From an uncultured Mycoplasmatota bacterium (lineage in GTDB: Bacteria; Bacillota_I; Bacilli_A; RF39; UBA660): DNA of 49,096 nucleotides. A program made the translations under genes and the position numbers. Below are positions 1-49,096 of the stretch, piece after piece. Within the stretch, counting starts at the first letter, position 1; each line of letters begins with the position of its first letter. The stretch is from the NCBI GenBank assembly GCA_946413985.1, contig CAMKMS010000007.1, positions 1 through 49,096 of the forward strand. Direction: 5' to 3'. A model generated the notes under the pieces. The model saw only the letters and a program-made list of their open reading frames with translations, ran no database searches and had not been told where the DNA came from.

Positions 1-733
1 CGTGTTTTAAAAATTTTCCCCAAGCATAAGCAAGTGATGTTTTACCTGTACCAGAGATACCTTGTAAGATTACAAGTTTTGTACTTGCAAGTGCTGAAAT
101 AAATAATCTCATCATTTCAGTTGTATAGTATAGTCTTAATTGACTAGCTGCAAAGTTTCTAAATAATTCAACCAATTCTGGTAAAGTAAATGAGTTATTG
201 TAATTTTGAATTTTATAATCTTGATATCTAACATCAACATCATGTAATTTAGCAAATCTAATTGCTGTATTAGTATCAATTTCTTCTTCTCCTTCAGTCT
301 TATTGCCGCCTTCTTCACCCCCACCTTCAATTGTTGCACTTTCATCTGGCTTAAGACCAAGCTGACTTACTTTCATAGCAAGTATATCTTCTTTTTCTTT
401 TAAAAGTGTTGCCACTTTATGATTAAGTTCACTTATTTCATCAAGTAAACTTTCTTGTTCTACTATTGTTCTTCTAAATCTAATATATTTTTTAATAATA
501 AATGCTACAAATAATACAATAAGTCCAATTAGTATTAATAATACTAGCATAGATACTCCAAATAGTATCCATTCACTTACATTAAAATCACCTTTATAGT
601 TTTTTGCTATTTCTATATATTTTTTGAAGTTAAATATCTGTGTTACTCCAGTAACTAAACCACTAAATATAGAAATAAAACCTCCAAAGAATTGATTTAA
701 TATTTCATAAAAATATTTCAAGAATGTGCTCAT
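1..733 (-). CDS. Membrane-anchored AAA+ ATPase, McrB/MoxR-like (partial)
   Basis: The reading frame is open through the left edge, so the C-terminus is missing; 244 residues are visible. An AGGTGAG ribosome site precedes the ATG, 8 bases after the stop of the upstream gene. An N-terminal region that may lie along the membrane is followed by one clear transmembrane segment (about residues 55-80), a coiled coil (about 85-120) and an acidic Gly/Glu linker (about 125-150). The start of the ATPase domain follows, with a Walker A motif GISGTGKT at residues 225-232. The motif style fits McrB-like or dynein-type AAA+ proteins. Walker B and the arginine finger lie outside the window. It is the last visible gene of the SipW-type operon, so it may power remodelling or quality control of exported substrates; that role is inference. 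Confidence 0.75.
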   Translation of the reverse strand, partial: MSTFLKYFYEILNQFFGGFISIFSGLVTGVTQIFNFKKYIEIAKNYKGDFNVSEWILFGVSMLVLLILIGLIVLFVAFIIKKYIRFRRTIVEQESLLDEISELNHKVATLLKEKEDILAMKVSQLGLKPDESATIEGGGEEGGNKTEGEEEIDTNTAIRFAKLHDVDVRYQDYKIQNYNNSFTLPELVELFRNFAASQLRLYYTTEMMRLFISALASTKLVILQGISGTGKTSLAYAWGKFLKH

Positions 734-741
734 AACTCACC

Positions 742-1719
742 TCACATTGTTACTACATTTGTTTTTATTGCATCGGTATTATTAATAATTGTATCATAAT
801 ATGGTGCATTTTTACTAACAAAAATATTAGAAAATAAGAATAAATTATCAAAATCTGTAACGTAAGTTTCATCTAGTTCAAGTGAGATACTATATCCTTC
901 ATTAATAATTTCATGTACTGTTCTTTTAAACTCAGTATATTCTTTATATTTTATTCTTAAACTAATTCTATCTTTTAATAATTCGTCATCTAATAATTTA
1001 GTAAATCTAATTATTTTCTTTGGCTTTCTAAATAATGATCCAGGAAAATCTACTACATAATAATTATCAAACTTAAGTGCTAAAACTTCAGATAATATTT
1101 TAGAAGATAACATTACTAAAGCTAAATAAATTCTATTTTCAAATACAACATCTGAATCATATGCTTTCTCAATAGCGCTTTTACTATATAATTCTGACAT
1201 ATTACATTTTTGACCTAAATCAATAAAGTATAAATTATCACTAGCTTTCTTACCCTTTAAGAAAAACTCACTAGAATTAAATAATGCAAAAAAATCTACT
1301 TTTTTCTTTATATAATTTTTAATTAAATCACTTATATCTGATTTTGTTTCATCTGTATATTCTAAAGAAATGTTGTCATCTTTAAACATAGTTTTTAATA
1401 ATGAATTTATATCTTTAAATTTAGTAATTCCATCTATATATAATACATAACTAAACAAAGCAAATATATTCTTTATAGTTTCAGCTCTTTTTGGATAATT
1501 TTTAAGTTGATTTTTAAACACTTCTTTCAACTCTTTATCTATTCTTTTTGTAAAATTTGTCTCTTTAATTTCACTTTTATTATAGTATCTAACATCAACA
1601 TACTTAGTAACAAATGGTTCAACCAATGCCTTTTCATACTTATTATCAAGCATTTTTCTATAATAACTCATCAAAAAATCATTGACAAATTTTATATAAT
1701 CACTAAAAACACAATCCAT
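742..1719 (-). CDS. Uncharacterised 325-residue protein of the SipW operon
   Basis: The family is not recognised. The start is supported by an AGGAGG ribosome site. The protein is rich in Lys, Asp, Phe and Tyr, mostly helical in the first half, with beta-like stretches near the end. There is no convincing signal peptide or transmembrane helix, so it is probably cytoplasmic. It lies 12 bases downstream of an exported SipW-type protein and 8 bases upstream of a membrane-anchored AAA+ ATPase, so it is almost certainly co-transcribed with both. Its position directly before the ATPase makes an adaptor or partner role plausible, but nothing in the sequence shows this. Confidence 0.8.
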   Translation of the reverse strand: MDCVFSDYIKFVNDFLMSYYRKMLDNKYEKALVEPFVTKYVDVRYYNKSEIKETNFTKRIDKELKEVFKNQLKNYPKRAETIKNIFALFSYVLYIDGITKFKDINSLLKTMFKDDNISLEYTDETKSDISDLIKNYIKKKVDFFALFNSSEFFLKGKKASDNLYFIDLGQKCNMSELYSKSAIEKAYDSDVVFENRIYLALVMLSSKILSEVLALKFDNYYVVDFPGSLFRKPKKIIRFTKLLDDELLKDRISLRIKYKEYTEFKRTVHEIINEGYSISLELDETYVTDFDNLFLFSNIFVSKNAPYYDTIINNTDAIKTNVVTM

Positions 1720-1731
1720 TCTTTTTTCCTC

Positions 1732-2640
1732 CTATGAAGCAGTGAATGTAACAACCGATGTATTGTTCACAATTGGGTATGTATAATTGTTACTACTATT
1801 TCTTTTATAAAATCTTATTTCTTCACTATATAATGCATCTACTCCAAATGTAATACTATTTATATAATTAACACCATTATATGAACTAGTTGTATATGTT
1901 GAGCCATTTAATATTTCACTTGTAGTATCTAAAATTACAACACTTGGATCAAAAGAAAGCGTTACTGTTACTGAAGTACAGTTGGCTTTTTCAGCTGGCG
2001 TAAGTGCTAAATATTGATTACTTGTAAGTGGATCACCCACATTATAATCTCCAAATGCTGTAACTACTTTATATGTATCAAGTGCATTTGTTATAGTAAA
2101 CATAAAATATGGAGATGAGGTTTTATCAGTTATTTCATAAGTAATACCTCTTTTACCAACAGTAACTGTAAATGTTGCACTAAGTGTTTTAACATATGGT
2201 GCACTTGATGTTGCTGTTACTGTAGCTGTAAAACTCTCATTATCATCAAATGCTCTTAAAGGAACGATAGTAAGTGTTAAATTATCAGTCATTTCTGTTT
2301 TATAAATAACACCACTATTTGCACTTAAATTACAAGTAACACTTGAATCACAATTAGTACTTAGAGTATATGATATATCAGTATCACTAGTTAAAATATT
2401 ATTTTTATGGTTATTTAATTGAAATTGAATATCAATATTTCCAACACCACCCCAGTTATTAATACCATAACTAGTTCCACCTTCTACGAGTTTATCACTA
2501 TTAAAGAAGAAATTATTGGCTTCTAATATATAATTTTTAACCGATCTAATAACGTATCTACTGAATGTTATTCCAATAGGAGACACTAAAATCAACACTA
2601 AAACAGCTACAATAATTATAGATAATTTCCTCTTATTCAT
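1732..2640 (-). CDS. Exported SipW-type surface protein (302 aa)
   Basis: The short basic N-terminus, a hydrophobic stretch (about residues 6-25) and a following FSRY motif resemble the leader of SipW-dependent (TasA/camelysin-type) proteins. A possible processing site is near residues 42-43 (LEA/NNFFF). The mature part is rich in Thr, Ser, Asn, Val and Tyr with alternating beta-strand patterns, as expected of an extracellular beta-sandwich; there are few cysteines and no LPXTG anchor. It belongs to the operon containing the SipW-like peptidase at 3275-4153, its likely processing enzyme. The TasA-like label rests on leader architecture and context only, since the mature sequence is not clearly recognisable. 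Confidence 0.7.
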   Translation of the reverse strand: MNKRKLSIIIVAVLVLILVSPIGITFSRYVIRSVKNYILEANNFFFNSDKLVEGGTSYGINNWGGVGNIDIQFQLNNHKNNILTSDTDISYTLSTNCDSSVTCNLSANSGVIYKTEMTDNLTLTIVPLRAFDDNESFTATVTATSSAPYVKTLSATFTVTVGKRGITYEITDKTSSPYFMFTITNALDTYKVVTAFGDYNVGDPLTSNQYLALTPAEKANCTSVTVTLSFDPSVVILDTTSEILNGSTYTTSSYNGVNYINSITFGVDALYSEEIRFYKRNSSNNYTYPIVNNTSVVTFTAS

Positions 2641-2682
2641 GCCTATTCTCCAATCATAAAAATTATAGCATAATAAAAAAGA

Positions 2683-3282
2683 TTATGCAACTTGCGTAGC
2701 ATCAATTATTATTGAAAATAACTCAATAACTCCTTGATACAAGTCTGGATAATCTTTATAACTTGGTGGAAAAACAACTTTTAATACATACTCATCTAAT
2801 TCATTCTGACTATGTCCAAAACTATAAGTATTTGAATTACTAAATACATTATAATAAACCCCATTAGTATCTTGTCTTACAGTTGATGTTTGTATGATGT
2901 TTGTATAACTGCCACTAAAATCTTCATTTCTGACTATTTCATATGAAAGTGGCAAATTAGTTGTTGTTTCAAACTTTATTGTGTATGTTAAATCAACATT
3001 AGTTCTATGATTATTATCATCATAATTAGCCACATAAAACCTATAATATAGAGGCTGCGTACTTGGTATTAATCCTGTAAGAGATATAGAACTCTCATAT
3101 GTACCCTGATTAACCACAAAAAATGCCGTAGCTGCTTCAGCGGACAAATCAACTCTTGATTCATATCTTGTATATGTTTCACCAGCTAGATTAAAAATTA
3201 AAACTATAGATACAAAGATAAAAATTAATTTACCAAAGAATATGAATCTCTTCTTATCAATTTTTTCAAAGATTTTATTCAT
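2683..3282 (-). CDS. Small exported SipW-type (TasA-like) protein
   Basis: The start was placed at the ATG at 3282 because a GAGG ribosome site sits just upstream; an ATG four codons earlier falls before that site. The product is 199 residues. A basic N-terminus and a single hydrophobic helix (about residues 15-33) lead into TRYESR and then SAEAATAFFV, which resembles the Ala-x-Ala/aromatic site cut by SipW enzymes. The mature part is a compact beta-rich domain of about 150 residues, close to TasA/camelysin length. It overlaps the end of the SipW-like peptidase gene by 8 bases, which implies translational coupling and supports an enzyme-substrate relation. Function as a fibre subunit is inferred. 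Confidence 0.72.
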   Translation of the reverse strand: MNKIFEKIDKKRFIFFGKLIFIFVSIVLIFNLAGETYTRYESRVDLSAEAATAFFVVNQGTYESSISLTGLIPSTQPLYYRFYVANYDDNNHRTNVDLTYTIKFETTTNLPLSYEIVRNEDFSGSYTNIIQTSTVRQDTNGVYYNVFSNSNTYSFGHSQNELDEYVLKVVFPPSYKDYPDLYQGVIELFSIIIDATQVA

Positions 3283-4153
3283 CTTTATCCTCATTCATCT
3301 TTTCATTTATTCTTTTTTGTAATTCACTTAAATCCAACCTTACAGTATAACCAAATGGATCATCATCACTTTCATCTATTTGATTATCTTCATTTACCAA
3401 TTCTGATTTTTTATACAATTCGACTATCTTCTTATCATCTAATTTGTTATCAATAGGTTTATTTTTATTCTTCTTTTCCTCTTTAATTCTTTGTTTTTCT
3501 TCTTCTTTTTTCCTTCTTTTTTCTTTTATCTTTTTCTTTTCTTCTTCAATCTTATCTATTCTTTTTTGTATTTTTTCATCAAGTTTTTTCTTCAAACCAA
3601 CCTTTTCTTTTTTAGGTTTTTCTTCTTTTATTACTTCTACTTCTTTTATTTTTTCTTTAATTTCTTTATTATTATTTCCTCTATATGAAAATGCAAAATC
3701 AAATAACATTAATGTTACAAAAATCATAATAATAATTGTAGGAGATGTAAATATTTGTTGCCATACTCCTCCTTGCTTAATTACTTTTACTACTCTTCCT
3801 ATAACATCTTCTTGTTTAATAGAAACATCTTTAGCGTTGTTAGCATCTCCCTTTGTTATTAAGCTATTTCCACTTTTGGAAATAACTCTGTGAGTTACAT
3901 ATGCATTATCGCTTCTAAATGTAACTATATCATTTAATTCATAACTTTTTTCTTCTTTAACAATTATAATATCATTTTGACTAATTGCGGGTTCCATACT
4001 TCCAGTTGCAACATTAAAAATAGAGTATCCGAATACATCGAAATATTCTTTGCCACTAACCATCATTTTAACCCTTGAAAATATAATTAATACAAGTATT
4101 AAGAATACCAAGAATGTTAAAATATCAACAATAATTCCAAATATTTTCTTCAT
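3275..4153 (-). CDS. sipW: SipW-like (ER-type) signal peptidase I
   Basis: This membrane serine protease removes leaders from exported proteins. A transmembrane helix (about residues 5-27) is followed by the catalytic serine in GSMEP (Ser52), an aspartate in KGD (Asp103) and a histidine in THRV (His88) where bacterial type I enzymes carry lysine. This Ser/His pattern defines the SipW or ER-type family. A second transmembrane helix lies near residues 130-150. Unusually, the enzyme carries a long Lys/Glu-rich, highly charged tail (about 165-245) and an acidic C-terminus, giving 292 residues against about 190 for Bacillus SipW. The tail is probably cytoplasmic and could bind partners. Exported small proteins lie on both sides in the same operon and are the likely substrates. 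Confidence 0.88.
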   Translation of the reverse strand: MKKIFGIIVDILTFLVFLILVLIIFSRVKMMVSGKEYFDVFGYSIFNVATGSMEPAISQNDIIIVKEEKSYELNDIVTFRSDNAYVTHRVISKSGNSLITKGDANNAKDVSIKQEDVIGRVVKVIKQGGVWQQIFTSPTIIIMIFVTLMLFDFAFSYRGNNNKEIKEKIKEVEVIKEEKPKKEKVGLKKKLDEKIQKRIDKIEEEKKKIKEKRRKKEEEKQRIKEEKKNKNKPIDNKLDDKKIVELYKKSELVNEDNQIDESDDDPFGYTVRLDLSELQKRINEKMNEDKDE

Positions 4154-4189
4154 TATTCTGACACCCTTCTATTCTTTTTTCTTTTTCCT

Positions 4190-4810
4190 TTACTCCCCTG
4201 TATATGCAGTAATCTGCTCTCCTAAATATTGAATAGCATGAAATCCAATTGGAACTTTCAAACTATTTCCATAAACAGTTCCAATTTCTGTATCATCTGC
4301 ATTATGAGCTGCTACATCATCCCAATAAACATATATTCTTAAGGATAATGTTTCATCATCTTCTATTTGATCTAAACTTATTACTCCAGTATAATCGTGT
4401 TCTGCTGTCCTAGTTATTCCTATTGTATCTAGTCCATCAATAGCAAATCTTATATTATCTTCATATTCTGTATCACTTAAATCAAGTGTTAGAGTATATT
4501 TTACTGCAACATCACAATCTGTCGCATCAATAATTAAATCAAAATATGCGCTTCCCCCAGGAGCAATATATCCACTTTCTACATGACTATTTTGTGTATA
4601 AACAAAACTATCTATTACAATAGTATCACTTGTACCAGTTGTAATATCTTTATTACTTACTTTTATTATCCACCTACCTAAATCATTTTCAACATTAGCT
4701 TCAGTATCTGTTTCAAACAAAGCAAGAGTATCATAAACTAGTGTTACAGATACTGCAAATAGAATAAATACTAATAAATATAAAACTACTCTAATTCTAC
4801 TCTTCTTCAT
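4190..4810 (-). CDS. Exported TasA/camelysin-like protein
   Basis: The ATG at 4810 was chosen over an in-frame GTG one codon upstream; the ribosome site is weak, and the gene overlaps the preceding one by 14 bases, so coupling is likely. The product is 206 residues. The leader has basic residues, a hydrophobic helix (about 7-27) and the sequence YDTLALFETDTEA, typical of SipW-type substrates in which processing occurs just before an aromatic residue. The mature domain begins with NDLGRWIIKVS and contains GGSAYFDLII and a late YVYWDD stretch, matching the beta-rich layout of TasA/camelysin-like proteins. It sits between the pseudo-peptidase and the intact peptidase. Confidence 0.75.
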   Translation of the reverse strand: MKKSRIRVVLYLLVFILFAVSVTLVYDTLALFETDTEANVENDLGRWIIKVSNKDITTGTSDTIVIDSFVYTQNSHVESGYIAPGGSAYFDLIIDATDCDVAVKYTLTLDLSDTEYEDNIRFAIDGLDTIGITRTAEHDYTGVISLDQIEDDETLSLRIYVYWDDVAAHNADDTEIGTVYGNSLKVPIGFHAIQYLGEQITAYTGE

Positions 4811-5330
4811 CACTATTTTTTCTTGCTTCTTCTATTATAGAATAAACTTCATATACAATAGCAAATATAGTTGGGAAAATAACTAAAAACATAAATCCCC
4901 AACGTGATTCAAATATTGATAGTACAAGTCCAAAGCCATGATAAACAACAGCTCCATTAGCTTTTCCTATCATCTTACTATGTGAAACAACATCCTTACC
5001 AAAATAATATGAATCTTCTGCATGGTCTTCTTCAGTAATATTAGTTATTTCTCCATAATTGATAAATACTTTATCTTGAGGGTTATCTAAATAAAAGAAA
5101 GCTTTTTCTCCTACTTCATAATTTCCTTCAGTCACTTTCTTAATTATGACTAAATCATTTTCTTTAAAATCGGGTTCTAATCTATCATTATCAATAATGA
5201 AAATTGAGTGGTTACCTATTTCACTAACCATAAAATCATTATATGATATTAAACATATAGTTGAAACTACGGCTAATAAAACCCAAACGGATATTAATAA
5301 ACCTTTTATAAAACTTAAAATCTTTTTCAT
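4797..5330 (-). CDS. Signal peptidase I-like pseudoenzyme
   Basis: This 177-residue protein has the layout of an ER/SipW-type signal peptidase: an N-terminal transmembrane helix (about 7-30), a short beta-rich outer domain and a C-terminal transmembrane helix (about 143-165). The stretch HSIFIIDNDRLEP aligns with YSIFNVATGSMEP of the intact enzyme three genes away, and NDLVIIKK aligns with NDIIIVKE. The catalytic Ser is replaced by Arg50, the histidine region reads FINYG instead of VTHRV, and the KGD aspartate motif reads FGKD. All expected catalytic positions are therefore altered, so it is probably inactive. As first gene of the operon, with its own near-consensus promoter, it may act as substrate receptor or chaperone; that is inference. 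Confidence 0.72.
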   Translation of the reverse strand: MKKILSFIKGLLISVWVLLAVVSTICLISYNDFMVSEIGNHSIFIIDNDRLEPDFKENDLVIIKKVTEGNYEVGEKAFFYLDNPQDKVFINYGEITNITEEDHAEDSYYFGKDVVSHSKMIGKANGAVVYHGFGLVLSIFESRWGFMFLVIFPTIFAIVYEVYSIIEEARKNSDEEE

Positions 5331-5356
5331 ATGTACCTCACTTTATCTTCATAATC

Positions 5357-5385
5357 ATTATAATATTTTATAATTTAATAGTCAA
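5357..5385 (-). promoter_or_regulatory. Sigma-A-type promoter of the SipW operon
   Basis: Reading the minus strand, TTGACT (5380-5385) and TATAAT (5357-5362) are separated by exactly 17 bases. It lies directly after the stop codon of the 498-residue gene and about 27 bases before the start of the pseudo-peptidase, so the operon down to base 1 can be transcribed separately from the giant-gene unit. Confidence 0.75.
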
Positions 5386-5386
5386 A

Positions 5387-6883
5387 TTATTTCATTGTAT
5401 CTTTAGCATCTAAAAGATATTGAATTTCTTCTAAATCTACACTATTTCTTTCAATATCAAACTTAATAATTAACTTTTCTACATCATTAATTAATTTATC
5501 TATTTCTTCTAATTCCAATGATTCAATATTAATATTAATATTATTAAATTTATATTTTTCACAAATAATTTTATTCATTTCTTTTTCATCATTTATATTA
5601 ATATTATTTAAAATATCTGAATTAATATCATAGATATATTTTTGTAACTCTAGTAATTTATTATCTATTTCTTTTACAGAAATATCTTCATTTTCTTTCT
5701 TTAATAACTCTACAAAATAGTCATAATTATAGCTTGCTAACTTTAACATATCGAAACAACTTGTTTCATTATCTACATATTTATATATAGAATCTTTTAT
5801 CTTTAATGAATCTAATTCTTCATAATCTTTAATTAATTCTGATATTATATTATTTCTTTCTAATTTAGTATCAGCTAATTTTTCTTTACTTAATTTGAAG
5901 AATCCAGTTTTATGTATTTTCTTATTCAAACCTATAACTGTATTTTCTTTTTTTGAAATATCTTTTAATTTATTATTAAATAAATCCTTATATTCACTCT
6001 TTTTCTCATATAAAGCTTTAATATCTTTAGTAATAAACTCATATTTTTTATACTCTTTATATTCATATAAAGTATCTTGTAATTTTAATAGATTCTCATA
6101 GTTTCTTTCACTATTTGGATCCATTAGTATTTTAGATAATTCTTCCATTTTACTAGCATTTAAGAATTCTCTAACATCATATTTTTCTTCATAGAATAAA
6201 TTAAATAAATAACTAATACTATTATGTTTTATTCTTTCATTATTATCGATAATACTTCTATGTTCATTAATTATTTTATGGTAATCAAATCCCCTATATT
6301 TATTATCAAAATTCTTTTCAATTAGTTTTTGATTATTATAAGCTATATACTTAATATTAATACCTATTTGTTTAATAATATCAGGTGTTTTAAAATATAA
6401 CTCATTAAAAACATCTTGAATATTTTTTCCTTTATCAAAGAATGAACAAATATATTTATTAACACTTTCACTAATATTAAAATCATCCTTTGTTAAAGTT
6501 ACTCCTACACTCTTAAAATTACTAAATAAAGATTCTAATTTTTCATTAATGTATTTTAAATCTCCTTCAGAGTATTCTATATCATAGAATATCCTTTCAA
6601 TATCAAGTCTCTCTGTAAGAGCTACTCTTTTATCAGATAATTTTAATGAATCATAATCTAGTGTAGTATCATTTATATGATAATTATCTCTAGTATACTT
6701 TTTTGTTATTCTATCTATTCTAGAATTAATTTCATTAGTACATTCTAATAATAACTCATTATATTTATATATAGTATCATCTAAATATTCTAAATATTTT
6801 TCTTTATTCTTCTTAGTTTTTGTAGGAAGGATCTTAATATTAGAATTTATATTTTCAATATCGGCTTTAATTTCATCTATCAT
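5387..6883 (-). CDS. Long coiled-coil cytoplasmic protein (498 aa)
   Basis: The family is not recognised. The protein is very rich in Lys, Glu, Asp, Ile, Asn and Tyr, with heptad-like helices across most of its length and no signal peptide or membrane segment. It resembles scaffold or bacterial SMC-hinge-free coiled-coil proteins only in composition. The start is well supported: an AAGGAGG ribosome site lies inside the end of an overlapping 32-residue ORF whose stop shares four bases (ATGA) with this ATG, so the two are translationally coupled. It is the last gene of the unit beginning with the 3008-residue surface protein. A role as cytoplasmic partner of that protein's export is possible but unproven. 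Confidence 0.82.
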   Translation of the reverse strand: MIDEIKADIENINSNIKILPTKTKKNKEKYLEYLDDTIYKYNELLLECTNEINSRIDRITKKYTRDNYHINDTTLDYDSLKLSDKRVALTERLDIERIFYDIEYSEGDLKYINEKLESLFSNFKSVGVTLTKDDFNISESVNKYICSFFDKGKNIQDVFNELYFKTPDIIKQIGINIKYIAYNNQKLIEKNFDNKYRGFDYHKIINEHRSIIDNNERIKHNSISYLFNLFYEEKYDVREFLNASKMEELSKILMDPNSERNYENLLKLQDTLYEYKEYKKYEFITKDIKALYEKKSEYKDLFNNKLKDISKKENTVIGLNKKIHKTGFFKLSKEKLADTKLERNNIISELIKDYEELDSLKIKDSIYKYVDNETSCFDMLKLASYNYDYFVELLKKENEDISVKEIDNKLLELQKYIYDINSDILNNININDEKEMNKIICEKYKFNNININIESLELEEIDKLINDVEKLIIKFDIERNSVDLEEIQYLLDAKDTMK

Positions 6884-6978
6884 TGTTCTAGTTCCTCCTT
6901 GCGGTTTTCTAGACTTTTAATAAACTCCTTTATAATTTTATAAAGATCCAATAATTCTTTGCCATTTAAATCTTTCAT
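6880..6978 (-). CDS. 32-residue micro-protein between giant gene and coiled-coil gene
   Basis: The sequence starts MKDLNGKELLDLYK and ends KEELEQ, giving one amphipathic charged helix. A strong AAGGAG ribosome site lies 6 bases before the ATG, only 12 bases after the stop of the giant gene. Its TGA overlaps the ATG of the next gene, and that gene's ribosome site lies within this ORF, a standard coupling arrangement. It could be a true small helical protein or mainly a leader that couples translation. No known family is recognised. Confidence 0.62.
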   Translation of the reverse strand: MKDLNGKELLDLYKIIKEFIKSLENRKEELEQ

Positions 6979-6990
6979 ATTAACTCCTTC

Positions 6991-9900
6991 CTATTTTATT
7001 ATTATATATTTATCTACTGTACCTATCTTAGAATTTCCATCATATAATATGAATTCTAATTTATAAGTACCACTCATTAAATTATTCTTATAAGTAAACG
7101 TATGATTAAATTCGTTACTTAAATTATTTTCAACTACGTACTCATTTGCTCTTGCTGAAGCTGTAAGTCCACTAAAGTAGTCAGCAGCATCAACAACACT
7201 ATAACTAGTATCATTTACTGATGCATAGTTTCTTCTATACATTTTAAATTTAATATTTGGATTTGTCAAACCAGAATTGTATTCAAAATTGTAAGTAATT
7301 GTATTTGTTCCTTTTTCATTCTTGTTAGTTTCAGTATTTACAATCATTTCTTTAGGATCCGCATCAACATCCAAACCATATATTTCATTTACTATTTCAA
7401 TATTAAAATCTAATGTATCAGAAGAATTAAGTCCATAGTATATACCATCTGGTGAACCAAATGATTCAAATCTTAACTTATAATGTCCACTAGCTATAGT
7501 TGAAGTACCAGTATTAATATTAATCCACTTTTGAGTACTTGCTACTTTATCAGCAACTTTTATTCTTGTTGTTCCTTCAATATTTGGATCATATCTTGAT
7601 TCTCCAAGTTCATAATATAAACCTAGAAGAGTTGTTCCAGTTACTACTTCATTATCTGAATTAATTAATGATATCTTAACACCAAGTTTAGAATCAAAAT
7701 AATGTGTATCATATATTAAAGTAGATCCAACTAATTGTTGTGTATATGTAAATGTTAAATCTGCAAGTACTGTATCTCCAGTATATATTTTATTTGAACT
7801 AAGTGTTCCTGTTAATTCAATAATTGCATCTTGATTAGCATATATACTATAAGTTAAGTTTTTATGTTGTGGAGAAAGAACACTATATATTGTTTCATTA
7901 TTAACATCTCTTAACTCCATTAACAATTTATTATTTAATTGATTTGAAGCAATATTTGTATCAGCAAAATCTACTATAAATACAAACTCTTCTTCATTAT
8001 AATCTGGGCTAGTATGAGTGTATGCAGTATTCATCGCCGCATCATCATAATAAACTCCACTACCAATGGCCCCCATCACTTCAAACATTGATAAATCATA
8101 CGATGCTTCTCCAGTATTATTAAATTCTTGTGTTTTATTAGTTACATCAGTACTATTAATAACATGATAATAATATTTTGGAGTACTATCACTAAAATCT
8201 ATCATTGTAATTTTTGTATTTAATGGAAGAACATAATCAGAAACAAGAGTTCTATGATATCCTGTTCTATAAATATTATCTCCAGCATTAAACAATGAAT
8301 AATATGCACTAAGTGCTGACTTACTAGTTATATTAGTTGATGTACTTGTAAACATTTCATATTTACGTCCAGGTGTCATAGATCCTTCATAACTTAATGT
8401 ATCAAATAATGTACGAGATATATTAATAATTATATTAAGTCTCTTTGTTTCTTTTACTAAAGGACTAACCTGAGTAATTGACATCATTTGAACACGTACT
8501 GTACCCATATCACCTTCAGTATATAAGTTCTTAGAGTGATATAAGTATAGAAGTAATGATGGAACGACTCCACTATTACCACTTTCATAAGTTGTTGTTC
8601 CAGTCCATGGAACATCTAAATTATCATCTGATAAGAATTGTGTATGTCCATTTGTTAGCCATCCAGTATTACTTGTTTCAAATGCAAGACCCATTCTGTT
8701 ATCGGCTATTGTCTGAGTTGAAGCTATTTTATCTATTTGAGATTTATCAACTAACTCAACTCCAGTTTCAAGTTGACTATAATCAAAACCTAATATTTCA
8801 AATGATGTATTTGGTCTTGTAAAATCTCTTAATGTTAACTCGAAAGTACCAAGTGTTGAATATTTAGAAGCTACTAAATCTACCTCATATTCAATAACTC
8901 CTTCACCAATTACCCACATGTAAAGTGGTCCAGAAGTTGGTGTTGGCTCTATATAATCCATCATATTTTTACTTGTTCCTTGATCTATATAATTTGTGTA
9001 GAAACCATCAACTTCTATATTATGATTTGACTCATGAAGTCCAAGTACATAAGCAGTTACATTATCAAATACACCTGCCCAATCAAGTATTACTCCATAA
9101 TCATAATCATCATATATACCAACATTTACATCTCCATTGGCTTTATATTTATACATTCCGAAGAATGACATACCATTTACTTCACCATAATCTGTAACAT
9201 TTTGGTCGTGTGCAATATTTAAAACTTTTAATGATTTATCAGCAAGTAAGTATACTCTATTATCAACAGTTTTAGTTACTGTGCCATTATCTTTATCAAT
9301 AGTAACACTTGCTTTATTACCACTACTATCTAAACTATTAAATTCTTCAAGTAAGTTTGCTCCACTTTCTAAATATAAAGTTGAATTATTAACTAAATTT
9401 AAAACTGGAACCCTAGATATTGTAAATAATTCAGTATCGTATTCATTTTCTCTATCGGTTGCTCCTCTCAATATTAATGAAGAATTATTGATTGTAACTT
9501 CATCACATCTTTGAATAGATATATTATCTTTTGGTGAATCAAATGTTCCATAATTCTTAATTACTATCTCACTAGAACCAGATGTAGTAGATGCATTACC
9601 ACTACCAAATATAGAACCATTAATATCAAAATTAGCATATCCATTTCCATTTATATTAACACTTGTTCCATCTGTAACACTAACGAATGTCCAGTCGTAG
9701 TCATCACTACCACTTGCATTAGCTTCACCTCCACCGAATACTGTACCTTTAATAAGTACTGTACCTTTTTGGATATTTGTTCCAAGTGTAACATCATCTC
9801 CGATATTTACATAAGTTTGACCAAATACTTTAGAAGTATTTGCTCCACCATAGACATTTCCATAAACTGTAGCTCCACTAATACTAACAGTAGCTGTTGA

Positions 9901-12900
9901 ATTGTTTGAAATTTCATTACCAGTAGTTGCGGCATTTCCTCCACCAAATACTGAGCATGTACTTAAAATTGTACAACTACTTGTTCCTACAGTTGTTGTT
10001 CCACTTACTGTAATTGATGTATTTCCTTGTACTGTAGCAGTTGAACCATTTCCTCCTGCATAGGCACTTCCACCAATTGTAGCGTTATGGATAAGTACAT
10101 TTGTGTTGCCTCCAACTTCTCCTTCATTTCCTCCACCATATAGGTTATGAGGAATGCTTCCTCCAAGAAGAGTTAGTGATGTATTTCCAGTAACATTAGC
10201 GGCATTTCCTCCACCATATACATTAGTAAGGCTACCACCATTTACAAGAACTTCTGTACTACCTGTATTAGCTTCGTTTCCTCCACCATACAAATTAGTT
10301 ATTGTTGATCCATTTACTGTAACATGAGTAGCAGATGTTGTACCACCTTCATTATTACCACCATAAAGGTTAGTTATTGTTCCAGCATTAACTTCTATAG
10401 TTGCAGTAGTTACATCACCAGCTTGGTTAGATCCACCATATACACTTCCAACAATAATACCACTTCCTCCAGAAGTACCAATTGTTATATCTGTTGTTGT
10501 AGCTCCTGCTTGATTTCCTCCACCAAATACACTTGTAACAGACCCACCTGTAACACTAATTTGCGTTGTAACAGTATCAGCTTCGTTTCCTCCACCAAAT
10601 ATAGTTCCAATTGTTCCATTACTTACTGTGATACTTGTATCGGTAGTCTCTCCACCTTCATTGTTACCACCATATATTGTTCCAATATTACCATTAGTTA
10701 TTGTAATACTTGATGAATCAACATCTCCTGTTTGATTTGATCCACCATATAATGTTGTAACACTAGCATTTACATTTGTTGAAGTGATTGTTGTTGTAGT
10801 AGCACCAGCTTTGTTTCCTCCACCAAATGCAGTAGTAACGCTTCCACCATTAAATGTAACATTAGTATTACCCGTTTCAGCTTCGTTTCCTCCACCAAAT
10901 AATGTTGTAGCACTACCACCATTAACAGTAACATTACTTGTAGTTGTTGTACCACCTTCGTTATTACCACCATATAAAGTACCAACAGTTCCATTAGTTA
11001 ATGTAACATTACTTGTAGTAACATCTCCTGACTGGTCAGATCCACCAAATACTTTTGTTGCACTAGCATTATTTCCATTTATTAATACATTTGTTGTTGT
11101 AGCTCCGGCTTCATTACCTCCACCATATATAGCAGGTATTGTATTAGCTGTTTCAGTTATTTCTATACTTGTTGTTGTTGAATCAACTAAGTTACCTCCA
11201 CCAAACATAGCAGTTGTAACACTTCCACCACTCATAGTAATTTCAGTGTTCGTACAAGTTCCACCTTCATTATTACCACCATAAACAGTTCCTATGCTAC
11301 CACCAGTTATATCAATATGTGTATCTATTACATCACCTAATTGATTTGAACCACCAAACATAGTAGTAATAGTTCCACCACTTACATTAACATTAGTTTC
11401 GTCTATAGATGTTTTGTTTCCTCCTCCATAAACATTAACTATTGTTCCAGCTGTAATATTTACTTCATCATCACCAATAGGTTTTCCTGATTGATCAAAT
11501 CCACCATATACACTATTAATTGTTCCACCATTAACATTTACTGTAATATCACCATTAATATTTGGTGTATAAGTAGTACTACCTTTAGCTCCACCAAATA
11601 CAGAACCAATAACATTTCCATTATTAACTGTTACTGTTACTGTATTAGTATTATGTGTATTATTTCTTCCTGTTTCATTAACAGTACCATAGGCACTTCC
11701 ACCATAAACATTTCCGCTTATTGTAGGCCCAGCAGTACTATTGCCTATTTCTATATTTACATTACCGCTAACAAATGTACCATAATTTGTGTTAGAAGAA
11801 TAACCTCCTTCTCCACCACCATATACATCTGTTCCAACAGTACCACCATATATTTTTACGTTAGTATTTCCGTATTCTCTTCCTTTATTTCTAGAGCCTC
11901 CGTAAACACTTCCATTAACAGTACCATCTTCCATTGTAATATTTATATTATTATTAACATCATAATAAACTATACGTTTTGTACAAGTATAACTACCCCA
12001 GTTTCCTGTACATGTATATCCTCTATTACGATATGATTGAACATCATTACTACTAACAGTTACACTTATGTTACTACCATTATGTGAATAGTTTCCACCA
12101 CCATTATTATTAGCAGCTCCATAAACACTTCCATTGATAGTTCCACCTTTTATTTTTATAGTTGACACACAAGTACCTGCAGATTCATTGTTGTATCCAG
12201 TAGCTCCATAATTTCCACCACCATATACATTTTTATTAATTATTGCATCTGCATCAATTATTACAGTTGAATTTGTAACAGAACCAACACCAACTGAACT
12301 AGAATTTCCATTTCCTGCTCCAAACACACTTCCAGCTTCAACTATTGATATAGTTTCAGTATTAGTATCAGAAATCAATGATGGATCACCTATTACAGCA
12401 TTACCGCCTATATATACATAAGTTTCTCCATAAAGTGTTCCAAGGTAACTACCAGTATCACTACCAGTAACACCATTAGATCCACCAAATACTGCCCAAT
12501 TAACTTTTCCATCAGTAATACTAATTATTCTATTACCATATGTTTCTGATGCTCCGGCTCCACCTACTACAACATCTACAATTCCACCTTTAACATAAAT
12601 ATAATCAGAATTGTATTCTTTATTATCGTAAATTGTAAGTGGTCCTCCAATTAAATTATATACATAACCACCTTCAAGTATTGATTCTCTTGCAGCATAT
12701 TGTTTACCTGAATTTAGTCCTCCAGTATAAACTCCAGTAGCATAACTATATTTGCTATATCCAAGTTGTCCACTCTTAATTATTGTATGAAGCATAATAT
12801 CCGTAGTACCGCTACCATAAATATATCCACTCCAAGATCCAGCACCTGTATGTTTTACTGATAGTTTTGCTCTATTTGCTGCACTTGTTAGTGTATTTGC

Positions 12901-15900
12901 AACATTTGACTTATCTCCTTCACTAACTCTATCATAATCGCAACCATATATACCAGTTCCATCAATATAAGCACTATTTGTATTATATTGATCTTTTCCA
13001 GTAGATATACCAATTACATCATAATTTCCCGTTTCAATAATTACTCTATACTTTTTAATATTACCTGTTCCACCAACTGAAGTATTTGCCCCACCAACTG
13101 CAAAACTAAAGGTAAATCTGTTAGTTGCTGTTGGGTTAACATTTTGTCCTATCTTAAGATTATGAAAATTACCAAATATTCCACCATATTGTATAGCAGT
13201 ATTAGTACCTCTTGAATACCACGAATCAGATTCATAATTGTTTGCAACATTTGAATAAGTTCTTATATTTTCAATTCTTAAATCTTCATAAACTGTTAAA
13301 TTGTTAGAACCAAATCTCAAATAATATCTTGTATAGTTATTTGTTGATCCACTAATTGCTGTTAATGTAAATGGTTTATTATTAACATTAGCACTTGTCC
13401 AAAGAGTACCATTTGTATTAGTTGCTCCCATAAGTAAAATATTTGTATCTCTAGTAGTAAAGTAATAATAAATTGTTCCCTCAACTACAACTTCAGGATC
13501 ACTATTCGAATCATAATATTGAATTAATTCATAATAATTACTACATCCACCACTTGAATTACAACTTCCACTAGTTAGTATTTTTCCAGTATTATCATAA
13601 TATCCAACTAAACTAGCATCGTATGGAATAGTTACTTTTCTATAATATCCTGCTATTGAAGAACCAACTGGTATTTCAGAAGTATAAATCATAATATTTG
13701 GAACACCAGTTGCATCCATATAATAAACATTATTTACATCATCATATAATAAACTATAATATGTTATTTGAGCATTATAATTATTAGTTGATGGATGTAT
13801 ATAATATGGGCAATTGCTACAAGCTCCAGTTAAAGTATTACCAGATGCATCTACTGCCCCAGTTGGATAACTATTTCTAGTAGTTTCTAAAGTATAATAA
13901 TTTCTTACATCATCTCTTTCATAACTAACACTACTAATAGGATGATATGTTTTACTTTCTAAATTTCCAATTGCATTTCCCCAGTTTCCAGTAAATGTTG
14001 CTTGTTTTCCATTTCCCCATTCTGCATAAACATCTATTTCAACGTTATTAGCACTATCTCCTGTATATGTAACAGGTACTTTTATATATCTAACATAATC
14101 TGTTAAATCTAAACTAATCTCAGCATCAGGATAATCACTAATCCATCCATAAAATGTTTTTCCAGTTGGTCTTGATGCAAATGGATTATCAATTAATTCA
14201 AATTTAATATAATCATCATTTTTATTACTACTAGTACCATTATCATTAACTGGATATACTTTATAATAAGTCATTTTATTTTCAGTTTTATCTACTGTTA
14301 AATATCCAGTATTATTTCCTTCTTTATCTGTACCAAAATAATTAATTTGTGTATAAACTAAATTATCAGAAGTATAAATATTTTTATTTTCTGTTGTTGG
14401 TGTTTTTCCATTAGTATTATAAGTATAATTTAATCCTTCATAGTAATTCATATCACTACTATAATCATTAACATATACTGTTGTACCATTAATTCCACTA
14501 TCATGACTTGATGGTGCTGTCTTATTAATACTTCTTGCTAACTTTTTACCACCATTACTACCAGCATTTTGAATTCTAAATTTATTATTAGCCATTACCC
14601 AGTTCAAACTAGATTTTTTATTAAATAATTCAATAACTGATTTAACTGGATAATTATTATAAAAACTTAATTTTCCATTTTCAATTTTATATCTAAAAAT
14701 AGTAGTATTAACAGCTTTATAGCCTTTAATTAGTATTAATTTATCAATATTATACATAACGTTTTCAATCTTAGCATTATTATAATTGTTAATTAATATA
14801 GCAGTAGTACTAACATTACTTTCTCCTGTAATATTGATATTTTCAAATTTATTATTTTCAATATCATTTAACACAAATAATGATGAAGTTAATGATTTTT
14901 TATCACCCTTATATTTAATTTGAATATTATTAATACTAATATTTGATATTTTACTTTGTTTAACATTTTTAAATAAACTCACATTAACATTTTCTAATTT
15001 TATAGTAATAGTTTTATCATCAGTTTTTTCTTCATCTGTATTAGTTTCTTCATCTACTGTTTCTTCTTTAGTTTCTTCTTCACTTACTACAACATCTTTA
15101 GGTTCATCTGCTTGTGTTTTATCTGTTTCTTTTTGATCATCTTCTGTTTTTGAAGAATCATCAGTTTTTTCTTCAACCTCAGTTTTTGATTCATCTTCAT
15201 TTAATTCTTCATTGATAAGTAAAACATCATATTTCTTTTTAGAAATCATACCCTCAACATTAGGAGTACTTTCTTCTTCAGTCTTCTTTTCTTCTTGAGT
15301 ATTATTATCTTCTTTCTTTTCTTCTTCTACACTATTACTTTCTTTAGTCTCTTCCTTAGTTTCTTCTTTTACTTCTTCTTTTGTTTCTTTTTTATCATCT
15401 TCTGTTTCCTTAGTTTCTTCTTTTATTTCTTTTTCTTCTTCAACATCTTCATCTGTTTCAGCAGTATTGTCTTCTTCAATTGCTTTTTTGATAATTAATT
15501 TACTTTTATCAACATTAAAAGTTACATCGCTTATATTTAAATTTTTAAATGTTGCACTATATAATGAATCAAACAGATTAAATGATGCTTCATTTTCTTC
15601 TTCATTTACATAAAATTCATCTAAAGTAAAATTGAATATTGTATAACCATTTCCATTAAATGACCCACTAAAAGTTTTATCTAATTTAGAGAAAGAAAAA
15701 TCTCTTCCATCCATATTTATATTATTTTTTAATTCATAATATTTATTAAAATATTCACCATTTTCATCTGAATTTATAAGAGTAAAAAAATAAGCAAGTT
15801 CACTACCATTTTTTATAATGTATGGTTTACTTGATGAACCATCTCCTGAACTAAACTTTTTAGCTATCTTTCCATCCCATATTGTAGAAGTGGTTTTTTC

Positions 15901-16017
15901 ACTAAAAGTAGTAAAAATTGCAAACAAATTTGCAGCAAAAAATAATAGTAATATACTTACTAGAAGTCTTCTATTTTTAAGTTTAGTTTTTGCTTTATAA
16001 AATAACGTCTTAAGCAT
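6991..16017 (-). CDS. Giant repetitive surface beta-helix protein (3008 aa)
   Basis: It occupies about 18% of the window. A basic N-terminus and hydrophobic helix (about residues 17-37) give an export signal or membrane anchor; there is no LPXTG motif at the C-terminus. Residues 45-180 and 336-450 look like one beta-helix domain (GNGYTI, FKNLNISDV, FENINI rungs) split by a Lys/Glu/Thr/Asp-rich stretch at about 180-335. A Tyr/Asn/Thr-rich adhesin-like part follows. Residues about 1170-2060 hold dozens of rungs of 23-28 residues ending in VYGG, LYGG or VFGG, with a four-rung higher-order repeat. The last 900 residues contain beta-sandwich-like domains. A promoter and GGAGAAG ribosome site precede the start. 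A surface adhesin or coat role is inferred; the exact export route is unknown. Confidence 0.85.
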   Translation of the reverse strand: MLKTLFYKAKTKLKNRRLLVSILLLFFAANLFAIFTTFSEKTTSTIWDGKIAKKFSSGDGSSSKPYIIKNGSELAYFFTLINSDENGEYFNKYYELKNNINMDGRDFSFSKLDKTFSGSFNGNGYTIFNFTLDEFYVNEEENEASFNLFDSLYSATFKNLNISDVTFNVDKSKLIIKKAIEEDNTAETDEDVEEEKEIKEETKETEDDKKETKEEVKEETKEETKESNSVEEEKKEDNNTQEEKKTEEESTPNVEGMISKKKYDVLLINEELNEDESKTEVEEKTDDSSKTEDDQKETDKTQADEPKDVVVSEEETKEETVDEETNTDEEKTDDKTITIKLENVNVSLFKNVKQSKISNISINNIQIKYKGDKKSLTSSLFVLNDIENNKFENINITGESNVSTTAILINNYNNAKIENVMYNIDKLILIKGYKAVNTTIFRYKIENGKLSFYNNYPVKSVIELFNKKSSLNWVMANNKFRIQNAGSNGGKKLARSINKTAPSSHDSGINGTTVYVNDYSSDMNYYEGLNYTYNTNGKTPTTENKNIYTSDNLVYTQINYFGTDKEGNNTGYLTVDKTENKMTYYKVYPVNDNGTSSNKNDDYIKFELIDNPFASRPTGKTFYGWISDYPDAEISLDLTDYVRYIKVPVTYTGDSANNVEIDVYAEWGNGKQATFTGNWGNAIGNLESKTYHPISSVSYERDDVRNYYTLETTRNSYPTGAVDASGNTLTGACSNCPYYIHPSTNNYNAQITYYSLLYDDVNNVYYMDATGVPNIMIYTSEIPVGSSIAGYYRKVTIPYDASLVGYYDNTGKILTSGSCNSSGGCSNYYELIQYYDSNSDPEVVVEGTIYYYFTTRDTNILLMGATNTNGTLWTSANVNNKPFTLTAISGSTNNYTRYYLRFGSNNLTVYEDLRIENIRTYSNVANNYESDSWYSRGTNTAIQYGGIFGNFHNLKIGQNVNPTATNRFTFSFAVGGANTSVGGTGNIKKYRVIIETGNYDVIGISTGKDQYNTNSAYIDGTGIYGCDYDRVSEGDKSNVANTLTSAANRAKLSVKHTGAGSWSGYIYGSGTTDIMLHTIIKSGQLGYSKYSYATGVYTGGLNSGKQYAARESILEGGYVYNLIGGPLTIYDNKEYNSDYIYVKGGIVDVVVGGAGASETYGNRIISITDGKVNWAVFGGSNGVTGSDTGSYLGTLYGETYVYIGGNAVIGDPSLISDTNTETISIVEAGSVFGAGNGNSSSVGVGSVTNSTVIIDADAIINKNVYGGGNYGATGYNNESAGTCVSTIKIKGGTINGSVYGAANNNGGGNYSHNGSNISVTVSSNDVQSYRNRGYTCTGNWGSYTCTKRIVYYDVNNNINITMEDGTVNGSVYGGSRNKGREYGNTNVKIYGGTVGTDVYGGGEGGYSSNTNYGTFVSGNVNIEIGNSTAGPTISGNVYGGSAYGTVNETGRNNTHNTNTVTVTVNNGNVIGSVFGGAKGSTTYTPNINGDITVNVNGGTINSVYGGFDQSGKPIGDDEVNITAGTIVNVYGGGNKTSIDETNVNVSGGTITTMFGGSNQLGDVIDTHIDITGGSIGTVYGGNNEGGTCTNTEITMSGGSVTTAMFGGGNLVDSTTTSIEITETANTIPAIYGGGNEAGATTTNVLINGNNASATKVFGGSDQSGDVTTSNVTLTNGTVGTLYGGNNEGGTTTTSNVTVNGGSATTLFGGGNEAETGNTNVTFNGGSVTTAFGGGNKAGATTTTITSTNVNASVTTLYGGSNQTGDVDSSSITITNGNIGTIYGGNNEGGETTDTSITVSNGTIGTIFGGGNEADTVTTQISVTGGSVTSVFGGGNQAGATTTDITIGTSGGSGIIVGSVYGGSNQAGDVTTATIEVNAGTITNLYGGNNEGGTTSATHVTVNGSTITNLYGGGNEANTGSTEVLVNGGSLTNVYGGGNAANVTGNTSLTLLGGSIPHNLYGGGNEGEVGGNTNVLIHNATIGGSAYAGGNGSTATVQGNTSITVSGTTTVGTSSCTILSTCSVFGGGNAATTGNEISNNSTATVSISGATVYGNVYGGANTSKVFGQTYVNIGDDVTLGTNIQKGTVLIKGTVFGGGEANASGSDDYDWTFVSVTDGTSVNINGNGYANFDINGSIFGSGNASTTSGSSEIVIKNYGTFDSPKDNISIQRCDEVTINNSSLILRGATDRENEYDTELFTISRVPVLNLVNNSTLYLESGANLLEEFNSLDSSGNKASVTIDKDNGTVTKTVDNRVYLLADKSLKVLNIAHDQNVTDYGEVNGMSFFGMYKYKANGDVNVGIYDDYDYGVILDWAGVFDNVTAYVLGLHESNHNIEVDGFYTNYIDQGTSKNMMDYIEPTPTSGPLYMWVIGEGVIEYEVDLVASKYSTLGTFELTLRDFTRPNTSFEILGFDYSQLETGVELVDKSQIDKIASTQTIADNRMGLAFETSNTGWLTNGHTQFLSDDNLDVPWTGTTTYESGNSGVVPSLLLYLYHSKNLYTEGDMGTVRVQMMSITQVSPLVKETKRLNIIINISRTLFDTLSYEGSMTPGRKYEMFTSTSTNITSKSALSAYYSLFNAGDNIYRTGYHRTLVSDYVLPLNTKITMIDFSDSTPKYYYHVINSTDVTNKTQEFNNTGEASYDLSMFEVMGAIGSGVYYDDAAMNTAYTHTSPDYNEEEFVFIVDFADTNIASNQLNNKLLMELRDVNNETIYSVLSPQHKNLTYSIYANQDAIIELTGTLSSNKIYTGDTVLADLTFTYTQQLVGSTLIYDTHYFDSKLGVKISLINSDNEVVTGTTLLGLYYELGESRYDPNIEGTTRIKVADKVASTQKWININTGTSTIASGHYKLRFESFGSPDGIYYGLNSSDTLDFNIEIVNEIYGLDVDADPKEMIVNTETNKNEKGTNTITYNFEYNSGLTNPNIKFKMYRRNYASVNDTSYSVVDAADYFSGLTASARANEYVVENNLSNEFNHTFTYKNNLMSGTYKLEFILYDGNSKIGTVDKYIIIK
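10140..11360 (-). repeat. Four-rung higher-order coding repeat of the giant protein
   Basis: Within the YGG rungs, four types recur in fixed order: GGSNQxGDV, GGNNEGG, GGGNEA and GGGNKAGAT or a close variant. The SNQ/SDQ rung occurs near 11356, 11045, 10745 and 10437, so the block repeats about every 300-311 bases. The frame is kept throughout, as expected for a coding tandem repeat expanded by unequal recombination. Confidence 0.75.
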
Positions 16018-16048
16018 ACTACTACCTACTTCTCCATTCTATGATAAA

Positions 16049-16077
16049 ATTATACCATAAACCCCAAAAGTAAACAA
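16049..16077 (-). promoter_or_regulatory. Promoter of the giant surface protein gene
   Basis: On the minus strand a perfect TATAAT (16049-16054) is preceded at 17 bases by TTGTTT (16072-16077). The start codon of the 3008-residue gene is about 32 bases downstream with a GGAGAAG ribosome site between. The preceding unit has its own terminator just upstream, so this is an independent transcription start. Confidence 0.65.
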
Positions 16078-16088
16078 CATTTTACGTC

Positions 16089-16117
16089 AAAAAAAAAGCA
16101 TTTTTTAATGCTTTTTT
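16089..16117 (-). terminator. Rho-independent terminator after the 357-aa TasA-like gene
   Basis: On the minus strand, AAAAAGCATT pairs with AATGCTTTTT and runs into a tract of nine T residues. It separates the two-gene TasA-like unit from the giant gene. Confidence 0.8.
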
Positions 16118-16122
16118 AATTA

Positions 16123-17196
16123 CTATACATCATCATCTAGTGTGAATCCTATTTTATATGAAATGAATGCTCCAGATGCTGCGTTTTCACAGTCAATATC
16201 TTGTCCTTCAACCCACATATAAACTCTAATTTTAGTAATTCCACTTCTTAATGTAAATACTTGTAATAAGTGAGCAGATTGTGTATTTGAAGCATCATAT
16301 GCAACATAACCAGCTCCGCCATCACTATAAGCTACATTTGTTCTCATTAAATTAGTAATAGGACCGAACTTACTTGTATCATATGTATTCCATGCGTTTG
16401 TTCTATTTAATACAATTGGAGTTGCAATAGCAGCTTTAACTCCTACATATGGAACATAAGTCGCTCCACTTGAAAGTTCTTGTACATCGTTTTTATCATA
16501 ATATGTTAATGCATTATTAACACCATTAATAGTGTGTGCATCATAGTTTGGTTCAACAATAATTGAAGATGTGCCAGTTGCTAAAGCTTGTGCACTTGTA
16601 TGAGATGCAGTACTAGCTACATTTCCTTCAATAACAAATCCATATCTAGCAGCATATTGTAAACCTTTATCAGCTTCACCTTCTGTTACTTTTACACCAG
16701 ATCCATTTGTTAGATAAATTGGTACATTATTATCTTCTGTTTTTAGGAATATATCAAATGCAACAAAGTGTCCTACTGTGTTATCTCCACTTTCATGTAC
16801 CTCTGCATGTGTTGCAGATGTAGTTAATGACATAGCTCCGCCATTATCATCATCACCTTCAACAGCTCCATCAAAGAACACAATTTTTCCATTACTTACA
16901 GTTCCTACAGTTGATACTGGTGCAAGTACATTTGGTACTTGGTTAACTGCATTTGTATAATCTGTTACATTAATAATATCATCATTAGTTATTAATGTTT
17001 TCCAGTCCTTTGCATTTGTTGAAATTTGCAAACCACTTGATGCTGCTACACTAATATCGATTGCTTCAATTGAAACAGTTCTATTAGCTGTAAACCATGC
17101 ATAAGTTGATGTTGATAACAATACTATTGTTAAAAATAGTAATAGTACCAATGATTTTAATTTCTTATTTTTTCTTTCTTTCTTATTATTTGTCAA
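16123..17196 (-). CDS. TasA/camelysin-like SipW-dependent surface protein (357 aa)
   Basis: The leader is the clearest SipW-type signal in the window: Lys-rich start, hydrophobic core (about residues 15-33), then STSTYAWFTANRTVS with probable processing after YA. The mature protein is Thr/Ser/Ala/Val rich and beta-patterned, starting with the usual ISVAASSGLQIS strand. Near the C-terminus VYMWVEGQDIDCENA is followed by a final strand, a motif shared with the 249-residue neighbour. It is predicted to be exported and cut by the SipW-like enzyme encoded 12 kb downstream, then displayed as a fibre or coat subunit; the polymer role is inferred from TasA family knowledge. It lies 5 bases after the upstream gene, in one operon, and is followed by a strong terminator. 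Confidence 0.85.
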   Translation of the reverse strand: MTNNKKERKNKKLKSLVLLLFLTIVLLSTSTYAWFTANRTVSIEAIDISVAASSGLQISTNAKDWKTLITNDDIINVTDYTNAVNQVPNVLAPVSTVGTVSNGKIVFFDGAVEGDDDNGGAMSLTTSATHAEVHESGDNTVGHFVAFDIFLKTEDNNVPIYLTNGSGVKVTEGEADKGLQYAARYGFVIEGNVASTASHTSAQALATGTSSIIVEPNYDAHTINGVNNALTYYDKNDVQELSSGATYVPYVGVKAAIATPIVLNRTNAWNTYDTSKFGPITNLMRTNVAYSDGGAGYVAYDASNTQSAHLLQVFTLRSGITKIRVYMWVEGQDIDCENAASGAFISYKIGFTLDDDV

Positions 17197-17201
17197 CTAA
17201 A

Positions 17202-17924
17202 TCACTCCAATTCTTTCATAGTTTCTTCTGTATGTTCTTCAGTTAGCGTCATGTGTAATCTTGCATGCCCGCCAATAAGAGCATTCGTACATTCCGGATC
17301 GTCTCCTTCAATCCAAATGACAACCGTTATTTTATCTCGATCGCCTGATTGCATATCTCTTCTAGGTTCTAATATTATTGTTCCATCTTCATCATCTCTA
17401 AATTTAGTAGTACCAGGCTCAGCTTCACCATCAATACTATTTCCTTTAGCATAAACTGTTTTGTCATTGTTCATATAAATCATAATTCTAAGTGCTTCAT
17501 CAGCATTTAGTATTACATCATCCATTACTATCTTATACCAGTAATTAATCACAGCTGAACTAGTATTTTCCATATAGAATGAATATGCAATATAATTCTT
17601 TCCATTATGTGAACCTTCATATTCAGTAATATCATCAGGAAGCCATTTAATAGATATATTATCTAAAAATTGGACATCATCTGCTTTAAGTTTTCTTTTC
17701 GGTGTAGGATCATTTAATGTCTCATACATCGCAAGTCCACTATACAGCATTTTATTATCCTGAAGCGAAACAATAAAACTTCCATCATTGAATAGAACTT
17801 TAAGTACAATATAGATAATTATTAGTAAAAGCAATAATAAGAAAATAGCAAGTTTAACAAATTTACCTAATTTTTTCCATCCTCTTACCCTATCAGCTTT
17901 AACTACTACATCTTTATTACCCAT
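17202..17924 (-). CDS. Membrane-exported TasA-like partner protein (240 aa)
   Basis: The start was set at the ATG at 17924 because a GGAGGA ribosome site lies 6 bases upstream; a longer frame from 17951 starts before that site. The N-terminus is basic (residues 1-24), followed by a long hydrophobic helix of Leu/Ile (about 25-47). The rest is a beta-rich outer domain with IAYSFYMENTSS and, near the end, VVIWIEGDDPECTNA, the same motif as in the following 357-residue gene. No cleavage site of SipW type is obvious, so it may stay membrane-anchored and act as base or assembly partner for the TasA-like protein; that is inference. It is the first gene of a two-gene operon with its own promoter. Confidence 0.78.
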   Translation of the reverse strand: MGNKDVVVKADRVRGWKKLGKFVKLAIFLLLLLLIIIYIVLKVLFNDGSFIVSLQDNKMLYSGLAMYETLNDPTPKRKLKADDVQFLDNISIKWLPDDITEYEGSHNGKNYIAYSFYMENTSSAVINYWYKIVMDDVILNADEALRIMIYMNNDKTVYAKGNSIDGEAEPGTTKFRDDEDGTIILEPRRDMQSGDRDKITVVIWIEGDDPECTNALIGGHARLHMTLTEEHTEETMKELE

Positions 17925-17988
17925 AACACTTCCTCCAATGACTAGTAGCAAACATACAAAAGGAACTTATCCTATAATGTATATTACA

Positions 17989-18017
17989 ATTATAAATGAG
18001 AAAAATCAAAAAATCAA
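17989..18017 (-). promoter_or_regulatory. Promoter of the TasA-like two-gene operon
   Basis: Minus strand: TTGATT (18012-18017), a 17-base spacer and TATAAT (17989-17994). The start codon is about 65 bases downstream, leaving a leader of roughly 58 bases. Confidence 0.65.
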
Positions 18018-18039
18018 TATTATTGTACATTTTTTGTAA

Positions 18040-18069
18040 AAAAAATCAAAACATTTTTAGTTTTGATTT
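18040..18069 (-). terminator. Terminator after the CotF-like gene
   Basis: On the minus strand AAATCAAAAC pairs with GTTTTGATTT and is followed by a T tract. The 5' arm overlaps the last codons and stop of the 81-residue gene. Confidence 0.7.
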
Positions 18070-18302
18070 ATACTATCTAACTTATTTCTAATTACCTCAG
18101 GGCTTATATTATCTATATAATACCACTCATTTTCAACCATTTTATTATATGTCCTTTCTTGACATTTTAGTGTTTCATCTAATGAACTTTTAAGTACACT
18201 TCTAACACTATCATTTGAACTTTCAAGTGTACCATGTATATATACTTCCACACTACTTTTTAGTATCATTAAATAATTATTCATTAATATTTCATCATTC
18301 AT
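18057..18302 (-). CDS. Small CotF-like (coat F domain) protein
   Basis: 81 residues. The sequence MNNYLMILKSSVEVYIHGTLES, then DVRS-like SVRSVLKSSLDETL and EWYYIDN, closely follows the pattern of the spore coat F (Coat_F) family, in which a Leu-rich helix with VYVHGTLES precedes a short helical repeat and a WYP/WYY motif. The fold expected is a ferritin-like helical bundle. It overlaps the upstream 63-residue gene by 8 bases (ATGAATGA), so the pair is translationally coupled and may together form one bundle. CotF-like proteins also occur in non-spore roles, so this does not prove sporulation. Confidence 0.72.
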   Translation of the reverse strand: MNDEILMNNYLMILKSSVEVYIHGTLESSNDSVRSVLKSSLDETLKCQERTYNKMVENEWYYIDNISPEVIRNKLDSINQN

Positions 18303-18486
18303 TTGCCTTTTCCTCCATTAAATTATTTAATTTTTCTAATATACCTTCATGTTTTTTTAACTCTTTTTCACTAAAAGAAATGAAATCTTTATCAAGACCA
18401 TTTTCTATCATTATACTAACTATATTAATAGTATTTTCTTCATGCTTAATTGCATCTTCTAAATATAATAATTCTTTTTGTGTCAT
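18295..18486 (-). CDS. Small helical partner of the CotF-like protein
   Basis: 63 residues; the start at 18486 (MTQKELLYLEDAIKHE) is set by an AGGAGG ribosome site six bases upstream, and a longer frame from 18534 is rejected because it runs through the preceding terminator. The protein forms two predicted amphipathic helices. The first resembles the LxYLEDALxHE start of coat F-type or rubrerythrin-like helical proteins, so this and the next gene may be the two halves of one ferritin-like bundle. It has no signal peptide. Its start lies directly after the terminator of the zinc-ribbon gene. Confidence 0.65.
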   Translation of the reverse strand: MTQKELLYLEDAIKHEENTINIVSIMIENGLDKDFISFSEKELKKHEGILEKLNNLMEEKANE

Positions 18487-18513
18487 ATTAATCCTCCTAA
18501 TGATATGATGCAC

Positions 18514-18543
18514 AAAAAAAGAGTAATTATTCATTACTCTTTA
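18514..18543 (-). terminator. Terminator after the 280-aa zinc-ribbon gene
   Basis: Minus strand: AAAGAGTAAT pairs with ATTACTCTTT around a short loop and is followed by a run of T. The stop codon of the gene lies inside the 5' arm. Confidence 0.75.
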
Positions 18544-19376
18544 ACTTTATAAAAATGTAATTCTTCATCTTCAAATTCATCAAGTACTAATTCAACTACT
18601 CCATCATGATTACATATATAAGCAAATATTTTACTATCTTCTTCATCTAACTGTTCATCTGATACTTTTATACCATTTTTGTATGTTTCTTTACTTTCAA
18701 TTTCAATAATTTTAACATCAATTGTTTCTATTTTAGATATTATTTTACTAAATATTCTACTAACTGCTTCATATCTTCCAAACATTTCCTCTTGAGATAA
18801 AACTCTATATTTACCAGTTATATATTCCTCTTCTTTATTATCCATATCTTTGTAAAAATAATATTCATCTTCACTAAACATTAAATATCCATTTGAATCA
18901 GATAATTCTCTCCAAATACCTTCAATATTTTCTGTTAAATCAAGATTATTATAATCAACATAGTTAGAATATTCATCCCAATTATCTTCTATATTAAAAT
19001 GAATCTCATTAAAATCAATTTTATCAATTATATTTTCAAATACACCTGAAGTTATGAAAAAACTAAAAAATAATGTTGCTATTAAAGATAATATAGAAAA
19101 AACTAATCCAATTATATTTAAGATAATACCTGCTGTTTTTTCACTACATTTTTCTTTATATGTAACTCCAAGTATTAATCCAAGTATTGGAAGTGCCATA
19201 AAAAGAGAGCCAAAAAATATAGATACAATACCAATTACTAAAGATGCTATTGCTTGTCCCTTAGAAGAAGCAGTTGTATTTGCTTTTTCCTCTAATGCTT
19301 TTGTAACTTTACTCCCACATACAGAACAATACTTTGATCCTTCTACTAATTTATTACCACAGTTTTTACAATTCAT
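18534..19376 (-). CDS. Zinc-ribbon membrane protein with DUF4190-like segment (280 aa)
   Basis: The N-terminus is a zinc ribbon (C3xxC6 and C17xxC20, in CKNCGNK and CSVCGSK). A linker leads to two or three hydrophobic helices (about residues 38-115) with the LGLILGVTYKEK and AGIILNIIGLVFSI pattern of DUF4190-like membrane proteins. A C-terminal acidic outer domain of about 150 residues follows, with IEGIWRELSDSNGYLMF, which resembles small lipocalin-like or DUF5640-type strands. The zinc ribbon is predicted to be cytoplasmic and the last domain outside. It follows a paralogue by 3 bases in the same operon. Function unknown; sensing envelope state is one possibility. Confidence 0.78.
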   Translation of the reverse strand: MNCKNCGNKLVEGSKYCSVCGSKVTKALEEKANTTASSKGQAIASLVIGIVSIFFGSLFMALPILGLILGVTYKEKCSEKTAGIILNIIGLVFSILSLIATLFFSFFITSGVFENIIDKIDFNEIHFNIEDNWDEYSNYVDYNNLDLTENIEGIWRELSDSNGYLMFSEDEYYFYKDMDNKEEEYITGKYRVLSQEEMFGRYEAVSRIFSKIISKIETIDVKIIEIESKETYKNGIKVSDEQLDEEDSKIFAYICNHDGVVELVLDEFEDEELHFYKVKE

Positions 19377-19379
19377 TTT

Positions 19380-19853
19380 TTATTCCACCCATTCATCTAT
19401 ACTATTTAATTCATTTTCACCATTTATAATAACGTTACTACTTCCATCTATTTCTTGTCTAGAATTATAGTTTACTTCATCACGATAAATAAAAAATCCA
19501 AATATCATAATAATCCATAATAATATTATTCCAACAAGAGAAAATGCATTGATAATAATACCTGCTATTGCTACTCCATCTTTTTTCTTTTGAATAATTC
19601 CAAGAATTAAACCAACTATTGGAATTGGAATAAATATTATTCCTATAAATAAAGAAAGAATACCAAGTACTAAAGATGCTGTACCCTTACTACGTGAAAT
19701 AGGCACCTCACTCACACTTATATTAGTAGTTTCCTTTTCAGATGATTCTTTTTTAGTTTTCTTTTTTACTTCTTCATTTATTACTTTTGTTCCACATTCA
19801 TCACAAAACTTAGCATCACTCTCAAGTTTTTTTCCACAATTTCTACAAAACAT
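19380..19853 (-). CDS. Zinc-ribbon membrane protein with DUF4190-like segment (157 aa)
   Basis: A paralogue of the next gene. The zinc ribbon has CRNCGKK and CDECGTK (C3, C6, C17, C20), followed by a Lys/Glu/Ser/Thr-rich linker (about 25-55) and two or three membrane helices (about 58-122) with the same LGLILG and AGIIINAFSL pattern. The outer part is only about 30 residues, so it lacks the C-terminal domain of its neighbour. A GGAGGT ribosome site precedes the ATG. These two genes form one operon diverging from a purine permease. Zinc binding is predicted from cysteines only; no function is recognised. Confidence 0.78.
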   Translation of the reverse strand: MFCRNCGKKLESDAKFCDECGTKVINEEVKKKTKKESSEKETTNISVSEVPISRSKGTASLVLGILSLFIGIIFIPIPIVGLILGIIQKKKDGVAIAGIIINAFSLVGIILLWIIMIFGFFIYRDEVNYNSRQEIDGSSNVIINGENELNSIDEWVE

Positions 19854-19952
19854 ATAATACCTCCATTACTATAATTAATTATACACAATAATTGTAAACT
19901 TTTAAATATAAAAATCATATGTTATAATATTTCTATCGTAGAAGGGGTTCAT

Positions 19953-21305
19953 ATGATAGAAAAGTTTTTTAAATTAAAAGAAAAGAAAACAAATGTAAAA
20001 ACTGAGTTTATAGCAGGTCTTACTACTTTTATTGCTATGAGCTATATTATATTTTTAAATCCAAGTGTTTTAAGTCAAACAGGTATGAGCTATGAAGCAG
20101 TATTCACAGCTACTATTATAACCACTATAATAGCCACATTATTTTTGGGTTTATATGCAAATGTTCCATATGCATCAAGTGCTGGTATTGGTCTTGGTAG
20201 CTTATTTACATACACTATTTGTGCTTCACTTAATTATACTTGGCAACAAGCTCTTGCAATAGTTTTAATATGCGGATGTATAAATTTATTAATTACTGTT
20301 ACTAGTCTTAGAAAAAAAATAATAGCTGCTATTCCAACATTCTTACAAGATGCAATTGGTGTTGGTATTGGATTATTTATAACATATGTTGGACTAATAA
20401 ATGCTGGTATAATTGAATTTTCTTCTTCTGGTGTAACAAATGGACTAGCCCGTGATGTTGTACCAAAACTTGCTAATATTGCTACTCCTAGTGTACTAGT
20501 TGCATTTCTAGGATTAGTATTTACATCTATATTATTAGTTAAAAAGAAAAAAGCAGCATATTTAAAAGGAATTATTTTTTCAACAATAATTGGTATTCCA
20601 CTTGGTGTTACTAAACTACCTAATTTCACAAATTTTAAATTAATACCTAGCTTATCCCCTACATTTTTAAAACTTGATTTTACAGGGCTATTAAATGCTA
20701 AAACCGGAATATTTGTCTTATTAATAACTATATTTACAATTGCTATATCTGATTTGTTTGATACAATTGGTATATTTATTGGAACAGGTAAAAAAGCAGG
20801 AATATTTAAAATTGATGAAGATGGCAATATGCCAAAAAATTTAGAACGTGCAATGGTTGCTGATTCAGCAGGAAGTATAGTTGGTGCATTACTTGGTACA
20901 AGTAGCGTTACAACATACTTAGAAAGTACTGCTGGTATAGAAGCAGGTGGAAGAACAGGCCTTACATCAATATTTATATCTTTATTCTTCCTTCTTTCAA
21001 TTCTATTATATCCAATTATAGAATGTGTGCCTATGGTTGCAGTAGCCCCAGTATTAATTTTAATTGGTGTATCAATGATAGAAAGTATAACTAAAATAGA
21101 TTTCAAAAAATTACAAATTGCTATACCAGCATTCTTTACAATTATAATGATGCCCCTTAGTTATTCAATATCAACTGGTATTGAATTTGGATTTATATTC
21201 TATTCAATAATATCAATTTATACAAAACATTTTAAAGATGTATCAATAATAGTTTATATATTCTCATTTCTATTTATGCTAAAATACATCTTAATGGCAA
21301 TTTAA
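19953..21305 (+). CDS. NCS2-family purine permease (AzgA/PbuG-like)
   Basis: 450 residues with about 12 membrane helices. Family signatures are visible: KTEFIAGLTTFIAMSYIIFLNP at the N-terminus (residues 17-38), SAGIGLGSLFTY in place of the usual GMGLNA region (about 73-84), DAIGVGIGLFITYVGL (about 133-148), a late DLFDTIGIFIGTG motif and the VTTYLESTAGIEAGGRTGL block (about 320-340), typical of adenine/guanine/hypoxanthine permeases of COG2252. It should import purine bases by proton symport. An AAGGGG ribosome site precedes the ATG. No purine riboswitch is visible upstream, unlike the second permease at 27971-29482, so the two are probably regulated differently and may differ in substrate. 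Confidence 0.88.
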   Translation: MIEKFFKLKEKKTNVKTEFIAGLTTFIAMSYIIFLNPSVLSQTGMSYEAVFTATIITTIIATLFLGLYANVPYASSAGIGLGSLFTYTICASLNYTWQQALAIVLICGCINLLITVTSLRKKIIAAIPTFLQDAIGVGIGLFITYVGLINAGIIEFSSSGVTNGLARDVVPKLANIATPSVLVAFLGLVFTSILLVKKKKAAYLKGIIFSTIIGIPLGVTKLPNFTNFKLIPSLSPTFLKLDFTGLLNAKTGIFVLLITIFTIAISDLFDTIGIFIGTGKKAGIFKIDEDGNMPKNLERAMVADSAGSIVGALLGTSSVTTYLESTAGIEAGGRTGLTSIFISLFFLLSILLYPIIECVPMVAVAPVLILIGVSMIESITKIDFKKLQIAIPAFFTIIMMPLSYSISTGIEFGFIFYSIISIYTKHFKDVSIIVYIFSFLFMLKYILMAI

Positions 21306-21329
21306 AAGATATCCTAAGATATCTTTTTT
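21304..21329 (+). terminator. Convergent terminator after the first purine permease
   Basis: AAAAGATATC and GATATCTTTT form a perfect stem around CTAA, followed by T residues on the plus strand; A residues on the other side let it also serve the minus-strand gene ending at 21328. Confidence 0.8.
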
Positions 21330-21774
21330 ATTCATCCATTTTATCAACCATGTTTTCAAATTTCTCAAATTCACTATTATAAATATCAGATACATTATCA
21401 TAATACATGGCTTTTATTTCTTCTTTTTTTAAATAATCACTAATATTATCTATATCGCTTTCAAGATTTTGTTTATCACTTATAATATCTTTAAAGTAGT
21501 TATCAAATTTACCACTTCTATACTCATCTAATAATTCAATATATGTTTTAAAAAAATATTCATCATATAAATCATTTTCTACCATAAATAAACACATAGA
21601 AACAGTAATATAAAACTCTAATAATTCATTATCAAGTTCTTCTTTTCTAATTTTTTTATCAATTATTAAATCATTTATTTCAATAATATTTTCATTATTT
21701 ATTCCACTATAACCTAAATAATAAGAATAGATTTCTTTCTTTTTATCTTCATACAAAACATTTACTTTATCCAT
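21328..21774 (-). CDS. Uncharacterised acidic helical protein (148 aa)
   Basis: No family is recognised. The protein is highly acidic (many Asp and Glu) and predicted largely helical, with no signal peptide or membrane segment. A GGGGGA ribosome site precedes the ATG, and the gene follows the 112-residue ORF by 9 bases, so it is the third gene of the unit headed by the MoxR-like ATPase. MoxR-type ATPases usually act with VWA-domain or adaptor proteins; no MIDAS motif (DxSxS) is visible here, so it is not an obvious VWA protein. An adaptor role is only suggested by position. Confidence 0.75.
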   Translation of the reverse strand: MDKVNVLYEDKKKEIYSYYLGYSGINNENIIEINDLIIDKKIRKEELDNELLEFYITVSMCLFMVENDLYDEYFFKTYIELLDEYRSGKFDNYFKDIISDKQNLESDIDNISDYLKKEEIKAMYYDNVSDIYNSEFEKFENMVDKMDE

Positions 21775-21783
21775 AATATCCCC

Positions 21784-22122
21784 CTAGTTTATTAATAATA
21801 ATCTTAATACTTCATTACAAACATTAGAAACACTTGATGAAGTAATAATTACTTTTATATTATCAAAACAAAATGATTTATATTTCTTATCTTTAATAAT
21901 ACTTAAAAATCTCCTTTGATCCTTTTCCTCTGATTCATCCATATCAATAACAATATATCTTTTATTAATAGTTTTAAACCAATCAATATTGTTTAATTCT
22001 TCATCACTAATATTTGCATTTATTTTAATACTATTTGTTATATTAAATAATCCCTCTATTTTATCTTTATCCAAAAAGATAGGATCATTAAGTTTAATTA
22101 ATATTTTAGTTCTATCTTCCAA
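21784..22122 (-). CDS. Uncharacterised 112-residue protein of the MoxR-like unit
   Basis: A TTG start at 22122 is chosen because the GAGGTG ribosome site lies 6 bases upstream; an in-frame GTG at 22131 is part of that site. The protein alternates short strands and helices (TKILIKLNDPIF, RYIVIDMDESEE, IKVIITSSSVSN), suggesting a small alpha/beta domain. There is no export signal. The start overlaps the end of the MoxR-like ATPase gene by about 11 bases, which implies translational coupling. The function is unknown. Confidence 0.72.
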   Translation of the reverse strand: MEDRTKILIKLNDPIFLDKDKIEGLFNITNSIKINANISDEELNNIDWFKTINKRYIVIDMDESEEKDQRRFLSIIKDKKYKSFCFDNIKVIITSSSVSNVCNEVLRLLLIN

Positions 22123-23155
22123 TATTAACACCTCTTTTTGATATTGATACTATTACATCCTTTATTCTCAATAATTCTTCCTTGTTTCTATTTATACTTA
22201 CCCATAAAGAAATAAATAGTTCCTTATATTCACTATGACCTATACTTTTTAAAAATATTAATGCATTTTCTAATTCAGATGAAGAATAAACACTCGCTAT
22301 TAAAGCATTTACTATAAATGATAACTCATTATCTGTATACGTAAATCTATTTACATCTACTACTTTTCCATTAATAATATCATTTATTCTATAATCAGAA
22401 TACTTTTTATAATAATTCATAAATTTGACTATACTTTTTTCATCCATATAATTATCAAGTTTTATTTGAAGACCTAAAGCTTCAGCTATATATAATTCAG
22501 TACTAATTCTTTGTGCCCAAGATTTAGGAGTTAAACTCTTATTAAGATCAAATTTACCACTTTTATCTTTTACATCTTTAACTAATTCACTTGGATATTC
22601 ATTTAAAAAAGCTTTAATAGTTTTATGAATTTTATTTTTATTTGCCCAATAAAGCCATTCAGAAATATTAGGTTTCATTTCAATCTTTTTTAATCTAGAA
22701 TTAAGTTTAAAATCCATAATAAAATCTGAATCAGAATACTCTTCTGAATCACCACATAATAATACATCAACATTTTTTGGAATAACAAATGATGATATTT
22801 TTCTTTCCTCTTCTGTTAATCCAAAAACATATTTTTGTATATTAGGATTAATTCTATCAAAATCATCAAATATTAATAAACATTTTCCATCTTTACACTT
22901 ACCTGCTAATAATAAAAGTTCACTATACCAAATTGGTTTTTCTGTATCAGTTCCAATTAAATCATTTATATCAAAAGATGAAACATTACATATTAAATAA
23001 TTTGGATTCACTTTTTTAACTAAAGTAGTTTTTCCTACTCCAGGGTGAGAAATTAAATAAGGGACTTTATTACCACTAGAAAAACTAGAATTAATATCCA
23101 TTATAATTCTTTCTTCTTCACCCATTCTAATATTAGTCATTGAATTATTAGCCAT
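22112..23155 (-). CDS. MoxR-like AAA+ ATPase
   Basis: 347 residues. Walker A is SHPGVGKTT (residues 36-44) and Walker B CLLIFDDFDR (92-101), followed by sensor-1-like VDVLLCGDSEE and a helical lid. The short form with HPGVGKTT and a DDFDR Walker B is typical of MoxR-type AAA+ proteins that remodel partner complexes. A GGAGGC ribosome site precedes the ATG; the gene heads a three-gene overlapping unit and diverges from the GlsB-like gene. No VWA partner is recognisable next door. The ATPase call is firm; the substrate is unknown. Confidence 0.85.
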   Translation of the reverse strand: MANNSMTNIRMGEEERIIMDINSSFSSGNKVPYLISHPGVGKTTLVKKVNPNYLICNVSSFDINDLIGTDTEKPIWYSELLLLAGKCKDGKCLLIFDDFDRINPNIQKYVFGLTEEERKISSFVIPKNVDVLLCGDSEEYSDSDFIMDFKLNSRLKKIEMKPNISEWLYWANKNKIHKTIKAFLNEYPSELVKDVKDKSGKFDLNKSLTPKSWAQRISTELYIAEALGLQIKLDNYMDEKSIVKFMNYYKKYSDYRINDIINGKVVDVNRFTYTDNELSFIVNALIASVYSSSELENALIFLKSIGHSEYKELFISLWVSINRNKEELLRIKDVIVSISKRGVNIGR

Positions 23156-23213
23156 AGTGCCTCCGCTATCGTGCTAATATAAATATATCATAAAAATAAT
23201 TAAAATTAAATAT

Positions 23214-23242
23214 TTGATAAAAATTTATTTTTTTTATATAAT
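23214..23242 (+). promoter_or_regulatory. Promoter of the GlsB/YeaQ-like gene
   Basis: TTGATA (23214-23219) and TATAAT (23237-23242) are 17 bases apart; an AAAGGAGG ribosome site and ATG follow about 20 bases later, so the leader is very short. Confidence 0.7.
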
Positions 23243-23262
23243 ATTAAAGGAGGAAAAGAAAT

Positions 23263-23505
23263 ATGTTAGTTAGTATTCTAATTTCTGTTGCTATTGGTGC
23301 AGTAGCAGGTTTTCTTGCAAGTCTTATAATGGGTTCTAAGGGAGGCCTTTTAAGAAACATCATAATGGGTATTATTGGTGGTGTTGTAGGTTCTTTCTTA
23401 CTTGGACTTATTGGTATTTCTGGCTCAGGAATTGTTAGAAATATTTTAGTATCAGTAGTTGGCGCTTGTGTTGTTATAGGCGTAGGAAGATTACTATTCA
23501 AATAA
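23263..23505 (+). CDS. GlsB/YeaQ/YmgE-family small membrane protein
   Basis: 80 residues with three glycine-rich membrane helices and the pattern IGAVAGFLASLIMGSKGGLLRN, IIGGVVGSFLLG and a short final helix, which matches the transglycosylase-associated (YeaQ/GlsB) family of stress-linked inner membrane proteins. Length fits the family (80-90). An AAAGGAGG ribosome site supports the start. It is monocistronic, with its own promoter and terminator. The biochemical function of this family remains poorly defined. Confidence 0.85.
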   Translation: MLVSILISVAIGAVAGFLASLIMGSKGGLLRNIIMGIIGGVVGSFLLGLIGISGSGIVRNILVSVVGACVVIGVGRLLFK

Positions 23506-23541
23506 AAAAGACAATATACAAAAAACATATTGTTTTTTTTT
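23504..23541 (+). terminator. Terminator after the GlsB-like gene
   Basis: ACAATAT (23511-23517) pairs with ATATTGT (23527-23533), extended by A-T pairs and followed by a T tract. Confidence 0.75.
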
Positions 23542-23584
23542 ATGATTTAATTTATAATCATTTGGATGATAAGGAGAGATAAAT

Positions 23585-24100
23585 ATGGAATTATTTATAT
23601 TATGTTTAAAAATATTTTTTGGTCGTTTAATAGATGTAACTCTTGCTACTATGGTTACAATGTATATAGTAAAAAACAAAAGAATTACTGCTGCAATAAT
23701 TGGATTTATAGATGTATTTATTTGGTTTATAATAGTTAGAGAAGCACTTGTTACAGAGAATTCTTCAATTCTAATTCCCCTATTCTATGCAGGAGGATAT
23801 GCATGTGGTATACTTCTTGGAACAATTTTTTCATCAAAAACGATTAAAACACTTATTACAGTTTCAATCGTAACGAGTGAAAATGAAAAAGTAAGTGAAG
23901 TATTAATAAATAATCAAATTGGTGGAACTATTATTAAAGGTATGGGATTAAATAGTAAAAGTGAATCATATATTATTTATTCTCAAATTGAAGGCAATAA
24001 ATTAAAAACATTAGAAAAAATTGTCAAAGATGTTGATCCAAAAGCTTATTTAGTAGTTACAGAATCAAAAGAAGCATTTAATGGTTATTTTGGAAAATAA
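23585..24100 (+). CDS. UPF0316/DUF2179-type membrane protein
   Basis: 171 residues. Three membrane helices (about 5-27, 33-52 and 60-80) with FGRLIDVTLATMVTMYIVK and FIDVFIWFIIVREAL are characteristic of UPF0316 (YebE-like, DUF5698) proteins. A C-terminal cytoplasmic alpha/beta domain of DUF2179 type follows (about 85-165, with GMGLNSKSESYIIYSQI and DPKAYLVVTE). DUF2179 domains are thought to bind small ligands, but the function here is unknown. A TAAGGAGAG ribosome site precedes the ATG. The gene has its own terminator. Confidence 0.85.
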   Translation: MELFILCLKIFFGRLIDVTLATMVTMYIVKNKRITAAIIGFIDVFIWFIIVREALVTENSSILIPLFYAGGYACGILLGTIFSSKTIKTLITVSIVTSENEKVSEVLINNQIGGTIIKGMGLNSKSESYIIYSQIEGNKLKTLEKIVKDVDPKAYLVVTESKEAFNGYFGK

Positions 24101-24126
24101 AAATAGTTATTATTAACTATTTTTTT
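24101..24126 (+). terminator. Terminator after the UPF0316 gene
   Basis: AAATAGTTA pairs with TAACTATTT around a four-base loop, followed by T residues, starting directly after the stop codon. Confidence 0.8.
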
Positions 24127-24159
24127 ATGATATAATATTTATATAATAGGAGTTTGGCT

Positions 24160-26001
24160 ATGAATAGTGATGATAGAGCTTATGTAATTAGAGAAGCTAA
24201 TTTAAACACTTTGGAAAGAAATCTCAACTATCTTGCTAATAATATAAATGATGTTGATATAAGAGTTGAAGATGTAAATGAAAAAGTTAACAAAGTTAAT
24301 GAAGAAATAAAAACTATAAATACAAGTATAAAAGAATTAATTAGCGAAATAAGAGAAACAACAATTTTAACAAATGCTAAGCAATCAATCAGCTTAGCTC
24401 AAGATGAAATAAATAAAAAATATGGACATTATGATAAAGTTAGAAGACAAATTGGTGGTTTATTCCAAGCAATAGAAGTCGGATCTATTGATTTAAATAG
24501 TATTAAAACTTTAAAAGAAAAAGCACTAGTCGATACGCCAGATTATTGGTTAAGTAGCGCATTTGTTGCTATATGTGCATGGATGTTAAATAATAAAGAA
24601 GAAAGTATAAATGCACTTAAAGACGCTATTAAAAAAGATGATGAAAAAACAAGCTTATTCTTTTCATTAATAAATATTAAATTCAATAGATACTCTTCAT
24701 CATTCATGTGGTTAAAAAGATATTTAGATATGCAAGATGCATCTAAAATAGAAAATAAAATTGTTCCTATTATAGACACACTTACTAGTGGAATATTTAA
24801 CGAAGAAGAAAAAGAATACTTTTTAAATAAAATGCTTTTATGGTCAACTGAATTATCAGGGATGTCCAATTATAAAAATGATCAAATAAATAGATGGATA
24901 GACTTTTTAATATATTTACTTGAAGATAAAAACTATGATGATTATTATTATATAAAAAATTATACAAATAAATATAATGATGTTAATAGATTAACAAATA
25001 TTAATATTTCTCAAAAAAATATTTATTACTTTTTTGATGAATTACTAAATGAAAAAGAAGAAACAGAATTATCAATAAAAGATCAAACTGATAAAATAAT
25101 AAATTTATTAATATATAACTATGAAGGTGGAGAACTTGATTTAAGAAAAGACATAGCTAAAAATAAATTCATAGTAGAAGAAAATGGTAATACTTCTAAA
25201 GCAGAACAAAAATTTAAACTATCAGAATTTTCATATATGAAAAATAATGATTTTTATTCAGTTCTATCTAATATTATTTTACAAAGTAATGAATTAAAAC
25301 CAAGTATTAATACAAAGAAATTATCACTATCACTTCTTAAAAATATAATACTTTCTTCATATAATCATTTAAATGAAAATAATTTAGAAAACATTAATAT
25401 TACAATCAATATTAAAAACTGGTCTTCTAATACAACAGATGGCTCAAATGAAAAAGAATTAATTGAATCTTTATATGATCAAATAGACAGAGAAGAATCC
25501 ATAAATATTGATAGTATTAAACTATTTGATATCAAAATGATATTTACTCTTATATTTGGAATTATTTCTTCATTAGTTATGGTATATATGAAAATGGAAA
25601 TAATAGCATTTATAATAACAGCCTTAACTATTGGAATGGTTATTTATAGTCTTTCAAATAACTATGATAAGAAAAAGGAAAAAATAAATATTAAAGAATC
25701 AAGAAAAAAAGAAGAAAAAGAAATACTTCTAAATATTCTAGCAGAAATAGTAGACTTTAAATTTATTTATAATGATGGATTATTTTACAAGAATAAGATA
25801 ATTACTATGATAAAATCATTAAATCACAATGATTATATAAAAACTAATAATAGAAATATTAATATAAAAAAGAATAATAATTATATAAAAAATACAACAG
25901 ATATATTTGATGAAAAACAAAAAAAAGAAAATAAAATTAACCCTCCTAATTGGGATTTAATACCTCCATTTGAAAATGTAAGGATGGTGAATAGAAAATG
26001 A
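24160..26001 (+). CDS. Coiled-coil membrane protein of a Ycf46-like AAA operon (613 aa)
   Basis: The ATG at 24160 is chosen because the GGAG ribosome site is 7 bases upstream; an in-frame TTG two codons earlier is too close. Residues about 5-70 form a strong coiled coil (repeated DVNEKVNKVNEEIKTIN-type heptads). A helical domain (about 75-260) containing DYWLSSAFVAICAWM looks like TPR-like helices. A long Asn/Lys/Asp-rich middle follows, two membrane helices (about 463-506), then a charged cytoplasmic tail. The stop overlaps the next start by 4 bases (ATGA). No family name is recognised. It is probably a membrane scaffold for the AAA+ ATPase two genes downstream; that is inference from coupling. 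Confidence 0.8.
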   Translation: MNSDDRAYVIREANLNTLERNLNYLANNINDVDIRVEDVNEKVNKVNEEIKTINTSIKELISEIRETTILTNAKQSISLAQDEINKKYGHYDKVRRQIGGLFQAIEVGSIDLNSIKTLKEKALVDTPDYWLSSAFVAICAWMLNNKEESINALKDAIKKDDEKTSLFFSLINIKFNRYSSSFMWLKRYLDMQDASKIENKIVPIIDTLTSGIFNEEEKEYFLNKMLLWSTELSGMSNYKNDQINRWIDFLIYLLEDKNYDDYYYIKNYTNKYNDVNRLTNINISQKNIYYFFDELLNEKEETELSIKDQTDKIINLLIYNYEGGELDLRKDIAKNKFIVEENGNTSKAEQKFKLSEFSYMKNNDFYSVLSNIILQSNELKPSINTKKLSLSLLKNIILSSYNHLNENNLENINITINIKNWSSNTTDGSNEKELIESLYDQIDREESINIDSIKLFDIKMIFTLIFGIISSLVMVYMKMEIIAFIITALTIGMVIYSLSNNYDKKKEKINIKESRKKEEKEILLNILAEIVDFKFIYNDGLFYKNKIITMIKSLNHNDYIKTNNRNINIKKNNNYIKNTTDIFDEKQKKENKINPPNWDLIPPFENVRMVNRK

Positions 26002-26432
26002 CTTATTATGAATGGGTAACTTATATAGAAAATCTTACTAATAAAAGAATTAATGATGATGTAATAAATAAGATTAATCAATATGAATTTGATTATCCAC
26101 AAAATGTAATGATTAGATTAACAGATCATATAATAAATGTTATTTATAAAAAATTAAATAACGAAAGAAATCTTTTAAATGATAAACTATATGATATTAA
26201 ATCACCAAATGAATTAACACTATTAATAAATAACTTAAAATCTGTTATTGCTGATACATTAAAATTATTAAAAGTTAAATATTTTGATAATAGTTTAATA
26301 ACTGATATAAAAAATGATATATATAATTATTCAAATGATTATATTGATATCATTAAAAAACATTATAATGGTATTACTTCTAATGAATATGCAATTATTA
26401 TTAATAATTTGAAATTAATGGAGGAAAAATGA
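25998..26432 (+). CDS. Small helical protein of the Ycf46-like AAA operon (144 aa)
   Basis: 144 residues, helical, rich in Asn, Ile, Lys and Tyr, with no membrane segment. It starts in a 4-base ATGA overlap with the upstream gene and ends in another 4-base overlap with the ATPase gene, so all three are translationally coupled and probably made in fixed ratios. The family is not recognised. Its position between membrane scaffold and ATPase suggests an adaptor, but no motif supports a specific role. Confidence 0.78.
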   Translation: MTYYEWVTYIENLTNKRINDDVINKINQYEFDYPQNVMIRLTDHIINVIYKKLNNERNLLNDKLYDIKSPNELTLLINNLKSVIADTLKLLKVKYFDNSLITDIKNDIYNYSNDYIDIIKKHYNGITSNEYAIIINNLKLMEEK

Positions 26433-27937
26433 ATTATATAAATACAAAGAAAACTTTAAATAGATATATTAATGCTAGAATACCTTTAATAGTACTAAAT
26501 ACAATTGAAAAAACTAGAGCAATTAATTTATTAAAAGAAATAAGTTCTGAAAACAATATTAGTATGAAAATACATTCTATGTCTAAAGGATTTAGCAACT
26601 TAAATACAGGTGAATCATTTAGTAATGATAAATTATTTATATCTTCACTTGATTATATATCAAATGAACTTCAAACAGCTGTAAATAAAATATATATTTT
26701 AAGTGATACAGAAGATTTAGATATAGAAAGCTTAACATCAAAATATTTATGTGATTTAACTACACTTGCTGAAAACAAATCTTCAGTTATTATAGCTATT
26801 ACATCTTCAAGTATTTGGCCTACTCTACAAAGACAAGGAATGAGAATAGATTTAGATCTTCCAGACTTAAATGAAATATACCATATAATTATTGAAACAT
26901 TAAAACCATATCAAAATTCACTTCTAATTGAATGGAATAAAGATGATGTTAAAGATGCATCTAATACTCTACTTGGTTTATCAAGCATAGAAATTAAAAA
27001 TGTTTTATCAACATTAATAGCCAAAGGCTCAATTATTAAAAATGATTTAATTGATTTAAAATATGCCAAAGATAAATTATTCTCAAATATAAATGGATTA
27101 GAAAAAATATTTGTTGAAAATAATCTAACTTTTGGTGGACTAGATATTTTAAAAAGTTGGTTAAATGAAAAAGAAAAATTACTTACTTCAAATAAAAAAG
27201 AAGAAATGCAAAAAAGAGGCATTAAACCTCCTAAAGGAATATTACTATTAGGTGTTCCTGGATGTGGAAAATCTCTTGCTGCAAAAGCCATTTCACTTAA
27301 ATGGAAAAGACCACTTTATAGATTAGATTTTTCAACTATACAAGGAAAATATGTTGGTCAAAGTGAAAATCAACTAAAAGAAGCTTTAGATACAGCTGAA
27401 CATGTTAGTCCTTGTATATTATGGATTGATGAAATAGAAAAAGGACTATCTGGCGTTAATGATTCAACTGGAATTACACAAAGATTAATTGGCCAATTTC
27501 TATTTTGGCTACAAGAATCAAAAAAAGATGTATTTGTAGTAGCAACAGCAAACGATATATCTTCTCTTCCACCAGAACTATTAAGAAAAGGTAGATTTGA
27601 TGAATTATTCTTTATAGATTTGCCAAATTCAAATGAAAGAAAAGAAATAATTACACTATATTTAACTAAATATTTTAATTATCATATAGAAGATACAATA
27701 CTAAATAATTTAGTAAATTTAAGTGAAAATTATTCTTCTTCTGATATAGAATCAACCCTAAGAGATCTTGCCTACTCTTCAATTTCAGATAACAAACAAA
27801 TAAATGATGAAAATATTATAAAAGCATTTAGTAATTCTATTTCTATTTATAAAACTAATAAAGAAAAAATAGATATAATTAGAACATGGGCAAAAGATAG
27901 AACTAAAAAAGCTTCAACTGAAATATTTACAGCATAA
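26429..27937 (+). CDS. Ycf46-like AAA+ ATPase
   Basis: 502 residues. The N-terminal half (1-240) resembles the non-catalytic domain of Ycf46-type proteins (start RYINARIPLIVLNT; later VIIAITSSSIWPTLQRQG). The AAA+ core has Walker A GVPGCGKS (about 275-282), pore-region-like GKYVGQSENQLKEAL, Walker B CILWIDEIEKGL (about 329-340), sensor-1 VVATAND and an arginine-finger region LRKGRFDE. All core motifs are intact. Ycf46-type ATPases occur in cyanobacteria, plastids and many bacteria; the substrate is generally unclear. Here it ends a three-gene coupled operon and is followed by a strong bidirectional terminator. Catalytic ability is well supported; its target is unknown. Confidence 0.88.
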   Translation: MNYINTKKTLNRYINARIPLIVLNTIEKTRAINLLKEISSENNISMKIHSMSKGFSNLNTGESFSNDKLFISSLDYISNELQTAVNKIYILSDTEDLDIESLTSKYLCDLTTLAENKSSVIIAITSSSIWPTLQRQGMRIDLDLPDLNEIYHIIIETLKPYQNSLLIEWNKDDVKDASNTLLGLSSIEIKNVLSTLIAKGSIIKNDLIDLKYAKDKLFSNINGLEKIFVENNLTFGGLDILKSWLNEKEKLLTSNKKEEMQKRGIKPPKGILLLGVPGCGKSLAAKAISLKWKRPLYRLDFSTIQGKYVGQSENQLKEALDTAEHVSPCILWIDEIEKGLSGVNDSTGITQRLIGQFLFWLQESKKDVFVVATANDISSLPPELLRKGRFDELFFIDLPNSNERKEIITLYLTKYFNYHIEDTILNNLVNLSENYSSSDIESTLRDLAYSSISDNKQINDENIIKAFSNSISIYKTNKEKIDIIRTWAKDRTKKASTEIFTA

Positions 27938-27938
27938 T

Positions 27939-27965
27939 AAAAAACGAGTTAACTCGTTTTTTTAT
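27939..27965 (+). terminator. Bidirectional terminator between ATPase and purine permease
   Basis: AAAACGAGTT/AACTCGTTTT is a perfect palindrome flanked by A on the left and T on the right, serving the convergent genes on both strands. Confidence 0.8.
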
Positions 27966-27970
27966 TATTA

Positions 27971-29482
27971 TTAAAGAACTGTTGGAACTAAGAAATAAAT
28001 CATAAATAATATAAATACTATTAAAGTAACTATTGATATATCTGTTTTAGGTTTTACTTTAATTTTTCCCAACTTATAACTTATTAAATCTGTTAAATAA
28101 ATAATTCCATTTACAAGTACATAAGTAATAATACCCATTCCTATTCCTTTAGTAATTGAATATGCAAGTAACATAGTTATTATTGTCATAAATGCAGGTA
28201 GAGCATTTTTTATATTTGTAAAATCAACTTTAATTACATTACTCATCATAACTACACCTACATAAATAAGTGCACATGCAGCTGATGCACTAGGAATAAA
28301 TGCAAATATTGGAAGTAAGAATATTGAAAGCAAGAATAAAATTGCTACAACTAATGCTGTAAGACCAGTTCTTCCACCAACACTTACTCCTGTCCCACTT
28401 TCAACAAATGTTGTAACAGTACTTGTACCACAAACACTACCAGCTACAGTTGCAATACTATCAGCATACATCATCTTATCATAATTAATTGGTTTTTCAT
28501 CTTCATCCATTAAATTTGTAGTTGAACAGCAACCAATTACAGTTCCCATGGTATCAAACATATCAATCATAGAAAATGTAATTATTAACATTAAAACTGA
28601 CATAATTGATCCTTCTGGAAAATTAAATCCCCCTTTAAATACTGATAAAAATACAGTATTATCTCCACTAAAGAAAGCACTAATATTCTCCCAGAATTTC
28701 CAACTAATTCCTGGAACCTTTCCACTTAATACGCTTAAATCAGCAACTCCAAGTGGAATAGCAAGTATTGTTGAAGCTATAATTCCTATTATAACTGAAC
28801 CTTTTACTTTATAATGAGATAAAACTCCAATTACAAGTAAACCAAATATACATACCATTGCATGACAAGCTATACCACCTTTAGCCCATAATTCATAATT
28901 ATTAAAATCAACCATTTGTAAAAGTGTAAATTGATTATCAGTAATAATATGAGCATTCTGAAGACCAATAAAAGCAATAAATAAACCAATACCTACAGAA
29001 ATACTAGTTCTAATAGAAACAGGTATTCCTTCAAATATTTTTTCTCTTAAAGATAACATTTTACCAGTCTTTTTATTTTTACCATATGGAATAAATGATA
29101 ACATCAAGAATATTATTCCACTAATAAATACAATTGCCATTGCATTTGAATAAGAATATGCAAATCCCATCGCACCACCAATGATTGTACCAATCATTGC
29201 ATTTAATCCCATACCTGGTGCTTGAGCAAGAGGCATACGAGCAAGTAAAGCCATAAGAAGTGTTCCAATAAATGCTCCTATAGCAGTAGCTATGAATACA
29301 CTAGAAAATCTAGGATCACTAACACCACCCCACAAGATATTATTTGGATTAACTATCAAGATATAAGCCATTGCAAGAAATGTTGTTATACCTGCAAACA
29401 CTTCAATTCTAATAGAAGACTTTCTTTCACTAAGTTCAAAGAATTTATCAAGTTTACAAGCATCTTTCTTTTTGTTTTTCAT
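27971..29482 (-). CDS. NCS2-family purine permease under a purine riboswitch
   Basis: 503 residues from the ATG at 29482, chosen for its AAAGGAAAGG ribosome site; a longer frame from 29527 runs into the riboswitch terminator and is rejected. About 12 membrane helices with family signatures: RIEVFAGITTFLAMAYILIVNP, APGMGLNAMIGTI, SISVGIGLFIAFIGLQNA, SMIDMFDTMGTVIG and TVTTFVESGTGVSVGGRTGL. These match the guanine/hypoxanthine-type (PbuG/PbuO) permeases of COG2252. It imports purine bases by proton symport, to feed the Hpt enzyme encoded at 36614-37129. The guanine-class riboswitch in its leader should shut it off when guanine or hypoxanthine is plentiful. Confidence 0.92.
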   Translation of the reverse strand: MKNKKKDACKLDKFFELSERKSSIRIEVFAGITTFLAMAYILIVNPNNILWGGVSDPRFSSVFIATAIGAFIGTLLMALLARMPLAQAPGMGLNAMIGTIIGGAMGFAYSYSNAMAIVFISGIIFLMLSFIPYGKNKKTGKMLSLREKIFEGIPVSIRTSISVGIGLFIAFIGLQNAHIITDNQFTLLQMVDFNNYELWAKGGIACHAMVCIFGLLVIGVLSHYKVKGSVIIGIIASTILAIPLGVADLSVLSGKVPGISWKFWENISAFFSGDNTVFLSVFKGGFNFPEGSIMSVLMLIITFSMIDMFDTMGTVIGCCSTTNLMDEDEKPINYDKMMYADSIATVAGSVCGTSTVTTFVESGTGVSVGGRTGLTALVVAILFLLSIFLLPIFAFIPSASAACALIYVGVVMMSNVIKVDFTNIKNALPAFMTIITMLLAYSITKGIGMGIITYVLVNGIIYLTDLISYKLGKIKVKPKTDISIVTLIVFILFMIYFLVPTVL

Positions 29483-29510
29483 AAAACAAACCTTTCCTTT
29501 CTGGAAAATA

Positions 29511-29537
29511 AAAAATCTTACGATCATGCTGTAAGAC
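29511..29537 (-). terminator. Riboswitch-controlled terminator
   Basis: Minus strand: TCTTAC pairs with GTAAGA around AGCATGATC and is followed by six T residues. The segment ATAGTC just upstream of and overlapping its 5' arm can instead pair with GACTAT of the aptamer, giving a competing antiterminator. Confidence 0.8.
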
Positions 29538-29566
29538 TATAAATTCTAAGATGAAAAACATATCAT

Positions 29567-29633
29567 GTCATAGTCCATTCATTTATGGTGAATTGGTAGA
29601 AACGCTTAAACCATATTATTAAGCTTATATGAC
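29567..29633 (-). ncRNA. Purine riboswitch aptamer, guanine/hypoxanthine class
   Basis: Minus strand: the 67-base element starts GTCATATAA and ends GGACTATGAC, closing a P1 helix. It contains the conserved ATATGG, TTTCTACC (J2/3) and CCATAAATG loop segments and the GACTAT element before P1. The base equivalent to position 74 is C, which is diagnostic for guanine/hypoxanthine rather than adenine. Ligand binding should hold P1, free the ATAGTC segment to form the terminator and stop transcription of the permease. Confidence 0.9.
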
Positions 29634-29734
29634 AATCTACTTTCCACCTTAATTATAATTATAAAATGAATAAAATTCAATAATTGAAAGAATTCAATAT
29701 TAATGATATAATTATATAAATAAGGAAGTAAAGT

Positions 29735-30226
29735 ATGAAAAAGGGAACAGAAATAATTATTGCTATTATTGTAATATTATTGATAATTATATTAGGATTA
29801 GAAATATTTTTTATACCAAAAATAAAAGACAAAATGAATCAAAAAGAAGATGTAAATAATACTACTGATTTAATTGGATATGTAGTTAATACAAATTATA
29901 TAGAAAGAATGACTAATCCAGTTGTAGTAACAAATATAATAGAATTAAACAATTTCTTAGATAGAATAAATAGTAAAGATGTATTAACAAAATATAATGG
30001 TGTATATTTTGAAAAAAATAATTTAGCTCTTGCATATATGATATCTAATAATTCTTCTCAAGCACCAATATATGATACTTCAAATGTTGAAGGAAACACA
30101 GTTAATATTTATTATTCAATAGATTTATTTGGAATAGGCGCTACTGTTATGGGAGGACATATTATAGTTGTAGAAGTCCCAAAAAAAGTAACAAAAGCCG
30201 TTCTACATAATACTTCATTCAAATAA
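29735..30226 (+). CDS. Uncharacterised membrane-anchored protein (163 aa)
   Basis: An AAGGAAG ribosome site precedes the ATG. One N-terminal membrane helix (about residues 6-30) is followed by an outer domain of about 120 residues with VVVTNIIELNNFLDRINS and a late HIIVVEVPKKVTKAV strand. There is no lipobox or sorting motif, so the helix is probably an uncleaved anchor. The outer part alternates strand and helix and may resemble small protease-inhibitor-like or PrcB_C-type domains (the VVEVPKK ending is suggestive), but this is weak. Monocistronic, with terminator. Confidence 0.75.
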   Translation: MKKGTEIIIAIIVILLIIILGLEIFFIPKIKDKMNQKEDVNNTTDLIGYVVNTNYIERMTNPVVVTNIIELNNFLDRINSKDVLTKYNGVYFEKNNLALAYMISNNSSQAPIYDTSNVEGNTVNIYYSIDLFGIGATVMGGHIIVVEVPKKVTKAVLHNTSFK

Positions 30227-30258
30227 AAATATCTAAAATTAATTAGATATTTTTTTTA
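30225..30258 (+). terminator. Terminator after the 163-aa membrane protein
   Basis: AAAAATATCTAA pairs with TTAGATATTTTT around a six-base loop; T tract follows. It overlaps the end of the interrupted minus-strand ORF. Confidence 0.8.
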
Positions 30259-30734
30259 AGCCTTAATTGATTTTTTAATTCCCTATTAACTGCTATAAAT
30301 TCTAATAATATATTATTCATATCACTTGAATCATCAAATTTTTTCATATCAGCACTTATAAAACTGGGATTCATTTTAAAATATTCTTCTATCTCAATTT
30401 TATCATTCATTAATGTTGAATAATAAACGTTTTTATCCTTTGAAAATATAATATCAGAAGTAATAACTACTCCATCACTTTTAATAACTCTTTCAAACAG
30501 CTTTGTTTGAAAAACAAAGTTAATTTAGTTTCCATTTTCATTAACAATAGCATTAATATTAAAAACAGTATTATTATTACAATAAGCTTCTTCATACAAT
30601 AGATAATAATCATGATCATCATTATTAACAAAATCACTTGTCTCATCTAAATTAACCATAGTAAAAACAGCTTTATATTCATTTTTATCTTTTTCATAGG
30701 AAGCATAATTTGAATTACTTTCTAATTCTACCAT
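30243..30734 (-). pseudogene. ORF broken by one in-frame TAA
   Basis: A 69-residue frame (start 30734, MVELESNSNYASYEK) ends at TAA 30525-30527, but the same frame stays open for 93 more codons to a TAA at 30243. The second half is protein-like (FERVIKSDGVVITSDIIF, then EIEEYFKMNPSFISADMKKFDD) with the same Asp/Lys/Glu/Asn composition. Without the internal stop it would be a single soluble protein of about 163 residues. A perfect 8-bp hairpin (30501-30519) follows the stop. No ribosome site or start was seen for the second half. It follows the L,D-transpeptidase gene in the same operon. Nonsense mutation is the simplest explanation; readthrough is an alternative. The family is not recognised. 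Confidence 0.6.
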
Positions 30735-30749
30735 AATAAACCACTTTCT

Positions 30750-31688
30750 TTAATCATAAATATTTACGGCAGTACCTATTTCTACTCTTTTATATAATTT
30801 TTCCATATTATCAGTTGGCATGTTAACACAACCATGAGATCCATCTTTTATATAAATATTACCACCAAATTTATCTCTCCATGAAGCATCATGAATTCCA
30901 TATAATCTTCCAATAAATGCAATCCAATAATCTACATGATCTAAAAAGTCAGAACCCTGTAGCCAAACATCTGCTTTTTTACTCAAAACTTTATAATGAC
31001 CCGTAGGTGTACCATTTTTTATACCAGTAACAACATCTGATGTTAATATTAATTTGTTATTTTCATAATAATATAATTTTTGTTCACTAATAAATACATC
31101 TATTCTTGCATTATTACTTCCATTATAAACAGGTTTGTCTTTAACAATAACAGTAATTGATTTAACAGTTTCATTGCCACTTGAATCTTTAACACTAACA
31201 TCTATTTTATATTTTCCTGCTTTTTTAGTACTAATATTTTTATCATAAACTACACTTTTAGTAAGATCTCCATCTATATTATCAGTTGCTGTTATCTTCC
31301 CTACTTTTATTGTTCCATCAGTGTATATAGTTACTTTTTCTTTAGCTAAATTTAATTCTGGAGGAATATTGTCTATTACAATAACTTCTCTTTCAAGTTC
31401 TTTATTAATAAATGATTTCTTATACGAATACTTAACCGTATAATTACCAGGAACATCACTATTTACATTACTTGTAACTTTTACTTCATCACTAACATCC
31501 ATCCATAACAATTTGGCCTTAACACCCTCATCTTTATATTCATCATTAATATTAATTTTAGTAATACTTTCTCCATTTAATTTCATATCGAATGGAAATG
31601 TATTAAAATCTATTAAATAAATGCATAACAAAATACCAATAACTATTATTAAGAAAACCATTAATATTATTAACCTTTTTTTATTCAT
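30750..31688 (-). CDS. L,D-transpeptidase (YkuD) with Ig-like repeats
   Basis: 312 residues. An N-terminal membrane helix (about 5-27) is followed by two Ig-like domains of the DUF5011/HYR type (DEGVKA, PGNYTVKYSYK, then TATDNIDGD and AGKYKIDVSVKDSSGNE; about 35-185). A YkuD catalytic domain follows (about 195-311) with HDAS and SHGCVNM; the active cysteine is Cys287 with His285. It should form 3-3 peptidoglycan cross-links or attach proteins to the wall, acting outside the membrane. An AAGGAG ribosome site supports the start. It follows the 358-residue gene by 23 bases and is followed by the interrupted ORF. All catalytic residues are present. Confidence 0.92.
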   Translation of the reverse strand: MNKKRLIILMVFLIIVIGILLCIYLIDFNTFPFDMKLNGESITKININDEYKDEGVKAKLLWMDVSDEVKVTSNVNSDVPGNYTVKYSYKKSFINKELEREVIVIDNIPPELNLAKEKVTIYTDGTIKVGKITATDNIDGDLTKSVVYDKNISTKKAGKYKIDVSVKDSSGNETVKSITVIVKDKPVYNGSNNARIDVFISEQKLYYYENNKLILTSDVVTGIKNGTPTGHYKVLSKKADVWLQGSDFLDHVDYWIAFIGRLYGIHDASWRDKFGGNIYIKDGSHGCVNMPTDNMEKLYKRVEIGTAVNIYD

Positions 31689-31711
31689 TTTTACTCCTTA
31701 ACATATTCAAA

Positions 31712-32788
31712 TTATTTTCTAGTTTTTGAAAAATCAACTTCTATTACTTTTCCTTCATTGTTTTCTTCTTCTTTATTCCCAAATAAAGTTTCAACTATTA
31801 TTTTTTTAACATTTGAATAAATAATTCTATTTTTTAAGTTTTCTAAAGACTTTCTAAAAGCTTTTTCATCTCTTTCACTATTATTTAAATTATAATCTTC
31901 CAAAGTATATCCAAGATACATTGCTATTTTTGAAGTAATACCAAGTTCTTTTCCAATATAATAATATAATTCATCTTCTTCCATAGTACATTCTATATAA
32001 TGCTTTTGCATATATTCATGCACTTTATCAAACATAACTTCATAATCATATGATTCTTCTTCATTAACATAATATTTCCATCTTCTCTGTATATGTTTTA
32101 TTCTCTCTTCAAAATCTTTTAATACTCCTTTATGAACAGAAACATAGTCTGCTAGTAAAACATCATATCTTCTTAAAAAATCAATCATATATTTTACTAT
32201 TCCAATTTTATCTATCTCACTTGGATTATTAAATTCTTTATGTAATATTTCTTCAAAATCTTGTATAGTATCTTCAAACAGACTATTAATAAATTGTACA
32301 GTCATTTCCTCTAATGCATCTTCTCTAGAATTGAATATTTCTTCTAATATTATAAATCCTAATCCAAATCTAGGATCTGTTCCATTTTCCCTTAATAGTT
32401 CTATACTAAGTATTTCAGTCATATAAACTGCTAATAGTTTTATTCTATATTTAGCAAATAAATACTCGTCTTTCTTTTCTAGTATTTTACTCATTTTAAC
32501 ACAAATACTTGCTAAATCTGCTTGGTTATGATTAGCATATATATAATTTGAACCAACTTCATCAATAAATTTTATATCACTACTATATTTATTAATCAAA
32601 AAACTAACAAAATCATAATTTTGCTTAACACTTTCTGAGCAAAGATTATACATATTTTTATCATTACTTGCAACAATTACTTGCTTCATAAAAATAGGAT
32701 TATTTTCTAGTTCATCTACATTATAACCCTCTAAATCTTCTCCATTAATATATTTGTTTATTAATTCTAAATTATATTCCATATACAC
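31712..32788 (-). CDS. Uncharacterised helical protein (358 aa)
   Basis: The likely start is GTG at 32788 (AAAGGA site 4 bases before) or ATG at 32782. The protein is acidic, Tyr/Ile/Leu-rich and mostly helical, without membrane helices. Phrases such as LENNPIFMKQVIVASNDKNMY and FAKYRIKLLAVYMTEIL suggest helical repeats, but no family is recognised. It is the first gene of an operon with the L,D-transpeptidase 23 bases downstream. Being cytoplasmic it could regulate wall remodelling, but that rests only on gene order. Confidence 0.75.
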   Translation of the reverse strand: MYMEYNLELINKYINGEDLEGYNVDELENNPIFMKQVIVASNDKNMYNLCSESVKQNYDFVSFLINKYSSDIKFIDEVGSNYIYANHNQADLASICVKMSKILEKKDEYLFAKYRIKLLAVYMTEILSIELLRENGTDPRFGLGFIILEEIFNSREDALEEMTVQFINSLFEDTIQDFEEILHKEFNNPSEIDKIGIVKYMIDFLRRYDVLLADYVSVHKGVLKDFEERIKHIQRRWKYYVNEEESYDYEVMFDKVHEYMQKHYIECTMEEDELYYYIGKELGITSKIAMYLGYTLEDYNLNNSERDEKAFRKSLENLKNRIIYSNVKKIIVETLFGNKEEENNEGKVIEVDFSKTRK

Positions 32789-32844
32789 ACCATTTCCTTT
32801 TATATTATATCATATTTGTGTTATAATTTAATAGTAGGTGATTT

Positions 32845-35007
32845 ATGAAAAAGATATATTTACTTATTTTTTTATTATTATTTTCAATTACACCATTAAA
32901 AACAAAGGCATTAACTGAAGATGAAGCAAGAAGTGTCATAACAAATTATGCTAATTATCTTTATGAAAATAAAAAAGATGAAATTGTTTATGTATCTCCA
33001 AAAGAAGTACAACAACAAAAGATATTTTTAGGATATACAACAAAGAATAATAAATATGCTATGGATTGTAATGCATTTGTAGGTTTTGTAATATATAATG
33101 CTTTTCAAATACAAGCTGATAGTAATGGTAAAATACCAAATGGTGAATTAACTACAGCTGGAAGACCTGCTTTAAATGGTATTAATGGATGGTCTAGTCA
33201 TAGTTCTTTATACGATTCTAAAAGATACATGTTAAAACAAGGAGAAACAATTCAAAAAGCTGTAAAAAGAATTGATTTAAAAAGTAAACTTAAACCAGGA
33301 GATTTAATAGCGGTAGTTGGCTTTTCTAGTAGTTCTTATGCTAGTGAAAGTGAAGCTAATAAATCAGCTCATATTATGCTTTATCTAGGAGATGGAAAGT
33401 ACATTCATAATGCAAGTGCTGGAGTAAAAATAAATGATTTATCAAATATTTCATATGGTAGTCGTGTTGGTTCATCTTTCCCTGATAGTAAAGGAAATAT
33501 GGGACCACATGGAGCTATTACAGTTTTAACACTTCAAAATTTTGATAAAATATCACAAGATGCTTTAAATGGTTTTAGATTTCCAACTGGAGATGGACAA
33601 TTAAAAATAGAAAAAACAACTAGTTCTAACCCATGCAAGCAAAATGTTATACCTGGTCACTATGAACTAATCCCAGGAATAAAATTATGTGAAAGAAATG
33701 ATGTTGCTAAAATTGTAAAAATTATTAATACAGTTCTTACAATTATTAGAGTTGTTGTTCCAATATTACTAATAATAAGTATAATGATAAAATTAGTTCA
33801 TGTGGTTTACTATCAAGAAGATTTTGATAATTATAAAAAAGCAATTGTTACTAATATAATAGCTGCAATACTTGTATTTTTAATACCAACATTTGTTAAT
33901 GTTATAATGCAAATTTCATCTGTAAATATAAGCTTTGATGAATGTGTACAAGATGCACAAAATCCTAAAAATCCATATGTTTGGGTTGATAGTCAATCAA
34001 CTAATCCAGATTGTAATGAATCAACTAATCCAGAGGGACAAAATGATGGAGATAATAATACTAACACCGATGAATATAGTAAAACTGGTACTTATATTAC
34101 ACTTTCAAACACTGGTGTAACTGGTTATTACTTTTCAAATACAAAACAAACGCTTACTAGTAGTGATAGTAGATGGATACCATCAACAAAAAATAAAATA
34201 GATTTTAACCTACTTCCTGGTAAATATTATGTATATATTAGAACAAATAATGGTATAAAAGAAAAAGAAATAAATGTTTCAACTAAAGATATTGTAGTTA
34301 CATTTCACAATGATAGTGTAAGTATGTTAACTACTTCAATTGATGAATTCTTATTAAGTAAAGGTTCTTCATTAACCGAATTTAATGAAGCAATAGCAAG
34401 AAGTGTATATATAGCTGGTGGTAGCAATAAAAATGGTGCCGCAGCAGCAGCACTTGCATTATCACAAATATTATATAATAAATATAGAGTTAGAATTCCT
34501 TATGGTCATACTAAAGGAGACCATATAGTTGTTGGAGTTCCAAATACTTGGGGAGCAAAAAGTGTAAGATCTGATGATAAACAAATTGGATTTACTAATC
34601 AAGGAATTCACTGTGGAGGATTTGTTTCTTGGGCATACACTCAAGCTAACTTTAAAATGAGCTCTGGTATTGGTTCTTCTAAGCAATTATGTAGTTGGGG
34701 ATATTCAAAAATTTATAAAATGAATTCAAGTAGTCGTGGTAATATTGGAGATGTTGCTACTATTGTTAAAGAATGTGATAAAAGTGGACACGTTGGTATT
34801 ATAGTTGCTATGGATGATAATGGTTTCTATGTAGTTGAATCTAATGTTAAAACTGATACAGTTAATGGTAATAGAAAAATAAAAGATTATATAGGAATTG
34901 TAACTACATATGAAACATTTAGTGATACTAGATTTAAATCATATTTAGATATGACATCAACAATAAATAGTAAACTAAAAAGTTCAAGTTTAAGTTCTGG
35001 TTTTTAA
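32845..35007 (+). CDS. Double NlpC/P60-like cysteine peptidase with central membrane module
   Basis: 720 residues. A signal peptide (about 1-22) leads to a first NlpC/P60-like domain (about 25-245) with Cys75 in MDCNAFVGFV and His176 in SAHIMLYLGDG. Next comes a two-helix membrane module (about 288-358) bracketed by Cys282 and Cys367. A Thr/Asn-rich linker and an Ig-like strand region (about 400-490) precede a second NlpC/CHAP-like domain (about 510-700) with Cys590 in HCGGFVSWAY and His649 in GHVGIIV. Both catalytic dyads appear intact. Enzymes of this family cut peptidoglycan stem peptides. Both peptidase domains should face outward, with the loop between helices inside. The membrane module recurs in the MBL protein at 47047-48345. 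Monocistronic with terminator. Confidence 0.85.
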   Translation: MKKIYLLIFLLLFSITPLKTKALTEDEARSVITNYANYLYENKKDEIVYVSPKEVQQQKIFLGYTTKNNKYAMDCNAFVGFVIYNAFQIQADSNGKIPNGELTTAGRPALNGINGWSSHSSLYDSKRYMLKQGETIQKAVKRIDLKSKLKPGDLIAVVGFSSSSYASESEANKSAHIMLYLGDGKYIHNASAGVKINDLSNISYGSRVGSSFPDSKGNMGPHGAITVLTLQNFDKISQDALNGFRFPTGDGQLKIEKTTSSNPCKQNVIPGHYELIPGIKLCERNDVAKIVKIINTVLTIIRVVVPILLIISIMIKLVHVVYYQEDFDNYKKAIVTNIIAAILVFLIPTFVNVIMQISSVNISFDECVQDAQNPKNPYVWVDSQSTNPDCNESTNPEGQNDGDNNTNTDEYSKTGTYITLSNTGVTGYYFSNTKQTLTSSDSRWIPSTKNKIDFNLLPGKYYVYIRTNNGIKEKEINVSTKDIVVTFHNDSVSMLTTSIDEFLLSKGSSLTEFNEAIARSVYIAGGSNKNGAAAAALALSQILYNKYRVRIPYGHTKGDHIVVGVPNTWGAKSVRSDDKQIGFTNQGIHCGGFVSWAYTQANFKMSSGIGSSKQLCSWGYSKIYKMNSSSRGNIGDVATIVKECDKSGHVGIIVAMDDNGFYVVESNVKTDTVNGNRKIKDYIGIVTTYETFSDTRFKSYLDMTSTINSKLKSSSLSSGF

Positions 35008-35036
35008 AAAAAGATTGGAAAATCCAATCTTTTTTA
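35006..35036 (+). terminator. Bidirectional terminator after the NlpC/P60-like gene
   Basis: AAAAGATTGGA pairs with TCCAATCTTTT around a short A loop; T tract on the plus side and A tract on the other serve both convergent genes. Confidence 0.85.
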
Positions 35037-36002
35037 TTATTCTTCTTTATATGTTCTTATCTTAACTACTTGTGTTTGTTTACAAGGAGTTGTTATTGTC
35101 ACATTATCAGAAACATTATCATTTAATGTTATAGAATAATCAGTAATTTTATTTATTGAAGAAGATTTCTTAGTTTTAAATTCAGCTATTGTATTTATAT
35201 TTATTTTAGTTTTATTAGATTTATATACTCCCTTTGATTCTGTTACAGGGAATGTATCATCATATACCTTAACTGTTAATTTTGGTTCATAATTAAATCT
35301 AACAGTATCACTTTTTCCATTTAATAGTTTCGCTGTAACTTTAGTAGTTGCTTCATTTAAATCAGTACAACTATCTGTCCTAGATAAAGTATATATAGAA
35401 GTTCCTTTTCTACTTGCTTTATAACATTCAGGCAATATCCATATAATTGTTTCATCTTCTGTATGACCTTTTATTTTAGCAGTTACTACTATATTCTCAT
35501 TTCCAATAGCGCATTTCTTACTAACACTAAGTGATATTGTAGCAGTATCTTTTTTACTTGGAATTGGTGTTGGTTCACTCTCTAATTTTTTATCCCATTT
35601 TACTTCAATAATAGTATCTTTCATTATTCTTGTATTTGGAAAATCAAATTTTTCTATACTAATACATTTTAAACCATCACTTTCTAATTGAAATCCATTT
35701 TTACATATATTACTTTCAAGTGCACTATCAGTCCTAATTTTTTCTATTTCATTACTATTTAAATAATATGTTTCATATAAACCATTAAAATTATATCCAC
35801 TCTTTGATAATCTCTCTTTTAATAAAGACATATCAACTTTATCAAAAAATCTTAATTCAAGAACAGAATCTTCTAAACCATTATTGTATTTTACAACAAC
35901 TTGAAATTTATAAAACCACCATATCAAGAATAATATAATTATTAATAGTATAGAAATTATTATTATAAAAATACCCTTTCTACTTTTCTTCTCTTCTTCC
36001 AT
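35037..36002 (-). CDS. Membrane-anchored surface protein with InlB-like repeat (321 aa)
   Basis: A Lys-rich start and a membrane helix (about 10-32) precede an outer region. Residues about 35-85 (VVVKYNNG, LKERLSKSGYNFNGLYETYYLN) resemble a single InlB-type (Listeria-Bacteroides) repeat with the GYxFxGxY signature. A linker with EPTPIPSKKD leads to beta-rich segments (about 150-320) with four or more cysteines, fitting extracellular Ig-like domains. There is no sorting signal. An AGGAG ribosome site precedes the ATG. Likely a surface-exposed protein with no enzyme motif; binding function is inferred. Confidence 0.72.
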   Translation of the reverse strand: MEEEKKSRKGIFIIIISILLIIILFLIWWFYKFQVVVKYNNGLEDSVLELRFFDKVDMSLLKERLSKSGYNFNGLYETYYLNSNEIEKIRTDSALESNICKNGFQLESDGLKCISIEKFDFPNTRIMKDTIIEVKWDKKLESEPTPIPSKKDTATISLSVSKKCAIGNENIVVTAKIKGHTEDETIIWILPECYKASRKGTSIYTLSRTDSCTDLNEATTKVTAKLLNGKSDTVRFNYEPKLTVKVYDDTFPVTESKGVYKSNKTKININTIAEFKTKKSSSINKITDYSITLNDNVSDNVTITTPCKQTQVVKIRTYKEE

Positions 36003-36033
36003 ACTTAATCTCCTATATTTTATATTATAACAT

Positions 36034-36062
36034 AAAAAAAGAATTATATAATACTATAATTC
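36034..36062 (-). terminator. Terminator after the lipoprotein gene
   Basis: Minus strand: GAATTATA pairs with TATAATTC, followed by a run of seven T residues. It ends the hpt-lipoprotein unit. Confidence 0.75.
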
Positions 36063-36077
36063 TCTTACTATATTAGA

Positions 36078-36617
36078 TTATTTATATTTAACTGACTTTA
36101 AGAAAATACTTTCAAGCCTTTCTACTTCTTCTAATGATGTAAAGCAATAAGCATAAACATCCTTTTTATGTTTATAATAAAATAAATATGTTGTAGCTCC
36201 GCCTGGATTTTTTAAATGTACCTTTGTATATTTACGTCCATCCAACTTTACACTTGTTTTTGATTCATAAACATTGTCTGTAGTATTCTTAATAGCGTAT
36301 GCTACACTTTTATTCTTATAATAAAATACTCTAATTATAAAAGCATCTACTTCATTTTCATGTTTAACAGAAAAATAATTATATGCATTACCAGAATCCC
36401 ATAGTCTCATATTTTCAGATACTTTATAACTAATTCCGTAATGTTTTTCCGTTTTATTAAATTTATAAAGAATTCCATCAAATAGTAATTCATCATCTGC
36501 TAAAGCAGGTTCTTCTTCTTTTTGTGGTTCAGGTTCCTTTTCTTTTCTTGAACATCCACAACCAGTTAATGTAAAAACGAATAATAAAACTAATAATAAA
36601 CTAAAAACTTTTTTCAT
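36078..36617 (-). CDS. Lipoprotein (179 aa)
   Basis: The N-terminus MKKVFSLLLVLLFVFTLTGC has a basic start, hydrophobic core and lipobox LTGC with lipid-modified Cys20. A Lys/Glu/Pro linker (about 23-40) precedes a globular domain (about 45-178) rich in Tyr and Lys. That domain has alternating strands (FDGILYKFNKTEKHYG, TYLFYYKHKKDVYAYCF), comparable in style to PsbP-like or DUF-type lipoproteins, but no family is recognised. The start overlaps the hpt stop by 4 bases (ATGA), so it is coupled to hpt; the pairing has no obvious metabolic logic. Confidence 0.82.
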   Translation of the reverse strand: MKKVFSLLLVLLFVFTLTGCGCSRKEKEPEPQKEEEPALADDELLFDGILYKFNKTEKHYGISYKVSENMRLWDSGNAYNYFSVKHENEVDAFIIRVFYYKNKSVAYAIKNTTDNVYESKTSVKLDGRKYTKVHLKNPGGATTYLFYYKHKKDVYAYCFTSLEEVERLESIFLKSVKYK

Positions 36618-37129
36618 TCTATAACTCCTATATATGGTAAATTACGATACTTTTGATCATAATCAAGTCCATAACCTACTACAAATAAATCCTCTATTTC
36701 AAAGCCAACTATATCAGCTTCAATATCTACTTTTCTTCTCTCTTTTTTATCTAATAAACTAACTATTATTAATGATTTTGGTTTCATATCACCAATATAT
36801 TCTTTTAAAAATTTTAATGTAGTTCCTGTATCAACAATATCTTCTAAAATAATTACATTTTTATTTTCAATATTTTCTTTTGATATTGATAAATTTAATT
36901 CAATTTTACCAGTTGAATCTTTTCCACTATAACTTGATACTCTTAAAAACTCTATTCTTACATCACCTTTATATTTTTTAAGTAAATCACATGCAAAGAA
37001 TACCGCTCCTTTAAGAGTACAAATAAATACAACTTCTTCATCTTTATATTCATCATATAAAGTTTCTGATATTTCTTTTACTCTTCGATTAATATCACGT
37101 TCATTAATCAATTTTTTAATCTTATTCAT
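36614..37129 (-). CDS. hpt: Hypoxanthine phosphoribosyltransferase
   Basis: 171 residues, the usual size. It converts hypoxanthine and/or guanine plus PRPP to IMP/GMP in purine salvage, in the cytoplasm. The PRPP-binding motif VIILEDIVDTGTTL is at residues 92-105, the flexible loop SSYSGKDSTG at about 65-74, and the base-binding FVVGYGLDYDQKYRNLP near the C-terminus. All key residues are present. An AAGGAG ribosome site precedes the ATG. It diverges from a small gene at 37250 and is coupled to a lipoprotein downstream. With the two purine permeases in this window it makes a salvage route. Bacterial neighbours such as ftsH or tilS are absent here. Confidence 0.95.
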   Translation of the reverse strand: MNKIKKLINERDINRRVKEISETLYDEYKDEEVVFICTLKGAVFFACDLLKKYKGDVRIEFLRVSSYSGKDSTGKIELNLSISKENIENKNVIILEDIVDTGTTLKFLKEYIGDMKPKSLIIVSLLDKKERRKVDIEADIVGFEIEDLFVVGYGLDYDQKYRNLPYIGVIE

Positions 37130-37189
37130 TTATCACTCCTTATATAATTAATTATACTATTTTTAAAAAAATAAAAAAGAATTTTTTAC

Positions 37190-37218
37190 TTGAACTATCT
37201 AATTAAGTATGTTAGAAT
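37190..37218 (+). promoter_or_regulatory. Promoter of the 49-aa gene
   Basis: TTGAAC (37190-37195) and TAGAAT (37213-37218) are 17 bases apart. This promoter covers the TTG that would otherwise be a longer start for the small gene, so the ATG at 37250 is preferred. Confidence 0.7.
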
Positions 37219-37249
37219 AAAAATCACTTTCTTAAAAAGGGGGATTATT

Positions 37250-37399
37250 ATGGATACAAAAGAACAATACTTATGGGATTTGCTTTGTGAAGCTAAAGAA
37301 GTTAGAAGACTTTTAGAAAGAATCTATGATCAATTAAGAAAGCTGGATAGAATCGATAGCGATATCGTAGAATTAAGAAGAACCGTTGAAAGAAAATAA
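37250..37399 (+). CDS. Small charged helical protein (49 aa)
   Basis: The start is fixed by an AAAGGGGG ribosome site and by the promoter lying just upstream. The product MDTKEQYLWDLLCEAKEV is followed by RRLLERIYDQLRKLDRI-type heptads, predicting a single coiled coil of about 40 residues that may oligomerise. It has no signal peptide or recognised family. The last codons form part of the terminator stem. It is a convincing independent small gene with promoter, ribosome site and terminator. Confidence 0.78.
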   Translation: MDTKEQYLWDLLCEAKEVRRLLERIYDQLRKLDRIDSDIVELRRTVERK

Positions 37400-37415
37400 T
37401 GTTCTTCTTTTTTTT
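37375..37415 (+). terminator. Terminator overlapping the 49-aa gene
   Basis: AAGAAGAAC (37375-37383, coding) pairs with GTTCTTCTT (37401-37409) and runs into eight or more T residues; the loop is about 17 bases. Confidence 0.7.
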
Positions 37416-37420
37416 ATAAA

Positions 37421-37446
37421 AATAAAAAGAGGCATAACCTCTTAAT
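37421..37446 (-). terminator. Terminator after the DUF5640-like fragment
   Basis: Minus strand: AAGAGG, loop TTATG, CCTCTT then a T-rich run. Confidence 0.7.
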
Positions 37447-37450
37447 TATT

Positions 37451-37726
37451 CTATTTTCTATTGTAAATAGTACTATTTCCAAGTGAATCTTTGATATCTA
37501 ATTTATTTCCATCAATTGTAAATGTTGTTTCAAATGGAACAGTATTTCCAGTATACATAATTGATAACTTATCTCCATCTACAGTATAAGTAAATTCGCT
37601 TCCATTAAAATTACCTGTACCATCTTCATTAAAAGTATAAGTATATCCACCAGTTTGATATTCCCATTTTCCAACAATTCCTAAATATAATTTTATTATA
37701 CTACAATAGTTCTCTAATTTCATCAA
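37451..37726 (-). CDS. DUF5640-like domain, possibly truncated (91 aa)
   Basis: Residues about 17-90 carry the pattern GIVGKWEY, YTYTFNEDGTGNF, YTVDGDKLSI, which matches the small lipocalin-like domain DUF5640 usually found after a membrane helix or lipobox. Here there is no export signal: the first 16 residues come from a frame that overlaps the 3' end of the DHH gene by 26 bases. A TATAAT sits inside this N-terminal stretch and there is no clear ribosome site. It is therefore probably a fragment that lost its N-terminus, or it starts elsewhere. A terminator follows. Confidence 0.5.
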   Translation of the reverse strand: MMKLENYCSIIKLYLGIVGKWEYQTGGYTYTFNEDGTGNFNGSEFTYTVDGDKLSIMYTGNTVPFETTFTIDGNKLDIKDSLGNSTIYNRK

Positions 37727-38585
37727 TTAATTTTTTAGTTATTAACATACTACTAGTTATTATTAAATCATATACTTTTATTAAATTTCCTTTAAAATAT
37801 ACATATGTTTTCATTTCATCAAAATTATTTAAAATAAATATATTATTAGTATACAATTCATTACTTCTTTTAACATAATCATCAATATATTTTATATCTT
37901 TATTATAGCATTTAACAATTACCCTATTTATATCTATATCTTCTATATGATATACCTTATGAGATATTTTAATGTTATAATCCATATCTAAACTAAAATC
38001 CATAGTTTTAAAATATTTATCTCTCATCTTTATAACATCTAATGATGTATTTAATTCATTAAATAATACTTTATCACTTTCTTTATATCTAGATGTTGTT
38101 AAATAGCAAGAATCTGCCATAACAGTTAAAGCAACTAAATCTTTTAAGTTAGAAAAATCATAAACACTTTTAAATAAATCATATATAAATAAACCAGTAC
38201 TTGTATATTCAATAGAATATGTATTTTTAACTAATCCTCTTTCTAAATGATGATCTATTGATAAAACAATATTATATTTTTCACTTCCAAGAGACTGCAT
38301 AGGATCATTATGATCTACTAATATAAATGTTTTATTTTTTGCTTCTCTTCTCTTTACAATTATTGGATCTTCTATTTTAAAATCATTTATCATTTCTTTT
38401 TCTTCTTCTGACATATGAAAATCATCTAATATACTAAAAAATGCATTTATATCAAAGCTTCTTAAAACTTTATATAAAAGATAACTAGAAAAAAATGAAT
38501 CAGCATCAATATTATTATGACCTATTATATAAAGAGAATCATATTTTTTTAAATCATTTATTATTTTAAGTGCAGTATCTTTCAT
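37701..38585 (-). CDS. DHH-family phosphoesterase, related to Mn-dependent pyrophosphatase
   Basis: 294 residues. Metal-binding motifs are GHNNIDADS (22-30), DHND (91-94) and DHH (111-113), the pattern of DHH phosphoesterases. The DHND motif instead of the nanoRNase-type DTP/DTG points towards the manganese-dependent class C inorganic pyrophosphatases (about 310 residues). A smaller C-terminal domain (about 190-294) would be DHHA2-like. The usual Pro of GHxxPDxD is Ile here. It is predicted to be a cytoplasmic metal-dependent hydrolase of pyrophosphate or a related phosphoester. It diverges from a candidate Mn2+ riboswitch, which is suggestive, since these enzymes use manganese, but the riboswitch faces the other way. 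Confidence 0.75.
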   Translation of the reverse strand: MKDTALKIINDLKKYDSLYIIGHNNIDADSFFSSYLLYKVLRSFDINAFFSILDDFHMSEEEKEMINDFKIEDPIIVKRREAKNKTFILVDHNDPMQSLGSEKYNIVLSIDHHLERGLVKNTYSIEYTSTGLFIYDLFKSVYDFSNLKDLVALTVMADSCYLTTSRYKESDKVLFNELNTSLDVIKMRDKYFKTMDFSLDMDYNIKISHKVYHIEDIDINRVIVKCYNKDIKYIDDYVKRSNELYTNNIFILNNFDEMKTYVYFKGNLIKVYDLIITSSMLITKKLIDEIRELL

Positions 38586-38641
38586 TTAATCACCTATTTT
38601 CATTATATCATATTAAATCTTAAATATTAAAGAATATAAAG

Positions 38642-38670
38642 TTGACATTTTAGCATTTTTGTGCTATAAT
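38642..38670 (+). promoter_or_regulatory. Consensus promoter upstream of the riboswitch
   Basis: A perfect TTGACA (38642-38647) and perfect TATAAT (38665-38670) are separated by 17 bases. Transcription should start about 7 bases later, directly before the aptamer. Confidence 0.88.
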
Positions 38671-38678
38671 ACGGACTC

Positions 38679-38776
38679 GTAAAAAGGGAGTAGTTCTCAT
38701 ATATATTTATATGAGCTATTAGCACCATCACGAATAATAATATTTCTGCTAATAGATTAAAGAACAAGACTTTTAC
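38679..38776 (+). ncRNA. yybP-ykoY-like (Mn2+) riboswitch candidate
   Basis: The 5' strand GTAAAAAGGGAGTAG and the 3' strand CAAGACTTTTAC carry the two conserved halves of the yybP-ykoY motif (family consensus near AAAGGGGAGTAG and CAAGACC). They can close P1 through GTAAAA/TTTTAC. Between them are a hairpin CTCATATA/TATATGAG and a second perfect 9-bp stem CTATTAGCA/TGCTAATAG. One G of the conserved GGGG run is A. Family members sense manganese and usually turn on metal exporters or TerC-like genes. The next gene here is instead a nucleoside deoxyribosyltransferase-like gene. Confidence 0.72.
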
Positions 38777-38799
38777 ATATGTAGAGGTCTTGTTTTTTT
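38765..38799 (+). terminator. Riboswitch terminator competing with the aptamer
   Basis: CAAGAC (38765-38770) pairs with GTCTTG (38787-38792) through a stem that also uses TTTTACATATGTAGAG, followed by seven T residues. The 5' arm is the 3' strand of the aptamer, so ligand-bound and terminator folds exclude each other: an ON switch is expected. Confidence 0.82.
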
Positions 38800-38855
38800 A
38801 GTGCCTCTACATAAAAAAATAGTTATGAAAGGAGGTAAATTATAATACTACTTAA

Positions 38856-38884
38856 TTGACAATAATTTTTTATCAATATAAAAT
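38856..38884 (+). promoter_or_regulatory. Second promoter, inside an inverted repeat
   Basis: Perfect TTGACA (38856-38861), 17 bases, TAAAAT (38879-38884). A perfect 9-bp inverted repeat, ATAATACTA (38842-38850) and TAGTATTAT (38884-38892), flanks it. This promoter would drive the 139-residue gene independently of the riboswitch, with a leader of about 16 bases. Confidence 0.65.
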
Positions 38885-38906
38885 AGTATTATACTAGGAG
38901 GGTAAT

Positions 38907-39326
38907 ATGTATAGTGTATTTTTAGGTGGTACATGCAATGGATCAACTTGGAGAGATGAATTAATTCCTATGCTAGATTCTGAAAAAATAAGCGCTTTTA
39001 ATCCAGTAGTAGAAGAATGGAATGAAGAAGCACAAAAAGTAGAAGACTATCATAAAGAAAATGATGATTTTACTCTTTACGTATTAACACCAGAAATGAT
39101 TGGTGTTTATGGAGTATTTGAAGTAGCTATGGATAGTTGCAAAAGACCAGGAAAAGTTGTTTGCTGTATCCTAAATGAAAGAAATGGTAAAACATATGAA
39201 TCACATATAAGTAAAAACATGGTTAAGATTAAAAAAGACTTAATCAAAAATGGAACACTTGTATTTGATAGTCTAGAAGAAGTTGCTACATTCTTTAATA
39301 ATCTTGAAAAAAAACAAACACTTTAA
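38907..39326 (+). CDS. Nucleoside 2-deoxyribosyltransferase-like protein
   Basis: 139 residues. The start MYSVFLGGTCNGSTWRDELIP, the FTLYVLTPEMIGVYGVFEVAMDS segment and a conserved Glu in that segment are the pattern of nucleoside 2-deoxyribosyltransferase-like proteins, a Rossmann-like fold related to TIR domains. True enzymes swap the base on deoxynucleosides; related proteins act on other nucleotides, so the substrate is open. It is a cytoplasmic protein. An AGGAGGG ribosome site supports the start. The leader holds a yybP-ykoY-like riboswitch and a second promoter, an unusual arrangement for this family. Confidence 0.8.
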   Translation: MYSVFLGGTCNGSTWRDELIPMLDSEKISAFNPVVEEWNEEAQKVEDYHKENDDFTLYVLTPEMIGVYGVFEVAMDSCKRPGKVVCCILNERNGKTYESHISKNMVKIKKDLIKNGTLVFDSLEEVATFFNNLEKKQTL

Positions 39327-39327
39327 T

Positions 39328-39362
39328 AAAAAATTGTAAGTATTTACTTACAATTTTTTTTT
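39328..39362 (+). terminator. Bidirectional terminator at 39.3 kb
   Basis: AAAATTGTAAGT pairs with ACTTACAATTTT around ATTT; T tract on the plus side, A tract on the other. Serves the convergent transporter gene too. Confidence 0.85.
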
Positions 39363-40528
39363 GCTATTAATTTATTTAATATAACATTAGCGCTTATATC
39401 ACCAGTTACATTTAATGTAGTATAAGACATATCAAGTAATTTATAAATACTACTATAAAAACCAATAAATGATAATGGTATATTAAGCAAAGATAAGAAT
39501 GATGCTCCTATTACTATTCCACCATTTGGTATTCCTGGAGCTGCCATATTAATTAAAGTTGCACTAATAATCATTATTATATATTTTGTAATTGTAATAT
39601 CTACTCCAAATAATTGTGAACAAAAAATTCCAAGAAGTGCAAATGATACTGCCCCACCACACATATGTATTGTGCAGCCAAGTGGCACTGTTATATTTGT
39701 AATAGATTCTTTTACTCCTAAATCTTTATTACATACTCTAATTGTAGTTGGTAAAGTTGCAACAGATGAACATGTTGTAATAGAGATAATCCATACTTTT
39801 GATATTTTTTTAATATATGTTATTGGATTTATCTTACATATAATCCATACAGGTAATATCATTACAAGCATCATTACAATTAAACTACATAGATATGCAA
39901 TTAAAATGTATTTACCGCCAATATCAAATATCAAACTACCATAATTACTAATTGCACTACCTAAAAGAGAAATAATAGCTAGTGGCGTTAAAAACATTAT
40001 ATATTCAAGTATTTTATATGATATATTCTTAAAACCATCTATTACCTTTATTACATATTCTCCATTTTCTACTTTAGAAGCCACACTTCCAATTAAACAA
40101 GAAATAATAATTATAGAAAATAATGAATTATTTGAAATTGCACTAATAATATTTGATGGAAATAAATTAATTAATACATCTTTAAAATCAATATTTGTAA
40201 CACTACCACTCCACTCTATAAAATTATAACTATAATTACTTGCAGGATTAATTATATAAACAATAAGTGATGTTAATAAAAATGATAATACAAACATTAT
40301 TAAAAATAATAATACTGTTTTTAAAATCAATTTATTATTTGACTTTTTTGTATTATATATTGTTATTATAATTGTAGTTGATATTATAGGAAAAATCATA
40401 AATTTTAATAAATTAATATATATTGTTCCAATAAATGAAATATTTTCTATAACGCTAGGTAAAAAAAGCCCTAATATTATCGCAAGTATAATACTTACTA
40501 TTATTATAATATTACTATATTTTTTCAT
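39344..40528 (-). CDS. DAACS-family dicarboxylate/amino-acid:cation symporter
   Basis: 394 residues with about 8 helices plus two re-entrant loops. Family signatures: TTCSSVATLPTT (re-entrant loop 1), VPLGCTIHMCGGAVSF in place of the usual GATINMDGTA, LINMAAPGIPNGG and NVTGDISANV near the end (family NxxGD). This fits Na+/H+-coupled glutamate, aspartate or dicarboxylate symporters (GltP/SstT-like). The usual NMDG motif is HMCG here, so cation coupling or substrate may differ. The gene is alone, with its own ribosome site CGAGG. Confidence 0.87.
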   Translation of the reverse strand: MKKYSNIIIIVSIILAIILGLFLPSVIENISFIGTIYINLLKFMIFPIISTTIIITIYNTKKSNNKLILKTVLLFLIMFVLSFLLTSLIVYIINPASNYSYNFIEWSGSVTNIDFKDVLINLFPSNIISAISNNSLFSIIIISCLIGSVASKVENGEYVIKVIDGFKNISYKILEYIMFLTPLAIISLLGSAISNYGSLIFDIGGKYILIAYLCSLIVMMLVMILPVWIICKINPITYIKKISKVWIISITTCSSVATLPTTIRVCNKDLGVKESITNITVPLGCTIHMCGGAVSFALLGIFCSQLFGVDITITKYIIMIISATLINMAAPGIPNGGIVIGASFLSLLNIPLSFIGFYSSIYKLLDMSYTTLNVTGDISANVILNKLIAKKNCK

Positions 40529-40569
40529 AATAAAACCTCGAATTTCATTATATCATATTTTATAATTTC

Positions 40570-40598
40570 TTGATAAATAATTAAAAATTAAATATAAT
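40570..40598 (+). promoter_or_regulatory. Promoter of the pyruvyl transferase gene
   Basis: TTGATA (40570-40575), 17 bases, perfect TATAAT (40593-40598); a GAGGAG ribosome site follows within 15 bases. Confidence 0.72.
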
Positions 40599-40620
40599 AA
40601 TTGTATGAGGAGTGATATAC

Positions 40621-41808
40621 TTGATCAAATATGGTTTATTAGTTAATGAAAAAAATGAAAATATTGGAGATGATATTCAATCATACGCAGAAGCACAATT
40701 CTTACCAAGAGTTGATGTAATATGTGATAGAGAAAATCTAGATGCTTTTAAATATAAAGATGGAAAAGATCCAGTTGCTTTAATAATGGGAGCTTGGTTT
40801 ATGTGGCATAAATACAATTGGCCACCTTCAAAACAAATAGTACCCTTAAATGTTGGATTTCACCATTTTAATAGAGAAAAAAAATTAGAAGAATCTTCTA
40901 GTTATGCTGTTCCTATGACAACAGAACATTATAGTGGTGTTGGTGGTGAATGGTTTAAATCATATGGCAAAGTTGGATGTAGAGATTACTATACTTGTGG
41001 TGTATTTGATAGTATGAATATTCCAAATTACTTTTCAGGTTGTGTTACACTAACACTTCCAAAACAAAAGGAAACTAAAGATAAAGGAAAATATATTGTA
41101 CTAGTTGATTTAAATCCAAAAGTTGAAAAGAAAGTAATTAAATTATCAAAAGGAAAATTTGAAATAAGAAAAGTATCTCATATAACAAAAAATATAGCTG
41201 GTGCTACTTGGGAAGAAAGAGTTAAACGTGTTGAAGAATACTTAACTCTATATCAAAATGCTGCATATGTTGTTACAAAAAGACTACATGTTGCTCTTCC
41301 ATGTCTTGCAATGGGAGTTCCAGTTATGGTAATTCAATCAGTTAAAATGAATGATCCAAATAGATTTGAACCTTATAGAGAATGGCTACATTATGCAAGA
41401 AACGAATCATTCTTAAAAAATGGCTATCCAGATTTTGATTTTGAAAAAGGTACTCCAAATAAAGATGATTATGTTAAAACAAGAGAAGAACTTACAAAAA
41501 CAATAAAAGATTTTATTGATTATTGCGAAAAGAATAAAAAACAGCCTTTAGAATTCTTTGATAAAACAACTTATACAGATTTAGAATTGTATAAGTGGAA
41601 AAGTGATTTAATGAAACGTGCCTTATTAAAAACACATCTAGAATCTAAAAAATTATTTGTGCGCTATATTAAAGAACCTCAAAAGGAAAAAAAGACACAA
41701 AAGGTTTTAAAATATATTTATTCTAAAACAATAAAAAAGACAAAATTAAAAGATACTAAATTAATTAAAAAATTAAGAGCAAAAGTTAAAAAACCAAAGA
41801 AAAAATAA
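40621..41808 (+). CDS. Polysaccharide pyruvyl transferase-family protein
   Basis: A TTG start at 40621 is chosen because GAGGAG lies 8 bases upstream; an in-frame GTG at 40612 is part of that ribosome site. The product is 395 residues. Visible family features are NIGDDIQSYAEAQFL near the start, GAWFMWH, SGCVTLTLP and the late VVTKRLHVALPCLAMGVPVMVI, which correspond to the CsaB/WcaK-type pyruvyl transferase fold. It would ketalise sugars of a surface polysaccharide with pyruvate. A Lys-rich tail of about 60 residues (final KKPKKK) is unusual and may bind membrane or polymer. It is not in a polysaccharide gene cluster here. Confidence 0.83.
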   Translation: MIKYGLLVNEKNENIGDDIQSYAEAQFLPRVDVICDRENLDAFKYKDGKDPVALIMGAWFMWHKYNWPPSKQIVPLNVGFHHFNREKKLEESSSYAVPMTTEHYSGVGGEWFKSYGKVGCRDYYTCGVFDSMNIPNYFSGCVTLTLPKQKETKDKGKYIVLVDLNPKVEKKVIKLSKGKFEIRKVSHITKNIAGATWEERVKRVEEYLTLYQNAAYVVTKRLHVALPCLAMGVPVMVIQSVKMNDPNRFEPYREWLHYARNESFLKNGYPDFDFEKGTPNKDDYVKTREELTKTIKDFIDYCEKNKKQPLEFFDKTTYTDLELYKWKSDLMKRALLKTHLESKKLFVRYIKEPQKEKKTQKVLKYIYSKTIKKTKLKDTKLIKKLRAKVKKPKKK

Positions 41809-41829
41809 GTCAAATGACTTATTTTTTTC
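41801..41829 (+). terminator. Bidirectional terminator at 41.8 kb
   Basis: AAATAAGTCA pairs with TGACTTATTT around AA, with flanking A and T runs; it serves the convergent HNH gene as well. Confidence 0.82.
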
Positions 41830-42172
41830 TTCTCACTCTTCTCTTATTTTTAATAATTTTTTTAACCTTTTTAATTATTTTTTTTATATTATCATAATAC
41901 TCTATAGTTGGAGGAGCCATACTTTTATTTAACTCTAAAAACATTTTATTTAGATTAACATAATCTACATAATTATTTTCTTCTAAATAATGAAGTAATC
42001 TATGCGACTCTACAGTTAATAGCGCATAATTATTAATATCATTACTTCCCCCATCCTCTTTTTTTATTATATGATGACGAGTTAAACAAGAAGGACCATT
42101 TATAATAGAACCCATCCAATCAACTTCAAATGTATTAAATTTTTTTTGCATTAACTCAATATCTTCATTCAT
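41819..42172 (-). CDS. HNH-type nuclease-like small protein
   Basis: 117 residues. The core CLTRHHIIKKEDGGSNDINN followed by LLTVESHRLLHYLE matches an HNH fold: paired His at the first strand, a central Asn and a final His. It could cut or bind nucleic acid. The C-terminus is strongly basic (KKIIKKVKKIIKNKRRVRRKK-type composition). There is no clear ribosome site; a TATAAT lies 8 bases before the ATG, which suggests a leaderless message. Stand-alone small HNH proteins are often of unknown function; no phage context is visible. Confidence 0.75.
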   Translation of the reverse strand: MNEDIELMQKKFNTFEVDWMGSIINGPSCLTRHHIIKKEDGGSNDINNYALLTVESHRLLHYLEENNYVDYVNLNKMFLELNKSMAPPTIEYYDNIKKIIKKVKKIIKNKRRVRRKK

Positions 42173-42184
42173 AATTTTATTATA

Positions 42185-43090
42185 TCATTTTTTTAATTTT
42201 AATTGCATATTAGAGTTTCTTATATAATCACTTCTCCATGAATTCCAATCATCTGAATAATTTCTAGCATAATATAATGTATTTGGATAATCATGACACA
42301 TTCTACTATACCATTCATTAATATCGTAAATACTAGTATTTTTAGTCCATCCCAAATCACGTGATAAATAACTATCTTTATTTTCAATAAATTTAATTAT
42401 ATCATTATTATCATATGCATCGCTGTTTGTAAGAACCTTCATATATCTTGCATACTTAGATATTAATTCTTTATCTGCAAATAAAACTTCACCATAAATA
42501 ATTGGAATCCAACTATTAAGTGCATAAGTAATATTTGGGAAAAAATCACATCCTTCTTCTGGAAGAGCTATACTTTTAGCAGCATCAAATCTAAATCCTT
42601 TTACTCCTAGTCTTAAATATTCATTTAGCATATTAATTATTTTCTTTTGTACTAATCTACTATTAGGATTTAATCCTGGAAGATTCATACAATAATTAGT
42701 AACTTGATAACGATCGTGCCAATCTTCAACATTTCTTTTAATTTTAAAACTATCATAATTATCTAATATTTCCTTATCACATGAATGATGTACTTCTAAA
42801 CTACCAGTATTATTACAAGAAGCTAAATGATTAATAACAGCATCAGCTATTATTATTAAACCATATTTACTTGCTTCTTCACATAAATGCTTTAAATCAT
42901 CAGAAGATCCTATCCTATTTCCCAAATTAAAATTAATTGGTTGATAAAGCATCCACCACTCAGAAGAAGCATCATCCTTAGTATTCTGTAGAGGGCTTAT
43001 TTGAATAGCATCAAAGCCTTGATATTTTATCTCAGGTAAATACTTTATAATAGTATCTAAATGACAGTCAAACAAACTAAGTATTCTCAT
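42185..43090 (-). CDS. Minimal cytoplasmic GH13 (alpha-amylase family) protein
   Basis: 301 residues, shorter than usual GH13 enzymes (400 or more), and lacking the C-terminal beta-sandwich. GH13 signatures: region I DAVINH (83-88), region II GFRFDAAK with nucleophile Asp169, region III acid/base Glu201 in YGEV, and a region IV-like ENKDSY (Asp239) that aligns with ESHDTY of amylases. All three carboxylates remain, but the usual His before the last Asp is Lys. The N-terminal FDCHLDTIIKYLPEIKYQGFDAIQ and QISPLQ follow the barrel pattern. There is no signal peptide, so it would act on an intracellular alpha-glucan. Activity is likely but altered. Confidence 0.82.
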   Translation of the reverse strand: MRILSLFDCHLDTIIKYLPEIKYQGFDAIQISPLQNTKDDASSEWWMLYQPINFNLGNRIGSSDDLKHLCEEASKYGLIIIADAVINHLASCNNTGSLEVHHSCDKEILDNYDSFKIKRNVEDWHDRYQVTNYCMNLPGLNPNSRLVQKKIINMLNEYLRLGVKGFRFDAAKSIALPEEGCDFFPNITYALNSWIPIIYGEVLFADKELISKYARYMKVLTNSDAYDNNDIIKFIENKDSYLSRDLGWTKNTSIYDINEWYSRMCHDYPNTLYYARNYSDDWNSWRSDYIRNSNMQLKLKK

Positions 43091-43104
43091 ATTACTATTC
43101 CTTA

Positions 43105-43386
43105 TTAATTAAATAAACTATTAAAATAATCACTAATATTATAATCTTTTAAATTAAAATTATCCAAAGATTTACCATTTAAATTAAATGTATCTTTAAG
43201 ATTAGTAACTTGATCATAATACACTTTAAGTTTTGAAAGCAAGAAAAGCATTGATCCTATTATCATCAAGTATATAACTATTTTAACAACAATCATTATA
43301 ATTTTTCTTGTTCTTCTATCTCTTTCTATTTTTTCTAATTTAGCTATTCTTGTCTCAAGCTCATTTACTTTTTCTTCCAAGTTCAT
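43105..43386 (-). CDS. Small coiled-coil membrane protein (93 aa)
   Basis: A coiled coil (residues 1-26, LEEKVNELETRIAKLEKIER) precedes one membrane helix (about 28-50) and a short outer tail of about 40 residues. An AGGAG ribosome site lies 5 bases before the ATG. The start overlaps the 3' end of a 51-residue ORF by 26 bases. The topology is probably N-in/C-out, with the coiled coil in the cytoplasm. No known family is recognised. Confidence 0.78.
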   Translation of the reverse strand: MNLEEKVNELETRIAKLEKIERDRRTRKIIMIVVKIVIYLMIIGSMLFLLSKLKVYYDQVTNLKDTFNLNGKSLDNFNLKDYNISDYFNSLFN

Positions 43387-43516
43387 ATGTACTCCTATTA
43401 TTTTTCATTTTCTTAATTCTTTCAACATCTTTTTTAGTTATTTTTTTACCCATAAAAAGATTATTTACTAGATTAGAAACTTCTTTGTTAATATTTTGTT
43501 TATCTTCTACTTTCAT
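43361..43516 (-). CDS. Candidate 51-residue basic protein upstream of the coiled-coil gene
   Basis: The frame begins MKVEDKQNINKEVSNLVNN and includes MGKKITKKDVERIKKMK, giving a Lys-rich two-helix composition that looks like a real small protein. The stop lies inside the next gene, overlapping by 26 bases, so the two are probably coupled. No ribosome site is seen; a TATGAT box ends about 10 bases before the ATG, so translation could be leaderless. No family is recognised. Moderate support only. Confidence 0.45.
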   Translation of the reverse strand: MKVEDKQNINKEVSNLVNNLFMGKKITKKDVERIKKMKNNRSTYELGRKSK

Positions 43517-43581
43517 ATATTAATTGTATCATATTTTTTTTATTTATTATACTATATGATATAATATGTAAGGTGATTAAA

Positions 43582-44163
43582 ATGCATTTAACAGTTGGTT
43601 ATGAATTAACTACTTCTATAACAAATATATTTATATTTTTAATTAGTTTCTATGGATTCATAAAAATTAAAAAGAAAGAAAAACTATGGAAATTATTTTT
43701 CTTTCTAATGAGTGTTGATGCTTTTATTGGAGCTATTGTTCATGGAATAGAAATGACCATTCAAATGAATATATTACTTTGGATAATACTTTCAATATTC
43801 TTTACAATAACAATAAATACATTACTTGTATTATTTTTAAATTATAAAATTAGACATATATTAATATTATCTATATTACTATCTATATTAATGATTACAT
43901 TTATTTATTCAGGATTTAATTTTATTTTAGCCTTTACCATTTATGTATTATTAGTACTACTAATTAGTATATACTTTATTTTTAAAAATAATCTAAAAAA
44001 TAAATACTATTATTTTCAAGCAATACTATTTCAATTAATAGGTGGAGTATTTATGCTAACAAATATTGAAGCAATAGGTTTAGATCACAATGGTATATAT
44101 CACCTATTTACATGTATTACAATGATATTATTTTATCTAGGAATACAAAAAAAGAATAGTTAA
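43582..44163 (+). CDS. Multi-pass membrane protein (193 aa)
   Basis: The ATG at 43582 is preferred over the in-frame GTG at 43573, which is part of the AAGGTG ribosome site. About six or seven helices cover almost the whole length. Conserved-looking polar residues inside helices include GAIVHGIEM and LDHNGIYHLFTC, with three His and one Asp that could bind metal, as in seven-helix hydrolases of the ceramidase/alkaline-phytoceramidase or DUF6962 type. That similarity is pattern-based only. It is monocistronic with a terminator overlapping its stop. Confidence 0.75.
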   Translation: MHLTVGYELTTSITNIFIFLISFYGFIKIKKKEKLWKLFFFLMSVDAFIGAIVHGIEMTIQMNILLWIILSIFFTITINTLLVLFLNYKIRHILILSILLSILMITFIYSGFNFILAFTIYVLLVLLISIYFIFKNNLKNKYYYFQAILFQLIGGVFMLTNIEAIGLDHNGIYHLFTCITMILFYLGIQKKNS

Positions 44164-44178
44164 ACTATTCTTTTATTT
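44149..44178 (+). terminator. Terminator after the multi-pass membrane gene
   Basis: AAAGAATAGTT pairs with ACTATTCTTT around AA, with a T-rich run; the stop codon is within the loop. It may also serve the minus-strand gene ending at 44173. Confidence 0.8.
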
Positions 44179-44763
44179 TGTTTTAATTGAAGATATTACT
44201 TTATCAAGTGAAGAATAACATAAGAATTTATCTAAGTTTACTCTATCACCATCTAATGAATCATTAATTTTATATTCAATATCATAATAATGATTTGATG
44301 AAATAAATCCATAATGATGTTCTACACTATGATGTGATTTTATTTGTACATAATAAACTTCTTTTCCATTTATAGTTTTCTTCTCTACAGAACTTACTTT
44401 AGAATTTAAATCACTATATATATTACTCTTAAACCATTTTTCTGTATTTTCTTCATATTTATCTGATGCTACTATACTAAAACGACAAGTAACATCATCA
44501 CTATAATATCCATATGAGTGAAAATCACCTAATTTTTCAAATTCATTTGGAACACTATATTCAATTTCATCATAATCTTTTAGTAACTCTTTTTTCCAAT
44601 TTGATTCCTCTATTCTATTATAAATAAATCCAATTAATATAACTAAAACAATAACTCCCAAAACTGCTAAACCTATATAAAGAATTGGTATATCTTTATT
44701 AGCAATTTTAATTGATTTATTATTATTTTTCTTAACACTTGTTTTCTTTTTCATTTCTTCCAT
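44173..44763 (-). CDS. Membrane-anchored protein (196 aa), unknown
   Basis: A Lys-rich cytoplasmic start (1-25), one membrane helix (about 27-50) and an outer domain (about 60-196). The domain alternates strands (YYSDDVTCRFSIVAS, KEVYYVQIKSHH, HYYDIEYKINDS) and has a single pair of Cys (CRF and LCYSS) that could form a disulfide. This layout resembles PsbP/MOG1-type or lipoprotein-like outer domains and is similar in style to the 179-residue lipoprotein at 36078. No family is recognised with confidence. Confidence 0.75.
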   Translation of the reverse strand: MEEMKKKTSVKKNNNKSIKIANKDIPILYIGLAVLGVIVLVILIGFIYNRIEESNWKKELLKDYDEIEYSVPNEFEKLGDFHSYGYYSDDVTCRFSIVASDKYEENTEKWFKSNIYSDLNSKVSSVEKKTINGKEVYYVQIKSHHSVEHHYGFISSNHYYDIEYKINDSLDGDRVNLDKFLCYSSLDKVISSIKTK

Positions 44764-44798
44764 ATTCCTAACAAAATAATTATAGCATGAAAAGTAAT

Positions 44799-44826
44799 AA
44801 AAATAACCAGAAATCTGGTTATTTAT
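44799..44826 (-). terminator. Terminator after the seven-domain Ig-like gene
   Basis: Minus strand: AAATAACCAGA pairs with TCTGGTTATTT and is followed by T residues. Confidence 0.82.
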
Positions 44827-44828
44827 TA

Positions 44829-46985
44829 TTAATTATTTATAATATTTATTTTAAGCACTTTTAAGTTAGCAGATGTTTTCGCTCCAGAAGATGAAGTTGC
44901 ATTCAATACAACATTACCTGTTTTCTTACAACTAACCCTAACTGCTTTACAATTAATACACTTTGGAACCTCTGTAACATTATCATCAATTGTAGCAATA
45001 CTTGTATCACTTGAAGAATAATTACTAACATACGCTATTGAATCACTAGGTCCATATGCAGTAATAGTAGTTTCAAATGTTTTTCCAACTAAACAAGTAT
45101 AACTAGGTTGTTCAAATGATATACTTCCAAGATCTTTAGTTACACTCAAACTTGAAGTGGTTTTTGCTCCAGAAGATGAAGTAGCACTTAATATTACACT
45201 TCCTTCTTTTTTACATACTACCCTAACTACTCTACAATTAATACAATTTACAATAGTAGTAGTATTATCATCAATTGTTGCAACACTTGTATCACTTGAA
45301 CTATATGATTTAACATATGTTGAGCCATTTGAATCATTTGTTGTTTTAATTAATGTTTCAAAAGTAGTTCCTTTTGCACATGAATAACTTGGTTTATCAA
45401 AAGATATTGTTCCAATTTTCTCATTTACTGTTAAACTTACAGATGTTTTTGCACCACTTGATGATGTTGCTTTTAATGTAACATTTCCTTTTTTCTTACA
45501 TACTACTCTAACCATTCTACAATTAATACAATTAACTTGAAGGGATGTATTACTATCTATTGTTGCAATATTTGTATCACTTGAAGAAATTGATTTAACG
45601 TAAGTTCCTACTGGTCCATCCTTTGCAGTAACCAATGTTTCAAATGTCTCACCTGCATTACATGAATAACTTGATTTTTCAAATGATATTGAACCAATTT
45701 TTTCATTTACAGTTAAACTTGAAGTAGTTTTTGCTCCAGAGGATGAAGTTGCACTCAATACAACACTACCTTTTTTCTTACAACTAACCCTAACTGCTTT
45801 ACAATTAATACACTTTGGAACTTCCGTAACATTATCATCAATAGTAGCAATACTTGTATCACTTGAAGAATAATTACTAACATACGCTATTGAATCACCA
45901 GATCCATATGCAGTAATAGTCGTTTCAAATGATTCTCCAGCATTACATGAATATGTTGATTTTTTAAATTTAATAGAACCAACATCTTGATTTACTTTAA
46001 CACTTACAGTAGTTGTAGCACCAGTTGATGATGTTGCTTTTAATGTTGCAGTTCCCTGTTTTACACATACAATTTTAATTAATCTACAATTTATACATTT
46101 TACTAATTCAGATACATTATCATCTATTCTTACAACTGATGTATTACTTGATTCATATGATTTTACATATGCTACATTATCTCCACCATTTGCAGTAATC
46201 ATAGTTTCAATTACTTCTCCAGCATTACATGTATAACTATTTTCTTTAAATCTTATTGTTCCAATATCTTGTTTAACAGTTAAATTTGCTGTTGCTTTAG
46301 CACCGTTTGTAGCTGTTGCATGAAGAGTTGTAGTTCCTTTCTTTTTACAAACCACTCTAACCATTCTACAATTAATGCATTTTACTTGTGATGATACCTT
46401 ATCATCAATAGTAGCTATTTTTGAGTTTCCAGTACTATAAGATTTAATTCCAATAGTACCAGATGCTTTTATCATTGTTTCAAATGTTCCTTTAGCATTA
46501 CATGTATATGAATCATAAGAAAATGCAATAGTTCCTTCTTTTTGAGTAACTACAAGATCAACAGATGTTTTAGCTCCTTTACTTGACTCTGCACTTAATG
46601 TAACACTTCCTGGCTTCTTACAAACAACTCTAACTGCTATACAATCAATACAATTAGTTTGATATTCTACATTACCATCAATACTAGCAATATTAGAATC
46701 ACTTGAACTATATGAAGCTACAGTTGCAGGTGTTTTAGGTGAAGTAGTTCTAATTAATGTTGTAAATGTTGTTCCTTCTTCACAGCTATATGAATCTTTT
46801 TCATATTTAATTGAACCGATTGTACTTTCATAATTATCAGCATTATTTGATATATTAAATATATTACCTGGTCCTTTCATCACAAGAGCATATAACAATC
46901 CAGCAATTACAAATAATAGTATAACTGGTATTATAGCAGGAACTTTTGGAGTTTGTTTTTTATTCCTATTATTTTCCTTTTCCAT
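44829..46985 (-). CDS. Surface protein with seven four-cysteine Ig-like domains (718 aa)
   Basis: A basic start, one membrane helix (about 17-37) and seven tandem domains of about 90-100 residues. Each starts GxIxF followed by SYxC and an FETxI strand, then SSSDTSIATIDDN, CINC, VRVxCKK and ends SATSSSGAKT. The GAKT/IATID pattern recalls BIG2-like bacterial Ig folds, but four cysteines per domain at fixed places (28 in all) are unusual. The cysteines in CINC and VxCKK could form disulfides or bind metal. An AGGAG ribosome site precedes the ATG. There is no LPXTG; the membrane helix is the likely anchor. Adhesion or spacing is inferred. Confidence 0.82.
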   Translation of the reverse strand: MEKENNRNKKQTPKVPAIIPVILLFVIAGLLYALVMKGPGNIFNISNNADNYESTIGSIKYEKDSYSCEEGTTFTTLIRTTSPKTPATVASYSSSDSNIASIDGNVEYQTNCIDCIAVRVVCKKPGSVTLSAESSKGAKTSVDLVVTQKEGTIAFSYDSYTCNAKGTFETMIKASGTIGIKSYSTGNSKIATIDDKVSSQVKCINCRMVRVVCKKKGTTTLHATATNGAKATANLTVKQDIGTIRFKENSYTCNAGEVIETMITANGGDNVAYVKSYESSNTSVVRIDDNVSELVKCINCRLIKIVCVKQGTATLKATSSTGATTTVSVKVNQDVGSIKFKKSTYSCNAGESFETTITAYGSGDSIAYVSNYSSSDTSIATIDDNVTEVPKCINCKAVRVSCKKKGSVVLSATSSSGAKTTSSLTVNEKIGSISFEKSSYSCNAGETFETLVTAKDGPVGTYVKSISSSDTNIATIDSNTSLQVNCINCRMVRVVCKKKGNVTLKATSSSGAKTSVSLTVNEKIGTISFDKPSYSCAKGTTFETLIKTTNDSNGSTYVKSYSSSDTSVATIDDNTTTIVNCINCRVVRVVCKKEGSVILSATSSSGAKTTSSLSVTKDLGSISFEQPSYTCLVGKTFETTITAYGPSDSIAYVSNYSSSDTSIATIDDNVTEVPKCINCKAVRVSCKKTGNVVLNATSSSGAKTSANLKVLKINIINN
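44928..45079 (+). repeat. 152-bp repeat copy A (domain 7)
   Basis: This block in the seventh Ig-like domain is nearly identical to copy B at 45780-45931 (domain 4): about 6 differences in 152 bases by eye, much closer than between neighbouring domains. It is coding on the minus strand. Confidence 0.85.
45780..45931 (+). repeat. 152-bp repeat copy B (domain 4)
   Basis: Partner of copy A, 852 bases away, equal length and in the same frame. Suggests recent gene conversion or duplication inside the array. Confidence 0.85.
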
Positions 46986-47046
46986 TTTATCATTCTCTCC
47001 TATCTTATATTAATATTATATATTAGTTATATTATTTAGTAAATAC

Positions 47047-48345
47047 TTATCTTTTAGACACTTTACTAACACTCAAATTAGTTCCATCACTTTCTGCAAG
47101 AACATATCCATCATTTCCAGTATAATATACTTTAGCTTTACAATGGCTAGCCCCATCTTTAACGGGATCTTTTAAACCTGAAGCTGGAGCAATAACATAA
47201 CTTGGAGTTAATACATCTAAAAAACTATTTGCGACTCTTTCTTCTCCATGGTGAGGCCACTTAAGTATATCCACATCTAAAGTACTAGCATCGTAAGAGC
47301 TTAATATCTCACTACTTCTTATATGATCTCCAGAAAAATAGAACTTATGATTTTTAAACTTTAGTATCATATTAAGTGAATTATTATTTTCTGGATAACC
47401 ACTACCAGTTTTTAAACTTTTTGGAGCAACTATATCAAATGTTAGATTTCCTATCTTTATATCTTTTCCAGGAGTTAATATTGTCATTGGAATATTTTTT
47501 TCTTTTATTAATTGCATTAATTTGGTAGGATTAGAATTCTTTTTAACACAAGTTTTTTTACTTAAACACTCACTAGGATCCTCACCATAATATACTCTTT
47601 CAATTTCCAATTCTTGTACAAAAGCTCTATGCGCATCAATATGGTTATCATGCATATGTGATCCAATTAATCCATTTATCTTTGTTATACCAAGACTTTT
47701 AATAAAACTAATAGCTTTATTACCTTGTGAAACAAATCCTCCATCAATAAATAAAACGCTATTATTTCCAATTATTAAATGTCCATCATATCTTCCTATA
47801 CCAAGATAATATATTTTAAGTACTCCATCATCTTGAACATCATTTCCTCCTCCACCTCCAGGTTTTGAAGGATTATTTTTTTCATCTATTTTATCTTTTA
47901 CAACTTTTAATCTTTCAAGATAACTATTTTTTGCATCTTTATCTTTTAAATTGATTAAATATGCCATTGCATTATTATAATCAGTTATACTATTTGTTTC
48001 TTCAGCTTTACTTACTAATGATTCAGCTTGTTTATTATAAGCACTACTTATTGTTTCAAGAGTTATATTGCCAAGACAGTTCTCATATTCACCATTATTA
48101 CCTGCAACATTAGCAATTATTCTTACAAATGTTGGTATTAAGAATATTAGTATTGCAGCTATTATTTTATTAACTATTGGTTTACTTATTTTATTTAGTT
48201 CTGAATTAGTAACAGCTCTTACTAGTTCTATCATAGCACTAACTATTAATAGAATTGGTACTACTACTTTTATAATTGTTATTACAATTTGTATAATTCT
48301 AAGTACACTTAGTGTTTCTGGCATATCGCATATACTTAGTATCAT
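47047..48345 (-). CDS. Membrane-tethered metallo-beta-lactamase-fold hydrolase (ComEC-like)
   Basis: 432 residues. Residues 6-90 form a two-helix membrane module bracketed by Cys6 and Cys90, nearly the same as the module in the 720-residue peptidase (VVVPILLI, IIAAILxFLIPTFV). A helical linker and a Gly-rich hinge (about 95-170) lead to an MBL domain (about 175-420). Its metal motif is SHMHDNHIDA, later FSGDH, and WPHHGE, the pattern of ComEC/Rec2-type MBL proteins. Such domains cut phosphodiesters or degrade DNA or teichoic acids. Here the domain is predicted to be outside the cell. An AGGTGAT ribosome site supports the start. Confidence 0.85.
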   Translation of the reverse strand: MILSICDMPETLSVLRIIQIVITIIKVVVPILLIVSAMIELVRAVTNSELNKISKPIVNKIIAAILIFLIPTFVRIIANVAGNNGEYENCLGNITLETISSAYNKQAESLVSKAEETNSITDYNNAMAYLINLKDKDAKNSYLERLKVVKDKIDEKNNPSKPGGGGGNDVQDDGVLKIYYLGIGRYDGHLIIGNNSVLFIDGGFVSQGNKAISFIKSLGITKINGLIGSHMHDNHIDAHRAFVQELEIERVYYGEDPSECLSKKTCVKKNSNPTKLMQLIKEKNIPMTILTPGKDIKIGNLTFDIVAPKSLKTGSGYPENNNSLNMILKFKNHKFYFSGDHIRSSEILSSYDASTLDVDILKWPHHGEERVANSFLDVLTPSYVIAPASGLKDPVKDGASHCKAKVYYTGNDGYVLAESDGTNLSVSKVSKR

Positions 48346-48398
48346 TTATATCACCTATTGTAATTTTAGCATAAAAAAGTTATTAATTGTTAATTTAT

Positions 48399-48427
48399 TA
48401 GACATTTCATCAAAAAGAATTTATAAT
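48399..48427 (+). promoter_or_regulatory. Promoter of the 110-aa gene
   Basis: TAGACA (48399-48404), 17 bases, TATAAT (48422-48427). The ATG is about 28 bases further with an AAGGAGGA ribosome site. Confidence 0.65.
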
Positions 48428-48454
48428 ATAATTAGTATAATAAGGAGGAAGTAT

Positions 48455-48787
48455 ATGGAGAATAATAATCAAACTGTTAGTCAACCAGATAATCCAACTG
48501 TTAATCAAGCAAATAATCAAACGGTTAGTCCAAGTGTTAATTCAAATTTTTATCCAACTGTTCCATATCAATATATTCCACTTAGTCCATGGGCATATAT
48601 TGGATATGAATTATTATTTAGTATTCCTATTATTGGATTTATTTGTTTATTAATTTTCTCATTTAATAATAGTAATATTAATAGAAGAAACTTTGCAAGA
48701 TCATATTTTTGTATATTATTAATAGTAATTATTTTAGCAGTAGTTATGGGATTACTGGGAGTATCACTAAATTCATTAAAAAAATAA
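48455..48787 (+). CDS. Small membrane protein with Asn/Gln/Thr/Val-rich head (110 aa)
   Basis: The start at 48455 is fixed by AAGGAGG and a promoter; a longer frame into the preceding gene is antisense and rejected. The N-terminal 35 residues are polar and repetitive (QTVSQPDNPTVNQANNQTVS). Two membrane helices follow (about 47-68 and 80-103) with the LSPWAYIGYELLFSIPIIGFI and NRRNFARSYFC pattern found in many small Bacillota membrane proteins of unknown role. It is monocistronic with a terminator. Confidence 0.82.
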   Translation: MENNNQTVSQPDNPTVNQANNQTVSPSVNSNFYPTVPYQYIPLSPWAYIGYELLFSIPIIGFICLLIFSFNNSNINRRNFARSYFCILLIVIILAVVMGLLGVSLNSLKK

Positions 48788-48810
48788 AAAAGTTTATAAA
48801 CCTTTTTATT
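48785..48810 (+). terminator. Terminator after the 110-aa gene
   Basis: AAAAAGTTT/AAACCTTTTT-type stem around TATA, with a T run. Confidence 0.7.
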
Positions 48811-48857
48811 TGAATAAAATCAAAATTAGTGATATTATTCCTTTAGAGGGAGATAAT

Positions 48858-49031
48858 ATGAATTACTATACTAGAAAAAAAACAATAAGTACTCTTATGA
48901 GCATTGTATTATTATTAAATTCAGTTAATGGAAAACTAAAAAATGAACATTATATACTACCTAGTGAATGCCATATACCATCACCAGAGTATGTATTAAT
49001 GAAAAGTAAAAACAAAAGAAGACTAAAATAA
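48858..49031 (+). CDS. Small possibly secreted protein (57 aa)
   Basis: An AGAGGGAG ribosome site lies 6 bases before the ATG at 48858. The N-terminus (YTRKKTISTLMSIVLLLNSV) looks like a short signal peptide or membrane anchor, with possible cleavage near NG. The remaining 30 residues include ECHIPSPEYVLMK and a basic tail. No family is recognised; could be a small secreted peptide. Confidence 0.55.
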   Translation: MNYYTRKKTISTLMSIVLLLNSVNGKLKNEHYILPSECHIPSPEYVLMKSKNKRRLK

Positions 49032-49083
49032 AAAGCATGTGTTATGAAGTGAACCCTAAATAGTTCACAAAAATAAAAAGCAT
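49025..49083. repeat. 14-bp direct repeat flanking a hairpin
   Basis: AAAATAAAAAGCAT occurs at 49025-49038 and 49070-49083. Between the copies GTGAAC (49049-49054) and GTTCAC (49063-49068) form a 6-bp stem. No gene is seen after 49031. Confidence 0.5.
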
Positions 49084-49096
49084 TTTAAAGAAGTGG

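What the first reader, a model, noticed from the sequence alone, without database searches (positions are those of the whole stretch)
1..17924. Three co-oriented units form a candidate surface-fibre system with dedicated SipW export
Seen: about 18 kb on one strand encode two TasA-like exported proteins, a 3008-residue beta-helix protein, a coiled-coil protein, a SipW-like peptidase, an inactive paralogue of it, three further SipW-type candidates, an unknown protein and a membrane AAA+ ATPase, under three promoters. Known: SipW processes TasA-like fibre proteins in Bacillus. Inferred: these genes jointly build a surface fibre or coat; the giant protein, pseudo-peptidase and ATPase are not part of the classical tapA-sipW-tasA set.
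Basis: partly seen in the sequence, partly recalled or inferred. Interest (0 to 1): 0.75.

Follow-up and report, generated by a model that had tools for sequence, protein, structure and literature searches.

The report
McrB-linked SipW surface-fibre gene cluster
Uncultured gut and rumen Bacilli and Clostridia share a conserved block of about 12 to 15 genes that couples dedicated signal peptidases and probable fibre proteins to a membrane-anchored relative of the McrB restriction GTPase, which suggests that a defence-type motor has been recruited to run a surface fibre.

Summary
In 117 genomes of the family, the membrane ATPase and the TasA-like protein occur together far beyond chance: 28 have both, 6 have one, 83 have neither. 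In 80 loci from GTDB genomes the order SipW/pseudo-SipW - small exported proteins - unknown protein - ATPase - DUF2357 protein - second SipW - TasA-like pair - giant recurs, while flanking genes are not shared (median 1 of 79 loci). The window ends inside the ATPase gene; relatives show what follows.

New facts. The ATPase is an NxD-type McrB-like GTPase with a membrane anchor; its neighbour is a nuclease-less McrC-type DUF2357 protein. The 'unknown' protein has a degenerate EAL fold and is fused to SipW in seven genomes. The pseudo-peptidase has lost its catalytic residues throughout. Six families of exported proteins carry SipW-type cleavage sites. The closest solved folds for the TasA-like protein are donor-strand fibres, led by TasA, at modest Z.

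Closest published entity: 'CoCoPALM', named in one passage of the CoCoNuT paper and not described further. Fibre formation and the role of the GTPase remain inferred.

The parts
17202..17951 (-). TasA2: N-terminal membrane-anchored exported protein whose C-terminal motif (WxEGxDxxCxN) is shared with TasA1; TTG start as called, true start uncertain
   Evidence: ORF; directly before TasA1 in 42 loci; no SipW-type site in 48 of 57 members
16123..17196 (-). TasA1: probable main fibre subunit with SipW-type signal (TYA|WFTAN)
   Evidence: motif match in 75 of 75 members, 68 of them YAWF; AF2 pLDDT 86; best solved fold the TasA fibre 8aur, Z 5.5, rmsd 4.7, 153 aligned; Foldseek alone not significant
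6991..16017 (-). Giant 3008-aa surface protein: N-terminal membrane segment, acidic linker, about 22 repeats of ~25 aa (probable beta-solenoid, residues 1437-1959), conserved C-terminal YIIIK end
   Evidence: homologues of 1900-3100 aa in the same context in relatives
5387..6883 (-). CC498: coiled-coil-type protein without signal or membrane segment
   Evidence: found in 22 of 80 loci within about 10 kb of the ATPase
4797..5330 (-). pSip: catalytically dead SipW paralogue (Ser and His lost)
   Evidence: weak TIGR02228 match E 6.8e-5; His absent in at least 77 of 80 homologues
4190..4813 (-). X207: small exported protein with SipW-type site (TLA|LFET)
3275..4153 (-). SipW: active ER/archaeal-type signal peptidase (Ser52-His88, Asp103, Asp109), charged cytoplasmic tail
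   Evidence: TIGR02228 E 2.6e-21, NF046067 E 3.5e-18; Ser in 58/58 and His in 57/58 homologues
2683..3294 (-). TapA-like small exported protein (TYTRY site)
   Evidence: TIGR04087 TapA only 13.5 bits, cut-off 80; related to X207 by profile comparison
1732..2640 (-). TM302: exported protein with FSRY-type site
   Evidence: 75 of 80 loci
742..1719 (-). UNK325: helical N-terminal part plus degenerate EAL-fold domain (residues 148-325), no signal peptide
   Evidence: AF2 pLDDT 94; Foldseek 5m3c E 6.8e-4, prob 1.0; VIA-align Z 13.8, rmsd 3.2, 172 aligned to EAL domain 4rni; fused to SipW in relatives
2..733 (-). Membrane-anchored, coiled-coil McrB-like (NxD) GTPase, N-terminal 244 aa only; gene runs off the contig
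   Evidence: full-length orthologues carry Walker A GxSGTGKT, Walker B LDEMN and TINNDD in 80/80

Best explanation
The window holds most of a conserved cluster for making a protein fibre or coat on the surface of uncultured, small-genome Bacilli. The small exported proteins (TasA1, X207, TapA-like, TM302 and, in relatives, Y210 and X207div) are inserted through Sec. Their signals are cut by a dedicated Ser-His signal peptidase (SipW and, in relatives, SipW2) at an A|x-aromatic site. [quoted passage not shown] TasA2 stays in the membrane as base, and the giant repeat protein is the tip, stalk or coat component. The dead peptidase pSip is a structural partner of SipW that holds or presents substrates. 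On the inner face, a membrane-anchored McrB-like GTPase ring, a nuclease-less DUF2357 (McrC N-domain) activator and the EAL-fold protein UNK325 form a switch or motor that controls or powers peptidase-coupled assembly. Shown: gene set, order, co-occurrence, active-site state, motif and fold assignments, SipW-UNK325 fusion. Inferred: fibre formation, donor-strand assembly, pSip as scaffold, and the direction of control by the GTPase.
For: Order is conserved in 80 loci: ATPase-DUF2357 adjacent 80/80, DUF2357-SipW2 79, UNK325-ATPase 76, TM302-UNK325 69; non-core neighbours are shared with a median of 1 of 79 other loci against 21-79 for core families. Co-occurrence 28/4/2/83 in 117 genomes. In other families of the class, 18 of 19 loci with the ~500-aa GTPase also hold an S26 peptidase and a TasA1/TasA2 homologue within 10 kb. 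SipW and UNK325 are one polypeptide in seven genomes, directly before the GTPase. SipW and SipW2 keep Ser/His; pSip does not. The YAWF/AKY/ARY-type sites fit the SipW preference for an aromatic residue at P2' reported for TasA (PMC10269814). The TasA1 model's best solved folds are TasA fibre, archaeal 0406 thread, FimA and CanA. GTPase profile matches McrB (6hz4 E 5.8e-4); DUF2357 matches above cut-off. UNK325 is EAL-fold.
Against: No experiment shows a fibre. TasA1 fold matches are weak (best Z 5.5; Foldseek prob at most 0.11 and no E below 0.03), and PF12389/TasA and TapA models do not match above cut-off. In a sister variant the UNK325-GTPase-DUF2357 triad occurs without TasA1 or SipW, next to a membrane-anchored D-rich-repeat exported protein and sometimes a P-type signal peptidase, so the GTPase module is not strictly tied to fibres. 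B. subtilis TasA fibres are not known to need an NTPase (my knowledge), so the GTPase may regulate rather than assemble. Fisher p ignores phylogeny.
Confidence: 0.62

Rival explanations
1. Anti-phage system: the McrB/DUF2357 pair is a Type IV restriction relative that senses infection at the membrane and the exported proteins are its effector or shield.
For: NxD McrB-like GTPases with DUF2357 belong to the CoCoNuT-like branch predicted to be defensive (PMC11090510); the GTPase matches PADLOC candidate PDC-M26A, E 6e-36.
Against: No nuclease domain found in the DUF2357 protein (Pfam scan to E 1); no PADLOC match for any other component tested; 12-15 genes dominated by export functions; held in constant order across families rather than scattered; full-length GTPase not found on plasmids or phages.
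Confidence: 0.13
2. Surface coat or S-layer-like adhesin system rather than a fibre: the giant repeat protein is the main product, and the TasA-like proteins and SipW only display it.
For: Giant of 1900-3100 aa recurs in the same context; unrelated giants of more than 1700 aa also sit beside the GTPase in another family.
Against: The giant is among the least conserved core parts and its SipW-type site is present in only 2 of 11, whereas TasA1 is amplified to 3-7 tandem copies in another lineage, as expected for a filament subunit.
Confidence: 0.2
3. Separate operons that merely lie together; no joint function.
For: No promoter or terminator evidence for one transcript; the three modules change order between genera.
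Against: Modules are shuffled yet stay together across families, flanks are not shared, and SipW-UNK325 fusion joins two of them physically.
Confidence: 0.03

Closest known systems
[quoted passage not shown] 2024, PMC11090510
   Same: NxD McrB-like GTPase fused to a membrane/coiled-coil N-terminal part, DUF2357 McrC-like partner, linked signal peptidases
   Different: That paper names them in one passage and defers description; its main text reports no TasA-like subunits, giant protein, EAL-fold component, pseudo-peptidase or SipW-UNK325 fusion. Supplements could not be read. Membership by tree was not tested here.
tapA-sipW-tasA fibre operon of Bacillus subtilis (donor-strand TasA fibres, PMC9674648)
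   Same: Ser-His signal peptidase beside exported proteins with an aromatic P2' residue; weak fold likeness of TasA1 to the TasA fibre; a TapA-like partner
   Different: Many more subunit families, paired active and dead peptidases, giant protein, McrB/DUF2357/EAL module; TasA and TapA models not matched above cut-off
sipW-bsaABCRSD operon of Clostridium perfringens (PMC7395162)
   Same: SipW-dependent filament operon with several exported proteins
   Different: Uses a two-component system; no GTPase module in that operon; not compared by sequence here
FimX and LapD (degenerate EAL regulators of pili and adhesins)
   Same: EAL fold of UNK325 matches their EAL domains
   Different: UNK325 lacks the EAL motif; proper GGDEF proteins seem absent from several genomes with the cluster

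Membership tests
SipW / S26B signal peptidase (window 3275-4153) | S26B family match above cut-off (TIGR02228) | tested here: met
   76.1 bits, cut-off 51.85; the Bacillus SipW equivalog NF046067 reaches 65.8 of 190, not met
SipW / S26B signal peptidase (window 3275-4153) | Ser-His dyad and acidic residues | tested here: met
   Ser52, His88, Asp103, Asp109; conserved in 57-58 of 58 homologues
SipW / S26B signal peptidase (pSip, window 4797-5330) | Ser-His dyad | tested here: not met
   lost in window and in at least 77 of 80 homologues
TasA/camelysin family | Pfam PF12389 match | tested here: not met
   no match in window proteins; only one sub-threshold hit elsewhere in the genome
TasA/camelysin family | TasA donor-strand fold | tested here: inconclusive
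   8aur first of the aligned chains but Z only 5.5, rmsd 4.7, 153 aligned; Foldseek not significant
TasA/camelysin family | SipW-type cleavage site with aromatic P2' | tested here: met
   TasA1 75/75 match the motif, 68 of them YAWF; TIGR04088 itself only E 0.06, below cut-off
TapA | TIGR04087 above cut-off | tested here: not met
   13.5 bits, cut-off 80
CoCoPALM | NxD GTPase motif followed by D or E | tested here: met
   TINNDD in 80/80, NxDD in 19/19 class-level loci; tested on relatives because the window copy is cut before this motif
CoCoPALM | FtsB-like membrane plus coiled-coil N-terminus | tested here: inconclusive
   membrane segment and helical stretch seen; FtsL models match weakly, E 0.007-0.05
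CoCoPALM | DUF2357 partner | tested here: met
   PF09823 38-45 bits, cut-off 23.3, next gene in 80/80 relatives; beyond the window edge
CoCoPALM | associated signal peptidase | tested here: met
CoCoPALM | coiled coil on the McrC homologue | tested here: inconclusive
   by eye a long C-terminal coiled-coil-like stretch in the class-level homologue read in full, short in this family; no coiled-coil predictor run
CoCoPALM | position in McrB GTPase tree | not tested
   published alignment not at hand
McrBC Type IV restriction | PD-(D/E)xK nuclease on McrC | tested here: not met
   no PF04411 or other nuclease family in the 368-379-aa DUF2357 proteins, Pfam to E 1
McrBC Type IV restriction | McrB-type GTPase domain | tested here: met
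   profile A1 to 6hz4/6ut6/7vsr McrB, E 6e-4 to 1e-3
EAL phosphodiesterase (UNK325) | EAL fold | tested here: met
   Foldseek prob 1.0; VIA Z 13.8, rmsd 3.2, 172 aligned
EAL phosphodiesterase (UNK325) | EAL catalytic motif | tested here: not met
   EAL string in 2 of 85 sequences; no nearly invariant acidic column

The most novel reading that the evidence does not exclude
A new class of surface-fibre biogenesis in Bacillota: a membrane-anchored McrB/McrC-type GTPase machine, coupled through an EAL-fold adaptor to a paired active and dead signal peptidase, drives or gates assembly of donor-strand fibres. A restriction-type motor would here have been turned into a protein-export and assembly device.
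Probability: 0.35. Interest if true: 0.85.

Novelty: new variant of a known kind. Interest (0 to 1): 0.66.

Why it matters
McrB-family GTPases are known as restriction motors. Here one is held at the membrane and tied, by gene order in 80 loci and by gene fusion of its EAL-fold neighbour with SipW, to dedicated signal peptidases and probable fibre subunits. If confirmed, this gives Gram-positive bacteria a nucleotide-driven route to surface fibres, assigns parts to the undescribed CoCoPALM group, and points to a main surface structure of uncultured gut and rumen bacteria. It also shows a consistently conserved pseudo signal peptidase, which suggests that SipW works as a pair.

Tried and rejected
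Promoters and terminators: no excess over shuffled sequence. TIGR04088 on the own genome: one weak hit on TasA1, E 0.06. PF12389 on the own genome: one weak hit elsewhere. PDB sequence search with TasA1 and DUF2357 profiles: nothing meaningful. Pfam and NCBIfam on the giant: nothing. DNA tandem repeats in the giant: only short, low-complexity rows, so the ~25-aa repeat is visible only in protein. Search for the missing DUF2357 gene elsewhere in the own genome: none, uninformative at 77% completeness. Idea that UNK325 answers to c-di-GMP: weakened, since many GGDEF hits are ~670-700-aa proteins of the size of c-di-AMP phosphodiesterase GdpP (my reading, not tested) and two of 16 genomes have none. 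Mobile-element origin: the listed GTPase matches on plasmids cover at most 69% of the query, none of 226 reaches 80%; one phage record with 61%. Profile-profile probabilities among the small exported proteins are uncalibrated, and shared N-terminal membrane segments inflate the short ones; only the long alignments (X207 with TapA-like, Y210, X207div) are leaned on.
Full report
Setting. The window is contig C7 of a 1.19-Mb, 51-contig, 77%-complete genome of low G+C (~25%). Its left edge is the contig end, so the cluster is cut inside its ATPase gene.

The observation. The three-promoter claim has no statistical support. SipW is an S26B enzyme above the TIGR02228 cut-off with Ser52, His88, Asp103 and Asp109. 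The 177-aa paralogue matches the same family weakly and lacks Ser and His.

Relatives, first set. A search of 117 family genomes with the pseudo-peptidase hit 55, with TasA1 30, and with the ATPase profile 32. ATPase and TasA1 coincide in 28, with 4 and 2 alone and 83 without either. The genomes are nearly all from different genera; relatedness was not corrected. Regions fetched from ten of these genomes show the same set in three modules: (A) TM302-UNK325-ATPase-DUF2357-SipW2-Y210, with X207div divergent; (B) TasA2-TasA1-giant-CC498; (C) pSip-X207-SipW-TapA-like, often with a second TasA1. In the window the order is B-C-A; in other genera A-B-C or C-A-B, with one module sometimes on another contig. 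Modules move but mostly stay together.

Relatives, second set. Some are the same records as in the first set, so the sets overlap. ATPase-DUF2357 is adjacent in 80/80, followed by SipW2 in 79 and preceded by UNK325 in 76; the ATPase is present by construction, the others are not. As a control, genes outside the core have homologues in a median of 1 of the other 79 loci, whereas the core families have medians of 21 to 79. The order is therefore not background synteny. Loci L197, L199 and L200 (Eubacteriales/Clostridia) hold the set in a different order.

Class level. At phylum scale 79 of 392 genomes have a match, including many in other families of the class. Of 19 fetched loci with the ~500-aa form, 18 have an S26 peptidase and a TasA1 or TasA2 homologue within 10 kb; the exception is L240. 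There the DUF2357 proteins are mostly 480-860 aa, and the one read in full (L236) ends in a long charged, coiled-coil-like stretch.

What the cytoplasmic parts are. The ATPase profile finds only McrB among solved structures, E 6e-4 to 1e-3. All 80 full-length copies have GxSGTGKT, LDEMN and TINNDD, and 19 class-level copies have NxDD. This is the NxD variant described for the CoCoNuT branch of McrB-like GTPases, where D or E usually follows (PMC11090510). The ATPase is ~70% identical across genera while TasA1 is ~40%. Its neighbour matches DUF2357, the McrC N-terminal domain that stimulates McrB, above cut-off, with no nuclease match. UNK325 folds with pLDDT 94, and residues 148-325 match EAL domains (Foldseek prob 1.0; Z 13.8, rmsd 3.2, 172 aligned); the catalytic EAL motif is absent. 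In seven genomes SipW and UNK325 form one polypeptide directly before the ATPase. That is the strongest single sign that peptidase and GTPase modules act together.

What the exported parts are. TasA1 members carry YAWF or close variants at the end of the signal (75/75), X207div YAKY-type (74/75), TM302 FGRY-type (74/83), X207 YALF-type (56/71), TapA-like 49/74, Y210 44/77; cytoplasmic families serve as controls with 0/102 and 3/85. TasA of B. subtilis has an aromatic residue at P2' and is cut by SipW but poorly by the general peptidase of E. coli (PMC10269814). Long profile alignments link X207, X207div, TapA-like and Y210. The TasA1 model (pLDDT 86) has no significant Foldseek match, but re-alignment of Foldseek's candidates puts the TasA fibre first (8aur, Z 5.5, rmsd 4.7, 153 aligned), then the archaeal 0406 thread (Z 5.2), FimA and CanA. 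These Z values are low, so the fold is suggestive only. TasA fibres grow by donor-strand exchange (PMC9674648).

Pseudo-peptidase. Across 80 pSip sequences the catalytic His is gone in at least 77 and Ser is mostly replaced, while SipW and SipW2 keep both. A dead copy kept across lineages points to a structural role.

Variants. One lineage has 3-7 tandem TasA1 genes and a shorter, 1050-1240-aa 'giant'. Another keeps UNK325-GTPase-DUF2357 without TasA1, followed by a 420-440-aa (in some 556-557-aa) protein; in the three read in full it has one membrane segment and repeats of the form DxDGDGxxDxNID, and a signal peptidase of about 175 aa, P-type by its SxMxxT and K motifs in the one read, lies near it in several loci. 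The triad thus appears to be the movable core, coupled to exported proteins in both cases.

Literature. [quoted passage not shown] No other relevant paper in the held library uses the name, and none found here links SipW, EAL and McrB. The window system is best filed as a probable CoCoPALM with a newly resolved parts list. Formal membership by tree was not tested.

Verdict. A real, widely conserved cluster; surface-fibre assembly is the best reading; the role of the McrB-type GTPase is the open and interesting question.

Noticed in passing
window 29551-29652 (-): Purine riboswitch (RF00167, 81.7 bits) directly upstream of a xanthine/uracil permease gene 27971-29527.
   Followed up: no
window 24154-27937 (+): Three-gene block on the plus strand: 615-aa protein without Pfam match, 144-aa protein and an AAA-family ATPase (PF00004), at the lowest G+C of the window (21-23%).
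   Followed up: no
window 18534-19853 (-): Two neighbouring zinc-ribbon membrane proteins just upstream of the cluster.
   Followed up: no
window 32845-35007 (+): 720-aa protein with NlpC/P60 domain, a weak T4SS-pilin match and a weak CHAP match.
   Followed up: no
L103, L105, L107, L111, L113, L116 (G054, G031, G016, G114, G083, G091): Lineage with 3-7 tandem TasA1-like genes (350-570 aa) and, where seen, a 1050-1240-aa protein in place of the giant.
   Followed up: partly
L118-L120, L252-L257, L259: Variant in which UNK325-GTPase-DUF2357 stands without TasA1, next to a membrane-anchored exported protein; the three read in full carry acidic DxDGDGxxDxNID repeats.
   Followed up: partly
L247 and class-level genomes G590, G627, G517: Tandem ~450-aa McrB-like GTPases, in L247 on either side of a DUF2357 gene, without SipW or TasA homologues nearby: a related but different system.
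   Followed up: no
L234, L235, L239, L240: Giant proteins (more than 1700 aa, some cut by the fetched stretch) beside the GTPase in another family; the three examined share no GG repeats with the window's giant.
   Followed up: no
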